From: Paramacrobiotus metropolitanus
Taxonomy: Eukaryota; Tardigrada; Eutardigrada; Parachela; Macrobiotidae
Assembly (NCBI RefSeq): GCF_019649055.1
Contig: NW_026570280.1
Span: 806,001-870,000 of the forward strand
Length of the DNA: 64,000 nucleotides
Direction: 5' to 3'
In this document: positions 1 through 64,000 of the stretch, piece by piece
Numbering within the stretch: the stretch's first letter is position 1
Layout of the letters: each line of letters opens with the position of its first letter
Translations under genes and position numbers: made by a program
Notes under the pieces: model-generated
What the model saw: only the letters and a program-made list of their open reading frames with translations
The model's database searches: none
Told to the model about the DNA's origin: nothing

Positions 1-1299
1 TGGCTGCTTGAAAATGGACACTGCGAAAAGAATAGTCTGTTTGTCTGCTGGCTGCGGCGCTTATCAGTGTAATCCGGCGATGCAGGCGTGCGGAAAGCGG
101 CGGATCGGCAGCCGGAAGAACGGGTCGGCCTGAATGGATGTTGTTGCCAGTAGAGAAGTGCTTCTCCGTTCTCAGTTGCTCTTGGCGGCGCACATCGCGC
201 CCGCGGCAATTTTTACATTTTCTTGTTGCAGACCGGCCAATGGCAAGACAGCGGAACAGGCCGACAGCCGATCGCCGATAATTAGATGGATGCTTCTTCC
301 TGGCCGGCGTATTACACACAATTATGCGATTATATATACGAACGAAGAAGGCAGCCGGCGAGAATTGACTATCTCGTCGAAAGCGGCTGCAGTTTATTTA
401 TAACGTTCTGGCGATGGCGCAACGCCAGCCACTGATTAATGAGACTGCCCTTTACGCGCTTGCTGTAAAAATAAACGTAGAAAACACCCCGGACGCCCTA
501 TAACATGGACGACGGCAAGGATAATATGGGGTTTTTTTAGTCGCACGCTGTGCATTTCCGTGCAGTATGATTATTATCAAGTGTACGGATGCATAAACCA
601 GTCTAAATAATTACTGATAGCGTACACTGATTCACCAGCAGTTTCTTTAACATCGGTTAATAAGAAAAAACCTGAAAAAACCGCTGATTCCAGTAAATTC
701 CTTGTAATGTAACGGTTAGATTTTCTTACGGTTACACCTCGCTGTAGAGTCGATCGGCACGCTTCCTGTAGCCCGACGGTACCTGTTCCGGGCGTGGCTG
801 TGCGGCGTCCTCCCAGGGCGGATGACATAATGACGTTATTGGTCATGCGGGCCTCTGCAACGCAAAAGCTTCTGAGGAAATACCTTTCTCAGCTAACGTG
901 AGCTTTATTTCACTGAAGAGTTTAAGCGGAAAATTTAAAAAGCAGGAAAAACAGGGACTTCCGATCCTTGCAACAGCTGCAACCGCCCGGTGTGGCAGCA
1001 TAAATGCGGTTGTTGTCTTGCCAGTTTTTCAGCATCTCCTTTCTTTTCCTTTCTGATTTTCGTTACGAAAAAGAAATTTTTATTGGCAGTTCTTTCTGTT
1101 AAAGAATGCAGAATAAATCATAAGAAAGGAGTTTCTGTTGCAGTTGCTTAGCATGGAGCCAGCTGATGCGAAATCAACCGACCTGCGTTAACGGCGCACT
1201 GAACTATGCAACTTAAATCATGGCTGGCGTCTGAGCACGCAAGCTGGCACGAAGCACGTTCCAGGTAGATAATACAAAATGGATCTCATTAACGTACAG
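1..1299. other. Host DNA with no recognised gene
   Basis: This stretch has only short open frames without domain signatures, codon bias or convincing splice sites. I see no RNA gene and no clear repeat boundary in it. Confidence 0.4.
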
Positions 1300-1337
1300 T
1301 AAAACCTACCTCTACATATATGTAGAGGTAGGTTTTA
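1300..1337. repeat. Perfect 38-bp palindrome
   Basis: The left half (1300-1318) is exactly the reverse complement of the right half (1319-1337), with no spacer. The core word CTACCTCTACATA is mirrored as TATGTAGAGGTAG. A spacer-free palindrome extrudes as a cruciform but is a poor microRNA hairpin because it has no loop. Flanking DNA is unrelated on the two sides. Confidence 0.9.
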
Positions 1338-2873
1338 GGAAGATATATACACTTGGTAAACAAAAACACCTGAAAATTAAATACGGTGGAACCTGAACCG
1401 GCGCATCCCGTAGACTATAACAAAGGGGGGAAATCCTGTACAGTGAATACACCTGCATGATTGGGTTACATAAGAACATGAACTGGCGGTTTTTTAAAAA
1501 ATCGTCTGAACACTGGCATGAGATCGGTTAAACGTTTTTTCTCCCGCTTTGTGATAACTATGCTTATCGTGAACGACCGCATCAATACGGTAATTTCAAA
1601 CATTTTCTCCAAAATCAAATCATTACGCTTTCGTTTGTCCATGATGCCTGATGGTTAATTCTTTAACGGTATTTTGGCTCAAAGACAGCCAAAAAACTAA
1701 ACTTAACCATTTTTATCTGCTTGACGTAGTCGTTGTTGACGTAGTCGAGTTCAGCCACTTACAACACATTGAAAACCGATGCTTCGCTGTAATTTTGTTT
1801 GATTTGATCAGACTGTATGTAGCCAGCAGGTTGTTATGGGTATTTTGTATCTGGTTAAGAGCAAAAGTAATCTTCGTTTCTTCTAGATAATATTGTTAAT
1901 ATCACCAGGATTCGACCAAATTCGGGCTTACCATAAAACTTTACATGAAGTACTCCGGGCAGCAGCTGTCTGGAAATAGCGACTCTGTTGAACACCTCCC
2001 CGTACGACATTGCCGTGCATACATTACTAGTAGTATGTGAGAATAATCATGTTTTTATTGGGTATGATTAAAATTTGCTTTGATTTTCCAACGGCCATTT
2101 CCGTAATTATATCGATGCGTGATCGCGGAATTTGTCATGCTATCTCGATGCCATCCTATTCGCGAACTAATCGAGCGTAAGTTTAACATAACCTTTCCCA
2201 CCGGCTTGCCAACGCATGTCCTGCTCTGCCGTTTGTACTGCAACTGAAGCAGTTAATGCTGCATATCGTAAATTAATTCAGATCGTTATTAGTTGTTAAA
2301 TCATTAGCGCATGTAATTTAGAAATTTTTTGAGAATAGTGCGTCGACTGAACACGTTTTATTCTTCCCGTTTTGAGTATTCCTACGCTTTTGCGGAAGAG
2401 CGGAAGGCAGGTACATTTCTGACCCACTAGCATTTGGAACTCACGGACCTTGCAGGAAATCGGCTGCCCTTTTAGCGAACGAACTCGGAAAGCGAATGCA
2501 GCAGCACACAGGCGAACCTCGCTCACTCGAATTTCTACGCCAACGCCGGACGATGGAAATTCAACGGGGTAACGCGGCTTCCGTACTCGGAACCATGGAT
2601 GGAACGGAAAGCTTGAAAGAAATTTCCAATCCAACACATTTCTCGCTTAAGGAAATTCTGCTTAAGCGAACTATCAACATTTCCTTAGACCATAGACACT
2701 ACAAAACTGAAAGTAACGTTGGATGCCATTAGAAAAACGGCTTCTCTGACTTCAGCGAGCTGTATCTGTAGTTTTATGTACCATATGCAAAAATGTGTGT
2801 CTTATCATCTGCGTACCTGTTTACAAAAATTGTTGCATTACTAAACCGTTTCCCTGTTTTAACCAGTTTTTCA
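1338..2873. other. Host DNA with no recognised gene
   Basis: AT-rich sequence with scattered short open frames on both strands. None has a recognisable domain, and I see no clear gene or repeat until the foldback element that begins near 2874. Confidence 0.35.
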
Positions 2874-3553
2874 GGGATTTGGCCAGGTATATAACACCAA
2901 ATTCCTGTACATTTACGGCAACTTTTGCTGCCGCGCACTCCCAGGTCCCTTTTGCATCGCCTTATGTTATTTTGTAGGCAGAGGATTTGTTCACTTAGGC
3001 GTGCAATCAGTTTGCGCGCGCAACATCCGGTTGGAAAGTTATGGGTGAACCAGAATTCCAGAAAGTTTAAATGCATTCAGGTGCACCAAAAGTCTGGTTA
3101 TGGAGCCATCTCCCTCAACGTTTGCGCGTTAATGCACATAACCATGAAGATTGTTTTTACACCGATCCAGACTTCCATGATGTTTTTCAGATTTTAAAAA
3201 GAATCTCAAAATTTTTGAAATCAATTTTAAAATTTGTAAAGCATGCTAGGACAGTGGATCGGTGTGAAAACGGTCTACAGATACGTGGTTATGTGCATTT
3301 ACAAGCAAAACTTGAGAGAGATCGGTCCATAATCAGACTTTCAGTACACCTGAATGCATTTAAACTTTTTTGGATTTTCTAACAGCCATAACTTCCGAAC
3401 CGGATGTTGCGCGCACAAACGGTTTTCACGCCCGTGTATACAAATCTTCTGGCTACAGAATGTCATAAACCGAAACAAAAATTTGGAAGGGCGCGAAAGT
3501 TAAGGTTTACGAACATGTTCACGAATTTGGTACCATGTACCGGCCCACTTCCC
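2874..3553. mobile_element. TTAA-family foldback element, copy 1
   Basis: About 680 bp made of two long diverged inverted arms. Each arm contains the family words GCGCGCAACATCCGGTT or its complement, a block ending ACACCGATCCA, and ends related to GGGAAGTGGGCCGGTACATGG. The arms meet near 3215 in an AT-rich centre of AAATTTTGAAAT type. There is no coding capacity. The flanks are TTCA and TTAT, apparently decayed from the TTAA seen at better copies (20679-21339). Confidence 0.75.
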
Positions 3554-4425
3554 TTATCGTTAATTCACTTTACAAATTTGTCAAATGGCAGAACTAGCTC
3601 TTCAAACGCGTCATTCCTCTCGCACGATGTGAAGACCACCGTATAATTAAATCATCTATATTTTACTTTGATTCTTTCCATATATTCCTGTGAGCTGCGA
3701 GATTAAAAATCTCACACAATTTGACACAATCACCATTACAAGATTAACAGAAACACTAAAACAAGCATCCCGCAATAGATACGACCATATGTATATTCCT
3801 ATACTTTGACAATACGCATCAGACAAACCGTTTAGCATTACCGAATAAGAAAATAAAGCGTAATAATTATGGAGCTGTATGACATTTTCGAATTCCAGCC
3901 AGCCGGAATAAGTCGTTGCAAATGAAAGCAGTCATGGTTTTGCGGAGCGCTCCTTCCGGAAATAGCGCAAGGAAGGCTTCACGGGGAAAGCAGTGATGAG
4001 AAAGCACGTCGGCTGGGCGTAATCGGCTAACGGTGGGTTTGCAGTGACCGGAGGTACACATCTTGGGTAATCCGTAACGGCACCGTCAAGCGGCGAATAT
4101 TGGAGATAGCAGGAAGGTCTCCAGGATCGTTAACGATAATTATTACGACAGTCAAACGGGTAAAGCTCTCGGGAATCGAAGCACAGAACACAACCATACG
4201 ACAGTACTATGCGCTAAGATAAATCATAAACTTATGGAGCAGAAGACGTATCATGCAAGTTTCTCGTAGAAGACAGACATCGAGACAAATATTTGAGCAA
4301 TGTCTATTTTAAACTCGCAGTTTACAATTCTTACACGGCGCGTAAACCGTACAACTGCTCAAGGATTCTTTGTTAAATGTCATTTACCGCGAACTCAACG
4401 ATGAATCCATGCCTCCAGGTAAAGA

Positions 4426-7400
4426 TCACATATGGCTGTACGCTGGTGGTGGCCCGTTAAGCTCCTTCGAATGGACGCAAACTAGACGCTCGTGCTCTTC
4501 CTTGGAGGACTTGCGACCATCCGCGTTCAGAGTAGCCGACTTCAGCTCTTTGCGGATGGATTTACTTTGCCGAATGATGACGACCACCACAATGAGACAG
4601 GCGATCTGTAGCAGAACCGCTGCCAGCATGACCATCTGTCCGGTGAAGTCGGCCTGGAAAGCCTGCTTGACTGCACTCCACGCGTCCGGTATCGGTTTGG
4701 CCACAGTGTCAGGTTTGGGAAACAAGACGTCCAGTCTGGTGGACCAGATAAGGTCGTTAGCGGCGAAGCCGACCTGGCAGAACCATGCGAGAAGCAAGGC
4801 CACCAGGCACGTGCCGGAGCCCACTAGAGCCGCAATCTGGCACAGTCCAAACTCCCACGCGGGAATGTTACGGACACCTTCACCGAAGAAGCCGCAGTTT
4901 CTCTGGCCACGCAATAGTCGCACACTGGCTAGCATAAACCGGGCACCGCATACCACCTGTATTCCGTATAACGGGATGGAAATGACAAAGATCAGCGTTT
5001 GTCCCATGGGAACACTCTCGTCCGCAGCGAAGATCCCTGTGAAACAATATATAGCAGATTCTGCCGAGTGATCAAATAATGTTTTGCAGAGAAAATCAAG
5101 CTATTGTGATATGCGCATTTTAAGGTAAAATTTCGATAATGGGAAAAATATTCTCGGGAACGCGTTGTAAGCGAAATTTTTGGAACGATCCATGAAATCG
5201 AATATCACTGCCGGTTCAATACACTTTTTTTTCTTACCAATTTGTTTTCACTAACACAGGCACTGCTTATTTGGTATTCCTATTACCATCTGTTTTTCAC
5301 GAACTCAGAAATTATTTTATGCTGTTGTTTACCAATATTTAAGCTCCTTGATGTGTTAGCAGTGCAGCAATCGAAGGGGACGACAATGTACTGTAGTACT
5401 GTAGACGATCTCCAACTTCGTACAGGAATTATTATTATTGAAATTGCAGCCGGCTATTCCGTGAATTCAAGGTAATCATCACATTCGACAACACAGTAAC
5501 ACCCATGCGATGTATTTATATCGAACACGTTCTCACACAGCAGCAAGGACCACACTTCACATGTACGGTAGTATGCGTTTAAGCATTATTAAGGCTATCT
5601 AGTCATGAGTATGTACTTACTGCCAAACGATGAAAGCGAAGACCGGTGCGGCATGTGATCGCTGTCATCATTGCAGCAGAGTTTTTTACATAGAGTAGTG
5701 CCCGGCTTTACATGCAGATGATGTCAGTGGAAATTAGAATAGTGCCAGCTGTTATTATTATTATTCATCGTGGAGCAGGTAGCCCATTTCCGGCTAGGGT
5801 GACATTCTAGCAGGGATTTTAAACCTGGCCAAATAGCAAAATCGAGTGCAGACAGACAGAAAAGACTTCTTAAACAAAATTAACACGGTTCAAAGCTTGC
5901 TTAAAGGCACCAATAGTACGAATATCAAACAGATCAGAAAAATTAGAATCAACAAAAAATGTCCACAATTTATTAAGTTTCCAAGCAAAGGTCGTCTCGC
6001 CAACTTTCTTCTTCGCTTCCGCCTTGATCAGGATGCGGTTTCTATTCCGAAGATTGTACGGCTTGATACGGTCATCAAATTCCACCATCTCAGAGATGTA
6101 CTGCGGCACATGGAATTTTTCCGGATGTTTGATCTTGTACAACCATATCGCTTCCTTTTGTTTCCATCTCGTGAAAAGCGGTACGATCCCATGTTGGTTC
6201 ATGAACGATTCCGTGGGTATCTTTGCGTAGTTTGCAGCCGCTCGGACGCCGTTACGATGCATTGCGGCCAATTTTTCCCGCAAGCGCACAGATGCCCCGC
6301 TCCACACTGTAGAGCAATAGTCCAGATGAGACTGAACAAAGGCATAGAAAAGCGCAATGCGTTGGGATGTTGGCAGGCCGACTTTAACACGATTTAACAG
6401 TGATATACCGTACCGAACATTCTTTTGGACCTTTTTAACATGATCAGCCCAACTGAGATGTTCATCCAGTATCACTCCAAGATGTTTCACTGACTTTTCT
6501 GGAAGTAATTTATGACCGTTCAGCGATACGCTTACGTTGTTTTCGCGGTTATGCGCTGAGCTTATTAGTAACAAATTTGATTTTTTCTCGTTGACGAACA
6601 ACCGGTTGGAATTAAGCCACTCACAGACTGCCGGTAGTGCTTCAGTCAGATCATTTGCTGCATCCGCTTTCGTGTTAGCAACAGCATAGCAGATGGTGTC
6701 GTCAGCAAAGCTTTCTAAGTGCACGTTTGTTAGCCGCAGTTTCAGTAGGGCATTAATGTAAATTGTAAATAAAATGGGACCAAGTATAGACCCTTGCGGA
6801 ACGCCTGCCCAAACATGTTCCCACGAAGAGAACTTCAAGCCATGACGTACACGTTGCGAGCGACCGGTCAGATACGAATAAAACCATTTTAACGCTGAAG
6901 ACTTTACTCCTATATCGCGGAGTGTCTCCAACAGAGTCAAATGGCACACTGACGGAAAAGCTCTTTTCAAATCAAGAAAAACAACTGCAACACACTTTTT
7001 GCTATCGACAGCCTTTTTCCATGTCTCCGTCACTTTTAACAGTAACGTTTCACATGAATGGCCGTTGCGGAAACCGGATTGGTTAGGCGCAAGAATGCCT
7101 TCTTTTTTCAAAAATTTGTTCAGCTGCAGTTGGGCGCATTTTTCAAACAATTTTGACAAATTACACAAAAGTGAAATAGGACGAAATTCATCCGGTGTTG
7201 TTGGATGAATAGTTTTTGGTAAAGCGATTACATCCGCCAGTTTGAAAATTGACGGTGAGTCACATCTTTTGCGCGGTGTGTACTCCGTTCGAATCTTCAT
7301 AAATAATTATCTTTTTTGCAGAGTTAAAAACAAGTGGATTTTATTAAGCAACGACTGGGCAGATGGTTCATCGTTAAAAAAGCTTGACGGAAAAGAACAG

Positions 7401-7686
7401 AAAAGTTAAGCCGCAGACGGCGAAAGGAAGATATAAAACTATCAGTGCAGACTTTATCATAAGACCAATTACAGCTAACTTTATACGTAAATTTACGGCA
7501 CCGTTCCAGTGCTGGATAAAGCATACAGCTTGCCGGAAATAAAAAAGGGCATCCGCTACTTCGCTGCTTACCGTAAAACAGGTTGTAGAAGTTTGCCGCG
7601 AATCCCGCAACAGCCAGGAGGACTTCCGCAATGCTGAGTGCCAACACACTGCCAGTTGCCTTCTGGACCTTCGATAGTTTCTCCAT
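4426..7686 (-). CDS. Four-pass membrane protein with PPxY tail, paralog A (two exons)
   Basis: Exon 1 is 7686-7572 and exon 2 is 5036-4426, joined in phase 1 across an intron with GTAAGC donor and TTTCACAG acceptor; together they encode 241 aa. The start is the ATG at 7686; paralogs B and C have a second Met just before it. One hydrophobic segment lies in exon 1 and three in exon 2, predicting four membrane passes with both ends cytosolic. The polar C-terminal tail is rich in Lys and Glu and ends with PPPAY, a canonical ligand for WW domains such as those of Nedd4-type ubiquitin ligases. The PPxY role is known biology; binding here is inference. I do not recognise the family; a tetraspan, MARVEL-like or claudin-like fold is possible. 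Paralogs at 23395-25071 and 60415-62248 share intron position and phase. Confidence 0.8.
5752..7258 (-). mobile_element. 5'-truncated non-LTR retrotransposon inside intron A
   Basis: Intron A aligns with the introns of paralogs B and C up to a GCGCAAAAGATGTGACTCAC block (ending near 7259) and again from CAGCTGGCACTATTC (starting near 5751, minus strand). The roughly 1.5 kb between is absent from both paralogs. Its 3' end is a short (TAA)n-like tail, as in I/Jockey-type elements, and its 5' end is truncated within the reverse transcriptase. Any target duplication is at most a few bases. The insertion therefore postdates the gene duplications. Confidence 0.85.
5870..7258 (-). CDS. Reverse transcriptase, C-terminal part of a non-LTR element
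   Basis: An uninterrupted frame of about 460 codons on the minus strand. In order it shows the EFRPISLLCN block, the LDLKRAF block carrying the first catalytic Asp, the GVPQGSILGP motif and the FADD catalytic motif, followed by a thumb-like region and a C-terminal tail. This order is diagnostic of non-LTR reverse transcriptases of the Jockey/CR1 supergroup. The apurinic endonuclease, any ORF1 and the front of the RT are missing, so the copy is dead on arrival although its frame is undamaged, which suggests a recent insertion. The open frame runs about 14 codons further upstream into host intron sequence; those codons are not part of the element. Confidence 0.85.
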   Translation of the reverse strand, partial: SPSIFKLADVIALPKTIHPTTPDEFRPISLLCNLSKLFEKCAQLQLNKFLKKEGILAPNQSGFRNGHSCETLLLKVTETWKKAVDSKKCVAVVFLDLKRAFPSVCHLTLLETLRDIGVKSSALKWFYSYLTGRSQRVRHGLKFSSWEHVWAGVPQGSILGPILFTIYINALLKLRLTNVHLESFADDTICYAVANTKADAANDLTEALPAVCEWLNSNRLFVNEKKSNLLLISSAHNRENNVSVSLNGHKLLPEKSVKHLGVILDEHLSWADHVKKVQKNVRYGISLLNRVKVGLPTSQRIALFYAFVQSHLDYCSTVWSGASVRLREKLAAMHRNGVRAAANYAKIPTESFMNQHGIVPLFTRWKQKEAIWLYKIKHPEKFHVPQYISEMVEFDDRIKPYNLRNRNRILIKAEAKKKVGETTFAWKLNKLWTFFVDSNFSDLFDIRTIGAFKQALNRVNFV

Positions 7687-9353
7687 TATGCAGTCGGATA
7701 AACAGTTAGAAAGTCTGGCGTTAGCCAACCCAGTGCCGTTTGTAATGTTCGCTTTCAGAAACAAGACGAGTAATTCTTGAGTAGCGATACTGAATAATGA
7801 CCGTAATATTATTATGGTGCGGAAGCAGTCAACTGGTTTCACAGATCGTTCAGACGGAGATCGTACGCCGCACGGCGCATGCATGGTAATGGTAACAAGA
7901 ATTCTGTCGATCGGCAGTCTAAGTAAAAAGGCGGTACTTGGAGAACCAAGTACAGACTGTATATTAATAACAGTACAGCGTATAACGTCTTCATGGTATA
8001 GCATTCTCGAATCATCAGGCTCAGTCAATGACTCAAAGCAGTACAGTTGTGGATTCTTAGTATAAAATTCGTCGGCTCTCGAATGAGCTGTTGGTTAGCC
8101 GTTTGCAACCTCAGAATCCGCATGTACAGATAATACAGATTTCTTTAATACTCGCCCTAATGTTTGATATGCCATGAATATGTACATATAGTACCTGAGT
8201 AGACTCGTAATTTTGTAGTAATATCAACAAGCAATCGCTGGTAGGACGTACTAGGTACAGCCATCTATAATTAATGCCTTATGCAAAGTTAGGATTTTAA
8301 TGCAGTCAGGAGGCGATAGCACTGATCCGTACTTTGCGCTTAATAATTATATCATGATAGGGTGATTAGTTCCTGGTTAAGTTCAACCTGGTTAAGACCT
8401 AGTTAAGATGACCTGGTTAAGTTCAACACCGCATGCAGTATTAAATCTAACCGAACATAACATAGAGATACGGTTTAATAGTCATTACTACCTTCGCCAA
8501 AGCAGGAATGATCAGAGCGAAGATATCAGAAATAGTTTTTTTATATGACTGGTACTGCTGTAAGCCTGCAACCATAAAAAACTAAAGTACACTCAAATGA
8601 CCCGATTATCATACACATACAGTGCTGTATCTGTATGATATGGAGCGCGGCTTATTGCAGGGCGAAAAGATATGGTGGGCTGCGTCCGTCACAGACACCT
8701 GGCAGGTTATGTCATGAAATACTCGCTGCAGATGTTCACTATAGAGGAAATCATACGGATGGAAGTTTGTGTTCGAACAGCACAGTGCTGGAAAGCTGGC
8801 TGAACCTGGAAATTTCTTTCTTTATCCAGTTGTTCAGAAAAGCGCAGCTATGCTGACTTATAAGTGGAGCTGCTGTTTTGCACCTAAACAGAATCTGCCT
8901 GATAGCTGAATCGAGATGAGAAATTACCGGTTCTGTAAAGAGAGACAGCCTGCTTCCGGAGTAGGACGAGAAAAGTTTAAAGGTTTAACTATTTCCACAC
9001 TCCAAGGGATGGAAAATTGTTCACTCAGAATAATGTTCAACCGGTAACTGAGATCCATTATCCACACCACCGGTCACTATTACCGGCCAACGTCCAGCAA
9101 CTGACGAAAAATATGCTACCCAATGGGCAGAATAGTACCCAACAAAATACCGCGAAATGGAACGCCTGCGCGGACCTTTTAATTTTGATCATTGCCTACG
9201 TTCTATGAGTAACGTACTTTACATTATCAGATGAGGAAGACTCGTTTTCATCGGACAACAGGGTGCGTCACTGTGTGAGCACTGGTTATCCTCTCCCCTT
9301 GTATTCTTTTCTTATCGTTCGAAATTTTGTTATGAAATACACGGATACACTGG
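7687..9353. other. Upstream region of gene A and AT-rich spacer
   Basis: From 7687 to about 8250 this matches the upstream parts of genes B and C on the other strand. Beyond that I see a small cluster of CCTGGTTAAG repeats at 8365-8430 and no gene. Confidence 0.45.
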
Positions 9354-9658
9354 TGGTATTCGAAACTGAAAAAGCGACTGCATACGCGGCGAATGCATTG
9401 AGGCGCGAAAGCTGAGTGAGCGCGCTTGAGATAAGATAACGCGCGCATGTACGTGACGCTGTATGAGAGAAATCGCCGTTTCCCGCGATTCGCGGCCAGA
9501 ATAGCTACTCCGGAGTAGCTTTTCTGGCCGCGTATGGCGTGAATCTTCATACAACGGCACGTACATGCGCGCGTTATCTTATCTCCAGCGCGCTCACTCA
9601 GCTTTCGCGCCTCCATGCATTCGCCGCGTATTCAGTCGCTTTTTCAGTTTCGAATACC
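9354..9658. repeat. Foldback element (~150-bp arms)
   Basis: Two arms of about 150 bp meet near 9512 at the palindromic centre CTACTCCGGAGTAG. Left-arm words such as GGTATTCGAAACTG, GCGACTG and GATAAGATAACGCGCGCATG reappear in reverse complement in the right arm with few mismatches. The pair is likely a recently formed foldback or MITE. Open frames over it are side-effects of the palindrome. Confidence 0.85.
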
Positions 9659-10028
9659 CTTACTGCAATGTAGTAAATGCTCTTAGTCGAAAGTGATCCG
9701 ATATCATATCCATAGTTCTCTGTATTTGTTTCGATTTTATAAAATCAATTTCAAAAACTTTATAATTCATTTAAAAATTATGGAAAAGTGCTATGAACCT
9801 GAAATTAGTTCGCTTTTGACTTCATGGCCATGTGTCTTTTGCAACAAAGCTTCAAGAAGATAGGGTAATAACTAGACTTTTGGTACGCGACAATGCATTT
9901 AAACTTCTTGCCCATTTTAATGCGCCATATCTCGGCAACCGGGTGTTGCGCGCGCAAACATGTATACAGATCATTTAGAACACGTATCTATATTCATCAC
10001 GTTTTCATAACAATGTATACAAATAATC

Positions 10029-11931
10029 GACCGAAGCGAAGCGGAGGTCCTCTATGTTCAGGAAATTAGGACTTTTGTCTGTCCGTCTGTCACGCACTAA
10101 TCTGTCCGTCGGTCACACACTAAGTTACGCTACCTACTAAGCCTTAGTAGGTACTAAAGCTACTTATGTCTTAGTACATACTAAAGATTAGTACCTACTA
10201 AGCCTTAGTACCTACTAAGGCTTTGTACCTACGAAGGTTTAGTATCGAAGCCAAGGCGCCCTGTGTTAAGGCTAACTGGAATCTTTTCTGTCCGTCGGTC
10301 GTGCACTAACCTATCCGTCGTTCACGGCATAAGCAAGACTAGCCGCTAACCTTAGCACCTGACAAGTAGAGCACTAAGGCAGCCTGAAATGCAATACCTG
10401 AGAACATGAAACTGAAGGTCTCTTTTTGTTATGAAATCAAATTTGGTTTTTTTTATTGGGTGACACTGTAGGCACTCCGAAAACCCTTTTTTTGCATAAG
10501 CATCCCTTGTCCGCACCCCGTTAACTAAAGGCGCTCTTATCTTATTAATTAACTTCTTTCGTACACCCTGTTTTTTATGGGCACCCCTTGCAGCTTTAGC
10601 TTATAACTATAGCTTCAGAACCTATGTACGTGAGATATATATATATAGCAGCGGTGTATTCAGTAGTTCATTAGACTGCTCGCTACCCAGCCAATTATAC
10701 AACTAAACTCTAAACTTAACAACAACACTGGATATTGCTATCCCGTTCCTACGGCGCCTTATCCGTAGGACATCAACCAGATTCACGAAATACTCGTACA
10801 ACATTTGTATGTGTACACACATACACCACAATACAGTAACTATAATAGTATTAATATTATTATGTTCTTTTAAGTATTGTGTAACGTAGCGTTCTCGTAA
10901 CTTTTTATCAGACACTTCAAGGCTAAAAGCGTTATGTAAATAATGGTTAGCAAAAGCGCTGAACAACGAGGAGGTCATTCGCGGCCGGCGTATAAAGAGA
11001 ACCGGCCAACGAAATTATGATTTCGAAACGAAACATCAAAATTACTGCTGACAAAGCCATTCTCACTGGATCTAAATCAGCAGATCAACGTCACCGCTCG
11101 GTAATCGGATGGAATACATGATTGTATGCAAGTGCACTGTTTTAAGACAACGCACGCACATGAAATTATGTATGTACAAAAACGAATTGAAGAGGTTGCC
11201 TACAAAATACATTAACCGGGTGTTTCTTTTTAATAAATACGAGTAGAAAAAGGTGTCTGTAAAATACTGGGTGCGGAAAGGGGTGCTTATATTGACGAGG
11301 GTGTAGAGGATTGCCTATAGTGATTCACTTTATTAGCGTACCGTTGTTCAGAAACGACAGAATCCATATTTTTAAAACTCACATGCAACAGTAGAAACAG
11401 AATGAATTCAGAAAAGAAAGAAAACAAAGATTCAAAGTAGATACTCATAGCTGATCATAATAAAACCAACCACCCTGCAGCGTTTAAAAAAATTCAAATG
11501 AAAAATTATGTGCGAAGACCCGCCCTGAGTAGTTCAAGCATGGATGTTCGCCATTTTCTCTTTTGTTTAAGTTCATACAGCGGTCTTCAACAAGCACATG
11601 CTCTGTACCGGAAGACGACCCTGGTATTGACATAAATGGATGGTATTGCAAAAGGAACTGGGGAAAAGTGCTGTACTATGAAATGTTCGAAAACGATTTT
11701 TAAAATCGAGGAATTTTGAGCTCAGTCATTTTAAGATAAGTAGAAATTACAATCTATAAACAAATCTACAAGGAAAATTTCCATAGGGAGAAAGCAGATT
11801 TTTTTTTAGATGTACATCAGACAATTGCCTTGTCTGTCCTGTCAAGCCCTACTTAACTTTAGATGATTTAATGTATGTGCATAGTATGAGGAGTATCTAA
11901 TTGTGCGAACTTTTCGGGCTTCGCTTCGGTC
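10029..11931. mobile_element. Possible non-autonomous DNA element with 14-bp terminal inverted repeats
   Basis: GACCGAAGCGAAGC at 10029-10042 is matched by its exact reverse complement at 11918-11931. There is no transposase-like frame inside. The 5' part carries repeated CTGTCCGTCGGTC-like words and a CCTACTAAGG/CCTTAGTA repeat cluster at 10130-10250. I see no clear target duplication. Confidence 0.45.
10130..10250. repeat. CCTACTAAGG/CCTTAGTA repeat cluster
   Basis: The words CCTACTAAG, CTTAGTA and GTACCTACTAAG recur in both orientations over about 120 bp, giving a partly palindromic low-complexity cluster. Confidence 0.75.
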
Positions 11932-12354
11932 TTATAGTGCTAGCCAAAAGCGGTGCACTTCCCTAGCTTATCTTTAGGATGACATAAAGTATCACCAAAA
12001 CGTGATTTGGAATGCGCGCAAGCGAAAGTTTTAGTGTATGTATACCATTTTTGACGCTCTGTACCGGGCCATTTTCCTTAAGTTCCGTTTCTCTGCCCTT
12101 TATTTTCTTATTCCACACCCGCACGTACACCCAAGGCCAAAGACATTGAGATAACTCAGAAATCTGGTTACCTTCATAAAGTACACCAGTGAGTCTGCCT
12201 TAGGGAGTACAAAAAAACAGGTTTGAACGCCGTAAAACTCTCTTACTGAGCCACGCCAGATCTCAGAGATAGACGGGCAGAATTGTAAAACGGTTGCGGG
12301 ATGTACACATATGATTGGTCATTTCGAAGTTAAAGTACGTATAATCCAACAGGC

Positions 12355-12594
12355 TTATCCTCCCCAGGGCGTAGCATAGCTGCCACCCGATCCGAACGGA
12401 GTGGCACCGTTGCCCGCCATTCCTCCGAAATCGTTAGCTGGCGGTCCGGCAGGAGGCGCACCTGGGCTGCCGCTCTTGGCGGCCGCCGCAATGGCTGCGG
12501 CCCCACCAGCCGCCGTTCCCCCGGCGGCCACCATGGCTGCCCAGGTGGTCAGGGGAATCGCCCTCTCCACACGAACCAGCTCACGCGTATCCTC
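12355..12594 (-). CDS. Ala/Gly-rich terminal exon, function unknown
   Basis: On the minus strand a good acceptor (CTCTCGTTCCAG, ending at 12595) is followed in phase 0 by 79 codons and a TAA stop. The peptide starts with a charged segment (EDTRELVRVERAIPL), continues as a hydrophobic Ala/Gly run of about 30 residues that could be a membrane segment, and ends in a Gly/Pro/Ser-rich tail. The sequence is markedly more GC-rich than its surroundings, as expected for an exon. I do not recognise the family. The nearest upstream exon on this strand is WAP copy 1, which ends in the same phase, so the two could belong to one transcript; that is inference. Confidence 0.45.
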   Translation of the reverse strand, partial: EDTRELVRVERAIPLTTWAAMVAAGGTAAGGAAAIAAAAKSGSPGAPPAGPPANDFGGMAGNGATPFGSGGSYATPWGG

Positions 12595-13242
12595 CTGGAA
12601 CGAGAGAACGTCAAGACGGTCCGACCGAAATGTTCACCCGTTAGACCAACGGATTGTGAGCAGAACAACTGAAGGTGCCGTATGGAACTCCTGAATCGGA
12701 GTACCACGGAATACATAATAATATTATTTACCGATAAAATCAAAACAATGTAATACATTAGAAAAATAAGTATTAGTACTTAGTAGTTGTTATTACTAAG
12801 TTATTGCAAATACCGGTCGCGCATATAGCCATTCGAAATCGAAATAAAGAGGTACTGATCTCTGCTTCGAACCAGCTTTGGAAATACTTTTAAAATTCTG
12901 AAAGTTTGAAATTTTCAAGCACATTGAAATTCAAAGGTAAAAAGAATGTGGATCTCCGAAGAACTGGATATATTTATAAATATTCAGAAATATTGAAAAA
13001 ATCGAATGTCAATACATACATGAAAATTATTTATCGTTTAATATTGCTATAACTTATAAGCACCTCCAGCTCATTGCGCATAAAAACTGTAGGAAATTTA
13101 ATGCAGTTGTTGACCTTTTTGAAACTTTCTAAAGTATTCTAAAAGGTTATTATCCTAAATTCGAGAAAGTGCTTTTGAATCTCTGACTACATAGTCCATA
13201 GTCAAACAACAACAATCTGATTTACTACAGTGATATTACTGT

Positions 13243-13782
13243 TACCGTCTCTGTGGATCGCTTGCGCCGATTTCCGCCTCCAATGTCCGCATCGCCGTTG
13301 GAGCCGGTTCCGCGGCAGTACCTGTTGCAGCCATTGGCGCCGCAGTAGCTGCAGCACATGCTGCCCCATCCGCGGCGAATGCAGTCGGTGTCGGTGTGGC
13401 AGTTGTCGATGGGTCTTCCGTTGGGGATGTAACGCGGACAGCCGCCGCAGACCAGGCCCAGCAGCCCGGCCAACAGGACGACAACTACCAGGATTTTCTC
13501 CATTTCGTCAAGGCGGTGGAGTGCTAAGCGCGTTAAGCTCAGCTTTGTGGAATGGTCTTTACTGAGGCTACTTAAACACGTTGTTTTCAACTCATAAACA
13601 GGTCTAACGCATAGCGCATACTATGACGGTGTACTGTAGAACAAATCGGTTTTTTATACAGAAGTGAGAAATCCCACGACTTGAAATCAGTGACGGCATA
13701 TCCGTCGTTGAGCTTGCCCTTTGCACATCCTGTTCTACTACTCATTTTGGGCTGGCAGCATACGTTGGGTGCGTGCACTAAC
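13243..13782 (-). repeat. Inverted duplication, left arm
   Basis: About 540 bp that reappear in reverse complement at 14639-15178 with only a few substitutions. The arm holds WAP exon 1, its donor G and about 280 bp of upstream sequence including a TATA-like box. Identity ends abruptly just inside the intron (GGTAACAG here against GGTAAGAG in the other arm). The spacer is about 856 bp. Confidence 0.9.
13246..13503 (-). CDS. WAP-like cysteine-rich secreted peptide, copy 1 (exon 1)
   Basis: The 86 codons from the ATG at 13503 encode a hydrophobic signal peptide (MEKILVVVVLLAGLLGLVCG) and a mature region with eight cysteines spaced as in a WAP four-disulfide core: CP near the start, Cys-x5-Cys, a CC pair, then three more Cys. 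A dibasic RRKRS site follows. WAP proteins are typically extracellular protease inhibitors or antimicrobial peptides; the role here is not known. The exon is essentially identical to copy 2, but the conserved second exon is not found downstream because the duplication ends in the intron. Reading through the donor gives a stop after about nine codons. Splicing to 12594-12355 would keep the frame. It is either a chimeric gene or a 3'-truncated duplicate. Confidence 0.7.
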
Positions 13783-14638
13783 GTCCTTGGCACAATACTT
13801 TGTCACTCCTTCTTGTCGTGATTTCTTTAAAGGCTGATACGGACCGTTGATATATGCATGTGAGAAAATCCGCTGTTAATGTCAAAGTCCGTTTATTGTA
13901 CGTTTTCTGGACCAATTCCGACTGTGTTTCCGTGCTCCGTGGTAAAGGGTAGTGGCCGTGTGTCACGACTCTCGAGACTATGCTCGGCGATTTTGTCGAG
14001 CGAAGCTAAGTAGCTAACCATGAGGTGCTTCTACACTTGCAATGTAGGCGCAATCAGCAGTCCGCAACTGTGCAGCAGCAGACACGTTTCGTAACACCTG
14101 TTTTATGGTTTTCTGCCTGTTTCTGTTCCCGTAATACGCTATAATGAGTATCACGATTTTTCCAGTATTTAACAGGGAAAAGTCTGCACAAACAATGCTT
14201 TGGGAACCGGAAAGTAAGCTGCAGGAAATATTTTGGTCAATTAAGCAGTTGTACGGTATATAAGTCCGGACTACACCCAAGTTGATGCAAATAAAAATTA
14301 AATCTGCGGCAACTCGAACATTTAGTATGTGGTTCTAGATCCAGCATAAATTTACCGCAGTAGTGGTCCAGTTACTATTTTTCGTGGATGTCGTTCGTCA
14401 TTTACAGTAATTGCCTCTGCCATCAGGTTTGCAAGCTGTTGGAGGACGTAAGACCTTTAAACGACACAAGCTCCGTTATTCACACTGGAAGCCGGAAGGA
14501 CCTGTCAACGTTATAGCTGTACTGCAAAAATCAACTGAGTTGCACTTGGAGTTTGCACTTTGACCCTCCTGAGTGTACCACGGTTTAGGTTCGTGTATGT
14601 CGCTGACAACCTTGAACGTTCTGACAAGGGCGCTGCAG
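13783..14638. other. Spacer between the WAP inverted repeats
   Basis: About 856 bp of single-copy, AT-rich sequence separating the 5' ends of the two divergent WAP genes, so it may serve as a shared upstream region. I see no gene in it. Confidence 0.5.
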
Positions 14639-15178
14639 TTAGTGCACGCACCCAACGTATGCTGCCAGCCCAAAATGAGTAGTAGAACAGGATGTGCAAA
14701 GGGCAGGCTCACCGACGGATATGCCGTCACTGATTTCAGGTCGTGGGATTTCTGACTTCTGTATAAAAAACCGATTTGTTCTACAGTACACCGTCATAGT
14801 ATGCGCTATGCGTTAGACCTGTTTATGAGTCGAAAACAACGTGTTTAAGTAGCCTCAGTAAAGACCATTCCACAAAGCTGAGCTTAACGCGCTTAGCACT
14901 CCACCGCCTTGACGAAATGGAGAAAATCCTGGTAGTTGTCGTCCTGTTGGCCGGGCTGCTGGGCCTGGTCTGCGGCGGCTGTCCGCGTTACATCCCCAAC
15001 GGAAGACCCATCGACAACTGCCACACCGACACCGACTGCATTCGCCGCGGATGGGGCAGCATGTGCTGCAGCTACTGCGGCGCCAATGGCTGCAACAGGT
15101 ACTGCCGCGGAACCGGCTCCAACGGCGATGCGGACATTGGAGGCGGAAATCGGCGCAAGCGATCCACAGAGACGGTAA
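14639..15178 (+). repeat. Inverted duplication, right arm
   Basis: Reverse-complement partner of 13243-13782. It includes a TATAAAAA box at 14762-14769, about 150 bp before the WAP start codon; the equivalent box of the other arm is at 13651-13658. Confidence 0.9.
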
Positions 15179-15409
15179 GAGTAGTACCGATACCTAAGTA
15201 AAGCAGTTTTGAGATAACGTTGTCGCATGCCAAGCGTTTCGTGCATTCCTGCACCAGCAATGTTATTTTTTCACTCGCATTTCACAAAACACGGGTGCAA
15301 TGTAGCTTCTTCAATATCTGGTATCGCTTGCAGTAAATATTTATTATTATGTATTATGCAGGTGCAGACCGATAACGGGAACAACAGCACAAACGGACAA
15401 GCCTTGTGA
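14917..15409 (+). CDS. WAP-like cysteine-rich secreted peptide, copy 2 (two exons)
   Basis: Exon 1 is 14917-15174 (GTAAGA donor, phase 0) and exon 2 is 15362-15409 after the acceptor TATTATGCAG; the product is 101 aa. A signal peptide of about 20 residues precedes an eight-cysteine WAP-type core (CP start, Cys-x5-Cys, CC pair, SYC, NGC, RYC). A basic RRKRS site could be cut by a furin-like protease, releasing a short Asn/Thr-rich tail encoded mainly by exon 2. The ATG is the first in frame and is followed directly by the signal peptide. The gene is divergent from copy 1 with an almost identical upstream region. Since only this copy retains a simple second exon, it is the likelier parent. Function is inferred only from the fold: secreted protease inhibitor or defence peptide. 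Confidence 0.75.
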
Positions 15410-16161
15410 TGGGAAGTGATTAATCAAGCGCACCGGGGTGTTCACTCTGCAGTGATCCGTGAATTGTATCGTTGTTTTTCATGCTTTGTGCACTTGACTC
15501 TATATATTAATACAAAGTGCTTGCTGTGCTGTATTAACGCATCTGAACTATGCATTACGCGGCAATAATATGCAAGAACACTCATACATTTGAAGACGCT
15601 TTCGAGTCTTTTGCGATGGCGCTCTTCGCTCACACGACATAACCTAAAAGATGTAAATCTGAGAAAAATAGCCATCTTGGATACTTTACAAGGACGCAGA
15701 AAGAGTCTCTTGTAAAAATCGCACGTTATGCTACGACATAATTTTCTTTTGGGAGTTGCGAGTTGAGATATCGCTTTAATTAGAATAACGTTACAATAGC
15801 CTGGCGGTCCGAAATTTCAACACGTAAACTACTAAACATACAGCTAGTGCTTAGTGAGCGCGCTGTCAGCGACACAGCGCTAAGAACCATGACCGACACA
15901 TTAGTCTGCAATTGTTGCAATGGAAAACGGTGCTCCATAGTTACCTAGATCTTCTCTATTGCACCGACTTTCGCGTAACTACTATCCACTGGGCGAACAC
16001 GGTTACTGTGATTCGTTAATACAGATTACGAGTGTTCCCGACTATTTGGCAAACACCAACTTTGCCAAAAGCGTGTACCATGTAAAATACCGTGGTGTGG
16101 CGCGCCATAGAATGTGCGGTAGTTTGACCTTTGACGTAAGTGGCATAACGGTAAGCCATGA
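15410..16161. other. Host DNA with no recognised gene
   Basis: AT-rich sequence downstream of WAP copy 2. I see no supported gene, RNA gene or well-bounded repeat. Confidence 0.35.
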
Positions 16162-17822
16162 ATTTATATTGGTCAGGTCTACGCGCGAAAGAACTCACGC
16201 GCGAGAGCTCCTGCGCGTAGTAGTTTGATTACGCGCGAGAGCTCTCGCCTGTAGTAAAACTTGTATAGAATCAGCTACGCGCGATAGTTTTGTTGTTTTT
16301 TTTTATTTTCATAAACGAGCAATAATAAACTACAAATGCCGCACCATTACAGATAATAATTCTAAAATCATAATTTGAGTTCAGAGAGCAGTATCTCCTC
16401 GTTAAAGCGGCAGCTTCACTGCTTTTCTCCACCGCTTAGGCTTCTTGTGAGGAAACGCGTATGCTTTGAAAGGTGATCACTGTCTTACTACGGGCATTTC
16501 GCCCCTTAGTTTTTGGCGGTTGCTTCAGCACTCCCGTTATAACGATTTCGCGAAACCATTCCCGAAGTTTTCGGTCGGGGTAATAATTTGCTGTCTAGTT
16601 AAGTTTTCCAGCAGCAGGTCATAAGCAAATGCAAACGCATAAATTAGGCAGTTGCTCCTCACCGGCGGCTGTCCGCAGACTGCGACGTACTCAATTTCAA
16701 CCTGACTATTTGAATCCGGGAAACAGAACAAGCGAAATAGTTGCAACTTTAGAAGATCTGTTGGCTGTTGTCCCGTCGAGCAGAAGATCCTTACAACGTC
16801 AGGCTTCAGACAATCGTACAGTGCGTACACGGGGTGAGAAACAGCAGACACTGACCTCTGATGACTCTCGCGGAAGAATAAGTAACTGCAGTGCCCAGCG
16901 CTCGGCCGACTTCCGGACTCGGAAGCCTGTGCGTGTACAGAAATACTACCAGTGCACCCCAGTCGTTCTCCTTGCAAAATCTCGTCCCTTGTATAAAACT
17001 GTCTTTCGTAATGACTGTCCCGAAAATTCCCGTCGCGTTAATGGCACCCGCGATAATACGAGGTGGTACGCGGGTGATGAAGAGCCCGGTGTCAACTCCC
17101 GTTGCGGACAGTCTTTTGTTCTCCGGGATATGTTTGACTATGGTGCTTGTAAGCGCATGGTTATGGTCCTCCACGCCGGCAGATGCACGATTTCCATCAT
17201 ACCGTTAAGAAGCTTCAGATGAACGTATGGTTTGCAACCACTCCTGAGCGTCGTTGTGATGGACTTGTGGGTAACCTGCTCGTCCTTCCCGTGTGGGCGA
17301 TATTCGCTTCCCTTTTTATAGATGGGCGGGCGGAACTGTATGGGAAAGTTGCATGGTGCGGATGTGTTTTCGATGTCCTCGCGTTTCCTCCAGGGTTTGC
17401 GAAAACTTGGTTGATCAGTTGTCCTTGATCTTGGACAGCTTCTACAGCTGCTTCGTATGACATAAAACGACCTCCAGTTTAAAGCAGAGGCGAGTCCTTT
17501 TTAGAGGAGTAAATAGTACAAAATTAAGAATAACAACCGTCACGAGTACCGGTAGGTAGCTTAATTGTTCCGGCTTGTAATACGAATTATGCCGGCTTGC
17601 ACACAGTACTGGTATATATGCAAGAAATCGGACACCAGCATAACATTAATAATTTTGACCTTGGCTGCTGATTCAGATATAATAACAGTCAGTTCAAAAT
17701 CGATAAATTTCTAATTTCGGTAACTCGCGCGCGTAGTTACTTGACTTTGAGCGAGAAACTCTCGCACGTAATCAAAGTACTGCGCGCGCGATACTCTCGC
17801 GCGTAGCCATTTCGATTTATAT
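16162..17822. mobile_element. Possible DNA element bounded by ACGCGCGAGAG inverted repeats
   Basis: The segments 16162-16285 and 17704-17822 are diverged inverted repeats. Both carry words such as CTACGCGCGA and a shared TTTGATTACG followed by CGAGAG and CTCGC. The enclosed 1.4 kb is GC-richer than the flanks and has broken minus-strand open frames (see 16537-17463). No transposase signature is evident, so this could be a non-autonomous element that carries host sequence. Confidence 0.4.
16537..17463 (-). pseudogene. Broken minus-strand coding relic, possibly PR/SET-like
   Basis: Three consecutive minus-strand frames look protein-like but are not joined: one beginning MSYEAAVEAVQDQGQLINQ (17463-17219), one covering roughly 17180-16980 with a segment ending IQGTRF, and one from about 16977 to 16537. 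The middle segment weakly recalls the start of a PR/SET domain, where an aliphatic-rich strand leads to KGTRFGP. The frame changes and lack of splice sites suggest decay. I am not confident of the family. Confidence 0.25.
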
Positions 17823-17879
17823 AACCTGATGTTTTCTTTCGTGCTAATTCCCCGGCCCGGCTTGTACTATTACCCAAAG

Positions 17880-17972
17880 AGTACATAGAATACATAGAAT
17901 TAATTAGTGCCAGAATACATAGTAATACACAGACTCCATAGAATACATAGAATTAAATAGAATACATAGAAT
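17880..17972. repeat. ATAGAATAC short tandem repeat
   Basis: Imperfect repeats of CATAGAATA (9-10 bp period) interrupted by short linkers. Confidence 0.8.
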
Positions 17973-18194
17973 ACGTGGAAATAATGCAGAGAACTATTTC
18001 CACGGTTCTGGAGGAACAAGCGCCTCAGAGATGCCTCCGGTACGCAAGGCCTTAGCGGAATGGAGGATGGCCGCTGCGCAATATGACGGTGTCTACTGTG
18101 TCCGTCTTGAAGTCCGCCTTTAAATTAATTTGGTGAAAGATTAGTATTGACATGACAGGCGGAAAAATAAAGTTTTTTATATATAGAGCGGTAA

Positions 18195-18196
<2 letters not shown>

Positions 18197-18234
<38 letters not shown>
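18197..18234. repeat. (TA)n microsatellite
   Basis: An uninterrupted TA dinucleotide run of about 18 units. Confidence 0.95.
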
Positions 18235-18237
<3 letters not shown>

Positions 18238-18355
18238 CTCCTAAAGATACATACTGATATAAATTTGGTGGTACAGTCTGATCAATATATCATCCAAAAA
18301 AATTCAGATAATTACGAGACACTTACATATGCAGGTACATAGTGTATAAAGTACA

Positions 18356-18480
18356 TACCGTAAAATCCGATATTAACGCCCCCCCCCCCGTAATAAACGC
18401 CCCCTGCGGTTTTAAACGCCCCCTCCCGAGCCTCTCGAAAAAATAAACGCCCAGGGCGTTAATATCGGATTTTACGGTAT
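18356..18480. repeat. Short MITE with 26-bp terminal inverted repeats
   Basis: TACCGTAAAATCCGATATTA followed by ACGCCC at the left end is mirrored exactly at 18454-18479. The roughly 70-bp interior has a poly-C run and repeated AAACGCCCCC words. No coding capacity. Confidence 0.85.
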
Positions 18481-19049
18481 ACCATAACATTTCGTGTACA
18501 TTGACGTGTAAAGTCAGGTAGTCACAAGCATCGAAAAACATTTTTAAACAGTTTCACGCCAATGCCGCATGGTTAGCTTGTGACAAGTCTAAAGTGCGCA
18601 TGCATGTGCAATCTGTGGAAGTGTAGTACGAAGTATCATAGATGAATAACGCAAGCCTCATATTTTTTCTTCCTTCTAAGCGCATTTTCAGTCTGGTTTC
18701 AGGGTGTACTATACTGAACATCCGCCTAGCAACCGACTTAGAGAAGTCAATAGTTTTTATCTCGTACTAAAAATCGTAATAATATAAAATTATTGCTTTT
18801 CGCCGAGCTTCGCACAATTTTAATGTACCGTAAATAAATACATTTACTTGCAATGCATTTACTTCGGCTCTTTTGCTTGTTATCGTTAACAAATGGACAT
18901 CCTGCCCAGAATGGGCACCACTCGTTAATAACTGGTACGTACGTTACAGTGAACGTGAGGAAGGAAAGATGTAGACTAAAATAAAGTCTTTTTATAGACC
19001 AAGACTTCCCAATCGAAGGATTTAAATCACCAATTGCGAACAGAATTTA
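18481..19049. other. AT-rich spacer
   Basis: No gene or clear repeat recognised between the short MITE and the small TTAA-family element. Confidence 0.4.
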
Positions 19050-19269
19050 GGGAAGCGTGCCGGTACACTGGTACATGGTACCAAATTTGGGGACATGTGC
19101 TTAAACGTTCGCTTTCTCGCACTTCGACACTTTTTTTTGCATTGTTTTATGAATTCTATAGCCAAACGGCTTGTATACATTGGCGTGAAAACCGTTTGCG
19201 CGTGCAACATCCAGTTGGGAGTTTTAGCACATGTACCGGAATTTGGTACCATGTACCAGCACACTTCCC
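19050..19269. mobile_element. TTAA-family foldback element, short copy
   Basis: About 220 bp. The ends are GGGAAGCGTGCC and GGCACACTTCCC-like, each followed inward by a GGTACATGGTACCAAATT-type block in inverse orientation. TTAA follows the right end and TTTA precedes the left. The arms enclose one copy of the family core GTGCAACATCCAGTT. Confidence 0.75.
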
Positions 19270-19561
19270 TTAATACAGATACCATATTATCTCTGGAGAC
19301 ATGCAGTAGGACATTAGATTACTGCAGATTGTTAAATCTTGCTAGTTTTAACAGCTTGGCACTGGTGAAGGCTTGGCATTATACCAGTATTTTCAACCCG
19401 GCTTTAGTAATCTTTCTGCTGTATTTAAGTAAGGATAATAAATTATTCAGCTCTGAGGTTTGCGTTCGGATCTCATGGAATTTAATGGGAAATTACGAAT
19501 TGACAAAACCATCAAATTAAAGATTATGTTTGCATAGATAATCGTCCGCACTTGCTGCAAG

Positions 19562-21607
19562 CAGATGAGCCGGAGCTGTATGCCATGGCGGGAACCAGGA
19601 AGACCGAAGTTAACTGCGAAATCGACGACAGTTCAAACTCCACATCCGTTACGTGGTTTCGCAATGGATCCGAGATAATTCCTTACGGGGATCCTGACAA
19701 CCGACGCTTCGTCACCAAAAAGGCCGGTTTCGTGCTGGTGCTGCATAATTTAACGTTATCCGATCATAACAGCGTCATCGGCTGCCGATTAACCAACGCA
19801 CACGGTACAACATGGCATAATGTGACCTTGATAGTGATTTCTGAGGCAAAAATACCAGGACACCCCCGCATGCCCAGTATATTTGAGGACGACAACGTGG
19901 AACAAGCAAAACAGGATGGTATGTGGATTCTGGTAGCTGTTTCACACGTCTGACTGCTTAGTCTGTCTGTCAACAAACTCTGCGTACATCGGAAGTACAG
20001 TACATCAGAAAACTAATACGAATGTACCGTAGCGCACAGCAAGAACAACGATTACCGGGCTAGTTTTTAGAACCGCAAGCGCCGTACTTTTTCATGCATT
20101 CCGGAACCAAAACGCTGGAATTTAAAATGACAAAACTGGTGGGTGCCAGCGGATTATTGGGATGTTTGGCAGTGGGATACCCGCAGTCGTTGGTCGTCTG
20201 GACGAAGGACGGGGCGGTGGTTCATAATAGTGTAAGCTGGTACTGCCTAGTGCCTAACTGGCGATAGCTGCATTAGTACAAGCTTCTCCCGTAATTTCTC
20301 ACGCATCAACATGGCGATTAACTGTTTCTTTCTTATATTAATGTACAAGCAACAATAAAAAATTCATGAGTTACGAAATTGAGTTCATGAGTTGCACGTA
20401 GTGTAGTGGGAGCTGCTTACAATGGACGACAGAAAGAGGTTGAAATCGACCGGCCAGTGTGCGGTCGCCCCTCATGAACTTCTTTTTGCCGTGCACTGTA
20501 TAGTGCAACTTTCACGCTAAATATCTTGCGTACTAGTGTACTTGCGCTAAAATTACAGAGTAGTGCAGCACGCCAGCGCTTGCGATTAGAATAGCATACC
20601 GGCGCTTGCGTGACTGCAGATTAGTAAGTATTTATTATCATTCAAGTTAGATGCTTGCTTCAGGAATTGAGCATTTAAGGGAAGTGGGCCGGTACATGGT
20701 AACAAATTCGTGTACCTGCACGAAAACACATTTTTGTTTCGGTTTATGACATTCTGTAGACAAAAGATTTGTATACACTGGCGTGAAAACCGTTTGTGCG
20801 CGCAACATCCGGTTCGGAAGTTATGGCTGTTAGAAAATTACAAAAAGTTTGAATGCGTTCGGGTGTTCCAGAGGTCTCATTATGGACCGATTTCCCTCAA
20901 ATTTTGCACGGAAATGCACATAACCAGGAAAAACGTTTTTACACCGATCCACTATTCTAGCATGTTTTTCAAATTTTAAAATGAATTTCAAAAATTTTAA
21001 TATTCATTTTAAAATTTGAAAAAAATCATGGAAGTCTGGATCGGTGTACAAACGATGTTCATGGACATGCACATTTACGTGCAAAATTTGAGGGAGATTG
21101 GCCCATAATGTGACTTTTGGCACGCCCGAATGCATTCAAACTTTTTGTAATTTTCTAACCGCCCTAACTCTCGAACCGGATGTTGCGCGCGCAACCGGTT
21201 TTCAAGCCAGTGTATACAAATCTTCTGGCTATATCTGTAGAATGTCATAAAACAAGAGAAAAAAGGATGCGGGTGTGCGCGAAAGTGAAAGATTTTGTGC
21301 ATGAACAGGAATTTGGTACCATGTACCGGGCCACTTTCCTTAAGATGCTTCAGATTATTTCAGTACAGGCTTCTACAGATAAATTAGATTATGCATGCAC
21401 ACGAATTTTGCACGCATGTACCGGCCCACTTTCCTTATGAATTGATCTGGCGTTTTCACTGCACATAGACGAAAAGGATTTCCGTGTCTCAAGAAGACTT
21501 CTCCCTGCGGATCGAAGATCTGCAAGCGAGCGACAGAGGGCATTACCAATGCACTGCCACAAATATTTACGGATCAGTAGTGGCGAAATACGCTCTTGCT
21601 GTCGTCG
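19562..21607 (+). CDS. Ig-domain protein, three internal exons (partial gene)
   Basis: Exons are about 19562-19918 (donor GTATGT), 20071-20231 (acceptor TAGTTTTTAG, donor GTAAGC) and 21469-21607 (acceptor CTGCACATAG, donor GTAAGT). Phases agree at both joins (1 then 0). The first exon encodes an Ig domain with a B-strand Cys (VNCEID), core Trp (VTWFRNG) and F-strand Cys (VIGCRL). A second Ig domain is split: LGCLAVGYPQ and VVWTKDG in exon 2, and the D-x-G-x-Y-x-C signature (DRGHYQCTATN) in exon 3. The intron between exons 2 and 3 contains a 661-bp foldback. Such tandem Ig domains occur in cell-adhesion proteins and receptor tyrosine kinases; the ends of the gene, and so its identity, are not visible. 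The exact 5' end of exon 1 could be 19562 or 19565. Confidence 0.75.
20679..21339. mobile_element. TTAA-family foldback element, best copy
   Basis: A 661-bp element with exact TTAA on both sides (20675-20678 and 21340-21343). Its arms of more than 300 bp are complementary over almost their full length and meet near 21000 in an AT-rich centre. Terminal sequence is GGGAAGTGGGCCGGTACATGG at the left and the near-complement at the right. TTAA target duplication is characteristic of piggyBac-type transposition. No transposase is encoded, so it must be mobilised in trans. Confidence 0.85.
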
Positions 21608-22859
21608 GTAAGTTTTAACAACAAAATCGATTGAAAAAAGTACAAATTATTCGGAAAGATATACGATATACGAGTAAGTAGTAACTGTACAAAAAACTTG
21701 GATAACTGTCATTTTTATTTGTTGCATGGCTCATCCGACGCACTGTACATTGTACTGTGTACATACAGTACTGGCAGCGCCCTTCAGTGAGTTTGCACCA
21801 TAACTAATGAGAAGTGTTGATTTCAGACATTAAAAGCTGATCGGGAAAAGACAGCATGCGTCAGCCAGTTAATGGTTTGCGCGTGCATCTGGAAGTTCCT
21901 CCCGCATAATCCGTTATCAAGCAGACGACGCGATGCCAGTCATGCAATTGCCTGACTGCTTGTTCACTTTCGAGGTGGTCGATCGCTGCCCGTTCTTACT
22001 TTTTGCTTGTTTCTCGGAACCAATCAAGCACCTACGTACATTAAAGTATGTAAAGTGAAACAGTGTGTAATTTATTACAACAAAAACCTGAAAACACGAT
22101 TGTCACGACTTGAAGGTGGCGGCATAATGTATTTATTATGAAGCGCCACTGAGGGCGCAAACAACCAACTGATCGTTGTCATCAGGACAACAATGGCACG
22201 CTGCAACCGCAGTTGCCATGCTGGACAACACACCACGTAGAGGTCACAGCGGACACAACATTCTCGTGACCTCAGTGCCACTGCACTACGCCACAGGACA
22301 CAACATTTTCGTGACCCCAGTGCCACTGCACTACGCCACAACGATCCAAAAATTGGTCGTGCTGGCCCATGTACATATATAGACATAAGTACAAAAAGTT
22401 CCGGCGTTTAGTAAGGAGGCAAAAATGCGCGGAAACGGCGGATTCACTTGTTCAGTGCAATCGCATCTACCTTTCTAACGAAGGTCAACAGATTGGTGGA
22501 TTAGCTGTCGAATTTTCTGCCGAAGTACATTCACCTTTTCTAAAGGTCAACGTCCACTTTCTTCCGACCTTGGAAGAAAGGTGGGCGGCTCGCTTTTTTG
22601 CCGAAGATCCACCATTCTGATATGTTTACTCTGATCATTTCCTGCGTTTAGCGAAGTTGTTAACGACAACAAGCATATCTCCATTATGTTCGGTCAGAAT
22701 TGATGTTGCATGCCGGGTAAATGCTGTCAGGCTCTTAACCTATGGTGATGTACTCGAGATTATTAAATGCAAAGTACTGATAAATGTTAATTAATGAATT
22801 CTGACTGCTTTAAAGTCTTCAATTTACATTAAGCATTTACATTAAGCTTCAATTTACAT
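21608..22859. other. Intronic or intergenic DNA after the Ig exons
   Basis: No further Ig exon recognised. It contains a TTAA-family end fragment at about 21395-21431 (upstream of the last exon) and the 45-bp direct repeat at 22251-22340. Confidence 0.4.
22251..22340. repeat. Two direct 45-bp repeats
   Basis: Units 22251-22295 and 22296-22340 share GGACACAACATT, CGTGACC and CAGTGCCACTGCACTACG with only a couple of substitutions. Confidence 0.85.
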
Positions 22860-25620
22860 TAGACTGTACCTAGTACGTACTACCTTTGATTGCTTGTTGA
22901 TATTAAGAATTACTGATGTTGTATCTACATATTCATGGCTCTGGAGCATTACCGTAGCACGAGTATTATGACCGAGATCCGCTTTACGCGCGGTTTCTCA
23001 AGCTTACAAACCTAACCAAGCAGGTACGGTGCAGGTTACCAACATCGACTCTTTGGGGGCGCGGCATCGTATACGACACAATCCGGGCCTGATGATTCGA
23101 GAAGGCAGTACCATAAAGACGTTATACGTTGTACTGTTACTCGGCACTTGGTTATCCAAGGACCGCCTTCGTATTTTGACTGTCGATCGATAGTATCCTC
23201 AATTATAAGCATTAATACCGCATGCGCCATGTCGTGCACGATCTCCGTCTGAACGATCTGTGAAACCAGTTGACTGTTTCGGTGCTTATTCATTATCGCT
23301 TAAAATAGCGAGTTACTCGTATTATTTCTGAAACATTTCTGAAACCCGCATTGGTTTGACTAACGCCTGAGTTTCTGACTGTTGATCCGACTACATGATG
23401 GAGAAGCTACCGCAGATTCCAAAGGCCACTTGCAGTGTGTTGGCACTCAGCATTGCGGAAGTCCTCTTGGCACTTGTGGGATTCGCGGCAAATTTCTACA
23501 ACCTGTTTTACGGTAAGCAGCGAAACAGCGGATGCCGTTTTTTTATTTCCTGCAAGCTGTATGCATTATCTAGCACTGGAACAGGACCAAATTTACGTAT
23601 AATAAAGCCAACTAAAGTTCATTTTTAATAAAGTTTACATTGATATTTTGATATCTTCCTTTCGCTGTTTGCGGTTTAAATTTTTAATTTCCGTCAAGCT
23701 GTTTTTCAACCATGAACCATCTGGCTTAATGTTACTCGTTCATTATCTGCTTGTTTTTTAACTCTGCAAAATAGATAATTAGATTCGGACGTGGTTGGCA
23801 GAGCGCAAAAGATGTGACTAACAGCGGGCACTATTCTAATTTCCACTGACATCATTCTGCATGTAACGCCGGGGTGCTACTCTACGTACAAACTGTGCCT
23901 GCGATGATGCACAGCGATCACATGCCGTGCTGTCTTAAGCTTTCATCGATCGGCAGTACAGTCTGATTACAGTACAATACATGACTAAATAGTCCTAATA
24001 TATTTTCTAACCTGCATTGCGTATTACCACACATGTTAGGTGTGTCTTTACTGCTATGTATTATCGTGTTATTGCATGTAATTATTGCCTTGTATTCACG
24101 GATCAGCCGGCTGCAATTTTCAGTAATAAGAATTCCTGCATGATGTTGGAGACAGACTACAGTTTCCCACATTATCGTCCCATTCGATAGCTTCGCAGTG
24201 TTAAAACATCAAGGACTTCTATTTTTTAAAAAAATTGGTTATGATAAAAATTTATTGAGCCGGCAGTGATATTCGTTTTCCTGGTTCCTTGCAAAAATTT
24301 CGCTGAGAACACGCTCCTGAGAAGCTGAGATTGATACTTTTTTCTCATCATTGAAATTTTAATGTAAGACATTCATCACAATAACTCGATTTTCTCTTTG
24401 AAAGATTTTTTGATCACTTTGTAGAATTTTCTATGTGTTGTTTTGCAGGCATCCTGGCGCCGGACGAGAGTATTCCGATGGGGCAGACGCTGATCTTTAT
24501 CGTGTCCATCCCGTTGTACGCAACGCAGCTGGTATGCGGCGTCCGTCTCATGGTGGCCAGTGTGCGCCTAATGCGGGGCCAGAGAAATTCCGCCTTCTTC
24601 GGGGAAGGTGTCCGCAACATTCCTGCGCGGGAATTCACAATGTGCCAGGTGTTGGCTCTCATGAGCTGCTGCGTGTGCCTGCTGGCCCTGGTCCTCGCCT
24701 GGTTCTGCCAGGTCGGCTTCGTCGCGAACCGCCTCCTTTTGTCGGCCAAACTGGACCTCATGTTTCCCAAACCGGACGCTATACCCAAACCCAAACTGGG
24801 GGCGTGGGAAGCCGTTCAGCAAGCCTTCCAGGCGGACTTCACCGGACAGATGGTCATGCTGGCAGCGGTGCTGCTGCAGATCGCCGGTGTCATCGTGGTG
24901 GTCTTCATTCTTCGGCAAAGTAAAGCCGTCCGAGAAGAGCTGCAGTTGGCTGATAGGAATGCGGATGATCGCAAGTCCTGCAAGGAAGAGCACAAGCTTC
25001 TCGCCCGTTTGAAGGAGTATAACGAACCACCGCCCGCGTACAGTGGCGGAAAAATTGCGCTGTCGGCGTAGGATAAGGTGACAAATGTGACCTTTACCTG
25101 GAGGCATCGATTCATCGTTGAGTTCGCTGTTAATGAATGACCTTTAACAGTAAAGCGCTAAACAGTTTTACGGTTTACATCCCTTTAATATGCGTATATA
25201 GTAGACAGTGCTTAGATATTTGTCTCGATACCTGTACTACAGCTTTTATCGGCAGATTTTTATATATCATACATCTTCTGCCCCATGACTTTTATCTTAG
25301 CACATAGTATTTCGGTACGGCATTGTTGTTTGCTTCGATTCCCTAGAGCTTCTCCTGTTTGGCTATCATAATAAGTATCATTATATATTCTGGAGAACTT
25401 TCTGTTTATCTCTCGTATTTCCCGCGTCACGGCGCCATTACGGATCACCCACGGTGCTTAACTCCGGCCACTGCAAACCCCCTCCCAGCCGACGTGCTTT
25501 CTCATCCATTGCTTTCCCCGTGTAGTGTTCCTTCCGCCATTTCCGATAGGAATGTTCCCGCACAACCATGGCTGCTTTCCTTACCGAAGACTTGCCCTGT
25601 TGTGCAACGTATAGTTTAGC
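22860..25620 (+). repeat. Duplicated block B
   Basis: Direct-orientation paralog of the block at 59838-62830 and inverted paralog of 3850-8250. Its left end contains GTACCTAGTACGTACTACC followed by GATTGCTTGTTGA, the uninterrupted equivalent of the site where the giant LTR element inserted in block C. Confidence 0.75.
23395..25071 (+). CDS. Four-pass membrane protein with PPxY tail, paralog B (two exons)
   Basis: Exon 1 is 23395-23512 and exon 2 is 24449-25071, joined in phase 1 across a 936-bp intron (GTAAGC donor, TTGTTTTGCAG acceptor), giving 246 aa. Predicted membrane segments are at residues 14-36, 52-74, 104-130 and 170-193. The loop between the third and fourth is the longest and carries an FPKPDA-like proline-rich turn; the cytosolic tail is charged and contains PPPAY at 233-237. 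Start choice: two adjacent ATGs open the frame and the hydrophobic first segment follows. This is the cleanest of the three copies, with no inserted element, and gives the ancestral intron sequence. The protein family is unrecognised. A role in membrane trafficking or adaptor binding through the PPxY motif is inference. Confidence 0.85.
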
Positions 25621-25799
25621 GTTAACCCACTGTTTACTGTGACCGTAACTAGTTGTTTATAGAGTGTTGAAAACTGTATGATCGTAAATTCGTAAGTTTA
25701 AAATCTTCACTTTCCCATTTTGTCCTACCTACGTTACAGCTTACGTTTCTGTAATTTGTTCGCCTACTTCCATAAAAAAGACAGTCTGTCAATGTTAGA

Positions 25800-25990
25800 G
25801 GATTCGATGCTAACGCTCGACCGAGCTTCATTAAACTACTGCCGCCAAACTGCTGTTGTCACTATCCGGTATTTCCATTATTTCCGGATTCGATGCTAAC
25901 GCTTACGAATGAATGATCGGCCGACCGAACGGCATTAAACTACTGCCCCAATCTGCTGTTGTCACCACTATCCGGTATTTCCATTATTGC
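25800..25990. repeat. Tandem duplication, about 90-bp unit
   Basis: GGATTCGATGCTAACGCT ... CATTAAACTACTGCC ... CTATCCGGTATTTCCATTAT occurs twice (about 25800-25888 and 25889-25990), with a small insertion in the second unit. Confidence 0.8.
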
Positions 25991-26075
25991 AGCACCACCA
26001 TAGTTGATTACAGTTACGATCGATAAGTCAGGCTACTGCAACGGCCGCCCGGAAAGGCAGTCCAGATAATATTAG

Positions 26076-27389
26076 CTGTACTCGAAAGGCAAATGCGTTC
26101 TGTACGATTATCTACGATACAGAGCCGGAAGTTCTGTGTCGTTTCGATCACACCCCCTTACAGCTGATTAAACGGCCGAGTTAAAGTGTTCTGTATCTAA
26201 AAGGAACTCTCCTGGCTCCGTTACGATACAGAACTCGCATTTCTTGCTAGGTCAAATTTATTTTGGTGAAGGCTCCGCATACCACCTTTATACCACCTTT
26301 GGCTCCTAATACCACCTTTCGTACCACCTTTGGCTCCTAGTACCACCTTTTGGACACCATTTTTGACTCCGCATGCCACCATTTATTTAGTACTTAACTT
26401 ATGCATGTGTCTATCCATTTTTATTAAATTTTTTATATCTGAAATAGCTGAATGGTTAGATTGCGCAGCTACATCCATATCTACACGCTGCGCTTCGTAC
26501 AATCCCGCATCTAAAGCGGATATATGAAATCAAATCCCGGATTGGTAATTCTCAGGGCTTTTCCTCCGGTGCGTCTTTTTAGTGGAAGCAGTTTTTTTTC
26601 TCAAATTATTCTAAAATCCATTTTCGAATACTTTTGCCGGTACACGATGTCTCTGCCGGGCTTCTTTTGTGGAAAAGGACATATGCGAATGCCGCAGCAA
26701 ATGGCACACAGTCAACACCATTTTTATATCATTTTATTAAAAGTAAAAAAAAAATTATGGTGGTATGCGGAGTCAAACGTGGTCTGCAAAAGGTGGTATT
26801 AGGAGCCAAAGGCGGTACGAAAGGTGGTATTAGGAGCCTAAGGTGGTAAACGGTGGTATGAGGAGCCTTCAGCATTTATTTTTTGATGTGGATGCACAGT
26901 CCGCTGTAAGTCTGAAGTCTTGTTTTTAATTTTCAAGTTTTGAGGGTGTAATTAACGGGAGTTTAATTGTTTCTATCGAAAACATTCCAGTTCTGCTTTG
27001 TTCAGTGATTTTAGCTGCCTCCGACTGTGCATGTTTGAATTTGTATCGATGGCAACAGGCAACTTCGCCATAGCCGTCAGCGCGAGGAATACCTCGGCGC
27101 ACTTTACGTGCAACTGCCTTTCGCTTTTTCACCAGTCGTTTGATTTCGTAACTTAACAAAACTTAAAATCGTCAGAAAAACAGAAAGGAAACGGCCACAA
27201 AATTGTTGTGAAAAATAAATAAATCGTTGACCAATTCAACTACGGTAACTGGGCGCTTTTAGAAACCGTGGTCTCATTGCTCTGTAGCGCTCTATAAGAT
27301 TCAGCGCTGTACCATTGGTAGATTCACTTTTACAGACCTCGCGGCTCTGTATCTTACAGAACGCATTTAAAGTGCGTTTCGAGTAGTAC
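26076..27389. mobile_element. DNA element with ~50-bp inverted ends, containing a nested foldback
   Basis: The left end (26076-26125) has CTCGAAAGGCAAATGCGTTC and GATACAGAGCCG. The right end (27340-27389) has the near reverse complement (CGGCTCTGTATC ... GAACGCATTTAA ... TTTCGAG). There is no transposase frame. A 605-bp foldback lies inside. Confidence 0.55.
26267..26871. repeat. Foldback element with ACCACCTTTGGCTCC sub-repeats
   Basis: TGAAGGCTCC at 26267 is mirrored by GGAGCCTTCA ending at 26871. Both arms are arrays of ATACCACCTTTGGCTCCTA-like units, in inverse orientation on the two sides. The middle is AT-rich and non-coding. Confidence 0.8.
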
Positions 27390-27762
27390 TATTATATAGT
27401 ATTCTAAACCTACGTTATAGTTAAGAGTATGTGCTCTGTATGGGCGAATCCAAGGCGCGTGCATGCGTAGTAATCTGGGACACTACAACTGGACATAAGT
27501 AGTAAGCAAGTATTAGTAATTTTTTAACGTTTAAATTTCTATCATTTTAAGCAGTATTACGCGAATGCACTTTTTGTTACATTGATGGCCTTTGCCCAAT
27601 AAATTTGTACTATAAGCAAGAAAAAGTAGTGTTGTACCAGTACTTATGTCTCATCAGAACGTTTTAAGGCATAACCCCGGGAATGTTTTACTCGTATCAT
27701 TATTATCGATACGGTGCATTTCAGTTCAGATTATGGACTTTTTCAAATACTTCTGGATCTTT

Positions 27763-27972
27763 CTATGCCGTCGGCACAAATGCTAGATGGTAGCCTTCAT
27801 GCCGTCGGAGACCGGTCCGCAGCCAGTATTCCACCCGCGCCGACTGCGGACTGGTCGCTTCGCTTACAATGATGGTTGACGTGGTCGCGCAGAACAGGCC
27901 AGGACCACCGGGCACCGACACGTTTCGATGGAAACTGATGACCAGACCGGGGATTTTAGTGAGTTTGGGGAT
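27763..27972 (-). other. GC-rich open stretch, possible exon relic
   Basis: About 70 codons are open on the minus strand, ending in TAG at 27763-27765. They are clearly GC-richer than the surroundings, and include VISFHRNVSVPGGPG and ARVEYWLRTGLRRHEG. No acceptor AG lies just upstream and no domain is recognised, so this is only a candidate exon. Confidence 0.25.
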
Positions 27973-28739
27973 TTATTGCAGATAGCGGTAAGGCGCCAAC
28001 AGGAAACTGCGGAGTCTGCGGTTGTAATTCCAAATAAAGTGAAAAAACCTAGGTTTGGATAGTTCTCTAACAGGATGACACCGGGCTGACATGATAAATT
28101 CCATGAGCGACTTTTTTATGTGCTTGAATATTACAGTATGTTTTATACAATCCGTACCTGCGCTTGCGCTGTATTATCACGCGCTACCGAATTGTATTAT
28201 CACGCGCTGTATTAACGCGCGCTACCGAATTTTTGTGGCAGCGTATAAGTGTTGAAATTCAGCGTGGAAACGCTGCTTCTGTTTTGGGAACGGTTGGGTG
28301 TTCTAGAGAACTAGAAGAATTATTCTACTTATTCTAAGTTGGTTTCAGAAGTTCAAGTGTCAAATGGCGTTTGGCTTGTACAATAAATATTAAGAACATT
28401 GAAAAAAAAATTATCACGCGTCGATATAAATACGAAAACGGCAGTTGGAAATATTCAAACAAATCTGGATCAGAGTAAGCATGTTTTAATGCGTAAACAT
28501 GCTATTACGCACGGCGATGTCGCACGCGGAGCGGCGGAGGTGTAAGTCCAACGGAGTCGGTAGTGCACTAAGCGCAGTTAACGTCGGGCAGAACTGAGCG
28601 AATCTGCTCCCGACCTCATCGGTTGCCAATCAGCCGCAGTACAACGAAGCCAGCCATACAGTGTCAGCTGCGTGTCCAATGGTCCATTGTGAAAGAAATA
28701 ATTATTGTAACTCTGGTTCGATTTATGCACATTGTACAG

Positions 28740-28985
28740 TTAGTGCAAAATTTAAATAAGATCGGTCATAAAGACACCTTCGGTTTCACCTAGAAGCGAT
28801 TAACGTCTAGGAATTTCCTGACAGTCATAACTTCCCAACCGGATGTTGCGCGCACAAACAGTTTTCACGCTTCCGTACACAAATCAACTGGCTACAAAAT
28901 GTCACAGAATAAAGCAAAGAAGTTGTTGAGTGCTGAAAGCGAAAGTTTTCGTGAGTGTACACGAATTTCCTTTCATGTACCGCGA
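28740..28985. repeat. TTAA-family repeat, single arm
   Basis: Contains AACCGGATGTTGCGCGCACAAAC and the following family words in one orientation only; the matching arm is missing or too diverged to see. Confidence 0.6.
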
Positions 28986-29799
28986 GAAGACCGGACCAAC
29001 TATGAAGGCTTTTCCAGATTTTCCCTACCTTTAAGAACGAAGAGAATCGATAATACTTTCCTTATTATGCAAAGTACTCTATGTAGCACTACTCCATAAC
29101 TATTTTGTGCCCCTTAATGTTAGATATCATTATCCAGCAAATATACATTTTCCCCAGCGTGATACAGCGGTTTGTTCGTTCACAACTGACATTTACTACG
29201 ATGTGAGCAGTAAGTGATAAGAAAAATGGTGTTTACCAAACAACTGCACAGGAGACGAGCTAGCCGAGTGGACCAATGCTTGCAATGTCGACCAAACAGG
29301 ACAGCTGACTGGTTTTTGGTCTAAAGGCAACCCAACACCGCGCCAGTGTATAGCAGAAACGTAATCAACGAAACTAACTTTGCAATTTAAACTGATCGGT
29401 TGGCGAGGAGTCTCTCCGTTCATATCGCGACCTGAGACTATTTCGCAAAACTACGTTTTCTCAGCTCTTTGCAGTTTAAAGATTCTTGGGCTGGAATTTT
29501 TAATTTTAACTTGTGCTCACTTTCCTGTTAACTATATAATATATTTATATTAATTTTGTTAGTAAAACTTTTCTTGTACAAGCTAGTTGCGATACTAAAA
29601 TGAAAAGGAACGCCAACATTTCTCTACTCAAAATTAGCTGACCCTGCGCAAACTGCGCGAAATATATCAGCGATGTACCATGCAATGCCGGAATAATGAC
29701 CAAACTGTGAACGAAGTGCGTTAACCTTTTAACTTTAAATTAAGCAGTAATTTTGTTGACTGACAGCACAACCTAGTACGTACAATTTGTACTAGGTAC

Positions 29800-30259
29800 T
29801 GTCAGGCACATGAGCCTGTGCGTGGTGCGTACGGCTCAACATAGAGCGTACTTGCACTCACTTACATGCCATATTGCCTCTCTCGTGTACGTACGTGTGA
29901 CGCTGCACTGCACCCATCCACTGAAGTGGATATACCGCACAGCGCACACACTGAGCGTACTTGCTCTCTCGTCCCTCTTTCGCAGTACTACTCAGCGTTC
30001 ATACGCTCGCGTTGGGTAGAGTCCAGTCTGCGCATCACACAGCTGATTCACGTCTTGGCCCGCATCACCACGCACGTGTTTGCCGCCAGGATCACTTGAC
30101 ACTTACTCGCCAACGAGACGCATCAAGAACCTTTTGAGCATACACTTGCTATTTGGCCACACGTGCCTTTGTTCTTTTCTTCCTGCTATTACGCAGTATT
30201 GTCAGCCTTTATTGTCTAATAAAGACAGCATCGTGAGCTCCTCGCCATAGTCTGTTACA
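29800..30259 (+). repeat. 5' LTR (460 bp)
   Basis: By eye identical to 59378-59837. It starts TGTCAGGCACATGAGCC and ends GTCTGTTACA. The only obvious control signal is an AATAAA at 30218-30223 near its 3' end; I see no strong TATA box. Short open frames inside are not supported as genes. Confidence 0.97.
30207..30224 (+). promoter_or_regulatory. Poly(A) signal inside a hairpin (5' LTR)
   Basis: CTTTATT and AATAAAG form a perfect 7-bp stem around a GTCT loop, so the AATAAA is buried in the stem. The same structure is in the 3' LTR at 59785-59802. Retroviral poly(A) hairpins that mask the 5' signal are known from lentiviruses; that role here is inference. Confidence 0.6.
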
Positions 30260-30268
30260 TGGTAGCAG
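30260..30268 (+). promoter_or_regulatory. Primer-binding site, tRNA-Met type
   Basis: TGGTAGCAG starts directly after the LTR and matches the complement of the 3' end of animal initiator tRNA-Met (CUGCUACCA). The match runs nine bases and then diverges. Confidence 0.7.
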
Positions 30269-31546
30269 CATCTTTCTGGTTTTCCTTCCTACGGAATCTT
30301 TGAGGAGACGGTGAAGGCATCTTTTCGGAGAACTCGGGAGAACCTTTTCAGTCACTGTTTGAGACTGCTGAAGCAGCCTCTTCTTTGACTGTCGATCAAC
30401 AAACGGTCGCATCGTCTTACAGCTGCGGCGAAACGGAGATCACTGAAGTGATTTCTGCCCAGCTGGTGAGCCACGGTTTTCTTGTCTCTTCGACACTGAA
30501 GAGCACGCGTCCCGAACGCACGGACATTCTCTTTCCCAACTGACGGACCGGACTCGAACGAGAGTCCGCAGCGCGATAGGATTAACCCATTATACGGGGA
30601 CCATCGGTTTGAACACCGACCCGCAACTTTACTCGCGGAATTCCATCGAGAAACGACGGATTTCCGACCTCGGACGAAGTGCAACCGACCAGAACCGACA
30701 CCGACGCCGACACCGGTAAAGTCACGGTTTAGGTCGATTTTAGCCGTAACTAGGTCGGCTTTCAACTTTCTGACCGTAGAAAACTATTTCTAACGGTTAA
30801 ATTTTATTTTCTAACGGTGAAAAAGTAAATTTTGACGGAGAATCCGAACTCAAAACTTTACTTTTGGTCGAGAACCGACCTCCCAGGTCAACGTACCCAG
30901 TCTAACAAAGGCTAACCGACAACAGGTCGGACATTTTCCTCTTTTTGATTTCTAACGGCGTTTCAACCGCCAGAAAAATTTCTTAATTCCTAAAACTAAT
31001 TTCTAACGGATAAAAACCTAAAAATCCGACCAGATAAACCTTCTGGCCGAACTAAAAATAAATTAATTTTCGCGGAAAATAGCGCGAACTTCCTTGTGAC
31101 GTCATAACGACCGGATTTCAGTACTTAGAGGGCAGCCAATCAGCGTGCAGGGGAAAGTTCCCATAGTCTAACATAGGCGTGAATCATCATTTTTTAAACT
31201 TTTGCACGCGGCTCGCATTCTGTGACGTAGGCAGATAAGTGCAAGACCACTTAACCCTGTTACGTCATACTGGTCAGCACAGTAGTATAGGACGTACTAC
31301 ACCGTACTCTTATTACATACTGTACTGTACTATAGTACTGCATATTAACCCTGTGTACTGAGTCACCAACAGACACAACAACATCAACACCAACATCTCT
31401 CCGGACGTTCCTGACACTCGGAAGTTCCTGAACCTAAAGACGTCCCTGAACTCATCGAACATCTCTACACAAGAGATAGTTCGATCTGACATTCTCTGAG
31501 CAACAGATCTCTAAGGCTCCATCAGAGCCGACCTCATTCGACAACA
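30269..31546 (+). other. 5' untranslated leader of the element
   Basis: About 1.28 kb with no long open frame. It has several short hairpins: GGTCG-AGAAC-CGACC at 30866-30880, CCGAC-AACAG-GTCGG at 30916-30930, and the start-codon hairpin at 31537-31554. It probably holds the packaging signal and any 5' splice donor, but I cannot assign either. Confidence 0.7.
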
Positions 31547-31554
31547 ATGTCGAA
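31537..31554 (+). promoter_or_regulatory. Hairpin enclosing the Gag start codon
   Basis: TTCGACA and TGTCGAA form a perfect 7-bp stem around ACAA. The A of the AUG (31547) is the last loop base and UG are the first bases of the 3' strand. Confidence 0.7.
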
Positions 31555-34500
31555 CCCGAAGAAGGATATCTACGCCCGAGAGTTCAACACCGACTACTCG
31601 CGGCGTGCAACATCGACCGCGCCGTACTCACTTCGGCACTCCGGTCAAGAACGAAGTCAGCCGTCTTCAACCGACTCGACCAAGTCGGCGGAAGCAAGGG
31701 AGAAGCGTAACGAGCGGATCCTCCACGCGGACTCGAATCCAACATCGGATGACAGTTTCGAGGATGCCCGGGACAAAACGTTCCTGGAGGCCCACGCTGA
31801 CACAGCAGCCCCGTCCCACCCGACTGGGGGGGATGCGGAACAGCTGCAGGCGGAGACCACATTGTCTCACGCCGACCCTGTCTCGGTAACGGCTACACAG
31901 GCCACCGAGTTCGGACGCAAATCACCCAACTCAAAGGGTGAGCAACCGAAGTCGACCTCGTCCAACATTGGCGAAGCGGCTAAGGAGATCGGCTCCTGTC
32001 GTCCGACTTCGGAGATCGGCGAGGTCAAACAACGAAAATCGCCGACCTCTGAAGCCGGTCAACAGCAACTGATTAAGGAAGTCGACCAACGGAAGGTCGA
32101 CCAACCATCAACAAAGGAGTTCGGACAACAAAGTCCGATCACCGAAGCCAATCAACAGCAACCGGCCAAGGTCGGACAACAGAGTCCGATGTCCGGAGTC
32201 GACCAACGGAAGGTCGAACAGCCGACAACCGATGTCGGCAAAGTCCAACCGATCACACAGGTCGGAAGGACGTCACCAACCTCGAAGGTCGGTCAACAGC
32301 GACTGACCACGAAGGTCGGACAACAATGTCCGACCTCGGAGGCTGGTCAAAAGGAGGTCGGATACTCGAAGCCGACCAACCCACAACAACAACCAACCGA
32401 CAACAGGTCGGATATCGGAGTCCAGCCGACCAAACCCACGGTCAGAACGGAAGAATTCGAAGTGCCACCACGAAGTGGCCCCCACCCAGTTGGATCACCG
32501 ACTAACACACCGGCACCCAACGAACGGGTTACCTCACCGGTGAGTCGACCTCTACCAACAATGGATAAGTCGACCCGAACAACGGAGACTCAAACAAAAG
32601 GGAAGTCGACAACAAGCCGACCTGACAACCGGACAGCATTCCCTAAGTTCGCGGTCGGAGAGTCGGACAGCGAAACATCGTTGCCAACCGACGACGTCTT
32701 CGACCTAACGGGATCATTACCCAACAGCGGGGATGAATCCCTCCAGACGCCAGCCAAGTCCAACAAGGACACATACGACGCTGGTGTGCTGGAATACACC
32801 GCACGCAAGTGGACTTCGGCAACACCGCCGGAGAAGATCGAAGACATCAATGTGCTTCGACAACGATGTCACCAGCTGATCACACAGATCGGGCTGGCTG
32901 ACAAACTCGTTAACGCAGCGGAAGACTCAGGCGCAAGGTCGGAAGACACTCACCGCCTCGAACGGAGGAAATGGGAAGCTGACATGGCGGCCGCCAACAA
33001 AGGCATCGCCGACCAACAGCGTGAGATCGACCGGCTAAGAGCCTTCATAAAACGAGTTGAAGGACCATGTCGGTACGACACCGATGAAGTCACCAAACTT
33101 AACAACAAGTTGGATCAGGCAACACAGGCCGTCTCCGAACTGAAGAGACAACTCGCCGACGCGGAAAAGGAATTGGCCGACACACAAACGGCCTTGGTCG
33201 CCTCGGAACAAGCCGCGGGACATTTCCACGAAATGCTCAACCGAGCTAACGAAGAAGCGGAAGTGTACCGGAACGAAGTGGACCGGTACATAGTCGAACT
33301 ACGGCAGGCCGACAACGAGGTCGACCAGCTTCGACTATTAGCCGACCGACTCCAAACCGAGTTGGAAGTGCTAACGGCCAGGAGTCGACAACAGAGTCCG
33401 ACTTACCTTGGCCGCCAGCAACCCTCGCCGGAACACAGAACCATCATAGCCGACCTGCAAGACGCCAACACACAGTTGGTCGACCAAGTCTACGGCTTAA
33501 ATGAGTACCTCAAACAGGAGGAGAAACTCCGAGCCCAGCTGGAATACAACCTGGCCGAAGCTCACAAGGTGAACGAAGCGCAACGGAACCGCATCGTCTA
33601 CCTTGCAGCCCGTGAGAACGAACTGTTCGACTACGGGACCGAAGCCGCCAGCAACATTACGGAAATGATGCGGCAGATGGACGAGTTGGACACCGAGATC
33701 CGGTGCCTCCGGGAGGAAAAGAAGCACCTGGAACAAACCAGGGCCGACCCCCCATCCTACAGGACGTCCATGGCACAGGATTACCACCCGTCGCAAACAA
33801 TACGCGACATCCTGTGGGGCGATAATCCAGCCCAAGAACTGGGGAAGAAGGAGACGAACACCTCCTACTTCGTCGGAGTCGTAACAACCGACCCGTCTAC
33901 TGGAGCGCCTCCTCAGCCGAACCCGATACCGAGTCAGCCCGAGCCGGAACGTAACACGTCAACAGCGACGTCGTATGTTCCGACCTCGAACGTGCCGACT
34001 ACAACGGTAGCGACGGCCGGTGCGTATACGAGCACCTCCTTCTCGACGCGTACAACAATGCACGCGCCGATCCCCAACGCGTCCCACCCTGACAACAGCG
34101 ACGGAGCGGAAGCACCAAGGGGATTTCCATTTACCCGCCCACAACGACGGGTATTGGGAGAGCGAACGAACTCACACCCGGAAATGGGAAATTCGGATTG
34201 CCCGAACCAACGAGGGTTCGATTACGAGCGATCAAGGAGTCCGTCACATAACATGGCCGACCCGAGCGGACACTACGACCAACAGGAGCCGAACCGCCAT
34301 TCAAATGGCTACCCGGAACAAAGCCGGGCACCGCCACATCGACCAACGGAAAGTCGATTGCCGTCGAGAGGAACCCAACCCAACTTGTACGGCAGGGTTA
34401 ACGAACAACCCAGGGGATTTTACCCACCACCCCTAAGGACGATCCCGGCACCACAAGCGGGACCGGAGGCATACGGCGGCTACTCGGAACAACCGAGGCC

Positions 34501-36271
34501 ACGACAACCGACGTCACAGGCTCGGACGCCGCCCCCACAACAGTATGGAGGCAGGCCGGAACAGCCTCGTTACGCGAACCAGGTCCAGGCACCGCATCCG
34601 CAACAGGACGGATACGATGGCGAGTACGAACCGGCTCACCATCAGGCGGGCTATCCGAACCAACAAGGTCGGATACAATATGCCAATGCGGCACCTGCCC
34701 CGGTCGCACAACAGCCTGCGCCGGTGGCACAGCCAATTCCCCCGGAACAAGACCCAGCACACGTCGCCATCGTACGAGCGATGGCCCACGGAAGAAGGCA
34801 ACCCATGCCGGACTTCGACGGCGACCACACCAAACTTCATGGGTGGTTAAAACAAATCCGCAGCCTGCATCGGCAAGCCCAACAATGGTACGAAACCGAT
34901 CAGACTTTCATGGCCGACTTGATAGCTGAACTTAAGGGTCAAGCGGAGGAATGGCACATTCAAACTGCCGCCGAAGAACCGCTCGGAGGATGGCCAGTCA
35001 ACGTATGGCTGACCAAGTTCGAGGAACGGTTCGCGGACAAAAACAGGGAGGTGAACGCCATAGCACGGATGAACAAACGGACATTCCGTTTCGGCGAAGA
35101 AACACCGGAACAGTACTACGATGCCATGATGTTCATCAAATCCCAAGTCCGCACGATTACCGATGATATGGTATTATATCACCTTAAGGAGAATATCCAT
35201 GAGCCCCAACTGCGGGCGGCCCTGGAAATCAGGATGCCGACAACACCAGTCGAACTCCGAGACTACATACGGAGCTTCGTCAACGGCAAAGAAATGTACG
35301 AAGTAAGGAAGTCGCGCGACAGCGACCAAGTCCGAGTCCGAGTTGCAACACCCGCACCGGCTCTGGCTTTGCCGTCACCGATACCGCAACAGACCGTGTA
35401 TCAGCCGCATACGATGCCAGGATACCAAACCCCTACGGCACAGTTCGGACAACCGAGCCGAGCGGCGACGCCACCGATGCAACAAGCACCCGTCCAGCAA
35501 CCGACCTGGGCCGGAACGGTAGCGATGAACTTGAACCCACCCCCGGCACCTGGAACTGGAGCTCCCGTTAACAACTACGGAGGCGCAGGTTATAGCCCGG
35601 GTGGTAACCAAAACAACGCAGGTTTTGCCTACAACCAGAACTCTAACCAAGGGTACTCCGCATACGGCCAAGTTCCGACACAGGGATATGGCGGCGGAGG
35701 TTATGGACGCGGTAGAGGACGTGGCTTCGGGAATCGAGGCCGCGGTAACTTCTCCAACAAAGGAGGAGGAGGAAACCAACAAGGGAACCGGTCCCCCCAA
35801 GCACAACAGAGTGCTCGGCAAGCGGCAACATACGCCGATAAGATGGAACAACTGTTCCTCCAATGGACGCTAGCGAACAGCTTTACTTGCCACCTTTGCA
35901 AGTTTGGCAACCACGACCAGGCACGCTGCGCGTTCGCAGGCACTCGGGTGCAGGACAACCCGAACCGCCGATGGTACGAGGATTGGCATACACGATACCT
36001 GTCGGGAGCACCGGTAGGATCGGCCAACCAGAACTCGGCACAGATCGTGCCACCCCCGCGCCAACGCCAACAGGGGCGAGGCTCGGGTGGAGCTGGTAAC
36101 GGAAACCAGCAGGCCGGCTCAGGAAATGGGTCGGGGGGAAACCGCAGGAATAGCGGTGGGAGCCAACAAGGGTCTCCGGAACAGCGGCAACAGTTACCGC
36201 CACATCAGCCTTTTGGCGTGCCACAGTCCAACAATGGACCGGCTCGGGGGAACTCCCCGGGAAACGCCTAA
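31547..36271 (+). CDS. gag: Gag-like polyprotein, giant (1574 aa)
   Basis: Starts at an ATG in CAACAATG context. Residues 1 to about 430 are disordered, rich in Gln, Ser and Thr, with repeated VGQQSPTSE-like units at about 170-290. Residues 430-760 are predicted coiled coil with heptad Leu and many charged residues. A Pro/Gln/Tyr-rich stretch follows to about 1075. Residues 1079-1255 match a Ty3/Gypsy capsid-type domain (FDGDHTKLHGWLKQI, WLTKFEERFADK, ETPEQYYDAMM). A Gly/Asn-rich low-complexity region with RGRG motifs then leads to a CCHC zinc knuckle at C1448, C1451, H1456 and C1461 (C-x2-C-x4-H-x4-C). It should form the particle and bind the RNA. Ordinary Gypsy Gags have 300-500 residues, so about 1,070 residues of N-terminal extension are unusual. 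The next ORF lies in the -1 frame and overlaps its 3' end. Confidence 0.93.
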   Translation: MSNPKKDIYAREFNTDYSRRATSTAPYSLRHSGQERSQPSSTDSTKSAEAREKRNERILHADSNPTSDDSFEDARDKTFLEAHADTAAPSHPTGGDAEQLQAETTLSHADPVSVTATQATEFGRKSPNSKGEQPKSTSSNIGEAAKEIGSCRPTSEIGEVKQRKSPTSEAGQQQLIKEVDQRKVDQPSTKEFGQQSPITEANQQQPAKVGQQSPMSGVDQRKVEQPTTDVGKVQPITQVGRTSPTSKVGQQRLTTKVGQQCPTSEAGQKEVGYSKPTNPQQQPTDNRSDIGVQPTKPTVRTEEFEVPPRSGPHPVGSPTNTPAPNERVTSPVSRPLPTMDKSTRTTETQTKGKSTTSRPDNRTAFPKFAVGESDSETSLPTDDVFDLTGSLPNSGDESLQTPAKSNKDTYDAGVLEYTARKWTSATPPEKIEDINVLRQRCHQLITQIGLADKLVNAAEDSGARSEDTHRLERRKWEADMAAANKGIADQQREIDRLRAFIKRVEGPCRYDTDEVTKLNNKLDQATQAVSELKRQLADAEKELADTQTALVASEQAAGHFHEMLNRANEEAEVYRNEVDRYIVELRQADNEVDQLRLLADRLQTELEVLTARSRQQSPTYLGRQQPSPEHRTIIADLQDANTQLVDQVYGLNEYLKQEEKLRAQLEYNLAEAHKVNEAQRNRIVYLAARENELFDYGTEAASNITEMMRQMDELDTEIRCLREEKKHLEQTRADPPSYRTSMAQDYHPSQTIRDILWGDNPAQELGKKETNTSYFVGVVTTDPSTGAPPQPNPIPSQPEPERNTSTATSYVPTSNVPTTTVATAGAYTSTSFSTRTTMHAPIPNASHPDNSDGAEAPRGFPFTRPQRRVLGERTNSHPEMGNSDCPNQRGFDYERSRSPSHNMADPSGHYDQQEPNRHSNGYPEQSRAPPHRPTESRLPSRGTQPNLYGRVNEQPRGFYPPPLRTIPAPQAGPEAYGGYSEQPRPRQPTSQARTPPPQQYGGRPEQPRYANQVQAPHPQQDGYDGEYEPAHHQAGYPNQQGRIQYANAAPAPVAQQPAPVAQPIPPEQDPAHVAIVRAMAHGRRQPMPDFDGDHTKLHGWLKQIRSLHRQAQQWYETDQTFMADLIAELKGQAEEWHIQTAAEEPLGGWPVNVWLTKFEERFADKNREVNAIARMNKRTFRFGEETPEQYYDAMMFIKSQVRTITDDMVLYHLKENIHEPQLRAALEIRMPTTPVELRDYIRSFVNGKEMYEVRKSRDSDQVRVRVATPAPALALPSPIPQQTVYQPHTMPGYQTPTAQFGQPSRAATPPMQQAPVQQPTWAGTVAMNLNPPPAPGTGAPVNNYGGAGYSPGGNQNNAGFAYNQNSNQGYSAYGQVPTQGYGGGGYGRGRGRGFGNRGRGNFSNKGGGGNQQGNRSPQAQQSARQAATYADKMEQLFLQWTLANSFTCHLCKFGNHDQARCAFAGTRVQDNPNRRWYEDWHTRYLSGAPVGSANQNSAQIVPPPRQRQQGRGSGGAGNGNQQAGSGNGSGGNRRNSGGSQQGSPEQRQQLPPHQPFGVPQSNNGPARGNSPGNA
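32081..32411 (+). repeat. Cluster of short hairpins in gag
   Basis: Six stems lie within 330 bp: GTCGACC/GGTCGAC (32081-32101), TCGGAC/GTCCGA twice (32121-32138, 32172-32189), CCGACA/TGTCGG (32222-32238), AGGTCGGACA/TGTCCGACCT with an ACAA loop (32313-32336, 10 bp perfect), and CCGAC/GTCGG (32397-32411). Loops are A-rich, mostly starting AACA or ACA. The same DNA encodes the VGQQSPTSE-like protein repeats. Confidence 0.8.
36136..36142 (+). promoter_or_regulatory. Candidate -1 frameshift site (G_GGA_AAC)
   Basis: The heptamer GGGAAAC is in the correct register with the Gag codons (GGA AAC, codons 1531-1532). The -1 frame is open from 36100 and runs into the protease ORF. GGGAAAC is a standard X_XXY_YYZ slippery site used by retroviruses. 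A weak downstream stem (GCGGT with ACCGC, about 45 nt apart) is possible. Function is inferred. Confidence 0.6.
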
Positions 36272-36276
36272 GGTCG

Positions 36277-37770
36277 ATGAGCCCCGGTGACTCATTCGAC
36301 CTCCAACATCCCACCGAACCACCGGACAAGGATAACCCGACTAACCGAACTGACTTTAACCGGAACGAACCAACTTTTACTCCGTCACAAGAACGGATAT
36401 TAACGGTCCTAAACATACTGGGACTGGATGCCAACAGCACCGAAGAAGAATTCTTGATGGCACTTACAGCCCCAACACAGGAGGCAAGGACTGCTCGAAA
36501 CAAGGCAGCCCAACTCGGTATATTCGCCAACAATGACGGATTTGAGATCCGATTCGGAACGCAGGAAATGCCCGACCCAACCGACCCAGTGTATCAACTT
36601 GGCACTGGAACGTCGAAGGCCAGAACGCATGGATTGCCCGGATTGGCCGACCCAATGCCTCGACTTGGCACTGGAACGTCGGAGGTCGGAACGCAAGAAT
36701 TGCCCGACCTACGTGGAGCTAACACAGCATCCGCGCCGTCAGCCACACAAAGTGACGCTGAACGGACCGGCCACGGAAGTTGGACCGGATTGCCGGTGAT
36801 GAGAAACCCCACCGAGCAGCCCAGACGTGGCCCAAGACGCGGAGGACCGGGACGCAAATTCGCGCAGGGGGGCAACAGAAACTACCCCAATGTATCATCC
36901 GTATCCGGAACGGATAGATACGCTGCAACATTAGCAGCCATCGACCTCACCGAAGAACCGGGAGGATTCGAGGAATGGGAAACTGTCCCATTGGAAGCAC
37001 AAGTACCCGACTACTGTCTGCAGCAGGAACCGGACTTCTTCCAACCTCAGCCACGAAAAGTAACTGGCTCAAGAACGTTCCAGAATATCAAGTACATCCT
37101 ATCGACTGTAAGACCGACAGACGTCTCCACAGAAGAGTGGATACGGGAACAAGCACGACGGCTCGCAACTGCCAACGCACTGAAGGACGGAGTAGCTAAC
37201 CGACCCGAAGTACAAGAAGTGGTCACAGCCGAAGTGAGACGAACAGACGTCGACCCTGGACCAGTGTCCTTAATTCCCGTCAAACCGACAGTACGGGGAG
37301 TGACCTTCGAAAAAGGCACACATAAGAAACCGAAGACGGTCAGAGCCTGGACACATGAAATCCAGGTCGGATCCACACCCACAATGGCAATGTTGGATAC
37401 CGGAGCGGAGACTTCGCTCATCGAGAAACGATTTTGCGAGAGGAACGGATTGACAATGCAACCCCTCGGACATTACACCAAAATACTTGGTGTGGGCGGA
37501 CAAGTCGCCTTTATGGTCACTCACTGTTGTACAGCACCTGTAACAATGCAGGGCTTTACGAGTCACCACACTAGAGCCGACGAGTACGGTGCGATTAATT
37601 CGAAGTTCACCTTCATCTTAACACCGATCCCTAACCCGGAACCACCGGAAGGAACGACGGTAGTGCAGTCTCCCGATACCAGAGGCATCGTTGGAGCGAG
37701 CCAGCTTTCTCGACCAACGGACGTTAGAGTTAGTAGCGACTCTGCAACAGAACGGAGCAACGACACCTGA
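36277..37770 (+). CDS. pro: Retroviral-type aspartic protease ORF (497 aa)
   Basis: The frame is open from 36100, so its 5' end overlaps Gag by about 170 nt; the first ATG is at 36277, six bases after the Gag stop. The N-terminal 330 residues are unrecognised and rich in Thr, Pro and Gln, with two copies of an LGTGTS.{5-6}G-like segment near 106-138. The protease follows: catalytic D374 in LDTGAETSLIE, then ILGVGGQVAF and a late RGIVGASQL segment in place of the usual ILG box. Retropepsins act as dimers to mature Gag and Pol. Expression is probably by -1 frameshifting from Gag at 36136, or by reinitiation at the ATG. The ORF ends at TGA 37768-37770 and does not overlap the next ORF. Confidence 0.85.
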   Translation: MSPGDSFDLQHPTEPPDKDNPTNRTDFNRNEPTFTPSQERILTVLNILGLDANSTEEEFLMALTAPTQEARTARNKAAQLGIFANNDGFEIRFGTQEMPDPTDPVYQLGTGTSKARTHGLPGLADPMPRLGTGTSEVGTQELPDLRGANTASAPSATQSDAERTGHGSWTGLPVMRNPTEQPRRGPRRGGPGRKFAQGGNRNYPNVSSVSGTDRYAATLAAIDLTEEPGGFEEWETVPLEAQVPDYCLQQEPDFFQPQPRKVTGSRTFQNIKYILSTVRPTDVSTEEWIREQARRLATANALKDGVANRPEVQEVVTAEVRRTDVDPGPVSLIPVKPTVRGVTFEKGTHKKPKTVRAWTHEIQVGSTPTMAMLDTGAETSLIEKRFCERNGLTMQPLGHYTKILGVGGQVAFMVTHCCTAPVTMQGFTSHHTRADEYGAINSKFTFILTPIPNPEPPEGTTVVQSPDTRGIVGASQLSRPTDVRVSSDSATERSNDT

Positions 37771-37813
37771 CCAGATAAGTACAGCACAACGGTAGTGCGA
37801 ACCAATAATCGCC

Positions 37814-38737
37814 TTGGAACAGACCATTGACGATGAAGCATGGGAATGGGAAGATGAACGAGTTCCAATCCATCGACAGTACATGGAATACGGACTCCCC
37901 GTACCGCGCCCTTTGGAGATGTGCTGCCAAGAACTCGGCAGTCAACTCTTCTCCTACCTGCAACGTACACGGCAGTATGGAGCAACCGGAACAACAGCGT
38001 TCTGGCAAAGATACGGCGAGGATACCACCATAACTCGGCGAATCCCCGACCCGTTACCACCAACCACGGAACATTACCCGAGGAACGTGAAATTCTTGGG
38101 AAGCTTACCCAAACCGGACGACAATGTCCTATTGGAAGAAACCGATAAACCTTATCGGTGTATCATCTGTCAAGACAATATTGACGGAGTGGTACGAGCC
38201 ATAAAGGCTCACCACGACCTGACTTGGTCGGACGACAGACCGTCGTCTCCGGCACCTCCGCAACCAGAACGGAAGGTAGACCGTTTTCGGAAGACTCAAC
38301 GGACAGTCATCCGATGGCCGAGCCACACAGACTCACGGCCAACCGACCCTGAGAATCAGGACGGAACCAGTCGACCAACCCAACCGACGGACATGGCCGA
38401 CCAGTTCGAACCGACCACACAGGTCGGATACGGTAACATGCCACAGGTCGACGTCGACGAAGACGGATCGGCCGTAGAATTCGAACCCTGCGACTCGGAC
38501 AGCTCGGACGTACCAAGCACGAGCGATTCGGCGGACACTGACTCCGATAACCGACCTTCGGAAGAATCCGAAGAGGAAGATGATGACGACGAAGAATTCG
38601 ACCCGTCAGTCCGACATTGCAGGACGGATAAACCGCGACACGGCGACACGGACGAATCGTCATCGGAGGACGAAGAACTGACCTTCGACGTAAGGCTAAC
38701 AACTGCTTTACGGTCGATCGTCCATACGGACTCATAG
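37814..38737 (+). CDS. ORF3, small zinc-finger-like/acidic protein preceding Pol
   Basis: This frame is open from 37796 to a TAG at 38737, but its first in-frame ATG is only at 37883; several out-of-frame ATGs precede it. The N-terminal 100 residues are mixed and include WEWEDERVPIHRQY. Near residues 114-133 is a C-x2-C ... H-H arrangement (RCIICQDN ... AIKAHHDL) that could bind zinc. The last third is very acidic (SEEEDDDDEEFD) with many Ser. The last 106 nt overlap the upstream open part of Pol in the -1 frame (38632-38737), so ORF3 may be the N-terminal part of a frameshift Pol product, but no canonical slippery heptamer is present. No homolog recognised. Codon use matches the rest of the element, so it is probably coding. 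Confidence 0.6.
   Translation: MEQTIDDEAWEWEDERVPIHRQYMEYGLPVPRPLEMCCQELGSQLFSYLQRTRQYGATGTTAFWQRYGEDTTITRRIPDPLPPTTEHYPRNVKFLGSLPKPDDNVLLEETDKPYRCIICQDNIDGVVRAIKAHHDLTWSDDRPSSPAPPQPERKVDRFRKTQRTVIRWPSHTDSRPTDPENQDGTSRPTQPTDMADQFEPTTQVGYGNMPQVDVDEDGSAVEFEPCDSDSSDVPSTSDSADTDSDNRPSEESEEEDDDDEEFDPSVRHCRTDKPRHGDTDESSSEDEELTFDVRLTTALRSIVHTDS
38411..38427 (+). repeat. Hairpin CCGACC-ACACA-GGTCGG
   Basis: Perfect 6-bp stem with the recurrent ACACA loop, inside ORF3. Confidence 0.8.
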
Positions 38738-38879
38738 TCGACACACAGTCGACCGAGCAACCCGAAGCAGTTGACCCGGAAACACAAGCCGAACAGGATC
38801 AACTAGCAGCCTTATTCGAATGGGCAGGAGGACAACCGGAGGAAACCGACCCCCGACCTCCAACAGTCGTCGTCCAACA

Positions 38880-38896
38880 GTTGGCAACAATGCAAC
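38880..38896 (+). promoter_or_regulatory. Hairpin enclosing the Pol start codon
   Basis: GTTG(g)CA and TGCAAC pair around the loop ACAA with one bulged G. The AUG at 38890 takes the same loop/stem position as in the Gag hairpin. An outer CGTCG/CGACG pair is also possible. Confidence 0.55.
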
Positions 38897-41800
38897 CGAC
38901 GTCGGCTAATTTAACCGACCAACAGAAGTTGGGACAGCAGGACTCACGGAAAGTCCGAACCGTAAAAGCGACGATGGAAGAGTTAAACCTGGACAACAAA
39001 AGCCCAGAAGTTTGCCACCTGAAATTGGACGGAGGAGATTTCAGGCCATTGAACCGACAAGTGGTCTTCAACAATGAACGAGTCTCCCTCCCACCGAACT
39101 CCACCTGTTCTATCAAGGTACGGACGGCCAAACCAATGGACCCGAGGAGGCGGATACACTTCGTAACACTTCGGAGAAAAATCCGACCTATCCGACCGAT
39201 CGAAGCAGAGATCGACATCCGACCTCAAATAGACACGGCCTGGATAAACATCCAGAATACTACCTCACACCCGAAGTTACTGAAGAAAGGCGCACGACTC
39301 GGCCACATGCAATACAGCGATATCTACGAACCAGATATCGATAACGAACATGTTATTTGGGAACTCCCACTTGGAGTAGCGAAGACATGGCCGGCCGGAC
39401 CGGAACCGAAGCCATCTCCCAAGTTCGACATCTTCGAGACAACCGGAGTTAGGGCCCAACGGAAAGTCAACATCCTACCTCGAACAGTAACCGAAGTCGA
39501 AGTCGTCCTAGATGTCCCGGTATCCCCCTTACAGAACCTCATGTATTTGGGTGGATCCGATCCCCAACAATGTGGGATCGACATGATGGACGGTGTAACA
39601 ATGCACGACGGAAAGACATTTACCGTCTTGGTGGCAAATCACACCAACCACTCGGTCATCCTACGCAAGGGTGCACCGATGGGAAGGGTCGAACCCTTCA
39701 ACATGATGACGGACGACCAAAAGATAGAAGAAGCTCGAGTTAACACAACTCACGTGGAAGGAGAAGATGCGGAATCCCAGGAGGAACGACGAAGAATCAT
39801 CGATTCCATGAACTTCGGTAAGAACTTGACCGACGAGCAACTAGCCATACTGAAGGCAGTTGCATGGGATTACCGGACCGTCTTTCCGACCTCGAAGAAA
39901 CCTTACGGAGACGTCAAAGGGGTAACACATACCATTGATGTCCAAGGCGCACAGCCGATTAAGATGAACCCCACCAGGACAAGCTGGAAAGGAAGGGAAT
40001 TCATCCAGAAACACGTGCAGGAGATGCTCGACCAAGGAGTCATCGAACCGTCATCGGCTGCATGGAGTTTCCCCGTCGTCTTAGCCGCGAAACGGAACGG
40101 AGACGGCACGGTAGGAACTCGTTTCTGTATCAACTATATCAAGTTGAATTCAGTGACGAAGAAAAACAACTACCCACTACCGAACCCAGACGAACTACTG
40201 GACCGGTGCGCCGGAATGGAGTACTACGGAAAGGTAGATTGTCAGTCTGGTTTCTGGCAAATTCCCATGGACGAAAGTTCCAAGGACTACACCACCTTCG
40301 TAACACCGGAGGGGATGTGGCGATTTAACCGCATGCCATTTGGAGTCTGCAACGGACCAGCTACATTCCAGATGCATATGGATAAGATAACGGCATCAGC
40401 CAGGAAGAAAGGTGTGTTCGCCTACATCGACGACGTCATCTTCTTCGGCAAAACCTTCGACGACTTTGTCGAGGCTTTCCGAGCGACTCTCGAATGCCTA
40501 AGGGATGCCGGATTTACGGTCAAACCCTCCAAATGTGAGGTCGGAACGGACAGACTGCTGTTCCTCGGACACGTCCTTAGCAAGAACGGAGTCCAGACCG
40601 ATGACGAAAAAGTGGCCTGTATAGCAGAACAAAGCTGCCCGAGAACGGAACGCCAACTCAGGTCGTTCCTCGGACTGGCCAACTATTACCGGAAGTTCAT
40701 CCGAGGATACGCTCAGAAGACATCACTAATGTATGAGCTCCTCCGGAAGGATAAAAACATTAAACTCGATTGGACGGACGCCCACACGGCCGAGTTCAAC
40801 GACATTAAGAAGGCGCTAACAGAAGCACCTGTACTGGCGAAGTTCGACCCGACCAAGGAGACCGTCATCGAATGTGACGCAAGCGGAGCCGGACTTGGCG
40901 CGGTGATCTCACAGGACGGACACCCAATCGCCTACGCCAGCAGAGTCTTACGAGGACCGGAACTCAACTACGGAGTTACTGAATGGGAATGTTTAGCCGT
41001 GGTATGGGCTGTGCAGAAATTCAAGCACTTCATCGACCATGGACCATTCACCGTGAGAACGGATCACCGAGCACTGCAGAACCTGCTTCGATGCGAGTCG
41101 AACCGACCTGGCATCAACCCTCGACTAACGCGATGGGCACTGGCTCTACAAGGAAGGGACATAACCATCCAGTACAAGCCAGGAGTATTCTGCGACAATG
41201 CAGATGCCCTGTCGAGATGGCCACTGGAACGCAGTGACGACAAAGATCCACACGAAGAACTGGATCAAGTCCCCAACTTCGAGGACTTCAAGGACGAAAT
41301 TAAAACTTGTACCATTCGGACCATCCGACGTCTGAAGGATAACGCACGGAAGAAGAAGCGAAAAGACGAGGAGAAACCACAAAGGTTTCTACCCCCACCG
41401 CCTCTTCCGGGATGTAATGTCATAACAGATTGGCATGACTTAAGTACCACACAGGTACATGTCATTAACATCCCAGCACCGGAGACACCGGAATCGACGG
41501 TTAGGACCCTCAACGCGGAGGAGGGGTCGGACGGATTGGAAGCCGAAGAGACGCTCCCACAACCGGCCCACCCGAACGAAGAACTTCGGAAAGCGCAGTT
41601 ACGAGACCCGCAACTACGGAAAATCATTGATGAGCTGGAGAAACCTGAAAAACTCGACCACAAGTCGAAGCATCTGGAACACTACCAGATGGCTCAGGGA
41701 GTTCTGTACCGACTGAAGACGATCAACACAAAGTTGGAACGATGCTTCGCCGTAACGCTCTTCATGCGCAACCAAATCATTCGATCACTCCACGACGGAA

Positions 41801-43572
41801 AAACCGGAAACCACTTCGGACGGGAGAAGACGATCGAAGCAGCAAAGTTACGATACTTCTGGAAAAGCATGTCTACGGACATCATCGAATACATCGAGAA
41901 ATGCCGACAGTGCATCATGTCGAACAAAATCCGACGTCCACCACCGGGAAAACTCCAAAAGACGGAGATTGGCGAAGCTTGGTATCGCATTTACGCGGAC
42001 TTCAAAGGTCCTCTTCCTCGGACGGAGACGAAGGGATACCAATATATCGCGGTGGTAACGGACCAGTTAACGAAGTTCACCATTGCCCGGGCAACAAAGA
42101 CCAACACAGCGAGGGACTTCGAAAAATTCTTCGTAGAAGACGTACTACTAAAGTACGGAATGCCGACCTTCATCCACTCGGACAGAGGGACTCATTTCAC
42201 GGCGAAAACATTCGCCAAGGTCGCACGGATCTTCGGCATCGAACACACACTTGGAACCGCCTATCATCCGGAAGGACAAGGACAAGTCGAACGGCAAATG
42301 CAGACGATATGGGACGGAATACGTAAGTTCCGCGACGTAAAGGACGGACACCGTTGGCACAGAGCCTTACCCTACGTCGTCTGCGGGATGAACAGAGCAG
42401 TCCATGCCTCGACGAAGTTCTCACCATTCTATATGCTGTACGGGCGAGAAATTCCTATGCCACAGGACATAGTGGCCGGAACAAACACACCGGAAACCTT
42501 CACGAATAAGGAACACTATATCCGACGGATAAAGCAACGACTTCAGCGGTCGCACGAAATCGCACGCATCAACATTGATGACGCATTCGAGCGGAACGCC
42601 GAATATTATAACAAAAAGAAGTCGTCTCCGACCTTCAAACCGAGGGACAAGGTAACGGTGGAAATTCCAACTAAGGACCCAGCTAGAATGGAACGCTACG
42701 ACGGAGTTTGGACGGTCATCAACTATGTTGGCCCGAACAACTTGCTCCTTCGATGCGAGGACGGACGTGAAGATACGGTAGCCGTCGATCGAGTAAAACG
42801 TTGCCCAGCCGTAACACGTCGGCCGGTAACTCGATCATCCGGTCCAGTAGCCGACCTCACAAAGGGGAAGGCAACTGAAAAATTTAAGAAGAAACCGGAC
42901 GAAACCGTCGAAAAACCTTCGGATCCGACCAACCAGACGGATAAAACCGAACCGACGGTAAAGAAGAAACGAGGTCGACCTCGGAAGAAACCACCGAACG
43001 ACTTCGAAACACCGGCACTGCAAGAACTGCAGAAGCAGGATGTCATAGCCGCCGAACCGGAACCGACAATGGAAGAACCGGTAGAGAAGATACCCCAACC
43101 GACCACGGAGAAACCGGAGGAATCGGGGGATAAAGCGGAAACACCGAACCAATTTATGGGACCGAAGCCGGTAACTACACCAGCTCGGAAAAAGAGGACG
43201 GTTAAGACAACCGACCCGTCGGCACCGACCACACAGGCCGTTGCAGCCGACCCGGCAGTCGAACTGACTAAGCCGAAGCGAAAGTATACGAAACGGAAGG
43301 TCGACCAGTCCAACACATCGGCACCGACCACGGACGTCGTAGTAGCCGATCAGGCAGTCGAACCGACCAAGCCTAAAAGGAAGTATGGAACGGCAAAGAA
43401 GCCGAAGCTGACGGCACAACAAATGCTGGAGGAAACTGAAGTCGCTGAAGATGAAGCCCATAAGGAAATCCTCGAACGAATTTCGGAAGGACGGGCAGAC
43501 TCGGAAAAACCAGTCAAAATAGCAAAACCAAAGACACCCAAAACAGTCACAACAGAATTGACTCAGTCATAG
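38890..43572 (+). CDS. pol: Pol polyprotein: reverse transcriptase, RNase H, integrase
   Basis: The first ATG is at 38890 (CAACAATG context); the frame is open upstream to 38632. Residue numbers below count from a TTG at 38881. Residues 1-330 are a linker with the LRKGAPMGRVEPF block usual before Gypsy RT. RT has D453 (KVDCQSGFWQIP) and Y515-I-D517-D518 (YIDD). RNase H shows DASGAGLGAV, TEWECLAVVWA, TDHRAL and NADALSRWP. Integrase has an HHCC finger (HDGKTGNH, CRQC) and a DD35E triad D1040, D1101, E1137, then a GPY/F-like region. A basic tail of about 200 residues contains KKKRGRPRKKPP (1361-1372), an AT-hook core, and PKRKY repeats. Pol copies the RNA into DNA and inserts it. All catalytic residues are present, which fits a recently active element. 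Confidence 0.96.
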   Translation: MQPTSANLTDQQKLGQQDSRKVRTVKATMEELNLDNKSPEVCHLKLDGGDFRPLNRQVVFNNERVSLPPNSTCSIKVRTAKPMDPRRRIHFVTLRRKIRPIRPIEAEIDIRPQIDTAWINIQNTTSHPKLLKKGARLGHMQYSDIYEPDIDNEHVIWELPLGVAKTWPAGPEPKPSPKFDIFETTGVRAQRKVNILPRTVTEVEVVLDVPVSPLQNLMYLGGSDPQQCGIDMMDGVTMHDGKTFTVLVANHTNHSVILRKGAPMGRVEPFNMMTDDQKIEEARVNTTHVEGEDAESQEERRRIIDSMNFGKNLTDEQLAILKAVAWDYRTVFPTSKKPYGDVKGVTHTIDVQGAQPIKMNPTRTSWKGREFIQKHVQEMLDQGVIEPSSAAWSFPVVLAAKRNGDGTVGTRFCINYIKLNSVTKKNNYPLPNPDELLDRCAGMEYYGKVDCQSGFWQIPMDESSKDYTTFVTPEGMWRFNRMPFGVCNGPATFQMHMDKITASARKKGVFAYIDDVIFFGKTFDDFVEAFRATLECLRDAGFTVKPSKCEVGTDRLLFLGHVLSKNGVQTDDEKVACIAEQSCPRTERQLRSFLGLANYYRKFIRGYAQKTSLMYELLRKDKNIKLDWTDAHTAEFNDIKKALTEAPVLAKFDPTKETVIECDASGAGLGAVISQDGHPIAYASRVLRGPELNYGVTEWECLAVVWAVQKFKHFIDHGPFTVRTDHRALQNLLRCESNRPGINPRLTRWALALQGRDITIQYKPGVFCDNADALSRWPLERSDDKDPHEELDQVPNFEDFKDEIKTCTIRTIRRLKDNARKKKRKDEEKPQRFLPPPPLPGCNVITDWHDLSTTQVHVINIPAPETPESTVRTLNAEEGSDGLEAEETLPQPAHPNEELRKAQLRDPQLRKIIDELEKPEKLDHKSKHLEHYQMAQGVLYRLKTINTKLERCFAVTLFMRNQIIRSLHDGKTGNHFGREKTIEAAKLRYFWKSMSTDIIEYIEKCRQCIMSNKIRRPPPGKLQKTEIGEAWYRIYADFKGPLPRTETKGYQYIAVVTDQLTKFTIARATKTNTARDFEKFFVEDVLLKYGMPTFIHSDRGTHFTAKTFAKVARIFGIEHTLGTAYHPEGQGQVERQMQTIWDGIRKFRDVKDGHRWHRALPYVVCGMNRAVHASTKFSPFYMLYGREIPMPQDIVAGTNTPETFTNKEHYIRRIKQRLQRSHEIARINIDDAFERNAEYYNKKKSSPTFKPRDKVTVEIPTKDPARMERYDGVWTVINYVGPNNLLLRCEDGREDTVAVDRVKRCPAVTRRPVTRSSGPVADLTKGKATEKFKKKPDETVEKPSDPTNQTDKTEPTVKKKRGRPRKKPPNDFETPALQELQKQDVIAAEPEPTMEEPVEKIPQPTTEKPEESGDKAETPNQFMGPKPVTTPARKKRTVKTTDPSAPTTQAVAADPAVELTKPKRKYTKRKVDQSNTSAPTTDVVVADQAVEPTKPKRKYGTAKKPKLTAQQMLEETEVAEDEAHKEILERISEGRADSEKPVKIAKPKTPKTVTTELTQS
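41372..41390 (+). repeat. Hairpin AGAAACC-ACAAA-GGTTTCT
   Basis: Perfect 7-bp stem on the CC-ACAAA-GG core, between the RNase H and integrase domains of Pol. Confidence 0.85.
41444..41458 (+). repeat. Hairpin GTACC-ACACA-GGTAC
   Basis: Perfect 5-bp stem, with an outer ATGAC/GTCAT pairing possible. Confidence 0.75.
43218..43251 (+). repeat. Hairpin GTCGGC...CC-ACACA-GG...GCCGAC
   Basis: Outer 6-bp stem GTCGGC/GCCGAC around the constant CGACCACACAGGCCG core, in the Pol tail. A neighbour near 43309-43350 has ATCGGC/GCCGAT instead, a compensated difference. Confidence 0.7.
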
Positions 43573-43755
43573 GGCCATAGGAGAAAAACTTAAAATTTTC
43601 TAAGAACTTAACTTAGGTAGCTCAACAGTAGCTAGGTATGGACCTTTTGGTGTCGAAATGAAACCTCTTCAGTTGACCGGAACATCTTCAGTTGAATGTA
43701 CGGGAGTTGGTAGAATTCTAACGCGCCGTATTTAATCTCCTTAACAGCGAACAAC
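43573..43755 (+). promoter_or_regulatory. Pol-ORF4 spacer with splice-acceptor-like sequence
   Basis: A 183-bp spacer. Just before ORF4 are a branch-point-like TTCTAAC (A at 43721) and a pyrimidine-rich TTTAATCTCCTTAACAG with its AG at 43746-43747, eight bases before the ORF4 ATG. This is what a 3' splice site for a subgenomic mRNA would look like. The donor is not identified. Confidence 0.5.
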
Positions 43756-46215
43756 ATGTCAGACCGACGTCGACACGACCAACCTTCTAGCGGATCCAAC
43801 AGCGGACGCAGTGGTAGCGGATCGAACCGATCGCACCCTTACACTTCTCATCGCTCGACATCGCGATCGGATAATTCGCGGTCGGCCATGCAGACGCCAT
43901 TACCGCAGGTAGAAAATCCGAATGCTAACGTAACAGTTAACGTTTTAGCAGGTCTTACGGTCGGGCAACCCCAACAACGGACACAGTACCGCCCGATCCC
44001 GCAACAGAACTTGCCACCGAACACGGCGGTCGACGACACCGGCTGCTTATGGAATCTTGGCACAGCGAGTCAGACGACTCCGGTAACGGCAGCAGACCCA
44101 CATGGTCAAATGCCACCTTACCGATGGCCAGTGCCGACGACAATAGTTGGACCGATCAGTCCAGCATCAACAATGATGACTGGACCGATCTACCCAGTAC
44201 CAACAACGGTACCAGGGTTTATGAACACACCTGTTTCAATTTACCCGGCACCAACATTGGCGCCAGGGATGGTCAACGTAACCGGACCGATCTATACGAC
44301 GCCCACAATGGCGCCGAGTAGCATGGCATACAGCGGACCGCCGATGCGATTTGTACCGATACCCCCAACACCGGGAATGGTATCTCCGACCAGACTGGCA
44401 ACAATCACCATGGTCGGTCCGAACAACACTGTTTCGCCACCGAGGGCCGTGCTGATGACACCAGTCGGACCGCTCTCCCCACCGATTTCGCCAAACCAGC
44501 TCGGACATCCCGGACAACAGAATCTATGGGCGAATCCGAACGCGACGACGTACTTGCTGGATAGACTGAACCAACACAGGATTCAGACTGGAGGACAGAA
44601 CCCACAAGGATCTGTTCCGACGACGACCACACAGGGCGTAACGTCGATGCCTCCACCGGTAACTGACTCCGGAATATCCGACGAGCAACTGCGCTATCAG
44701 ACGCAAATGGCCCATTCTCAGATCGCAATGCTAACACAGGCATTGTCGCAGACCTCCCAGACGGATCCGAACCTGACCCAATACCGGGAAGCGCTGCGGG
44801 CCCAGATCGCCAATCACCAGGTCAACATTAACGACAATAATCGGCAGTTACACGCCAGACAACAGGCGGTAGCAGCCGAACGGGAAGCAGAAAGCCTTCG
44901 AATCTGCCAAGAAGCGGTAGCCCGACTAGTGGCCCAGAGACTGGAGGAAGACACTCCGACCACGGCCACACAGACCGTGACGTCGACTTCGGCAGCCCAA
45001 CATACGACCAGCCGAACACCGTCTCTGGAGATCGGAAAGATGAGACTCCAAAAGGAGGAAAACATGAAAGAGGCAGTAAAGCTCAGAATGAGCTATACAA
45101 AACTTCCCGCGACCACGGAGAATTACAGTCTGGAGCTGGATAAAATAAGCCGACTGGAGCGGAAACAGCTCGACTACGCGGCCAACATGGAACGCCAGAT
45201 ACGAGCCAGGGAACGAACTCTGTATCCATCGGACACGCCGACACCGACCACACAGGCGGTGATCGACGAGGAAATCCGCATGGCTCGGCTGGACAACTCA
45301 GCGAAGAAACGCGAAGAAGCGCTTCACCACATAAACGAGGTGAAGAAACGCCTGGCCGGACTCGATCCAACCCATCAGAGCTACTCGGCATTCCTCGAAG
45401 CTAACACTAACCAGCTAGCACATTGGACGAAGAAGTTAACGGAGAGGGATAACGAAGTCCGAGCGTTACAGCCGACGACTCAACCAGCAGTCGTCCCGAC
45501 GAGCCAACCCCAACCTAGGATGGCGCTGAACGTAAACCCGGACTTGCCACCCATCATGCTCCCCGTAGTACAGCTGAATCCGACGCAACAAGTCCCACAA
45601 GCGGAACCGTTCCCAACACTGCAGGAACTCAGAGACGTTCTGCGGATGGCTAACATAGTCATCGGTCGGATCAACGCCGTACTCGAAGACACGGATAGAG
45701 GGACCGCGGAGTATGTCGAACTCGACAACGACCGAGCAACGATCAGAGCACATACAGAGTGGCTCCGATCATACTGGGAAACCGGCATGCCAACCGAAGC
45801 AGCCTTGCTGACAGCAATCAGCAATAGGATGAAGAATATCCGCAACAGAGCGGAAAAGCATCCACAGCTGACCCACAACTTGGAAGCAGCCGAACGACGG
45901 TCGAACCAAGTACCGATACCAACGCTGGATCAGGTACAGACCGCCATCGTCAGAGGCGAACGACTTCGCGACAGATGGATAATGACGAGACAGACTCAGG
46001 CGACCGTCGACGGAAGCATGACCAAAATCAATGCCCTTAGTCAGAGCATCAAGCTGATCGGACAACTTTCAGCACCCGGATACCCAGCAACAGACGACCA
46101 GGCGATCCGGCTGAATCAACATTTCCGACGGATCCAACAGATGATCCAAGCCGACCCGCAAGGAGCCGAACAACAGGTTCCGACTTATCACGCGATGACT
46201 ATCCGAATTAGATAG
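43756..46215 (+). CDS. ORF4, accessory repeat protein (819 aa)
   Basis: Starts at ATG 43756 (GAACAACATG) and ends at TAG 46213-46215. Residues 1-100 are basic and Ser-rich. Residues 125-250 are a Pro-rich tandem region with repeated GPIYP.PT..PG-like units of about 18 residues. From about 305 onward come helical hairpin repeats: two amphipathic helices joined by a D-x-T turn (for example RLAGLDPTHQSY and NAVLEDTDRGTAEY), separated by linkers of TPTTTQ/PTTQAV type near residues 289, 401, 495 and 573. No enzyme motif, signal peptide or membrane segment is evident; a structural or scaffold role is inference. It probably uses a spliced mRNA. The same frame continues open after the TAG straight into ORF5, so it may be the N-terminal part of a readthrough product. 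Confidence 0.75.
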   Translation: MSDRRRHDQPSSGSNSGRSGSGSNRSHPYTSHRSTSRSDNSRSAMQTPLPQVENPNANVTVNVLAGLTVGQPQQRTQYRPIPQQNLPPNTAVDDTGCLWNLGTASQTTPVTAADPHGQMPPYRWPVPTTIVGPISPASTMMTGPIYPVPTTVPGFMNTPVSIYPAPTLAPGMVNVTGPIYTTPTMAPSSMAYSGPPMRFVPIPPTPGMVSPTRLATITMVGPNNTVSPPRAVLMTPVGPLSPPISPNQLGHPGQQNLWANPNATTYLLDRLNQHRIQTGGQNPQGSVPTTTTQGVTSMPPPVTDSGISDEQLRYQTQMAHSQIAMLTQALSQTSQTDPNLTQYREALRAQIANHQVNINDNNRQLHARQQAVAAEREAESLRICQEAVARLVAQRLEEDTPTTATQTVTSTSAAQHTTSRTPSLEIGKMRLQKEENMKEAVKLRMSYTKLPATTENYSLELDKISRLERKQLDYAANMERQIRARERTLYPSDTPTPTTQAVIDEEIRMARLDNSAKKREEALHHINEVKKRLAGLDPTHQSYSAFLEANTNQLAHWTKKLTERDNEVRALQPTTQPAVVPTSQPQPRMALNVNPDLPPIMLPVVQLNPTQQVPQAEPFPTLQELRDVLRMANIVIGRINAVLEDTDRGTAEYVELDNDRATIRAHTEWLRSYWETGMPTEAALLTAISNRMKNIRNRAEKHPQLTHNLEAAERRSNQVPIPTLDQVQTAIVRGERLRDRWIMTRQTQATVDGSMTKINALSQSIKLIGQLSAPGYPATDDQAIRLNQHFRRIQQMIQADPQGAEQQVPTYHAMTIRIR
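44618..45260 (+). repeat. Hairpins on the CC-ACACA-GG core in ORF4
   Basis: CGACG/CGTCG (44618-44646), CACGG/CCGTG (44961-44978) and ACCG/CGGT (45243-45260) flank near-identical ACACA loops. They are 282-340 bp apart, and each encodes a TTQ-type linker between helical repeats. Confidence 0.7.
46213..46215 (+). other. Single in-frame UAG between ORF4 and ORF5
   Basis: AGA TAG GAC. After this stop the same frame has no other stop until 53571. It could be a readthrough stop, a mutation, or a true end with ORF5 starting separately. Confidence 0.8.
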
Positions 46216-46413
46216 GACGGCCAGCCAACCGAAGCATGGAAAGCGATCCTCATTGGCAAACGAACCATCCAGAGCATTTACGAACATGCTTGGCCTGGAA
46301 GCCTTAACTTCACGTTTAATAAAATTAATGATCTCATAGCCAACATTGGCTTAATTGAAGATCTAACGAAGTCTGGCCTGCCCTCAACAAAGGAGGACAA
46401 GAGCCAACTTCGG

Positions 46414-49400
46414 ATGGCCATACACCGCATAGACATAGCTGGATGGTCGGAAAAGTTTCCAACTTTCAGCACTGAAGGTTCGGAGGCTACGCCAGGCGAT
46501 ATCAGGACTTCACCGATATCGACGCCACCGTTGCCGACCACACAGGCCGTCAACGGGGCACAGTCATCGGACTCCCAGATGTCCAACGCGGAACGCGTAC
46601 GAAGGCTGGCTGAACTTAAACGGGAACGGGAGGACGTCATCACCCGGTCAAACGACACCAGAGGATGGATGTCGACCCTTCCAACGGGAGATAACCACCC
46701 CCAGCAGTTCCAAGCCTTGCTTGACCAGTACAAACAACTGTACAACCGTCATTCCGACCTGGATAGACTCATCCAGTCGGAGGAACAGAAGGTGCACTTG
46801 GACATAGCCTTAACGCCAGCGACGACCACACAGGCCGTAACGCTGACGACACTGGCCAGTGACGCAGTAATTGTCCAAGGAAGAATCGCCATACAGGAAG
46901 CGGAAGATATCCTGAAGCGCATACAGGAACGCGCCACGAGAGGACTCGAACCGAACGTCCGGAAGTTAACCGAAGAGTTCACCGCTCACATACAACTTGT
47001 GAGAAACCTGATACAACCAGGTATGGTTGAACCGGGAGTCCATTCTCAACTAGTACAGAACGGCATAAACAGCCTACGGGACTTCAGTCGGAATCAGCGT
47101 CGACCACAGGACTTCGACAGAATGTCACCGGTAACACTGCCGTCGACGTCATCCGCATCGGAGATGTACGCAACAATGCGTAAGATCCGCCGAGAACGGA
47201 TGAGATCAGTAATCTCCGACGGATGGGACTTGCTGGAAGACCTCCAGCGATTATATATAAAGAAAACGCCAACGGATGCGGAAGCCATCAAAGCGGCACA
47301 GCAGAAGATCGACAATCTGATGGCTTACATGAAGAAGGCGGAAGACCTCCTCGGGAAAAATGAACCGACCGATGTCGAAGAACGGCAACTCAGGTCGACC
47401 GTAGAGAGAATCACAGAGATTCTCGGTGCGGAACCCGAATATACCCGGATTAAGACGCCGTCACCACCTCGCCGACCAGCACCGACCACAACAGCGGTGA
47501 TGACACTGGTGGGCACTACGCCGATGGACAACATACTCGGTAACATGGAGGTGATCTGCCGCGCCGGACAGGACTTAGCCGAAATCTTCAACCACCGACT
47601 GAACGAAACCCTACCGAAGTCGGAGAGAACCAACCTCATTGAAGATGATCGGGATCTGAGAATCGAGCTCGATTATGCCGACGCAATCGGTTCATGGGGA
47701 ATTCCAGGTCCTGGACCAAACCAGGATCGACTTGTGGAAGCCCTTCAATCCATCCTGGACCACGTCAAACAACACTTGGCGAATCCGACGAGACAAGCCC
47801 CGCCAACAGAAGCAGCGCCGTCTCCGGTCCCAACACCAGGAATGGACATCGAACTTCCGTTCGTTGACAACGCTGTCGACCAACAGGAAGTCGACTTCGC
47901 AAAAGTCGAAGACGAATACAGAGAAGCTGTCGATGTCATGGAAAAACTTTCCCAGCAACTCCGGAATCTCGATCCAACACAGGACTTCGAGAAACGGATG
48001 CAGAAAGCAGTGGAAGAGCAGTACAACATCTGCTCCAGGAGAGCCGAAGATCTATGGAAGATCTTAGAGGCTAACCCACAAAGGGTTAAGCCGACGTCGA
48101 CCTCGACTCAACCGCAGTCGACCTCCACGGAACAACCCGTTCAGCCAACATTGGCAGAACAGCGACAAGTCTTGGACCAGAAGTTAGCCCGAGCACAACA
48201 GATCGCCGCCGGCTTACAACGACAAGTCGACGGAATGGACGGAACGGAACCGACCATCCGTAACATTCGGACAGCAATAGAGGATCAACTTAGGATCTCT
48301 CAGATGCACGTCCAAGATTTAGAGGCGGAAATTGACATGTTGCGACGCCAGGGAGTCCAACACCGGACACCGGCGTCACAACATCCGACCAGCTCAACCC
48401 AGCCGACCTCGACATCGGCACAAGTCCAATCCCAGCCGAACTCGACAGCGAGTTCGACTCAACGGAAACCTGTGGACACAGTTGACCGACCGATGTCCCC
48501 AGCCACCGAAGCTCGGATCATGGAAGCAATACCCGACACGGACGTATTGCCGGACACGGTTGCTCCACATATCGTCAAACTGTTAGCCAGAGTGACGGAA
48601 CTCACAACAAAGATGAGAGCCCGTCGAAACTTTTGTGAGGAAAACAGTCAACAGGCACACGACCTGGATCGGGACATCCTGGCGAGGGGAAACAATGCCC
48701 GGTTTATAAGACGACTCTGTCATCCGGACGCCCCACAAACCGCCAACACCCGACAACATCTAATCCGAACCACAGCATGGCTGAAAATGCGAGTTCGTGA
48801 CTACGAGGAGGAAAAGGAGAAGGATAAGCAGACGCCAACCACCAGCCTAGCAACAGAAGCCATGGCAATTGGCCGACCTTCCCGGACGAAACAGACTCAG
48901 TCGACTCGGAAACCGAACTTCGACTCCGTCCGACTTCCACCCCCTCCCGCACAGCAACCAGTCAACATTGACTCGGAAATGCTTGCGCGAATTCAAGGAA
49001 CCTTAAAAAGGGCTGACGAAGTCATAATTGAACTTCGTCAGATGATGGACGCTACCGACCAACGTAGCCCTCAATACCTGCAGATCGATATCAACCTCGG
49101 ACACTTGGAGAACAATGCCAAGGAAATCCGTTTTATCCTACGGCCAACAACAGTGTGGTCGGCGAAGAATCAGGAACGGTTGATGTTACTGGTAGCGACG
49201 ATCGACTCTTTCATCGAAGACTTCGATAAACGGAAGGAAGCCGAAGAGCAACGTCGGAAGGCGAAACAACCGCCTTCGGCAAAGAAAGCCAAAGTCCAAC
49301 GGTCACCACCGAGGTCGACCAACTCGGCGGAAACGAATCCACCAGCCGACCAGGACGACCCAATGGATGACGCACCATTACCACCGCTCGAGAACGAACC

Positions 49401-52400
49401 CGAAGCGATGGACACTTCGGAACTGCCGAAGCGTAAACCGAAGCCTTTAGTCCGACCAACGACTTTACTTGGGCTCCCACAAAGAGAACCCAAGTCGGAT
49501 GGTCGACTAACCCTCCAACCAAAAGGACAGGGATCACCGAAACCAGTAAGGAAGCCGAAGACAACCGACAACATTGAAGAGCACGGCCCACGAAGGCGCC
49601 TCTTCCCGTCGAAGTCACCACCACCGGTCAGAACCAAGGAACAACTCTTGGAACTGATGAAAGCGGCTCCCACCTTACCTCCCGCCGAAGAGAAAGCGGA
49701 TCAATCACAGGAACCAGCCGTGATCGGAACAAAAGCTTTGTTCACGCCCGCTGTCCATAAGAAACTGGTCAGACAGGCTAAGACGTTGGATCTTCAACGG
49801 ATACTCTACGAAGCACAACGTCAAGGAGGAATCCGAGATCGGACCATGACCGACGATCAGCAAACCCAACTAGCTGAACGGATCCACGCCACCGCCCAGG
49901 AGAGAGACAAAATCTTGAGAAGGTTGGTGGTCGTGAGATGCGGAAAACAGGAGTTACGGCAAATCCCGCTGGATGCGACTATAATAAAGTCGATTCAACT
50001 CCTCCGCCGACCTCGTATTCACCCAGCAGCTTACACGCTGGAAATTGAACCTCGGCCCGGACAACAGGTAACCGAGAAGATTTCAACGGTGATGTCGGAC
50101 AGTTCCGAAGCCGAAGAATGCGAAGACGACTTCGGATCTGACGACTCGATGCAGCAACAAGCAGCATCAAAACCGAAGGGATCCACGCCACGACGCAGCA
50201 GATCCCCAGTTAAACAGATTTCGCCGAACCGAGCGGCATCCCAACCGACTAGGATGCCAAGTCAACCGACCCTGGAACAACCACGTCGGTTCACACCTCG
50301 GAACACCCCGACGAAACCGAAGGAAACTCAAGAAGAGATGGACACAACATCTCCTTCCGAAGCGAAAACTGGATTACCGGTCGGAACGTCACCACAAAGG
50401 GACGAACTGATTTCGGTCCACTCCGGCCCACGTCTAACAATTGACGAAACGGATCGGACGGAAGAATCAAAAATTCGACCGACTAAACGGAGCATCGAGA
50501 AAGAAGTGCCACCACAGGATGAGTCACGCGAATTCCACGACGACCTGGCTTTACAACATGTAAAAGACCTAACACGGTCGGAACAGGACGTCTGCGTCGA
50601 CATGGCATTCCCCGAAGATAGGGAACTGTGGAATATGCTTTGGAACCGACGAACTAACCTTGTCGGAAATACTACAGCTGTCCGTCGGGAACACGACCGA
50701 CTAACTCAGAAGATGGCTGAAGTAATGAAACGAATGGGAGACAACTATCGAGCGGAGAAAAGCCGACCGAAGGCATTACAGGAGCCAACGCAGGCCCAAC
50801 AGAAGACCACCGCTTCGACTCCCAAGCCGAAGACGACATCACAACTTGTCGTCAAAATGAAAGTCCCTCAGCCGACCCGAGCACCGTCCGTGCAGATCGA
50901 CGATGATCCGGCCCTGGACGCAAGGGTAATCCACTCGGCCAACGCGACAAGACCGTCACGGAAGGACAAGCGGAAAGCTAAGAAGGAAGCAGCGAAACAA
51001 GTCGCTACGCCAAAACCCGCGGAGAAAGCCAAGGAGACGACCAAACCGAAGTCGGACCCCACCGTCAAAACGCCGAAGCCCAACCCGGCCAAGCGGCATA
51101 AGTCGTCAGACGACCTCGACATTTCCGACGCCGGCCCACAAAGGACCGAGCGTAAGGAGAAACCTGCGGAACCGCATGATGCCGAAGCTGACGCACGGAG
51201 ATTTCAAGAATTGATGAAAGCGGCCGGCACAAAGCCGACCAAGCCTAAGCCATCAGCATCCGAGGAACCTAAACCCTCAACATCAAAACAATCCGATGTG
51301 GAATCCGAGCAACTTTCGGACATTGAGGACAAAGACTCCATCTCCGACCACGGAAATGGCGATCCATACGAAGGATTTAAGGGAGACTTGAAGGAAATCT
51401 TCGAGCACGGAGCGGACACCGACGAATCACAGTGGCCGGCTCCGGACGACATACGTCAGCGTCTCCCAGATGAACAACCAGACGACCCGGTTGATATTGT
51501 AATCCGTACTGTCCGAGTACATGTGGAAGTAGTACGGAGCATCGAAAACGCCAAGACAAATGGCATGGACATATACCAGTCCTTGGTAAGAGACCTGTCG
51601 ACCAACATTGAAGTCGACGGCCAAGCCGGAACATGGCTGACACACCAGTTCATGATGCGAGTCATCGCTTGGACTCTGGATTTCGGATTAGCGGTAGCCG
51701 TTCACCGACAATGGGGACGGATGGCCGAACTGCTTCCACCAGATGTCATCAAGTCGCTCAAAAGTAGCACCGGAAAGAACTCCGACGACATACCGACAAG
51801 AATTGTACGGTGCATCGGATATATCAGGAATCCCCGTGGATCAACATTGGTCCAGATAGCTCGTGTATATAACGTGATGTACATGAACAAAAAGGGGAAC
51901 ATCGACGAAATTATTAATAATATCTTAACGGATCATGTCGCATCAATGGTCGAAGAAAATACCCTTCAGACGACCAACGCGGAACGCGGAGTACCCTTAC
52001 GATACACGGTACCTGGATTCATACCGGAACAACAACGGCGTGAATTCAACCTTCGGATGTCTTACGTCAACACCGACGAGCTACCGAAGGGCACGGAGAC
52101 GGCTGTCGAGGAATATAGCGAAGCGGACGAACAACCGTCCGGAGAAGCAGCGGACATGCTACAAATCGCCAGATCAGCTGGATTGTCGTCACAAAAACGG
52201 ATCCAAGCTCGACCTCGACCCCGTGCACCTCATGAACCGGTAACCTACATAAACACGGCATCCGCCCCAACAGGACGGGCAAGCATCGCGAAACAAACTC
52301 GGAGTGCGAAAGGACGGTTCGTAGCGAAGGACGTACAGTCACTTCCACCGCCCTCGCCGATGGAACTCTCACCAGAGCCGGAGGACCTGACGCAACGTAA

Positions 52401-53571
52401 GAGTCAGCCGAAGACAACAAAGTCGAAAAAGAAGCCGGTTAAGAAGAACGAACCGAAGTCATCCGAAGTGGTATCGTCATCGGAAGAATCACCCGAAGAC
52501 GATGACGAAGACGACGAGGACTTCCAAACACCTGGAAGCGGATCGCCGAAGGATGACGATGACAACGACGAGAACGGTAAACCACCACCGTCGGCTCCGG
52601 CACCTCAACAGCAGGGTGAACCGGAGATACCGGATAAACAACCGGAGTCCAAGGAGGAGAACGGAGACAAATCCGCCGATAACTCCAAGGACGACGACGG
52701 AGGAGTATACGTCCCTCGCCAATACGGTCATCGGATATCCGTGACACCGGACTCCGACCAACAGCTACTTCTTAGGGAATGGAACGAGGACACCCGGCAG
52801 GAATTGCCAAACGACATTCCCCCATTGGCTAACGTCAGGGTAAAATATACCGGCATTAAAAGCGCCCAAAAACCGAAGCCAAGCGTCTCGGAATACGACG
52901 CCGGATGGATGTATACATACGCCGCCCTGAAAGCCCTCGCAACCCGCGGACCGAAATTCGCCACACCGAAAATCGCACACAAACTTCTCCAACATTGGAA
53001 GGTGAATGAATGCGAATGGCGAGAACTAAGTATCGGCCTCGTCGGACGTTATTGCGACCTTGGATATTGGGGAGGAAAACTTATCCGGACGTACACCAGC
53101 ACAAAGCGGATGTACTACGAGTTCCCACCGGAGAAGAAAGATCCGGCCCCTTCAACATACGAAGGATGGATACACGCCATCGAAGCGTGTATGGAAATGT
53201 CATGGCATCCGGACGGGATGACGCGTGGTGAACTCTTGCACCAAATGACGGCACGATTCGAGTTCGCCTGGTTCGCCAAAGAGCCTCAACTGACGGATCC
53301 GAAGTACAAACCGAAGAGGGATTCGAAGAGGAAGGGCTACGACTTGGCCGAAGAATTGGAATGGGTCCTAACAAAAGGACTCTCTCAGAATCGATTCGCC
53401 TCAAGTACGGACTTTACGTCCCCAACCCAGCGGTTTGTAGCATGCAACCCGTCAACTCATCGGCATGGACATTTACCGAAGGAACGACCGGCCACGGAGC
53501 AACAGAACGAGTCGACCGACTCTCTCCAAGTGGACCGGCCGGAACCGACCGAAGCACCCACTCGGGAATAA
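46414..53571 (+). CDS. ORF5, giant accessory protein (2385 aa)
   Basis: The first in-frame ATG after the ORF4 stop is 46414, but the frame is open from 46216 and the 66 codons before the ATG also look coding (FNKINDLIANIGLIEDL-like). Residues 1 to about 950 continue the helical hairpin repeats of ORF4 with PTTQAV (near 41), TTTQAV (near 137) and PTTTAV linkers. Residues 950-1640 are disordered, with alternating basic and acidic low-complexity segments and possible nuclear localisation signals. Residues 1648-1903 form a predicted mainly helical globular domain (MRVIAWTLDFGLAVAVHRQWG). Residues 1950-2080 are Lys/Asp/Glu-rich. A second globular domain covers 2099-2330 (WMYTYAALKALATRG, WRELSIGLVGRYCDLGYWG). 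I recognise no family. The length and persistence of the frame with element-like codon use show it is maintained. Confidence 0.75.
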   Translation: MAIHRIDIAGWSEKFPTFSTEGSEATPGDIRTSPISTPPLPTTQAVNGAQSSDSQMSNAERVRRLAELKREREDVITRSNDTRGWMSTLPTGDNHPQQFQALLDQYKQLYNRHSDLDRLIQSEEQKVHLDIALTPATTTQAVTLTTLASDAVIVQGRIAIQEAEDILKRIQERATRGLEPNVRKLTEEFTAHIQLVRNLIQPGMVEPGVHSQLVQNGINSLRDFSRNQRRPQDFDRMSPVTLPSTSSASEMYATMRKIRRERMRSVISDGWDLLEDLQRLYIKKTPTDAEAIKAAQQKIDNLMAYMKKAEDLLGKNEPTDVEERQLRSTVERITEILGAEPEYTRIKTPSPPRRPAPTTTAVMTLVGTTPMDNILGNMEVICRAGQDLAEIFNHRLNETLPKSERTNLIEDDRDLRIELDYADAIGSWGIPGPGPNQDRLVEALQSILDHVKQHLANPTRQAPPTEAAPSPVPTPGMDIELPFVDNAVDQQEVDFAKVEDEYREAVDVMEKLSQQLRNLDPTQDFEKRMQKAVEEQYNICSRRAEDLWKILEANPQRVKPTSTSTQPQSTSTEQPVQPTLAEQRQVLDQKLARAQQIAAGLQRQVDGMDGTEPTIRNIRTAIEDQLRISQMHVQDLEAEIDMLRRQGVQHRTPASQHPTSSTQPTSTSAQVQSQPNSTASSTQRKPVDTVDRPMSPATEARIMEAIPDTDVLPDTVAPHIVKLLARVTELTTKMRARRNFCEENSQQAHDLDRDILARGNNARFIRRLCHPDAPQTANTRQHLIRTTAWLKMRVRDYEEEKEKDKQTPTTSLATEAMAIGRPSRTKQTQSTRKPNFDSVRLPPPPAQQPVNIDSEMLARIQGTLKRADEVIIELRQMMDATDQRSPQYLQIDINLGHLENNAKEIRFILRPTTVWSAKNQERLMLLVATIDSFIEDFDKRKEAEEQRRKAKQPPSAKKAKVQRSPPRSTNSAETNPPADQDDPMDDAPLPPLENEPEAMDTSELPKRKPKPLVRPTTLLGLPQREPKSDGRLTLQPKGQGSPKPVRKPKTTDNIEEHGPRRRLFPSKSPPPVRTKEQLLELMKAAPTLPPAEEKADQSQEPAVIGTKALFTPAVHKKLVRQAKTLDLQRILYEAQRQGGIRDRTMTDDQQTQLAERIHATAQERDKILRRLVVVRCGKQELRQIPLDATIIKSIQLLRRPRIHPAAYTLEIEPRPGQQVTEKISTVMSDSSEAEECEDDFGSDDSMQQQAASKPKGSTPRRSRSPVKQISPNRAASQPTRMPSQPTLEQPRRFTPRNTPTKPKETQEEMDTTSPSEAKTGLPVGTSPQRDELISVHSGPRLTIDETDRTEESKIRPTKRSIEKEVPPQDESREFHDDLALQHVKDLTRSEQDVCVDMAFPEDRELWNMLWNRRTNLVGNTTAVRREHDRLTQKMAEVMKRMGDNYRAEKSRPKALQEPTQAQQKTTASTPKPKTTSQLVVKMKVPQPTRAPSVQIDDDPALDARVIHSANATRPSRKDKRKAKKEAAKQVATPKPAEKAKETTKPKSDPTVKTPKPNPAKRHKSSDDLDISDAGPQRTERKEKPAEPHDAEADARRFQELMKAAGTKPTKPKPSASEEPKPSTSKQSDVESEQLSDIEDKDSISDHGNGDPYEGFKGDLKEIFEHGADTDESQWPAPDDIRQRLPDEQPDDPVDIVIRTVRVHVEVVRSIENAKTNGMDIYQSLVRDLSTNIEVDGQAGTWLTHQFMMRVIAWTLDFGLAVAVHRQWGRMAELLPPDVIKSLKSSTGKNSDDIPTRIVRCIGYIRNPRGSTLVQIARVYNVMYMNKKGNIDEIINNILTDHVASMVEENTLQTTNAERGVPLRYTVPGFIPEQQRREFNLRMSYVNTDELPKGTETAVEEYSEADEQPSGEAADMLQIARSAGLSSQKRIQARPRPRAPHEPVTYINTASAPTGRASIAKQTRSAKGRFVAKDVQSLPPPSPMELSPEPEDLTQRKSQPKTTKSKKKPVKKNEPKSSEVVSSSEESPEDDDEDDEDFQTPGSGSPKDDDDNDENGKPPPSAPAPQQQGEPEIPDKQPESKEENGDKSADNSKDDDGGVYVPRQYGHRISVTPDSDQQLLLREWNEDTRQELPNDIPPLANVRVKYTGIKSAQKPKPSVSEYDAGWMYTYAALKALATRGPKFATPKIAHKLLQHWKVNECEWRELSIGLVGRYCDLGYWGGKLIRTYTSTKRMYYEFPPEKKDPAPSTYEGWIHAIEACMEMSWHPDGMTRGELLHQMTARFEFAWFAKEPQLTDPKYKPKRDSKRKGYDLAEELEWVLTKGLSQNRFASSTDFTSPTQRFVACNPSTHRHGHLPKERPATEQQNESTDSLQVDRPEPTEAPTRE
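46528..46556 (+). repeat. Hairpin CCGTTG...ACACA...CAACGG
   Basis: Outer 6-bp stem around the constant CGACC-ACACA-GGCCG core, encoding the PTTQAV linker in ORF5. Confidence 0.8.
46817..46845 (+). repeat. Hairpin CAGCG...ACACA...CGCTG
   Basis: The same core as at 46528, but both outer stem strands differ and still pair. The repeat spacing is 289 bp. Confidence 0.8.
48069..48092 (+). repeat. Hairpin GGCTAACCC-ACAAA-GGGTTaAGCC
   Basis: A 9-bp stem with one bulged A on the CC-ACAAA-GG core, in ORF5. Confidence 0.85.
49467..49495 (+). repeat. Hairpin ACTTGGG...CCCAAGT
   Basis: A 7-bp outer stem plus CTC/GAG inner pairing around a CCACAAA loop, in ORF5. Confidence 0.7.
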
Positions 53572-53848
53572 GGAGACGCAGAAAGCGTCGGAGGAGTCGC
53601 AGAATCGACCTCCTCCATAAAACACCACAAAGGTGTTAACCGACCAACAGAAGTCGACCTACCTCATTCGGCCAACAGAAGTTGAATAGGCGCCACACAG
53701 ACGCCTTGTACCAGCTCGAGAACCGACCTGGCCCGACCGTAGCAATTATAGGGTGTAAAACTTATAGGACGCAACCAACAATGGTTTGCTTAACTTTCAC
53801 TTTGACAGACGCGTACGGAGCCCTACACAAGGGAATGCTCACAGTGTA
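53572..53848 (+). other. ORF5-ORF6 spacer with hairpins and a mini-ORF
   Basis: Contains the perfect hairpin AACACC-ACAAA-GGTGTT (53621-53637). A 22-codon mini-ORF starts at ATG 53781, itself within a GCAACC-AACAAT-GGTTtGC hairpin (53771-53789). The mini-ORF ends at TAA 53847-53849, which overlaps the ORF6 ATG as TAATG, an arrangement known for termination-reinitiation. Confidence 0.6.
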
Positions 53849-55996
53849 ATGCCAGCGCGACACGGGACAACAACCGACTCCCCTTGCGCGCAGTGCATCA
53901 TTTCCTTCACCAATGAACGGACCGAACTGATCGGACTACAGCCAAGAGCTCAGGCAGCGGCACTATACATTAACGTCGTCGCTGGAAACCTGAGTGCATA
54001 CCGCTACCTGGCCGGACGAGAATCCTTGGTGGACCAGTTAGAAGCACACGAACAGGACAATCTGGCCACCATCCAACGCCAACGAAGCGCGGACCCGAGA
54101 TGGGAAGGAACTCGACCCCCAGTCTTAACAGATAGACTGTGGGAATACCGTCAAATCCAGGACGTGAAGCGGCAAATGGCGGATCAGAAGAAAATTAAGG
54201 AGGTGGATCGGAAGATTGCAACAATGCAAGTCCATCCACCACCGACCTCTTATGAACCGGAGATAAAAGTTCGACTTCCAGCACCCACACAGGGTCGCTC
54301 GGAAGCCGACCAGCTGATTCACAACATACGTGATGTCTTCGTCGGAGATCCTCAACGACCATTGAAGGATGCTTCGGTCAAATGGATGATGAACATGCCG
54401 GACGGAACTCAACAGATGGTTACTCTTACACCGGCGACGGAGGAGCAGTTGACGGCAGTCCAACAAAGGGCTATGCCAGTAGTCACACAGGCTCGGCCAA
54501 CTGTTCCCCAGCAAATTCCTCAACCTGGAACGTCAACTCGAACGATGGCTCCACCGACGACTCAACAGCAGTCACGTCGACCAGCCAGAGATCTCGCCGG
54601 ACACGACCTCCGACATCGGATCGGCCAAGATGCTCGACACAAAATCGAGGAACAACGGGCCGTTATCCGAAGTGCTGGTAAGGAACCAACCAGACCTCCA
54701 CCAGGAAAACGAACTGGATCCGGAGAAACCGGAATTGGACTGGTGATCGACTCAACGAGGAAGTCGAAGAGAAACTTGGCACCGACCGAACAGCAACCGG
54801 ATGCCCACATGGCAGAACCGGCGGCCGAAGTGGAAGTCGAAGCACAACATGATGCTCAACCGGACCAGATGGATGTCGAAGTGGCCGACCAGATGGCACA
54901 ACTACCCGAAGTTGAAGTGCCAGCTCGAGAAGACCCTCGGTACGACCTTGCCAGACAACAGGCAATAGAAGTCGTCATGCCACACCCAACCGAACGGACG
55001 AATCATAGCATGAACACCATGGATTATGAGGAACGACATCGCCCACAAGTGTGGCGGATGGTGGAGAATCTACGACAGTTCCTCGTCCGATCCGGATACC
55101 AGACATTGGTCGAACAACAACAATGGAAACCGGACTTCAATATGGACGCTCACACCAACGAGAATGTGGAACATCCGTACACCAGAGCGAACGCCTTACC
55201 GTCGATGACCGACCCGAACTTGCTGAATGTACCGTTGTACAGTCCGGACTGGACACGTGCAAGTCAACTCGGGGCTCGCGAATACGCGCACGACGAGCTG
55301 GAAGGTATGGCCCAGTTCTTCATCACTGACGCCCACCCGGCCTTTGTCATCACCGCAGCACGAGCAGCATTGGACTTAGTCCAATATCTCCCAGAAGGGG
55401 AGGTCGACTTGGCTCCTGACGGTGTTACGGCATTCCTGCGATACATCTTCGCAGCGAGAATCGGCAATTACTTCTGCCATTACACCTTGTACGGACTGTA
55501 CCAGAACCAGCAGATACCAGCCGAACTCCAAACCATCGTAGCCCAACTTGGCACTCCGATGCGGAGCAGCATTCAAGCCGTCTGGTTGCGAGACCTGCTC
55601 TACACCCACGAACGTTACGCGGTGAAGTATGGTTTCAGCGAGGACTACATCGATCCTTGCGACGATGCAACCAGGTTCATCAGCTGGTACAGAGAACACA
55701 AAGTTCTCCCCAGCGGATTCACGTCACACCCATACGAACCATGGATGTCAGACGCTTTGGCACCTGGCGCACAACCGTACGCGCTGAAGCTTCGGAAGCA
55801 AGCGGCCAAGGACAAGAAGACCCGAACCGAACGTTCAGGCCAGGAAACGGATGAGACAGACGATACGTCTCAACGGAGTGGCCCGGCGACATGTAAACCG
55901 TCGTCGTTACGACCACACCACCGGTATCGCCCTGACGACGACCACGAAGATGACTATTTCGGCGGCGACCCGCCGATCAACGTCGAACTCGGATAA
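53849..55996 (+). CDS. ORF6, accessory protein (715 aa from the first ATG)
   Basis: The frame is open from about 53786, but the first ATG is 53849, overlapping the mini-ORF stop. An N-terminal block (CAQCIISFTNERTELIGLQ) is followed by a helical region to about residue 150. A disordered middle is rich in Thr, Gln and Pro, with acidic EVEVEAQHDAQPDQMDVE. The C-terminal domain of about 280 residues (VWRMVENLRQFLVRSGYQ, AAARAALDLVQYLPEG-like, YIDPCDDATRFISWYREH) is rich in Trp and Tyr and predicted helical. A basic tail and an acidic D/E-rich end follow. No homolog recognised, and no membrane segment, so there is no support for an envelope protein. It could be a further structural or RNA-binding protein. 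Stop TAA 55994-55996 is followed at once by a strong hairpin. Confidence 0.75.
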   Translation: MPARHGTTTDSPCAQCIISFTNERTELIGLQPRAQAAALYINVVAGNLSAYRYLAGRESLVDQLEAHEQDNLATIQRQRSADPRWEGTRPPVLTDRLWEYRQIQDVKRQMADQKKIKEVDRKIATMQVHPPPTSYEPEIKVRLPAPTQGRSEADQLIHNIRDVFVGDPQRPLKDASVKWMMNMPDGTQQMVTLTPATEEQLTAVQQRAMPVVTQARPTVPQQIPQPGTSTRTMAPPTTQQQSRRPARDLAGHDLRHRIGQDARHKIEEQRAVIRSAGKEPTRPPPGKRTGSGETGIGLVIDSTRKSKRNLAPTEQQPDAHMAEPAAEVEVEAQHDAQPDQMDVEVADQMAQLPEVEVPAREDPRYDLARQQAIEVVMPHPTERTNHSMNTMDYEERHRPQVWRMVENLRQFLVRSGYQTLVEQQQWKPDFNMDAHTNENVEHPYTRANALPSMTDPNLLNVPLYSPDWTRASQLGAREYAHDELEGMAQFFITDAHPAFVITAARAALDLVQYLPEGEVDLAPDGVTAFLRYIFAARIGNYFCHYTLYGLYQNQQIPAELQTIVAQLGTPMRSSIQAVWLRDLLYTHERYAVKYGFSEDYIDPCDDATRFISWYREHKVLPSGFTSHPYEPWMSDALAPGAQPYALKLRKQAAKDKKTRTERSGQETDETDDTSQRSGPATCKPSSLRPHHRYRPDDDHEDDYFGGDPPINVELG
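54275..54305 (+). repeat. Hairpin CTTCC...ACCC-ACACA-GGGT...GGAAG
   Basis: Two-tier stem on the CC-ACACA-GG core inside ORF6. Confidence 0.7.
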
Positions 55997-56024
55997 GATC
56001 AGGTTCCCACATTGGAACCTGATC
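55997..56024 (+). terminator. Strong hairpin directly after the ORF6 stop
   Basis: GATCAGGTTCC and GGAACCTGATC form a perfect 11-bp stem around CACATT, beginning at the base after the ORF6 stop codon. It is the longest perfect stem found in the element. A role in translation termination, RNA stability or processing is inference. Confidence 0.7.
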
Positions 56025-56054
56025 CCCCACGTGGAACATCCGAGGGGATTGAAC

Positions 56055-56073
56055 ATCGACCACAAAGGCCGAT
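56055..56073 (+). repeat. Hairpin ATCGaCC-ACAAA-GGcCGAT
   Basis: Non-coding copy of the CC-ACAAA-GG hairpin with the usual A/C mismatch. Confidence 0.8.
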
Positions 56074-56156
56074 TATGGTCGAGAACCGACCTGACTGAAA
56101 AACAGTCCTGCTGAGAAACAGCATAGTCGAGAAACGACTCCGGAATGGATACCTTT

Positions 56157-56176
56157 TTCTTTTGTTTCTCTTACAG
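56157..56176 (+). promoter_or_regulatory. Splice-acceptor-like sequence before ORF7
   Basis: A long pyrimidine tract (TTTCTTTTGTTTCTCTTACAG) ends in AG at 56175-56176, 14 bases before an ATG in strong Kozak context (ACCATGG). Confidence 0.5.
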
Positions 56177-56189
56177 AAACCGACCAACC

Positions 56190-56570
56190 ATGGTAACAGC
56201 GGAAGTCAACAACGACTACGCCGGATTCTTCGGTCTGACTCGGAAACGCGTGGTAAGACCTGGGTACTTCGGTTCTTTCACCGTACCGGTACGTCCCCCG
56301 AGGAATCCCCTGGAAAGAACTGAACAACCGACTTCAGTTCCCCAGCTTGGCATGAACAGATTGGAACCACGTCTGCTAACAACAGCATATCGTGAGCCAC
56401 GTTCTGCTACCATCGGAGCCAACAGAAGCCCCAATCCGCGTTACATGGAACGAAGATTACTCCGGCCAACCGACTCCGGAGCACAGACCGAGAGGATTAC
56501 GCTAACATGGTGTAGAACACGTCGCTGCGCGCTCTTCGTCATGTTTGCCGAGCACCCGTGGCCAACCTAG
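56190..56570 (+). CDS. ORF7, small basic protein (126 aa)
   Basis: Begins at ATG 56190 in ACCATGG context after the acceptor-like tract; the frame also has an upstream ATG at 56145. The product starts MVTAEVNNDYAGFFGLTRKR and is rich in Arg, Pro and Thr. It has no signal peptide or membrane segment, and no homolog is recognised. Its base composition follows the element. If real it is probably made from a spliced mRNA. It could also be non-coding leader sequence that happens to be open. Confidence 0.4.
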   Translation: MVTAEVNNDYAGFFGLTRKRVVRPGYFGSFTVPVRPPRNPLERTEQPTSVPQLGMNRLEPRLLTTAYREPRSATIGANRSPNPRYMERRLLRPTDSGAQTERITLTWCRTRRCALFVMFAEHPWPT

Positions 56571-56672
56571 GAACCGGGTAAGCCGACCAGCAACCTTCAC
56601 CATAGGTAACAGCGGACATCCTCAGCGGGACTGCCAACAGGGCAGAGTGATCAACCCCGATCACTGGAAACT

Positions 56673-56695
56673 AGGTCGACCACAAAGGCCGACCT
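56673..56695 (+). repeat. Hairpin AGGTCGaCC-ACAAA-GGcCGACCT
   Basis: Same core and mismatch as 56055-56073, but with AGGTCG/CGACCT in place of ATCG/CGAT. Confidence 0.85.
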
Positions 56696-57477
56696 TGTTC
56701 CCCGCAGTAACTTTACAATTTTCGTCGAACGCAACTATGACACTCGTCGAACCCGACGATCCGGAACGGACCCCACGAAAAGCGGTCTGTCAGCGGATCG
56801 GCGAGGGACACTCCCCGCTCCGCTGGCAGACCACTCCGGCGAAAAGACTCCGGAGAACGGACCGCAGACCGCGGATAGAACCACGATATGGTATCTCGGA
56901 AAGTCTGCAACAACGCAGACCGCTGAACCACGACCAGAACGGATCGGACAGGGGAGCATAAACGAAGACGCAGACCGCGCCAAGGATCACGATGGCCAAG
57001 TCGTACCGGATTCTCCGCTGAACCCAGAGCTACAGACTCTGTACCTGGAGTCCAACCGACGTCTCCCCCGGAGGATATCGGACATAACCGCCGATTCACC
57101 GGTGACCACGACTACGCGCGCCTCGAACGTGCTGCCATTACCTGAAGAGGAACAACGACGGTGATTCGGCTACCAGTGTACCGACGACTCCGCCGCCAAC
57201 CTGCTTCCCCATGTCCTCAATGGAACATCCTAGGCAGATCGCGTTAGAACACACGACCTGCACCCCTTGACGAACACCGAGAACGGAGATCATCTGCCCG
57301 CAACAGTGCCGGCCAGATGTTCTGCGTCATCGGCAAAGGAATTCAGTGGACTTCGGACACCTACCCCCAACTGACGCGGCTAGGCGTCCCTGGTTCGCAA
57401 CTAAAGAAAACGAAGAATCGGATCTGATACGACCTCAGGAACTGCATGTGCATGACGAATTTAAACCAAAGAGGATG

Positions 57478-57504
57478 GTGAAAAGAGACCACAAAGGCTC
57501 TTCA
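57478..57504 (+). repeat. Hairpin GTGAA-AGAG...ACAAA...CTCTTCAC
   Basis: Stem of about 8 bp with a bulged A on each tier, on the CC-ACAAA-GG core. Confidence 0.7.
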
Positions 57505-58102
57505 CCGCCATCCGGAAGTATGATGCATGAGGAAGTACTAGTCACTTGGCCAACAGATGCCATGGTAACATACCATTGCTCAACATGGAGCGGGACTCGG
57601 ACGCCCAGAGGCACTTCACTTCAGTCGACTAACCGGAGGACGCGCCGGAACTCGGACCCGTCCGGAGATACCTTACTCGGACCGACCAACAGAAGTCCGG
57701 ATCCGACCCAGAGTCAGGAGCGCAGCCGCAGAAGAACGGAGTTGCGATGCCGAATATCCTTCTGCCAGTCCGAACTGACCGAAGGATGTCCGAACACAAG
57801 GGACCCAGTCAACTGTGGCTGGAAGTACGGAACATCCGAGAGTAAGTTAACTTGACGAGTGCCGACTAGCCCCACATTGGGCGTAACGGTATAAGTCGTT
57901 TTAACCGACCTCGAACTGGAGGTCGGAAGTGACCAAACGGAGGTCGGATAGATGCGACAACAGCATCGGAACAGTAACTAAAACTTCGAAATCGACCTCC
58001 CAGCGGAAGAATTCAACCTTAGGACGGATGGAAACACACTTCATCCGACCTCGGGACGTCGGACATACCCGACCCGGGGATATCCGACCTCACGTCGGAT
58101 CA

Positions 58103-58130
58103 GTTAGCCGACCAACATTGGTCGACTAAC
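58103..58130 (+). repeat. Hairpin GTTAGcCGACC-AACATT-GGTCGaCTAAC
   Basis: Ten base pairs with one internal mismatch, of the AACATT loop class. Confidence 0.85.
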
Positions 58131-58555
58131 TCAGTCAAATAGGACGGAAAAAGACGGATAACTACCTCGCGATGGACGAATCCAACTAAGGTCGACCATC
58201 GATGGATGGAATATCCGACCTCGAGTCGCACAACATTGTGACCGACTACAGGTCGGATAACAACGGAACACACCGAATCGCATGACCGAACGGAGGTCGG
58301 AAATGCACGACAACAAGTCGACCAAGCAATCAGAGGTCGGACATCGATCTCCAAACGGAAGAATTCAACTTTCCGACGGTCGGGTAGCAACAACATGCAT
58401 CGGATGGAAGTCAACCGGACACTCCCACCGAAGATACCGAGGATTTCCGACCGGACCTTCGAGCCAGTTCGCATCGGATAACTTCATAACCAGGCTCGTG
58501 GTAGCAGATTTAACGGTTTACCCGACCACTTGTGAACGGAACTGCTGTACTTGAC

Positions 58556-58570
58556 GACCACAAAGGTCGC
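58556..58570 (+). repeat. Hairpin CGACC-ACAAA-GGTCG
   Basis: Perfect 5-bp stem on the recurrent core. Confidence 0.75.
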
Positions 58571-59139
58571 ATGACTTGAGTATAGCTTTGTCCGACCTGG
58601 ACTTCGGAGTTCGGAACTTAGCCGGATTCCCATACTGCCGATCGACTCATCGGTAGTCCGACCTTGGTCAACCGACCTCGGTCTAACTTCCCCATTCAGA
58701 GAGGATGCTTCGGCATTTGCAACTGCAACGGTGCCTCTTTCTTCCCAACGGACGGATACGAGTCGGAAGTAAGTGTTAACCATGCTTATCCGACCTCGGT
58801 GATTTTAGCCGGTTACGACGGGTAACCCGGGAACCGACGCCCCGGACCCAACTTACCGGACAACATTGGACAGGAGACCCCGTGGCAACTCAAGCACCCC
58901 GTGGACGTCATCCTAGTCGGAATAGGACCCCCGGACAGATTTTTGTATTTTTTTTAGAATTCTTTCCTAACAAACGGAATTGTATTTTTATAGTTTGGTC
59001 TCTTTGACAGATCTGTTTTTGTAACCCTTTTGCTCACTGGAATTGTGAATAAAACTTTATTTTTCTTTCGCGCTGTATAACTTTCATTACATTTTTCATT
59101 GTTCTCCGATGCCAACAGAAGCAAGAAGCCAGCCAACAG

Positions 59140-59391
59140 ATGCATCACCGGCCCAACGAAACGCACGAGCAACTTCCGGATTTCTCGGCCGTGAGCTGCT
59201 TGCCTCTCACGGGTTCGGAAGTGGATGAAGGGACGGTCAACCGGACACCGGACTCCCAGCTGCCAGAGGACGCGTACCGGCGACCCCACACTGGGTCCAA
59301 CCGGAGAGTTGTGCAGTACTGGTGCGGTACTGAGTCGGAGCATCCTTCGCGGGAGCTCGGATTCCCGCCCAGAGGCATGTCAGGCACATGA
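59140..59391 (+). CDS. Possible small ORF8 running into the 3' LTR (83 aa)
   Basis: An ATG-started frame (MHHRPNETHEQLPDF...) covers the last 240 bp before the LTR and ends 14 bases inside it. An acceptor-like CTCCGATGCCAACAG lies about 20 bases upstream. No domain recognised. It may be chance, although its GC-rich composition contrasts with the AT-rich stretch just before it. Confidence 0.25.
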   Translation: MHHRPNETHEQLPDFSAVSCLPLTGSEVDEGTVNRTPDSQLPEDAYRRPHTGSNRRVVQYWCGTESEHPSRELGFPPRGMSGT

Positions 59392-59837
59392 GCCTGTGCG
59401 TGGTGCGTACGGCTCAACATAGAGCGTACTTGCACTCACTTACATGCCATATTGCCTCTCTCGTGTACGTACGTGTGACGCTGCACTGCACCCATCCACT
59501 GAAGTGGATATACCGCACAGCGCACACACTGAGCGTACTTGCTCTCTCGTCCCTCTTTCGCAGTACTACTCAGCGTTCATACGCTCGCGTTGGGTAGAGT
59601 CCAGTCTGCGCATCACACAGCTGATTCACGTCTTGGCCCGCATCACCACGCACGTGTTTGCCGCCAGGATCACTTGACACTTACTCGCCAACGAGACGCA
59701 TCAAGAACCTTTTGAGCATACACTTGCTATTTGGCCACACGTGCCTTTGTTCTTTTCTTCCTGCTATTACGCAGTATTGTCAGCCTTTATTGTCTAATAA
59801 AGACAGCATCGTGAGCTCCTCGCCATAGTCTGTTACA
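59378..59837 (+). repeat. 3' LTR (460 bp)
   Basis: By eye identical to the 5' LTR. The preceding bases (CCAGAGGCA) contain only a five-purine run, so there is no convincing polypurine tract. GTAC follows as the target duplication. Confidence 0.97.
59785..59802 (+). promoter_or_regulatory. Poly(A) signal inside a hairpin (3' LTR)
   Basis: Same CTTTATT/AATAAAG stem as in the 5' LTR. This copy should direct 3'-end formation of the element's transcripts. Confidence 0.65.
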
Positions 59838-60414
59838 GTACCTACGATTGCTTGTTGACATTACAAAATTACTAGTAAGATTTGTTACATTGTTGTATGT
59901 ACATATTCATGGCCTAAGAAACCCCGTGAAACATAAAACACTACCCTAGTACCAGTACTAAGAATGAGATGTGCATTACGCGCGGTTTAACCACGCAGCT
60001 GCGGTGCGGTTACCCACATGGACTCAATCGAGAGTCGAGGCATCGTATGCCGCAGAATTCGCAGAAAGGCTCGCTGCACATGCTTAGATCGGGTCTACAG
60101 TTACAGTTAATTTTTAAATCGAGGATGATGTACATGAATACGTTTAAGTTGCACTGTACATGCTTTTCGTAGTACCACCTTCGTAGCGTGACTGCCGATC
60201 GATCGCACTACCGCATGCGCCATGTGGTGTACGATCTCCGTCTGAAGGATCTGTACATGTAAAACCAGCTTGCGGTCTCGGCACCATAATAATAATTAAT
60301 TTATGGTCATTCAGTATCGCAAAAAAAGAACTTCTCGTATCATTTCTGAAAGCAAACATTATAAACGGCATTTGGTTGGCTTACGCCAGCGTTTCTGACT
60401 GTTAATCCGATTGC

Positions 60415-62248
60415 ATGATGGACAAACTAGCGAATATTCCAAGGGCTACTGGCGGTGTTTTGGCACTTAGCACTGCGGAAGTCCTCTTGGCAATTGTGGG
60501 ATTCGCAGCACATTTCTACAACCTGTTTTACGGTAAGAAGCGGAATAGCGAATGCAGTTATTTATTTCCGGCAAGCTGTACTAGTACGCTTTTATCCGGC
60601 ACTGGAACGGCACCGTAAATTTTACCTATAACAAAATCAGCTGTAAGTTATATAATAAAGTTTGCATTGATAATGACATAGAAATTTATTTTTTTTCTTC
60701 CGACGTTTGTGGTTTAACTATTCATTTCCGTCAAGTTTTTTTCAACCATGAACCATCTGCCCTATCGTAGCTCATTAATTATCCGCAGGTTTTATTCTGA
60801 AAAATAGATAATTATAAAGATTCGGACGGGGTAGACAGAGCGCAAAAGATATGACTCACAGCTGGCACTATTCTAATTTCCCATGACATCAGCTGCGTGT
60901 AAAGCCGGTTACTACTCTACGTACAAACTACAAACTGTGTCTGCGACGATGTCATTGATCACATGCCGTACCGGTTTTAGCTTTCATCGATTGGCAGTAC
61001 ATACTGATCTGCAATACATGACTGTACTGTATATACGTAACTGAATATTACCGTAAATGTTAAGATTAGTGTGTCCTTGCTGCTGTATCAGTACCATGTA
61101 CCGTTCCATATTAGTGAAAGCACGACGACCGTATTTACCGAATTATTGAATATAATTATTACTTACCTTGTATTCACGGAACAGCCGGCTGCAATTTCAA
61201 TAACATTATATAGTGTATGATGTTGGAGGAGACCGATTACAGTTTTCCAGCAAAAACCAAGAAAGTAATGCTTGTGTTATTGAAAAAAATTTAGGGATGA
61301 AAATTTATTTAACCGGCACGGATATACGTTTTCCTGGTTCGTTGCAACAATTTTAGTGAAAGCATTATTTTTCCCATTTTGGGAAATTGAGATGAAGATA
61401 AATGTATCGTAAATGTATATATGCACAATAGTGCATGCACCTGTACGTACACTACATGTACATACGCAATAGTTTGATACAATCATGTTTTGCACATACA
61501 TACATATACACAATACATGTACGTACATATACACAGTACATACTTTGATACATGTACATGTACATATGTACACAATATTTTCATTTTCTCTTCAAGACAT
61601 TATTTTATCTCTGTAGAATCTTCTGTATATTGTTTTGCAGGGATACTGGCTGATACCGACGACAGTGTTCCAATGGTGCAAACGCTGGTCTTTGTCGTTT
61701 CCCTCCCGTTGTACGGAACGCAGGTGGTATGCGGTGCCCGTTTCATGCTGGCCGGTGTGCGACTACTCCGTGGCCAGAGAAATTCCGCCTTCTTCGATGA
61801 CGGTGGCACTAATATTTCGGTGTGTGATTTGGGAATCTGCCAGATTTGGGCTTTAATGTGCTGCATCATATGCCTGCTGGCCATGGTTCTCGCCTGGTTC
61901 TGCGAGGTCAGCTTCGCCGCTAACCGCCTCATCTCGTCCGCCAAACTGGACGTCCTGTATTCCAAACCTGGCACTGTGGCCAGACCCATACCCGACGCGT
62001 GGAGTGCCGTCAAGCGAGCTTTCCAGGCGAACGTCACCGGACAGTTGGTGATGCTGGCAGCGGTTCTGCTGCTGATCGCCAGTGTCATCGTGGTGGTCGT
62101 CATCATGCGGCAAAGTAAAGCCGTCCGCAAAGAGCTGAAGTCGGCTGATCGGAACGCGGATGATCACAAGTCTTCCAAGGAAGAGCACAAGCTTCTCGCC
62201 CGTGCGAAGGAGCACAACGGAACACCACCGCCATCGTATACTGCATAG
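60415..62248 (+). CDS. Four-pass membrane protein with PPxY tail, paralog C (two exons)
   Basis: Exon 1 is 60415-60532 and exon 2 is 61641-62248 (GTAAGA donor, TTGTTTTGCAG acceptor, phase 1), giving 241 aa. The topology is the same as paralog B: one membrane segment from exon 1 and three from exon 2, a charged tail (KSSKEEHKLLARAKEHNG) and a terminal PPPSY motif close to the stop. Both exons are intact, with no premature stop. Two ATGs open the frame as in B. The 3' LTR of the giant element ends 577 bp upstream in the same orientation, so the gene's upstream region is reduced to that distance and an LTR promoter could now affect it. The family is unrecognised. Confidence 0.85.
61430..61575. 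repeat. GTAC/ACAT low-complexity repeat in intron C
   Basis: Irregular runs of TACATGTAC, ACATACATAT and CACAATA. They are absent from introns A and B, so this is a local expansion. Confidence 0.8.
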
Positions 62249-62830
62249 TGACGGGAAAGTGGCGACGGCGGTGAAGGACAAGCTGCCAAATGTGACCGTT
62301 TCCTGGCGGCGGGTCGTTGTATTCGTAGTGAATGACCTTTTAACAAAAACATCCTTGAACAACTGCACGTTTTACGCGCGCAGAGAGAATCATACACTAA
62401 AATGCGAGTTCGTAGTACACTTTACTTAACTATCTGTCTCGATATCTGTGTTACAGCTTTTATGCGAAAATTTTCATGTCTTCTGCCCCAGGTTTTAGTC
62501 ATGACAATGTGATGCTGTATGGCTGCGTCAGTTGCTTCGATTCCCCAAAGCATGACCCCCCCCATGACTGTCATAATAATTGCCATTACCGATTCTGGAG
62601 AACCTTCTTATTAGCCACCGTATTTCCCGCTTCACGCTGCCATTACGGATTACCCAAGATAGTGAACTCCGGTCACTGCAAACCCACCGTTAGCTGCTTA
62701 TCCCCAGCCGACGTGCTTTCTCATCCTTGCTTTCCCCGTGTGGCGTTCCTTTCGCCATTTTAGGAAGGAATGCTGCCAAAAAACCATAGCTGCTGTCATG
62801 TTTCCGATGACTTAATTCCGGCTGAATCCA

Positions 62831-63518
62831 CGATGTCATACAGCTTCACAGTTACTAACGTTTATTCTGTTATTCGATAATGCTAAACGGTTTGTAATGC
62901 GCACTGTCAAATTATAGGAACTTATCGAAAAGTAAAATAAAAAGGTTTTAATGAGACCGTTTTCTTGAAATCGTTCGAGGGGCTAATACTGTAATTTAAA
63001 TTTGTCGTCCAATGTAATATTTATAGACCCATCCAGAGGTGATCCCCCCAAGATGAGACAGTGTTGGCAATACTGCCAAATAAATTTCCATGATGATTGT
63101 TGTTTATTTAACGCTTGCCCTACCTGTCTACTGGATTGTTAATTTTTATATCGCTTAGAAAGTTTGAGCGAAATACATTTGCTGAAAAAACAGAAACTTA
63201 AGCGAAGCAACGTGGTTTTTTATTTCTGACAATTTGTTTTGCTGTCTTTAAATTTCACCATTTCTAAAGACCTGAAATCTGCCGCTTGTTGTTGTGTGTT
63301 GATGAGTCATATGACTATCTTGGTATGCCAAGTAGAGAAGCAAGACCGAATGCCAACTATTAAAAAAAACTGAATCAACAAAGATCTGACAAAAACCTAT
63401 AAAACGGAGAAGAAACAGGCCTCTGGCCGAAGACAAGTATCGCGGTTCCACCGCAGTACATTTTCTCGCTCTCGCCATTCAAGCATCGCCGATCTCCTAG
63501 CTTGCGCGATGTGCTTAA
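62831..63518. other. AT-rich host DNA, no gene recognised
   Basis: Sequence after block C with no supported coding frame and no clear repeat. Confidence 0.4.
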
Positions 63519-63760
63519 GGAAAATGGCCCGGCACATGGTGTCAGAAATCGTATACATGCACTAAAACTTTTGCTTTCGCGCACTCCGAATCACTTTTTT
63601 GTAATATTTTATGTAATTCTTGAACTAAATGGTTTGTATACTAATTGTTGTTAAAACCGTTAGCGCGCGCAACATCCGGTTGCTGACATATGGCGAACAA
63701 AAATGGGCGAAAAGTTCAAATGCATTGTCGTGTACCAGAAGTCTGGTTTTTTTTTATGAA
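63519..63760. mobile_element. TTAA-family repeat, left arm
   Basis: Preceded by TTAA (63515-63518). It starts GGAAAATGGCCCGGCACATGG, then carries TTTCGCGCACTCCG and GCGCGCAACATCCGGTTG. No clear second arm follows before the window ends. Confidence 0.65.
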
Positions 63761-64000
63761 ACAGCCACTGGCGTCTATAACACGGATCTGGATAACATTA
63801 ACATTTGCATCTGTTAAAATGCTCACAATCGACTGTAGAAAAATTATAACACTCATGGAGATTCACACATCAACTTCTAGAAAACAAAAACAGTTCATTA
63901 AGATTGCGACTACACTCAACTGTACCAAGCACACAGGCAGCATTGCCCCGTTGTATTTCTAAACTGCAACGCTGCAGCAAAAACTGTTTCGCACGGCTTC

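Follow-up and report, generated by a model that had tools for sequence, protein, structure and literature searches.

Retroelements usually stay within a size limit of ~10 kb (PMC6431247), and how an RNA of about three times the usual length can be kept, exported and packaged is the question raised by an LTR retrotransposon in the 169.8-Mb genome of the tardigrade Paramacrobiotus metropolitanus. The window, by which we mean the whole 64,000-nt stretch of contig C60 that was analysed, contains this element at positions 29800–59837. An earlier reading of the same DNA, made from the letters alone (the sequence-only reading), had described it as a complete, very young giant Gypsy element of ~30 kb. 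Its size (30,038 bp), its Ty3-like Pol and its identical LTRs bear this out; its completeness, as described below, did not survive comparison with other copies.

Ends, Gag, Pol and the family

All features of the element given here lie on the + strand, the two target-site duplications being without strand. The LTRs (29800–30259 and 59378–59837) are each 460 bp long with TG...CA ends and agree at 460 of 460 positions, and the 4-bp target-site duplication GTAC stands on both sides (29796–29799 and 59838–59841), as the sequence-only reading had stated in both cases. The window copy is likely to be a recent insertion. Read by eye, the duplication is TGCC in copy C19, whose LTRs are also identical (460/460), and ATAT in C3, whose LTRs show 7 differences in 449 positions; none was seen by eye at the ends of C1b. 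The three duplications compared have no target site in common. TGG adjoins the end of the 5′ LTR, directly 3′ of which lies a candidate primer-binding site, TGGTAGCAGCATC (30260–30272), which may resemble the 3′ end of initiator tRNA-Met. Ahead of the 3′ LTR lies conserved sequence with no clear purine run; it belongs to a 3.4-kb 3′ region (55997–59377) with no long ATG ORF in the ORF list, in which two blocks (59080–59139 and 59260–59299) have at least 95% identity in C3 and C1b. A search of Rfam gave no match.

Gag (31547–36271; 1,574 codons) is defined by the ORF list and has a CCHC knuckle visible by eye, and none of the Pfam gag models scored above cut-off; for its central 153 residues the best 150 of 663 candidate genome matches were scored. 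Within the Gag/Pol overlap and in the Gag frame lies the heptamer G_GGA_AAC (36259–36265), at which Pol is predicted to be reached by −1 frameshifting; C3 retains it and C1b has an altered form. The protease, ORF3 and RT parts of Pol lie in switching frames in the window copy. The first part (36277–37770) had been taken for an extra ORF ahead of Pol; it has the motif DTGA, passes the Pfam cut-off for Asp_protease_2 (PF13650) and is the aspartic protease of Pol, fused with ORF3 and RT in C3. ORF3 (37883–38737) is an acidic segment forming the middle of Pol, out of frame in the window copy, and the last part (38890–43572) holds RT, RNase H and integrase in that order, all above Pfam cut-offs. 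The best PDB match of the window Pol is Ty3 (7q5b, E 3.5e-86). In C3 the protease ORF continues into RT in a single frame of 1,240 codons. In C19, which has ~285 nt more than the window copy at the protease–ORF3 border, that border is read through in one frame, although this copy has its own frame break farther downstream. Since the frames of C3 and C19 cross these borders, we read the protease ORF, ORF3 and Pol as one gene. Open Pol frames of up to 2,626 codons occur in copies that span the length from protease to integrase. Measured against the window copy, dN/dS of Pol is 0.18 in C3 and 0.25 in C1b and C152; the value of 0.70 in C41 covers a 239-codon tail only, and C1 gave no value, its synonymous sites being saturated. 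When 29 RT rows were placed in a tree, the window element grouped with four P. metropolitanus proteins in a long-stemmed clade of their own, which could not be placed in any known Gypsy clade.

By its Pol, its ends and its relatives in the genome, the element is a giant Ty3/Gypsy LTR retrotransposon belonging to a multi-copy family in P. metropolitanus. RT–RNase H is present at at least 105 scored loci out of 1,686 candidates, 54 of them with identities of at least 95%, 16 with 90–94% and 35 with 83–87%. Two copies, C3 and C1b, have the full gene order Gag–protease–ORF3–Pol–ORF4–ORF5–ORF6. Pairing of RT with ORF-A (ORF4 plus ORF5) within 20 kb and on the same strand gave 52 pairs among the matches listed, one RT locus being counted twice. 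An RT of at least 92% identity goes with an ORF-A of 58–100% (40 pairs) and an RT of 83–87% with an ORF-A of 32–46% (12 pairs); the other RT loci have no ORF-A partner among the matches listed. Because the divergence of ORF-A tracks that of RT, we place ORF-A, on these paired identities, in the element before the RT subfamilies split. For ORF-B (ORF6), 53 of the 105 RT loci have no partner among the matches listed.

The accessory ORFs and the alternative intron

Downstream of Pol, where the sequence-only reading had counted four ORFs with over 4,000 codons, the window copy has three ATG ORFs of 819, 2,385 and 715 codons (3,919 in total). Comparison with other copies resolves ORF4, ORF5 and ORF6 into two genes, ORF-A and ORF-B, linked by splicing. 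The layout seen in the relatives is retrovirus-like, with Gag, Pol behind a −1 heptamer, ORF-A and ORF-B. ORF-A (43756–53571; ~3,270 codons) is cut in two in the window copy, where an in-frame stop separates ORF4 from ORF5. This stop is missing in all three copies compared (C41, C3 and C1b), and programmed readthrough was rejected for that reason. Six copies (C41, C478, C3:2475800, C23, C69 and C73) keep the frame open over 3,009–3,302 codons, and the NCBI protein P0122 (2,979 aa) extends over both ORF4 and ORF5. To our knowledge, ORF-A may rank among the largest accessory proteins of any retroelement. The second exon of ORF-B (ORF6, 53809–55996), with a Cx2C...Cx2C N-terminus, has a frame break near its start in the window copy that is missing in 17 of the 17 other copies aligned there. 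Relative to its relatives, then, the window copy appears broken in Pol, in ORF-A and in ORF-B, and some of these breaks could be assembly errors.

Both genes are widespread in the genome. ORF6 occurs at at least 62 scored loci (64 matches, 674 candidates), 48 with no in-frame stop and 14 with stops; the conserved domain of ORF-B has at least about 150 genomic matches, and in distant copies ORF-B is found at 44–46% identity. For the last 223 residues of ORF-A, the matches are the best 150 of 267 candidates in the genome. Against the window copy, dN/dS is 0.12–0.31 for ORF4 (3/3 copies), 0.12–0.23 for ORF5 (15/15) and 0.10–0.23 for ORF6 (19/19). Judged by these ratios ORF-A and ORF-B are under purifying selection, two accessory genes kept across several subfamilies of a giant element. 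One mosaic copy, C1:1703000–1733083, combines open frames of the ORF5 tail and ORF6 with a Pol that has decayed (56.5% identity, 10 stops). In C69 the synonymous divergence is 0.41 for RT and 0.98 for ORF6, which mosaic elements or constraint could explain.

The statement of the sequence-only reading that the accessory ORFs are without recognised homologs agrees with our searches. Neither ORF-A nor ORF-B matches a Pfam model, and among 5.8 billion proteins, a comparison confined to proteins of similar length that share exact words, no relatives outside P. metropolitanus were found; the protein searches gave one match in one case and two in the other, all from this species. No description of giant LTR elements in tardigrades or of this accessory gene set, which had been called undescribed, was found in the literature searched, a body of work with preprints and most subscription journals outside it. 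The portion of PMC11071193 consulted treats Hypsibius and Ramazzottius with no mention of Paramacrobiotus, and that of PMC11191345 contains no word beginning with 'transpos'.

The link between the two genes is an alternative intron, which the window copy taken by itself does not reveal. The first 51 codons of ORF-A (43756–43908) end at the donor CAG/GTAGAA and are common to ORF-B; a 9,900-nt GT...AG intron (43909–53808) follows, containing the rest of ORF-A after codon 51. Exactly this intron is missing in five copies (C152, C176, C163, C68 and C46), belonging to at least three subfamilies, in which the exons are joined in the DNA. An element that has lost its intron precisely but kept Pol is, from what is known of retroelements, the product of a spliced RNA with gag-pol that was reverse-transcribed and then integrated. 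From these five copies we therefore infer that spliced, gag-pol-bearing RNA of this family was copied and integrated; the natural intron-loss copies prove one splice junction. On the same comparison the intron is optional for the mobility of the copied RNA, and from the intronless junctions of C68 and C163 it follows that ORF-A is dispensable in cis.

The distances between RT and ORF-B fit the same layout, and the further copies with maintained ORFs that had been proposed as a check are there, many of them at the same spacing and with accessory genes present. Among the matches listed, 35 of 52 pairs are spaced 14.3–15.6 kb apart. The spacing is 5,163–5,180 nt in C46, C176, C163 and C180, where 5,161 is expected for a 9,900-nt loss from the window layout, and the remaining 13 pairs have other spacings, C68, C19, C42 and C37 being among them. 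C68 (5,379) is intronless by sequence, with its junction at 442 kb. The RT identities of the intronless copies are 98% (C176), 96% (C46), 94% (C163) and 87% (C68); C152 lies outside the RT matches listed, and LTR matches stand 19.3 kb apart around it. C19, suspected from its 17-kb LTR spacing of being a leader-spliced copy, was rejected as such on account of its internal deletions.

The splice signals are themselves conserved, the donor CAG/GTAGA in 3/3 aligned copies and the ORF-B acceptor, ACAG after a T-rich stretch, in 18/18. An NCBI gene model, P0001 (copy C99), runs from the first residues of ORF4 to ORF6 exactly from the acceptor; the DNA of C99 has the acceptor, but other sequence upstream of it. 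From the acceptor to the Cys pairs the protein sequence is conserved as Cx2C...Cx2C, although in nine of nine unspliced copies aligned the stretch up to the first Cys pair has no in-frame ATG. We predict that ORF-B, lacking its own start codon, acquires one through splicing from the first 51 codons of ORF-A. A single start codon would then give either ORF-A (~3,300 residues) or ORF-B (a predicted product of 780 residues), as chosen by splicing of the 9.9-kb intron.

A second splice is suggested upstream. A 3′ splice site predicted for the ORF-A/ORF-B exon (43708–43747), with a branch-like TTCTAAC, a pyrimidine tract and AG, ends 8 nt before the common ATG. In both C3 and C1b this 40-nt stretch is 97% identical, against an average of 70–84% for the coding genes there, and the acceptor can be made out in C163 and C46 as well as in the distant C68. 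In the leader there is a candidate 5′ splice donor, GTGAGC (30466–30471), conserved as GGTGAG in 5/5 aligned copies. Because the signals are conserved at both places, the leader donor is likely to be spliced to the acceptor at 43708–43747, giving the ORF-A exon. We are highly confident of the layout and splicing of the element as a whole as set out here.

Possible roles of the two proteins

A profile made from five seeds, one of them disordered, finds a few degenerate helical-hairpin units in the N-terminal half of ORF-A; rough counts are 4 plausible matches in ORF4/ORF5 of the window, 5 in P0122 and 0 in shuffled and reversed controls. No membrane-spanning stretch was found in any ORF of the element, the highest 19-residue hydropathy being 1.38. 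Taken together, the hairpin units and the lack of a membrane segment would make ORF-A a better fit to a scaffold than to an envelope. The structure models of the ORF-A tail (mean pLDDT 30.1) and of ORF-B (36.7) were too poor for a fold search, and a profile search of the PDB with ORF-B gave no match.

We think it rather probable that this is a splice-linked element whose two proteins act in the export and packaging of its long RNA. By analogy with CERV, from the Cer1 element, ORF-B may act in the nucleus as a regulator of unspliced RNA or as its exporter, an assignment that we make with some reserve. ORF-A might serve as a helical scaffold, either of the RNA or of the particle, which is more tentative. 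In the furthest form of the proposal, which we regard as speculative, one alternative intron would decide which of two proteins is made, a ~3,300-residue helical scaffold or a cysteine-finger regulator; the pair would have evolved for export and packaging of a 30-kb RNA, would lift the limit of ~10 kb and would define a new class of giant retroelement.

Of the other explanations, the one that survives best is that ORF-A and ORF-B work on the host, on its chromatin or its defence, in targeting or in escape from silencing, rather than on the RNA of the element. The basic and acidic tracts and the Cys4-like motif seen by eye in ORF-A/ORF-B fit nucleic-acid binding, and there are no relatives to judge by, but nothing ties either protein to a host pathway and GTAC, TGCC and ATAT point to no common target; we consider this role unlikely. 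It is somewhat less likely again that the accessory genes encode env-like structural proteins of an infectious particle and that the element is a giant endogenous retrovirus: like env, they follow Pol and would be expressed by way of a 3′ splice site, but, unlike in env-bearing retroviruses and errantiviruses with their membrane-anchored envelope protein, there is neither a hydrophobic stretch long enough to span a membrane nor a Pfam env match. That ORF-A and ORF-B are non-coding, or captured sequence decaying without function, might be suspected from the broken window copy and the poor structure predictions, but is very hard to reconcile with frames open over more than 3,000 codons and dN/dS of 0.10–0.31 across subfamilies. 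A chance insertion or assembly chimera confined to the window copy, the case named by the sequence-only reading as its refutation, would suit the want of homologs outside the species, but can be dismissed given the same gene order in C3 and C1b, the same spacing in tens of loci and the purifying selection. With its selected accessory genes and its intron-loss copies, this family makes it possible to test, in an animal, how the RNA of a giant retroelement comes to be spliced or exported.

Comparison with known systems

Ty3 is far smaller than the window element. In foamy viruses, splicing joins the N-terminus of an accessory frame to a second frame to give Bet, in a different virus group and with far smaller genes. 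The likeness to the Ty3 entry 7q5b is in Pol, with its protease, RT, RNase H and integrase, and the polyprotein of that entry has no accessory genes. The Burro elements of planarians are giant and Gypsy-like, exceed 30 kb, have LTRs and carry accessory coding sequence far beyond gag-pol, with one 4,873-aa ORF1 and BIR, BCL2-like, ankyrin and env-like motifs (PMC6431247). The window element, in contrast, has no BIR, BCL2, ankyrin or env match in Pfam, and has four genes, a splice switch and LTRs of 460 bp. Ogre elements of plants, also Ty3/Gypsy, owe much of their size to long LTRs of 1.9–6.5 kb around an internal region of 11–13 kb (PMC6431247, PMC12786077). They resemble our element in their giant size, functional intron and alternative splicing, whereas here the LTR is 460 bp and the proved intron, which in Ogre belongs to the gag-pol region, lies 3′ of Pol and holds most of a 3,300-codon gene. 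The closest parallel for ORF-B, compared by description only, is CERV of the C. elegans element Cer1. Export of unspliced Cer1 RNA depends on this protein, which is made from spliced RNA, has N-terminal exons in common with gag and bears a cysteine finger (PMC10309623). ORF-B is likewise predicted to come from a spliced RNA, with an N-terminal exon in common with another frame, that of ORF-A, and has a cysteine-finger-like motif; CERV is 517 aa long, and Cer1 has no giant ORF-A (PMC10309623, in the part consulted).

Deleted and mosaic relatives

A 17-kb relative of the giant element on C19 (C19:1209097-1226114; loci L004 and L005) carries internal deletions. Its LTRs are identical and it has the duplication TGCC, so that deleted members of the family also seem to have been recently mobile. 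The copy at C1:1703000-1737000 (L025-L028) is a mosaic, in which a distant and decayed Pol lies next to open frames of the ORF5 tail and ORF6, accessory genes found 3' of Pol; this arrangement hints at recombination between subfamilies.

Base composition and neighbouring repeats

Within the giant element, the GC content over window 32001-58000 is 51-58%, compared with 39-46% in the flanks, and over the same region the sense strand shows a strong skew of A over T, +0.24 to +0.40 per 2 kb. Outside the element, a segment of ~611 bp (window 26264-26874) contains nested inverted repeats, with arms of 92 nt that are 91% complementary, and resembles a miniature inverted-repeat transposon. Another retroelement fragment lies on the minus strand at window 5870-8004. 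It consists of an ORF of 476 codons that encodes a reverse transcriptase domain (Pfam PF00078, E = 1.8e-33) and an adjoining 226-codon ORF with no real Pfam match.

The 3' end and Pol

No clear polypurine tract was seen upstream of the 3' LTR (window 59350-59377); in its place is a GATTCCCGCCCAGAGGCA-like end, which is conserved in the copies on C3 and C1b. Upstream of the reverse transcriptase (RT), two stretches of Pol (window 38890-39900) resemble by eye a dUTPase-like domain and have no match in Pfam. In other Gypsy elements, a dUTPase-like domain is located between protease and RT.
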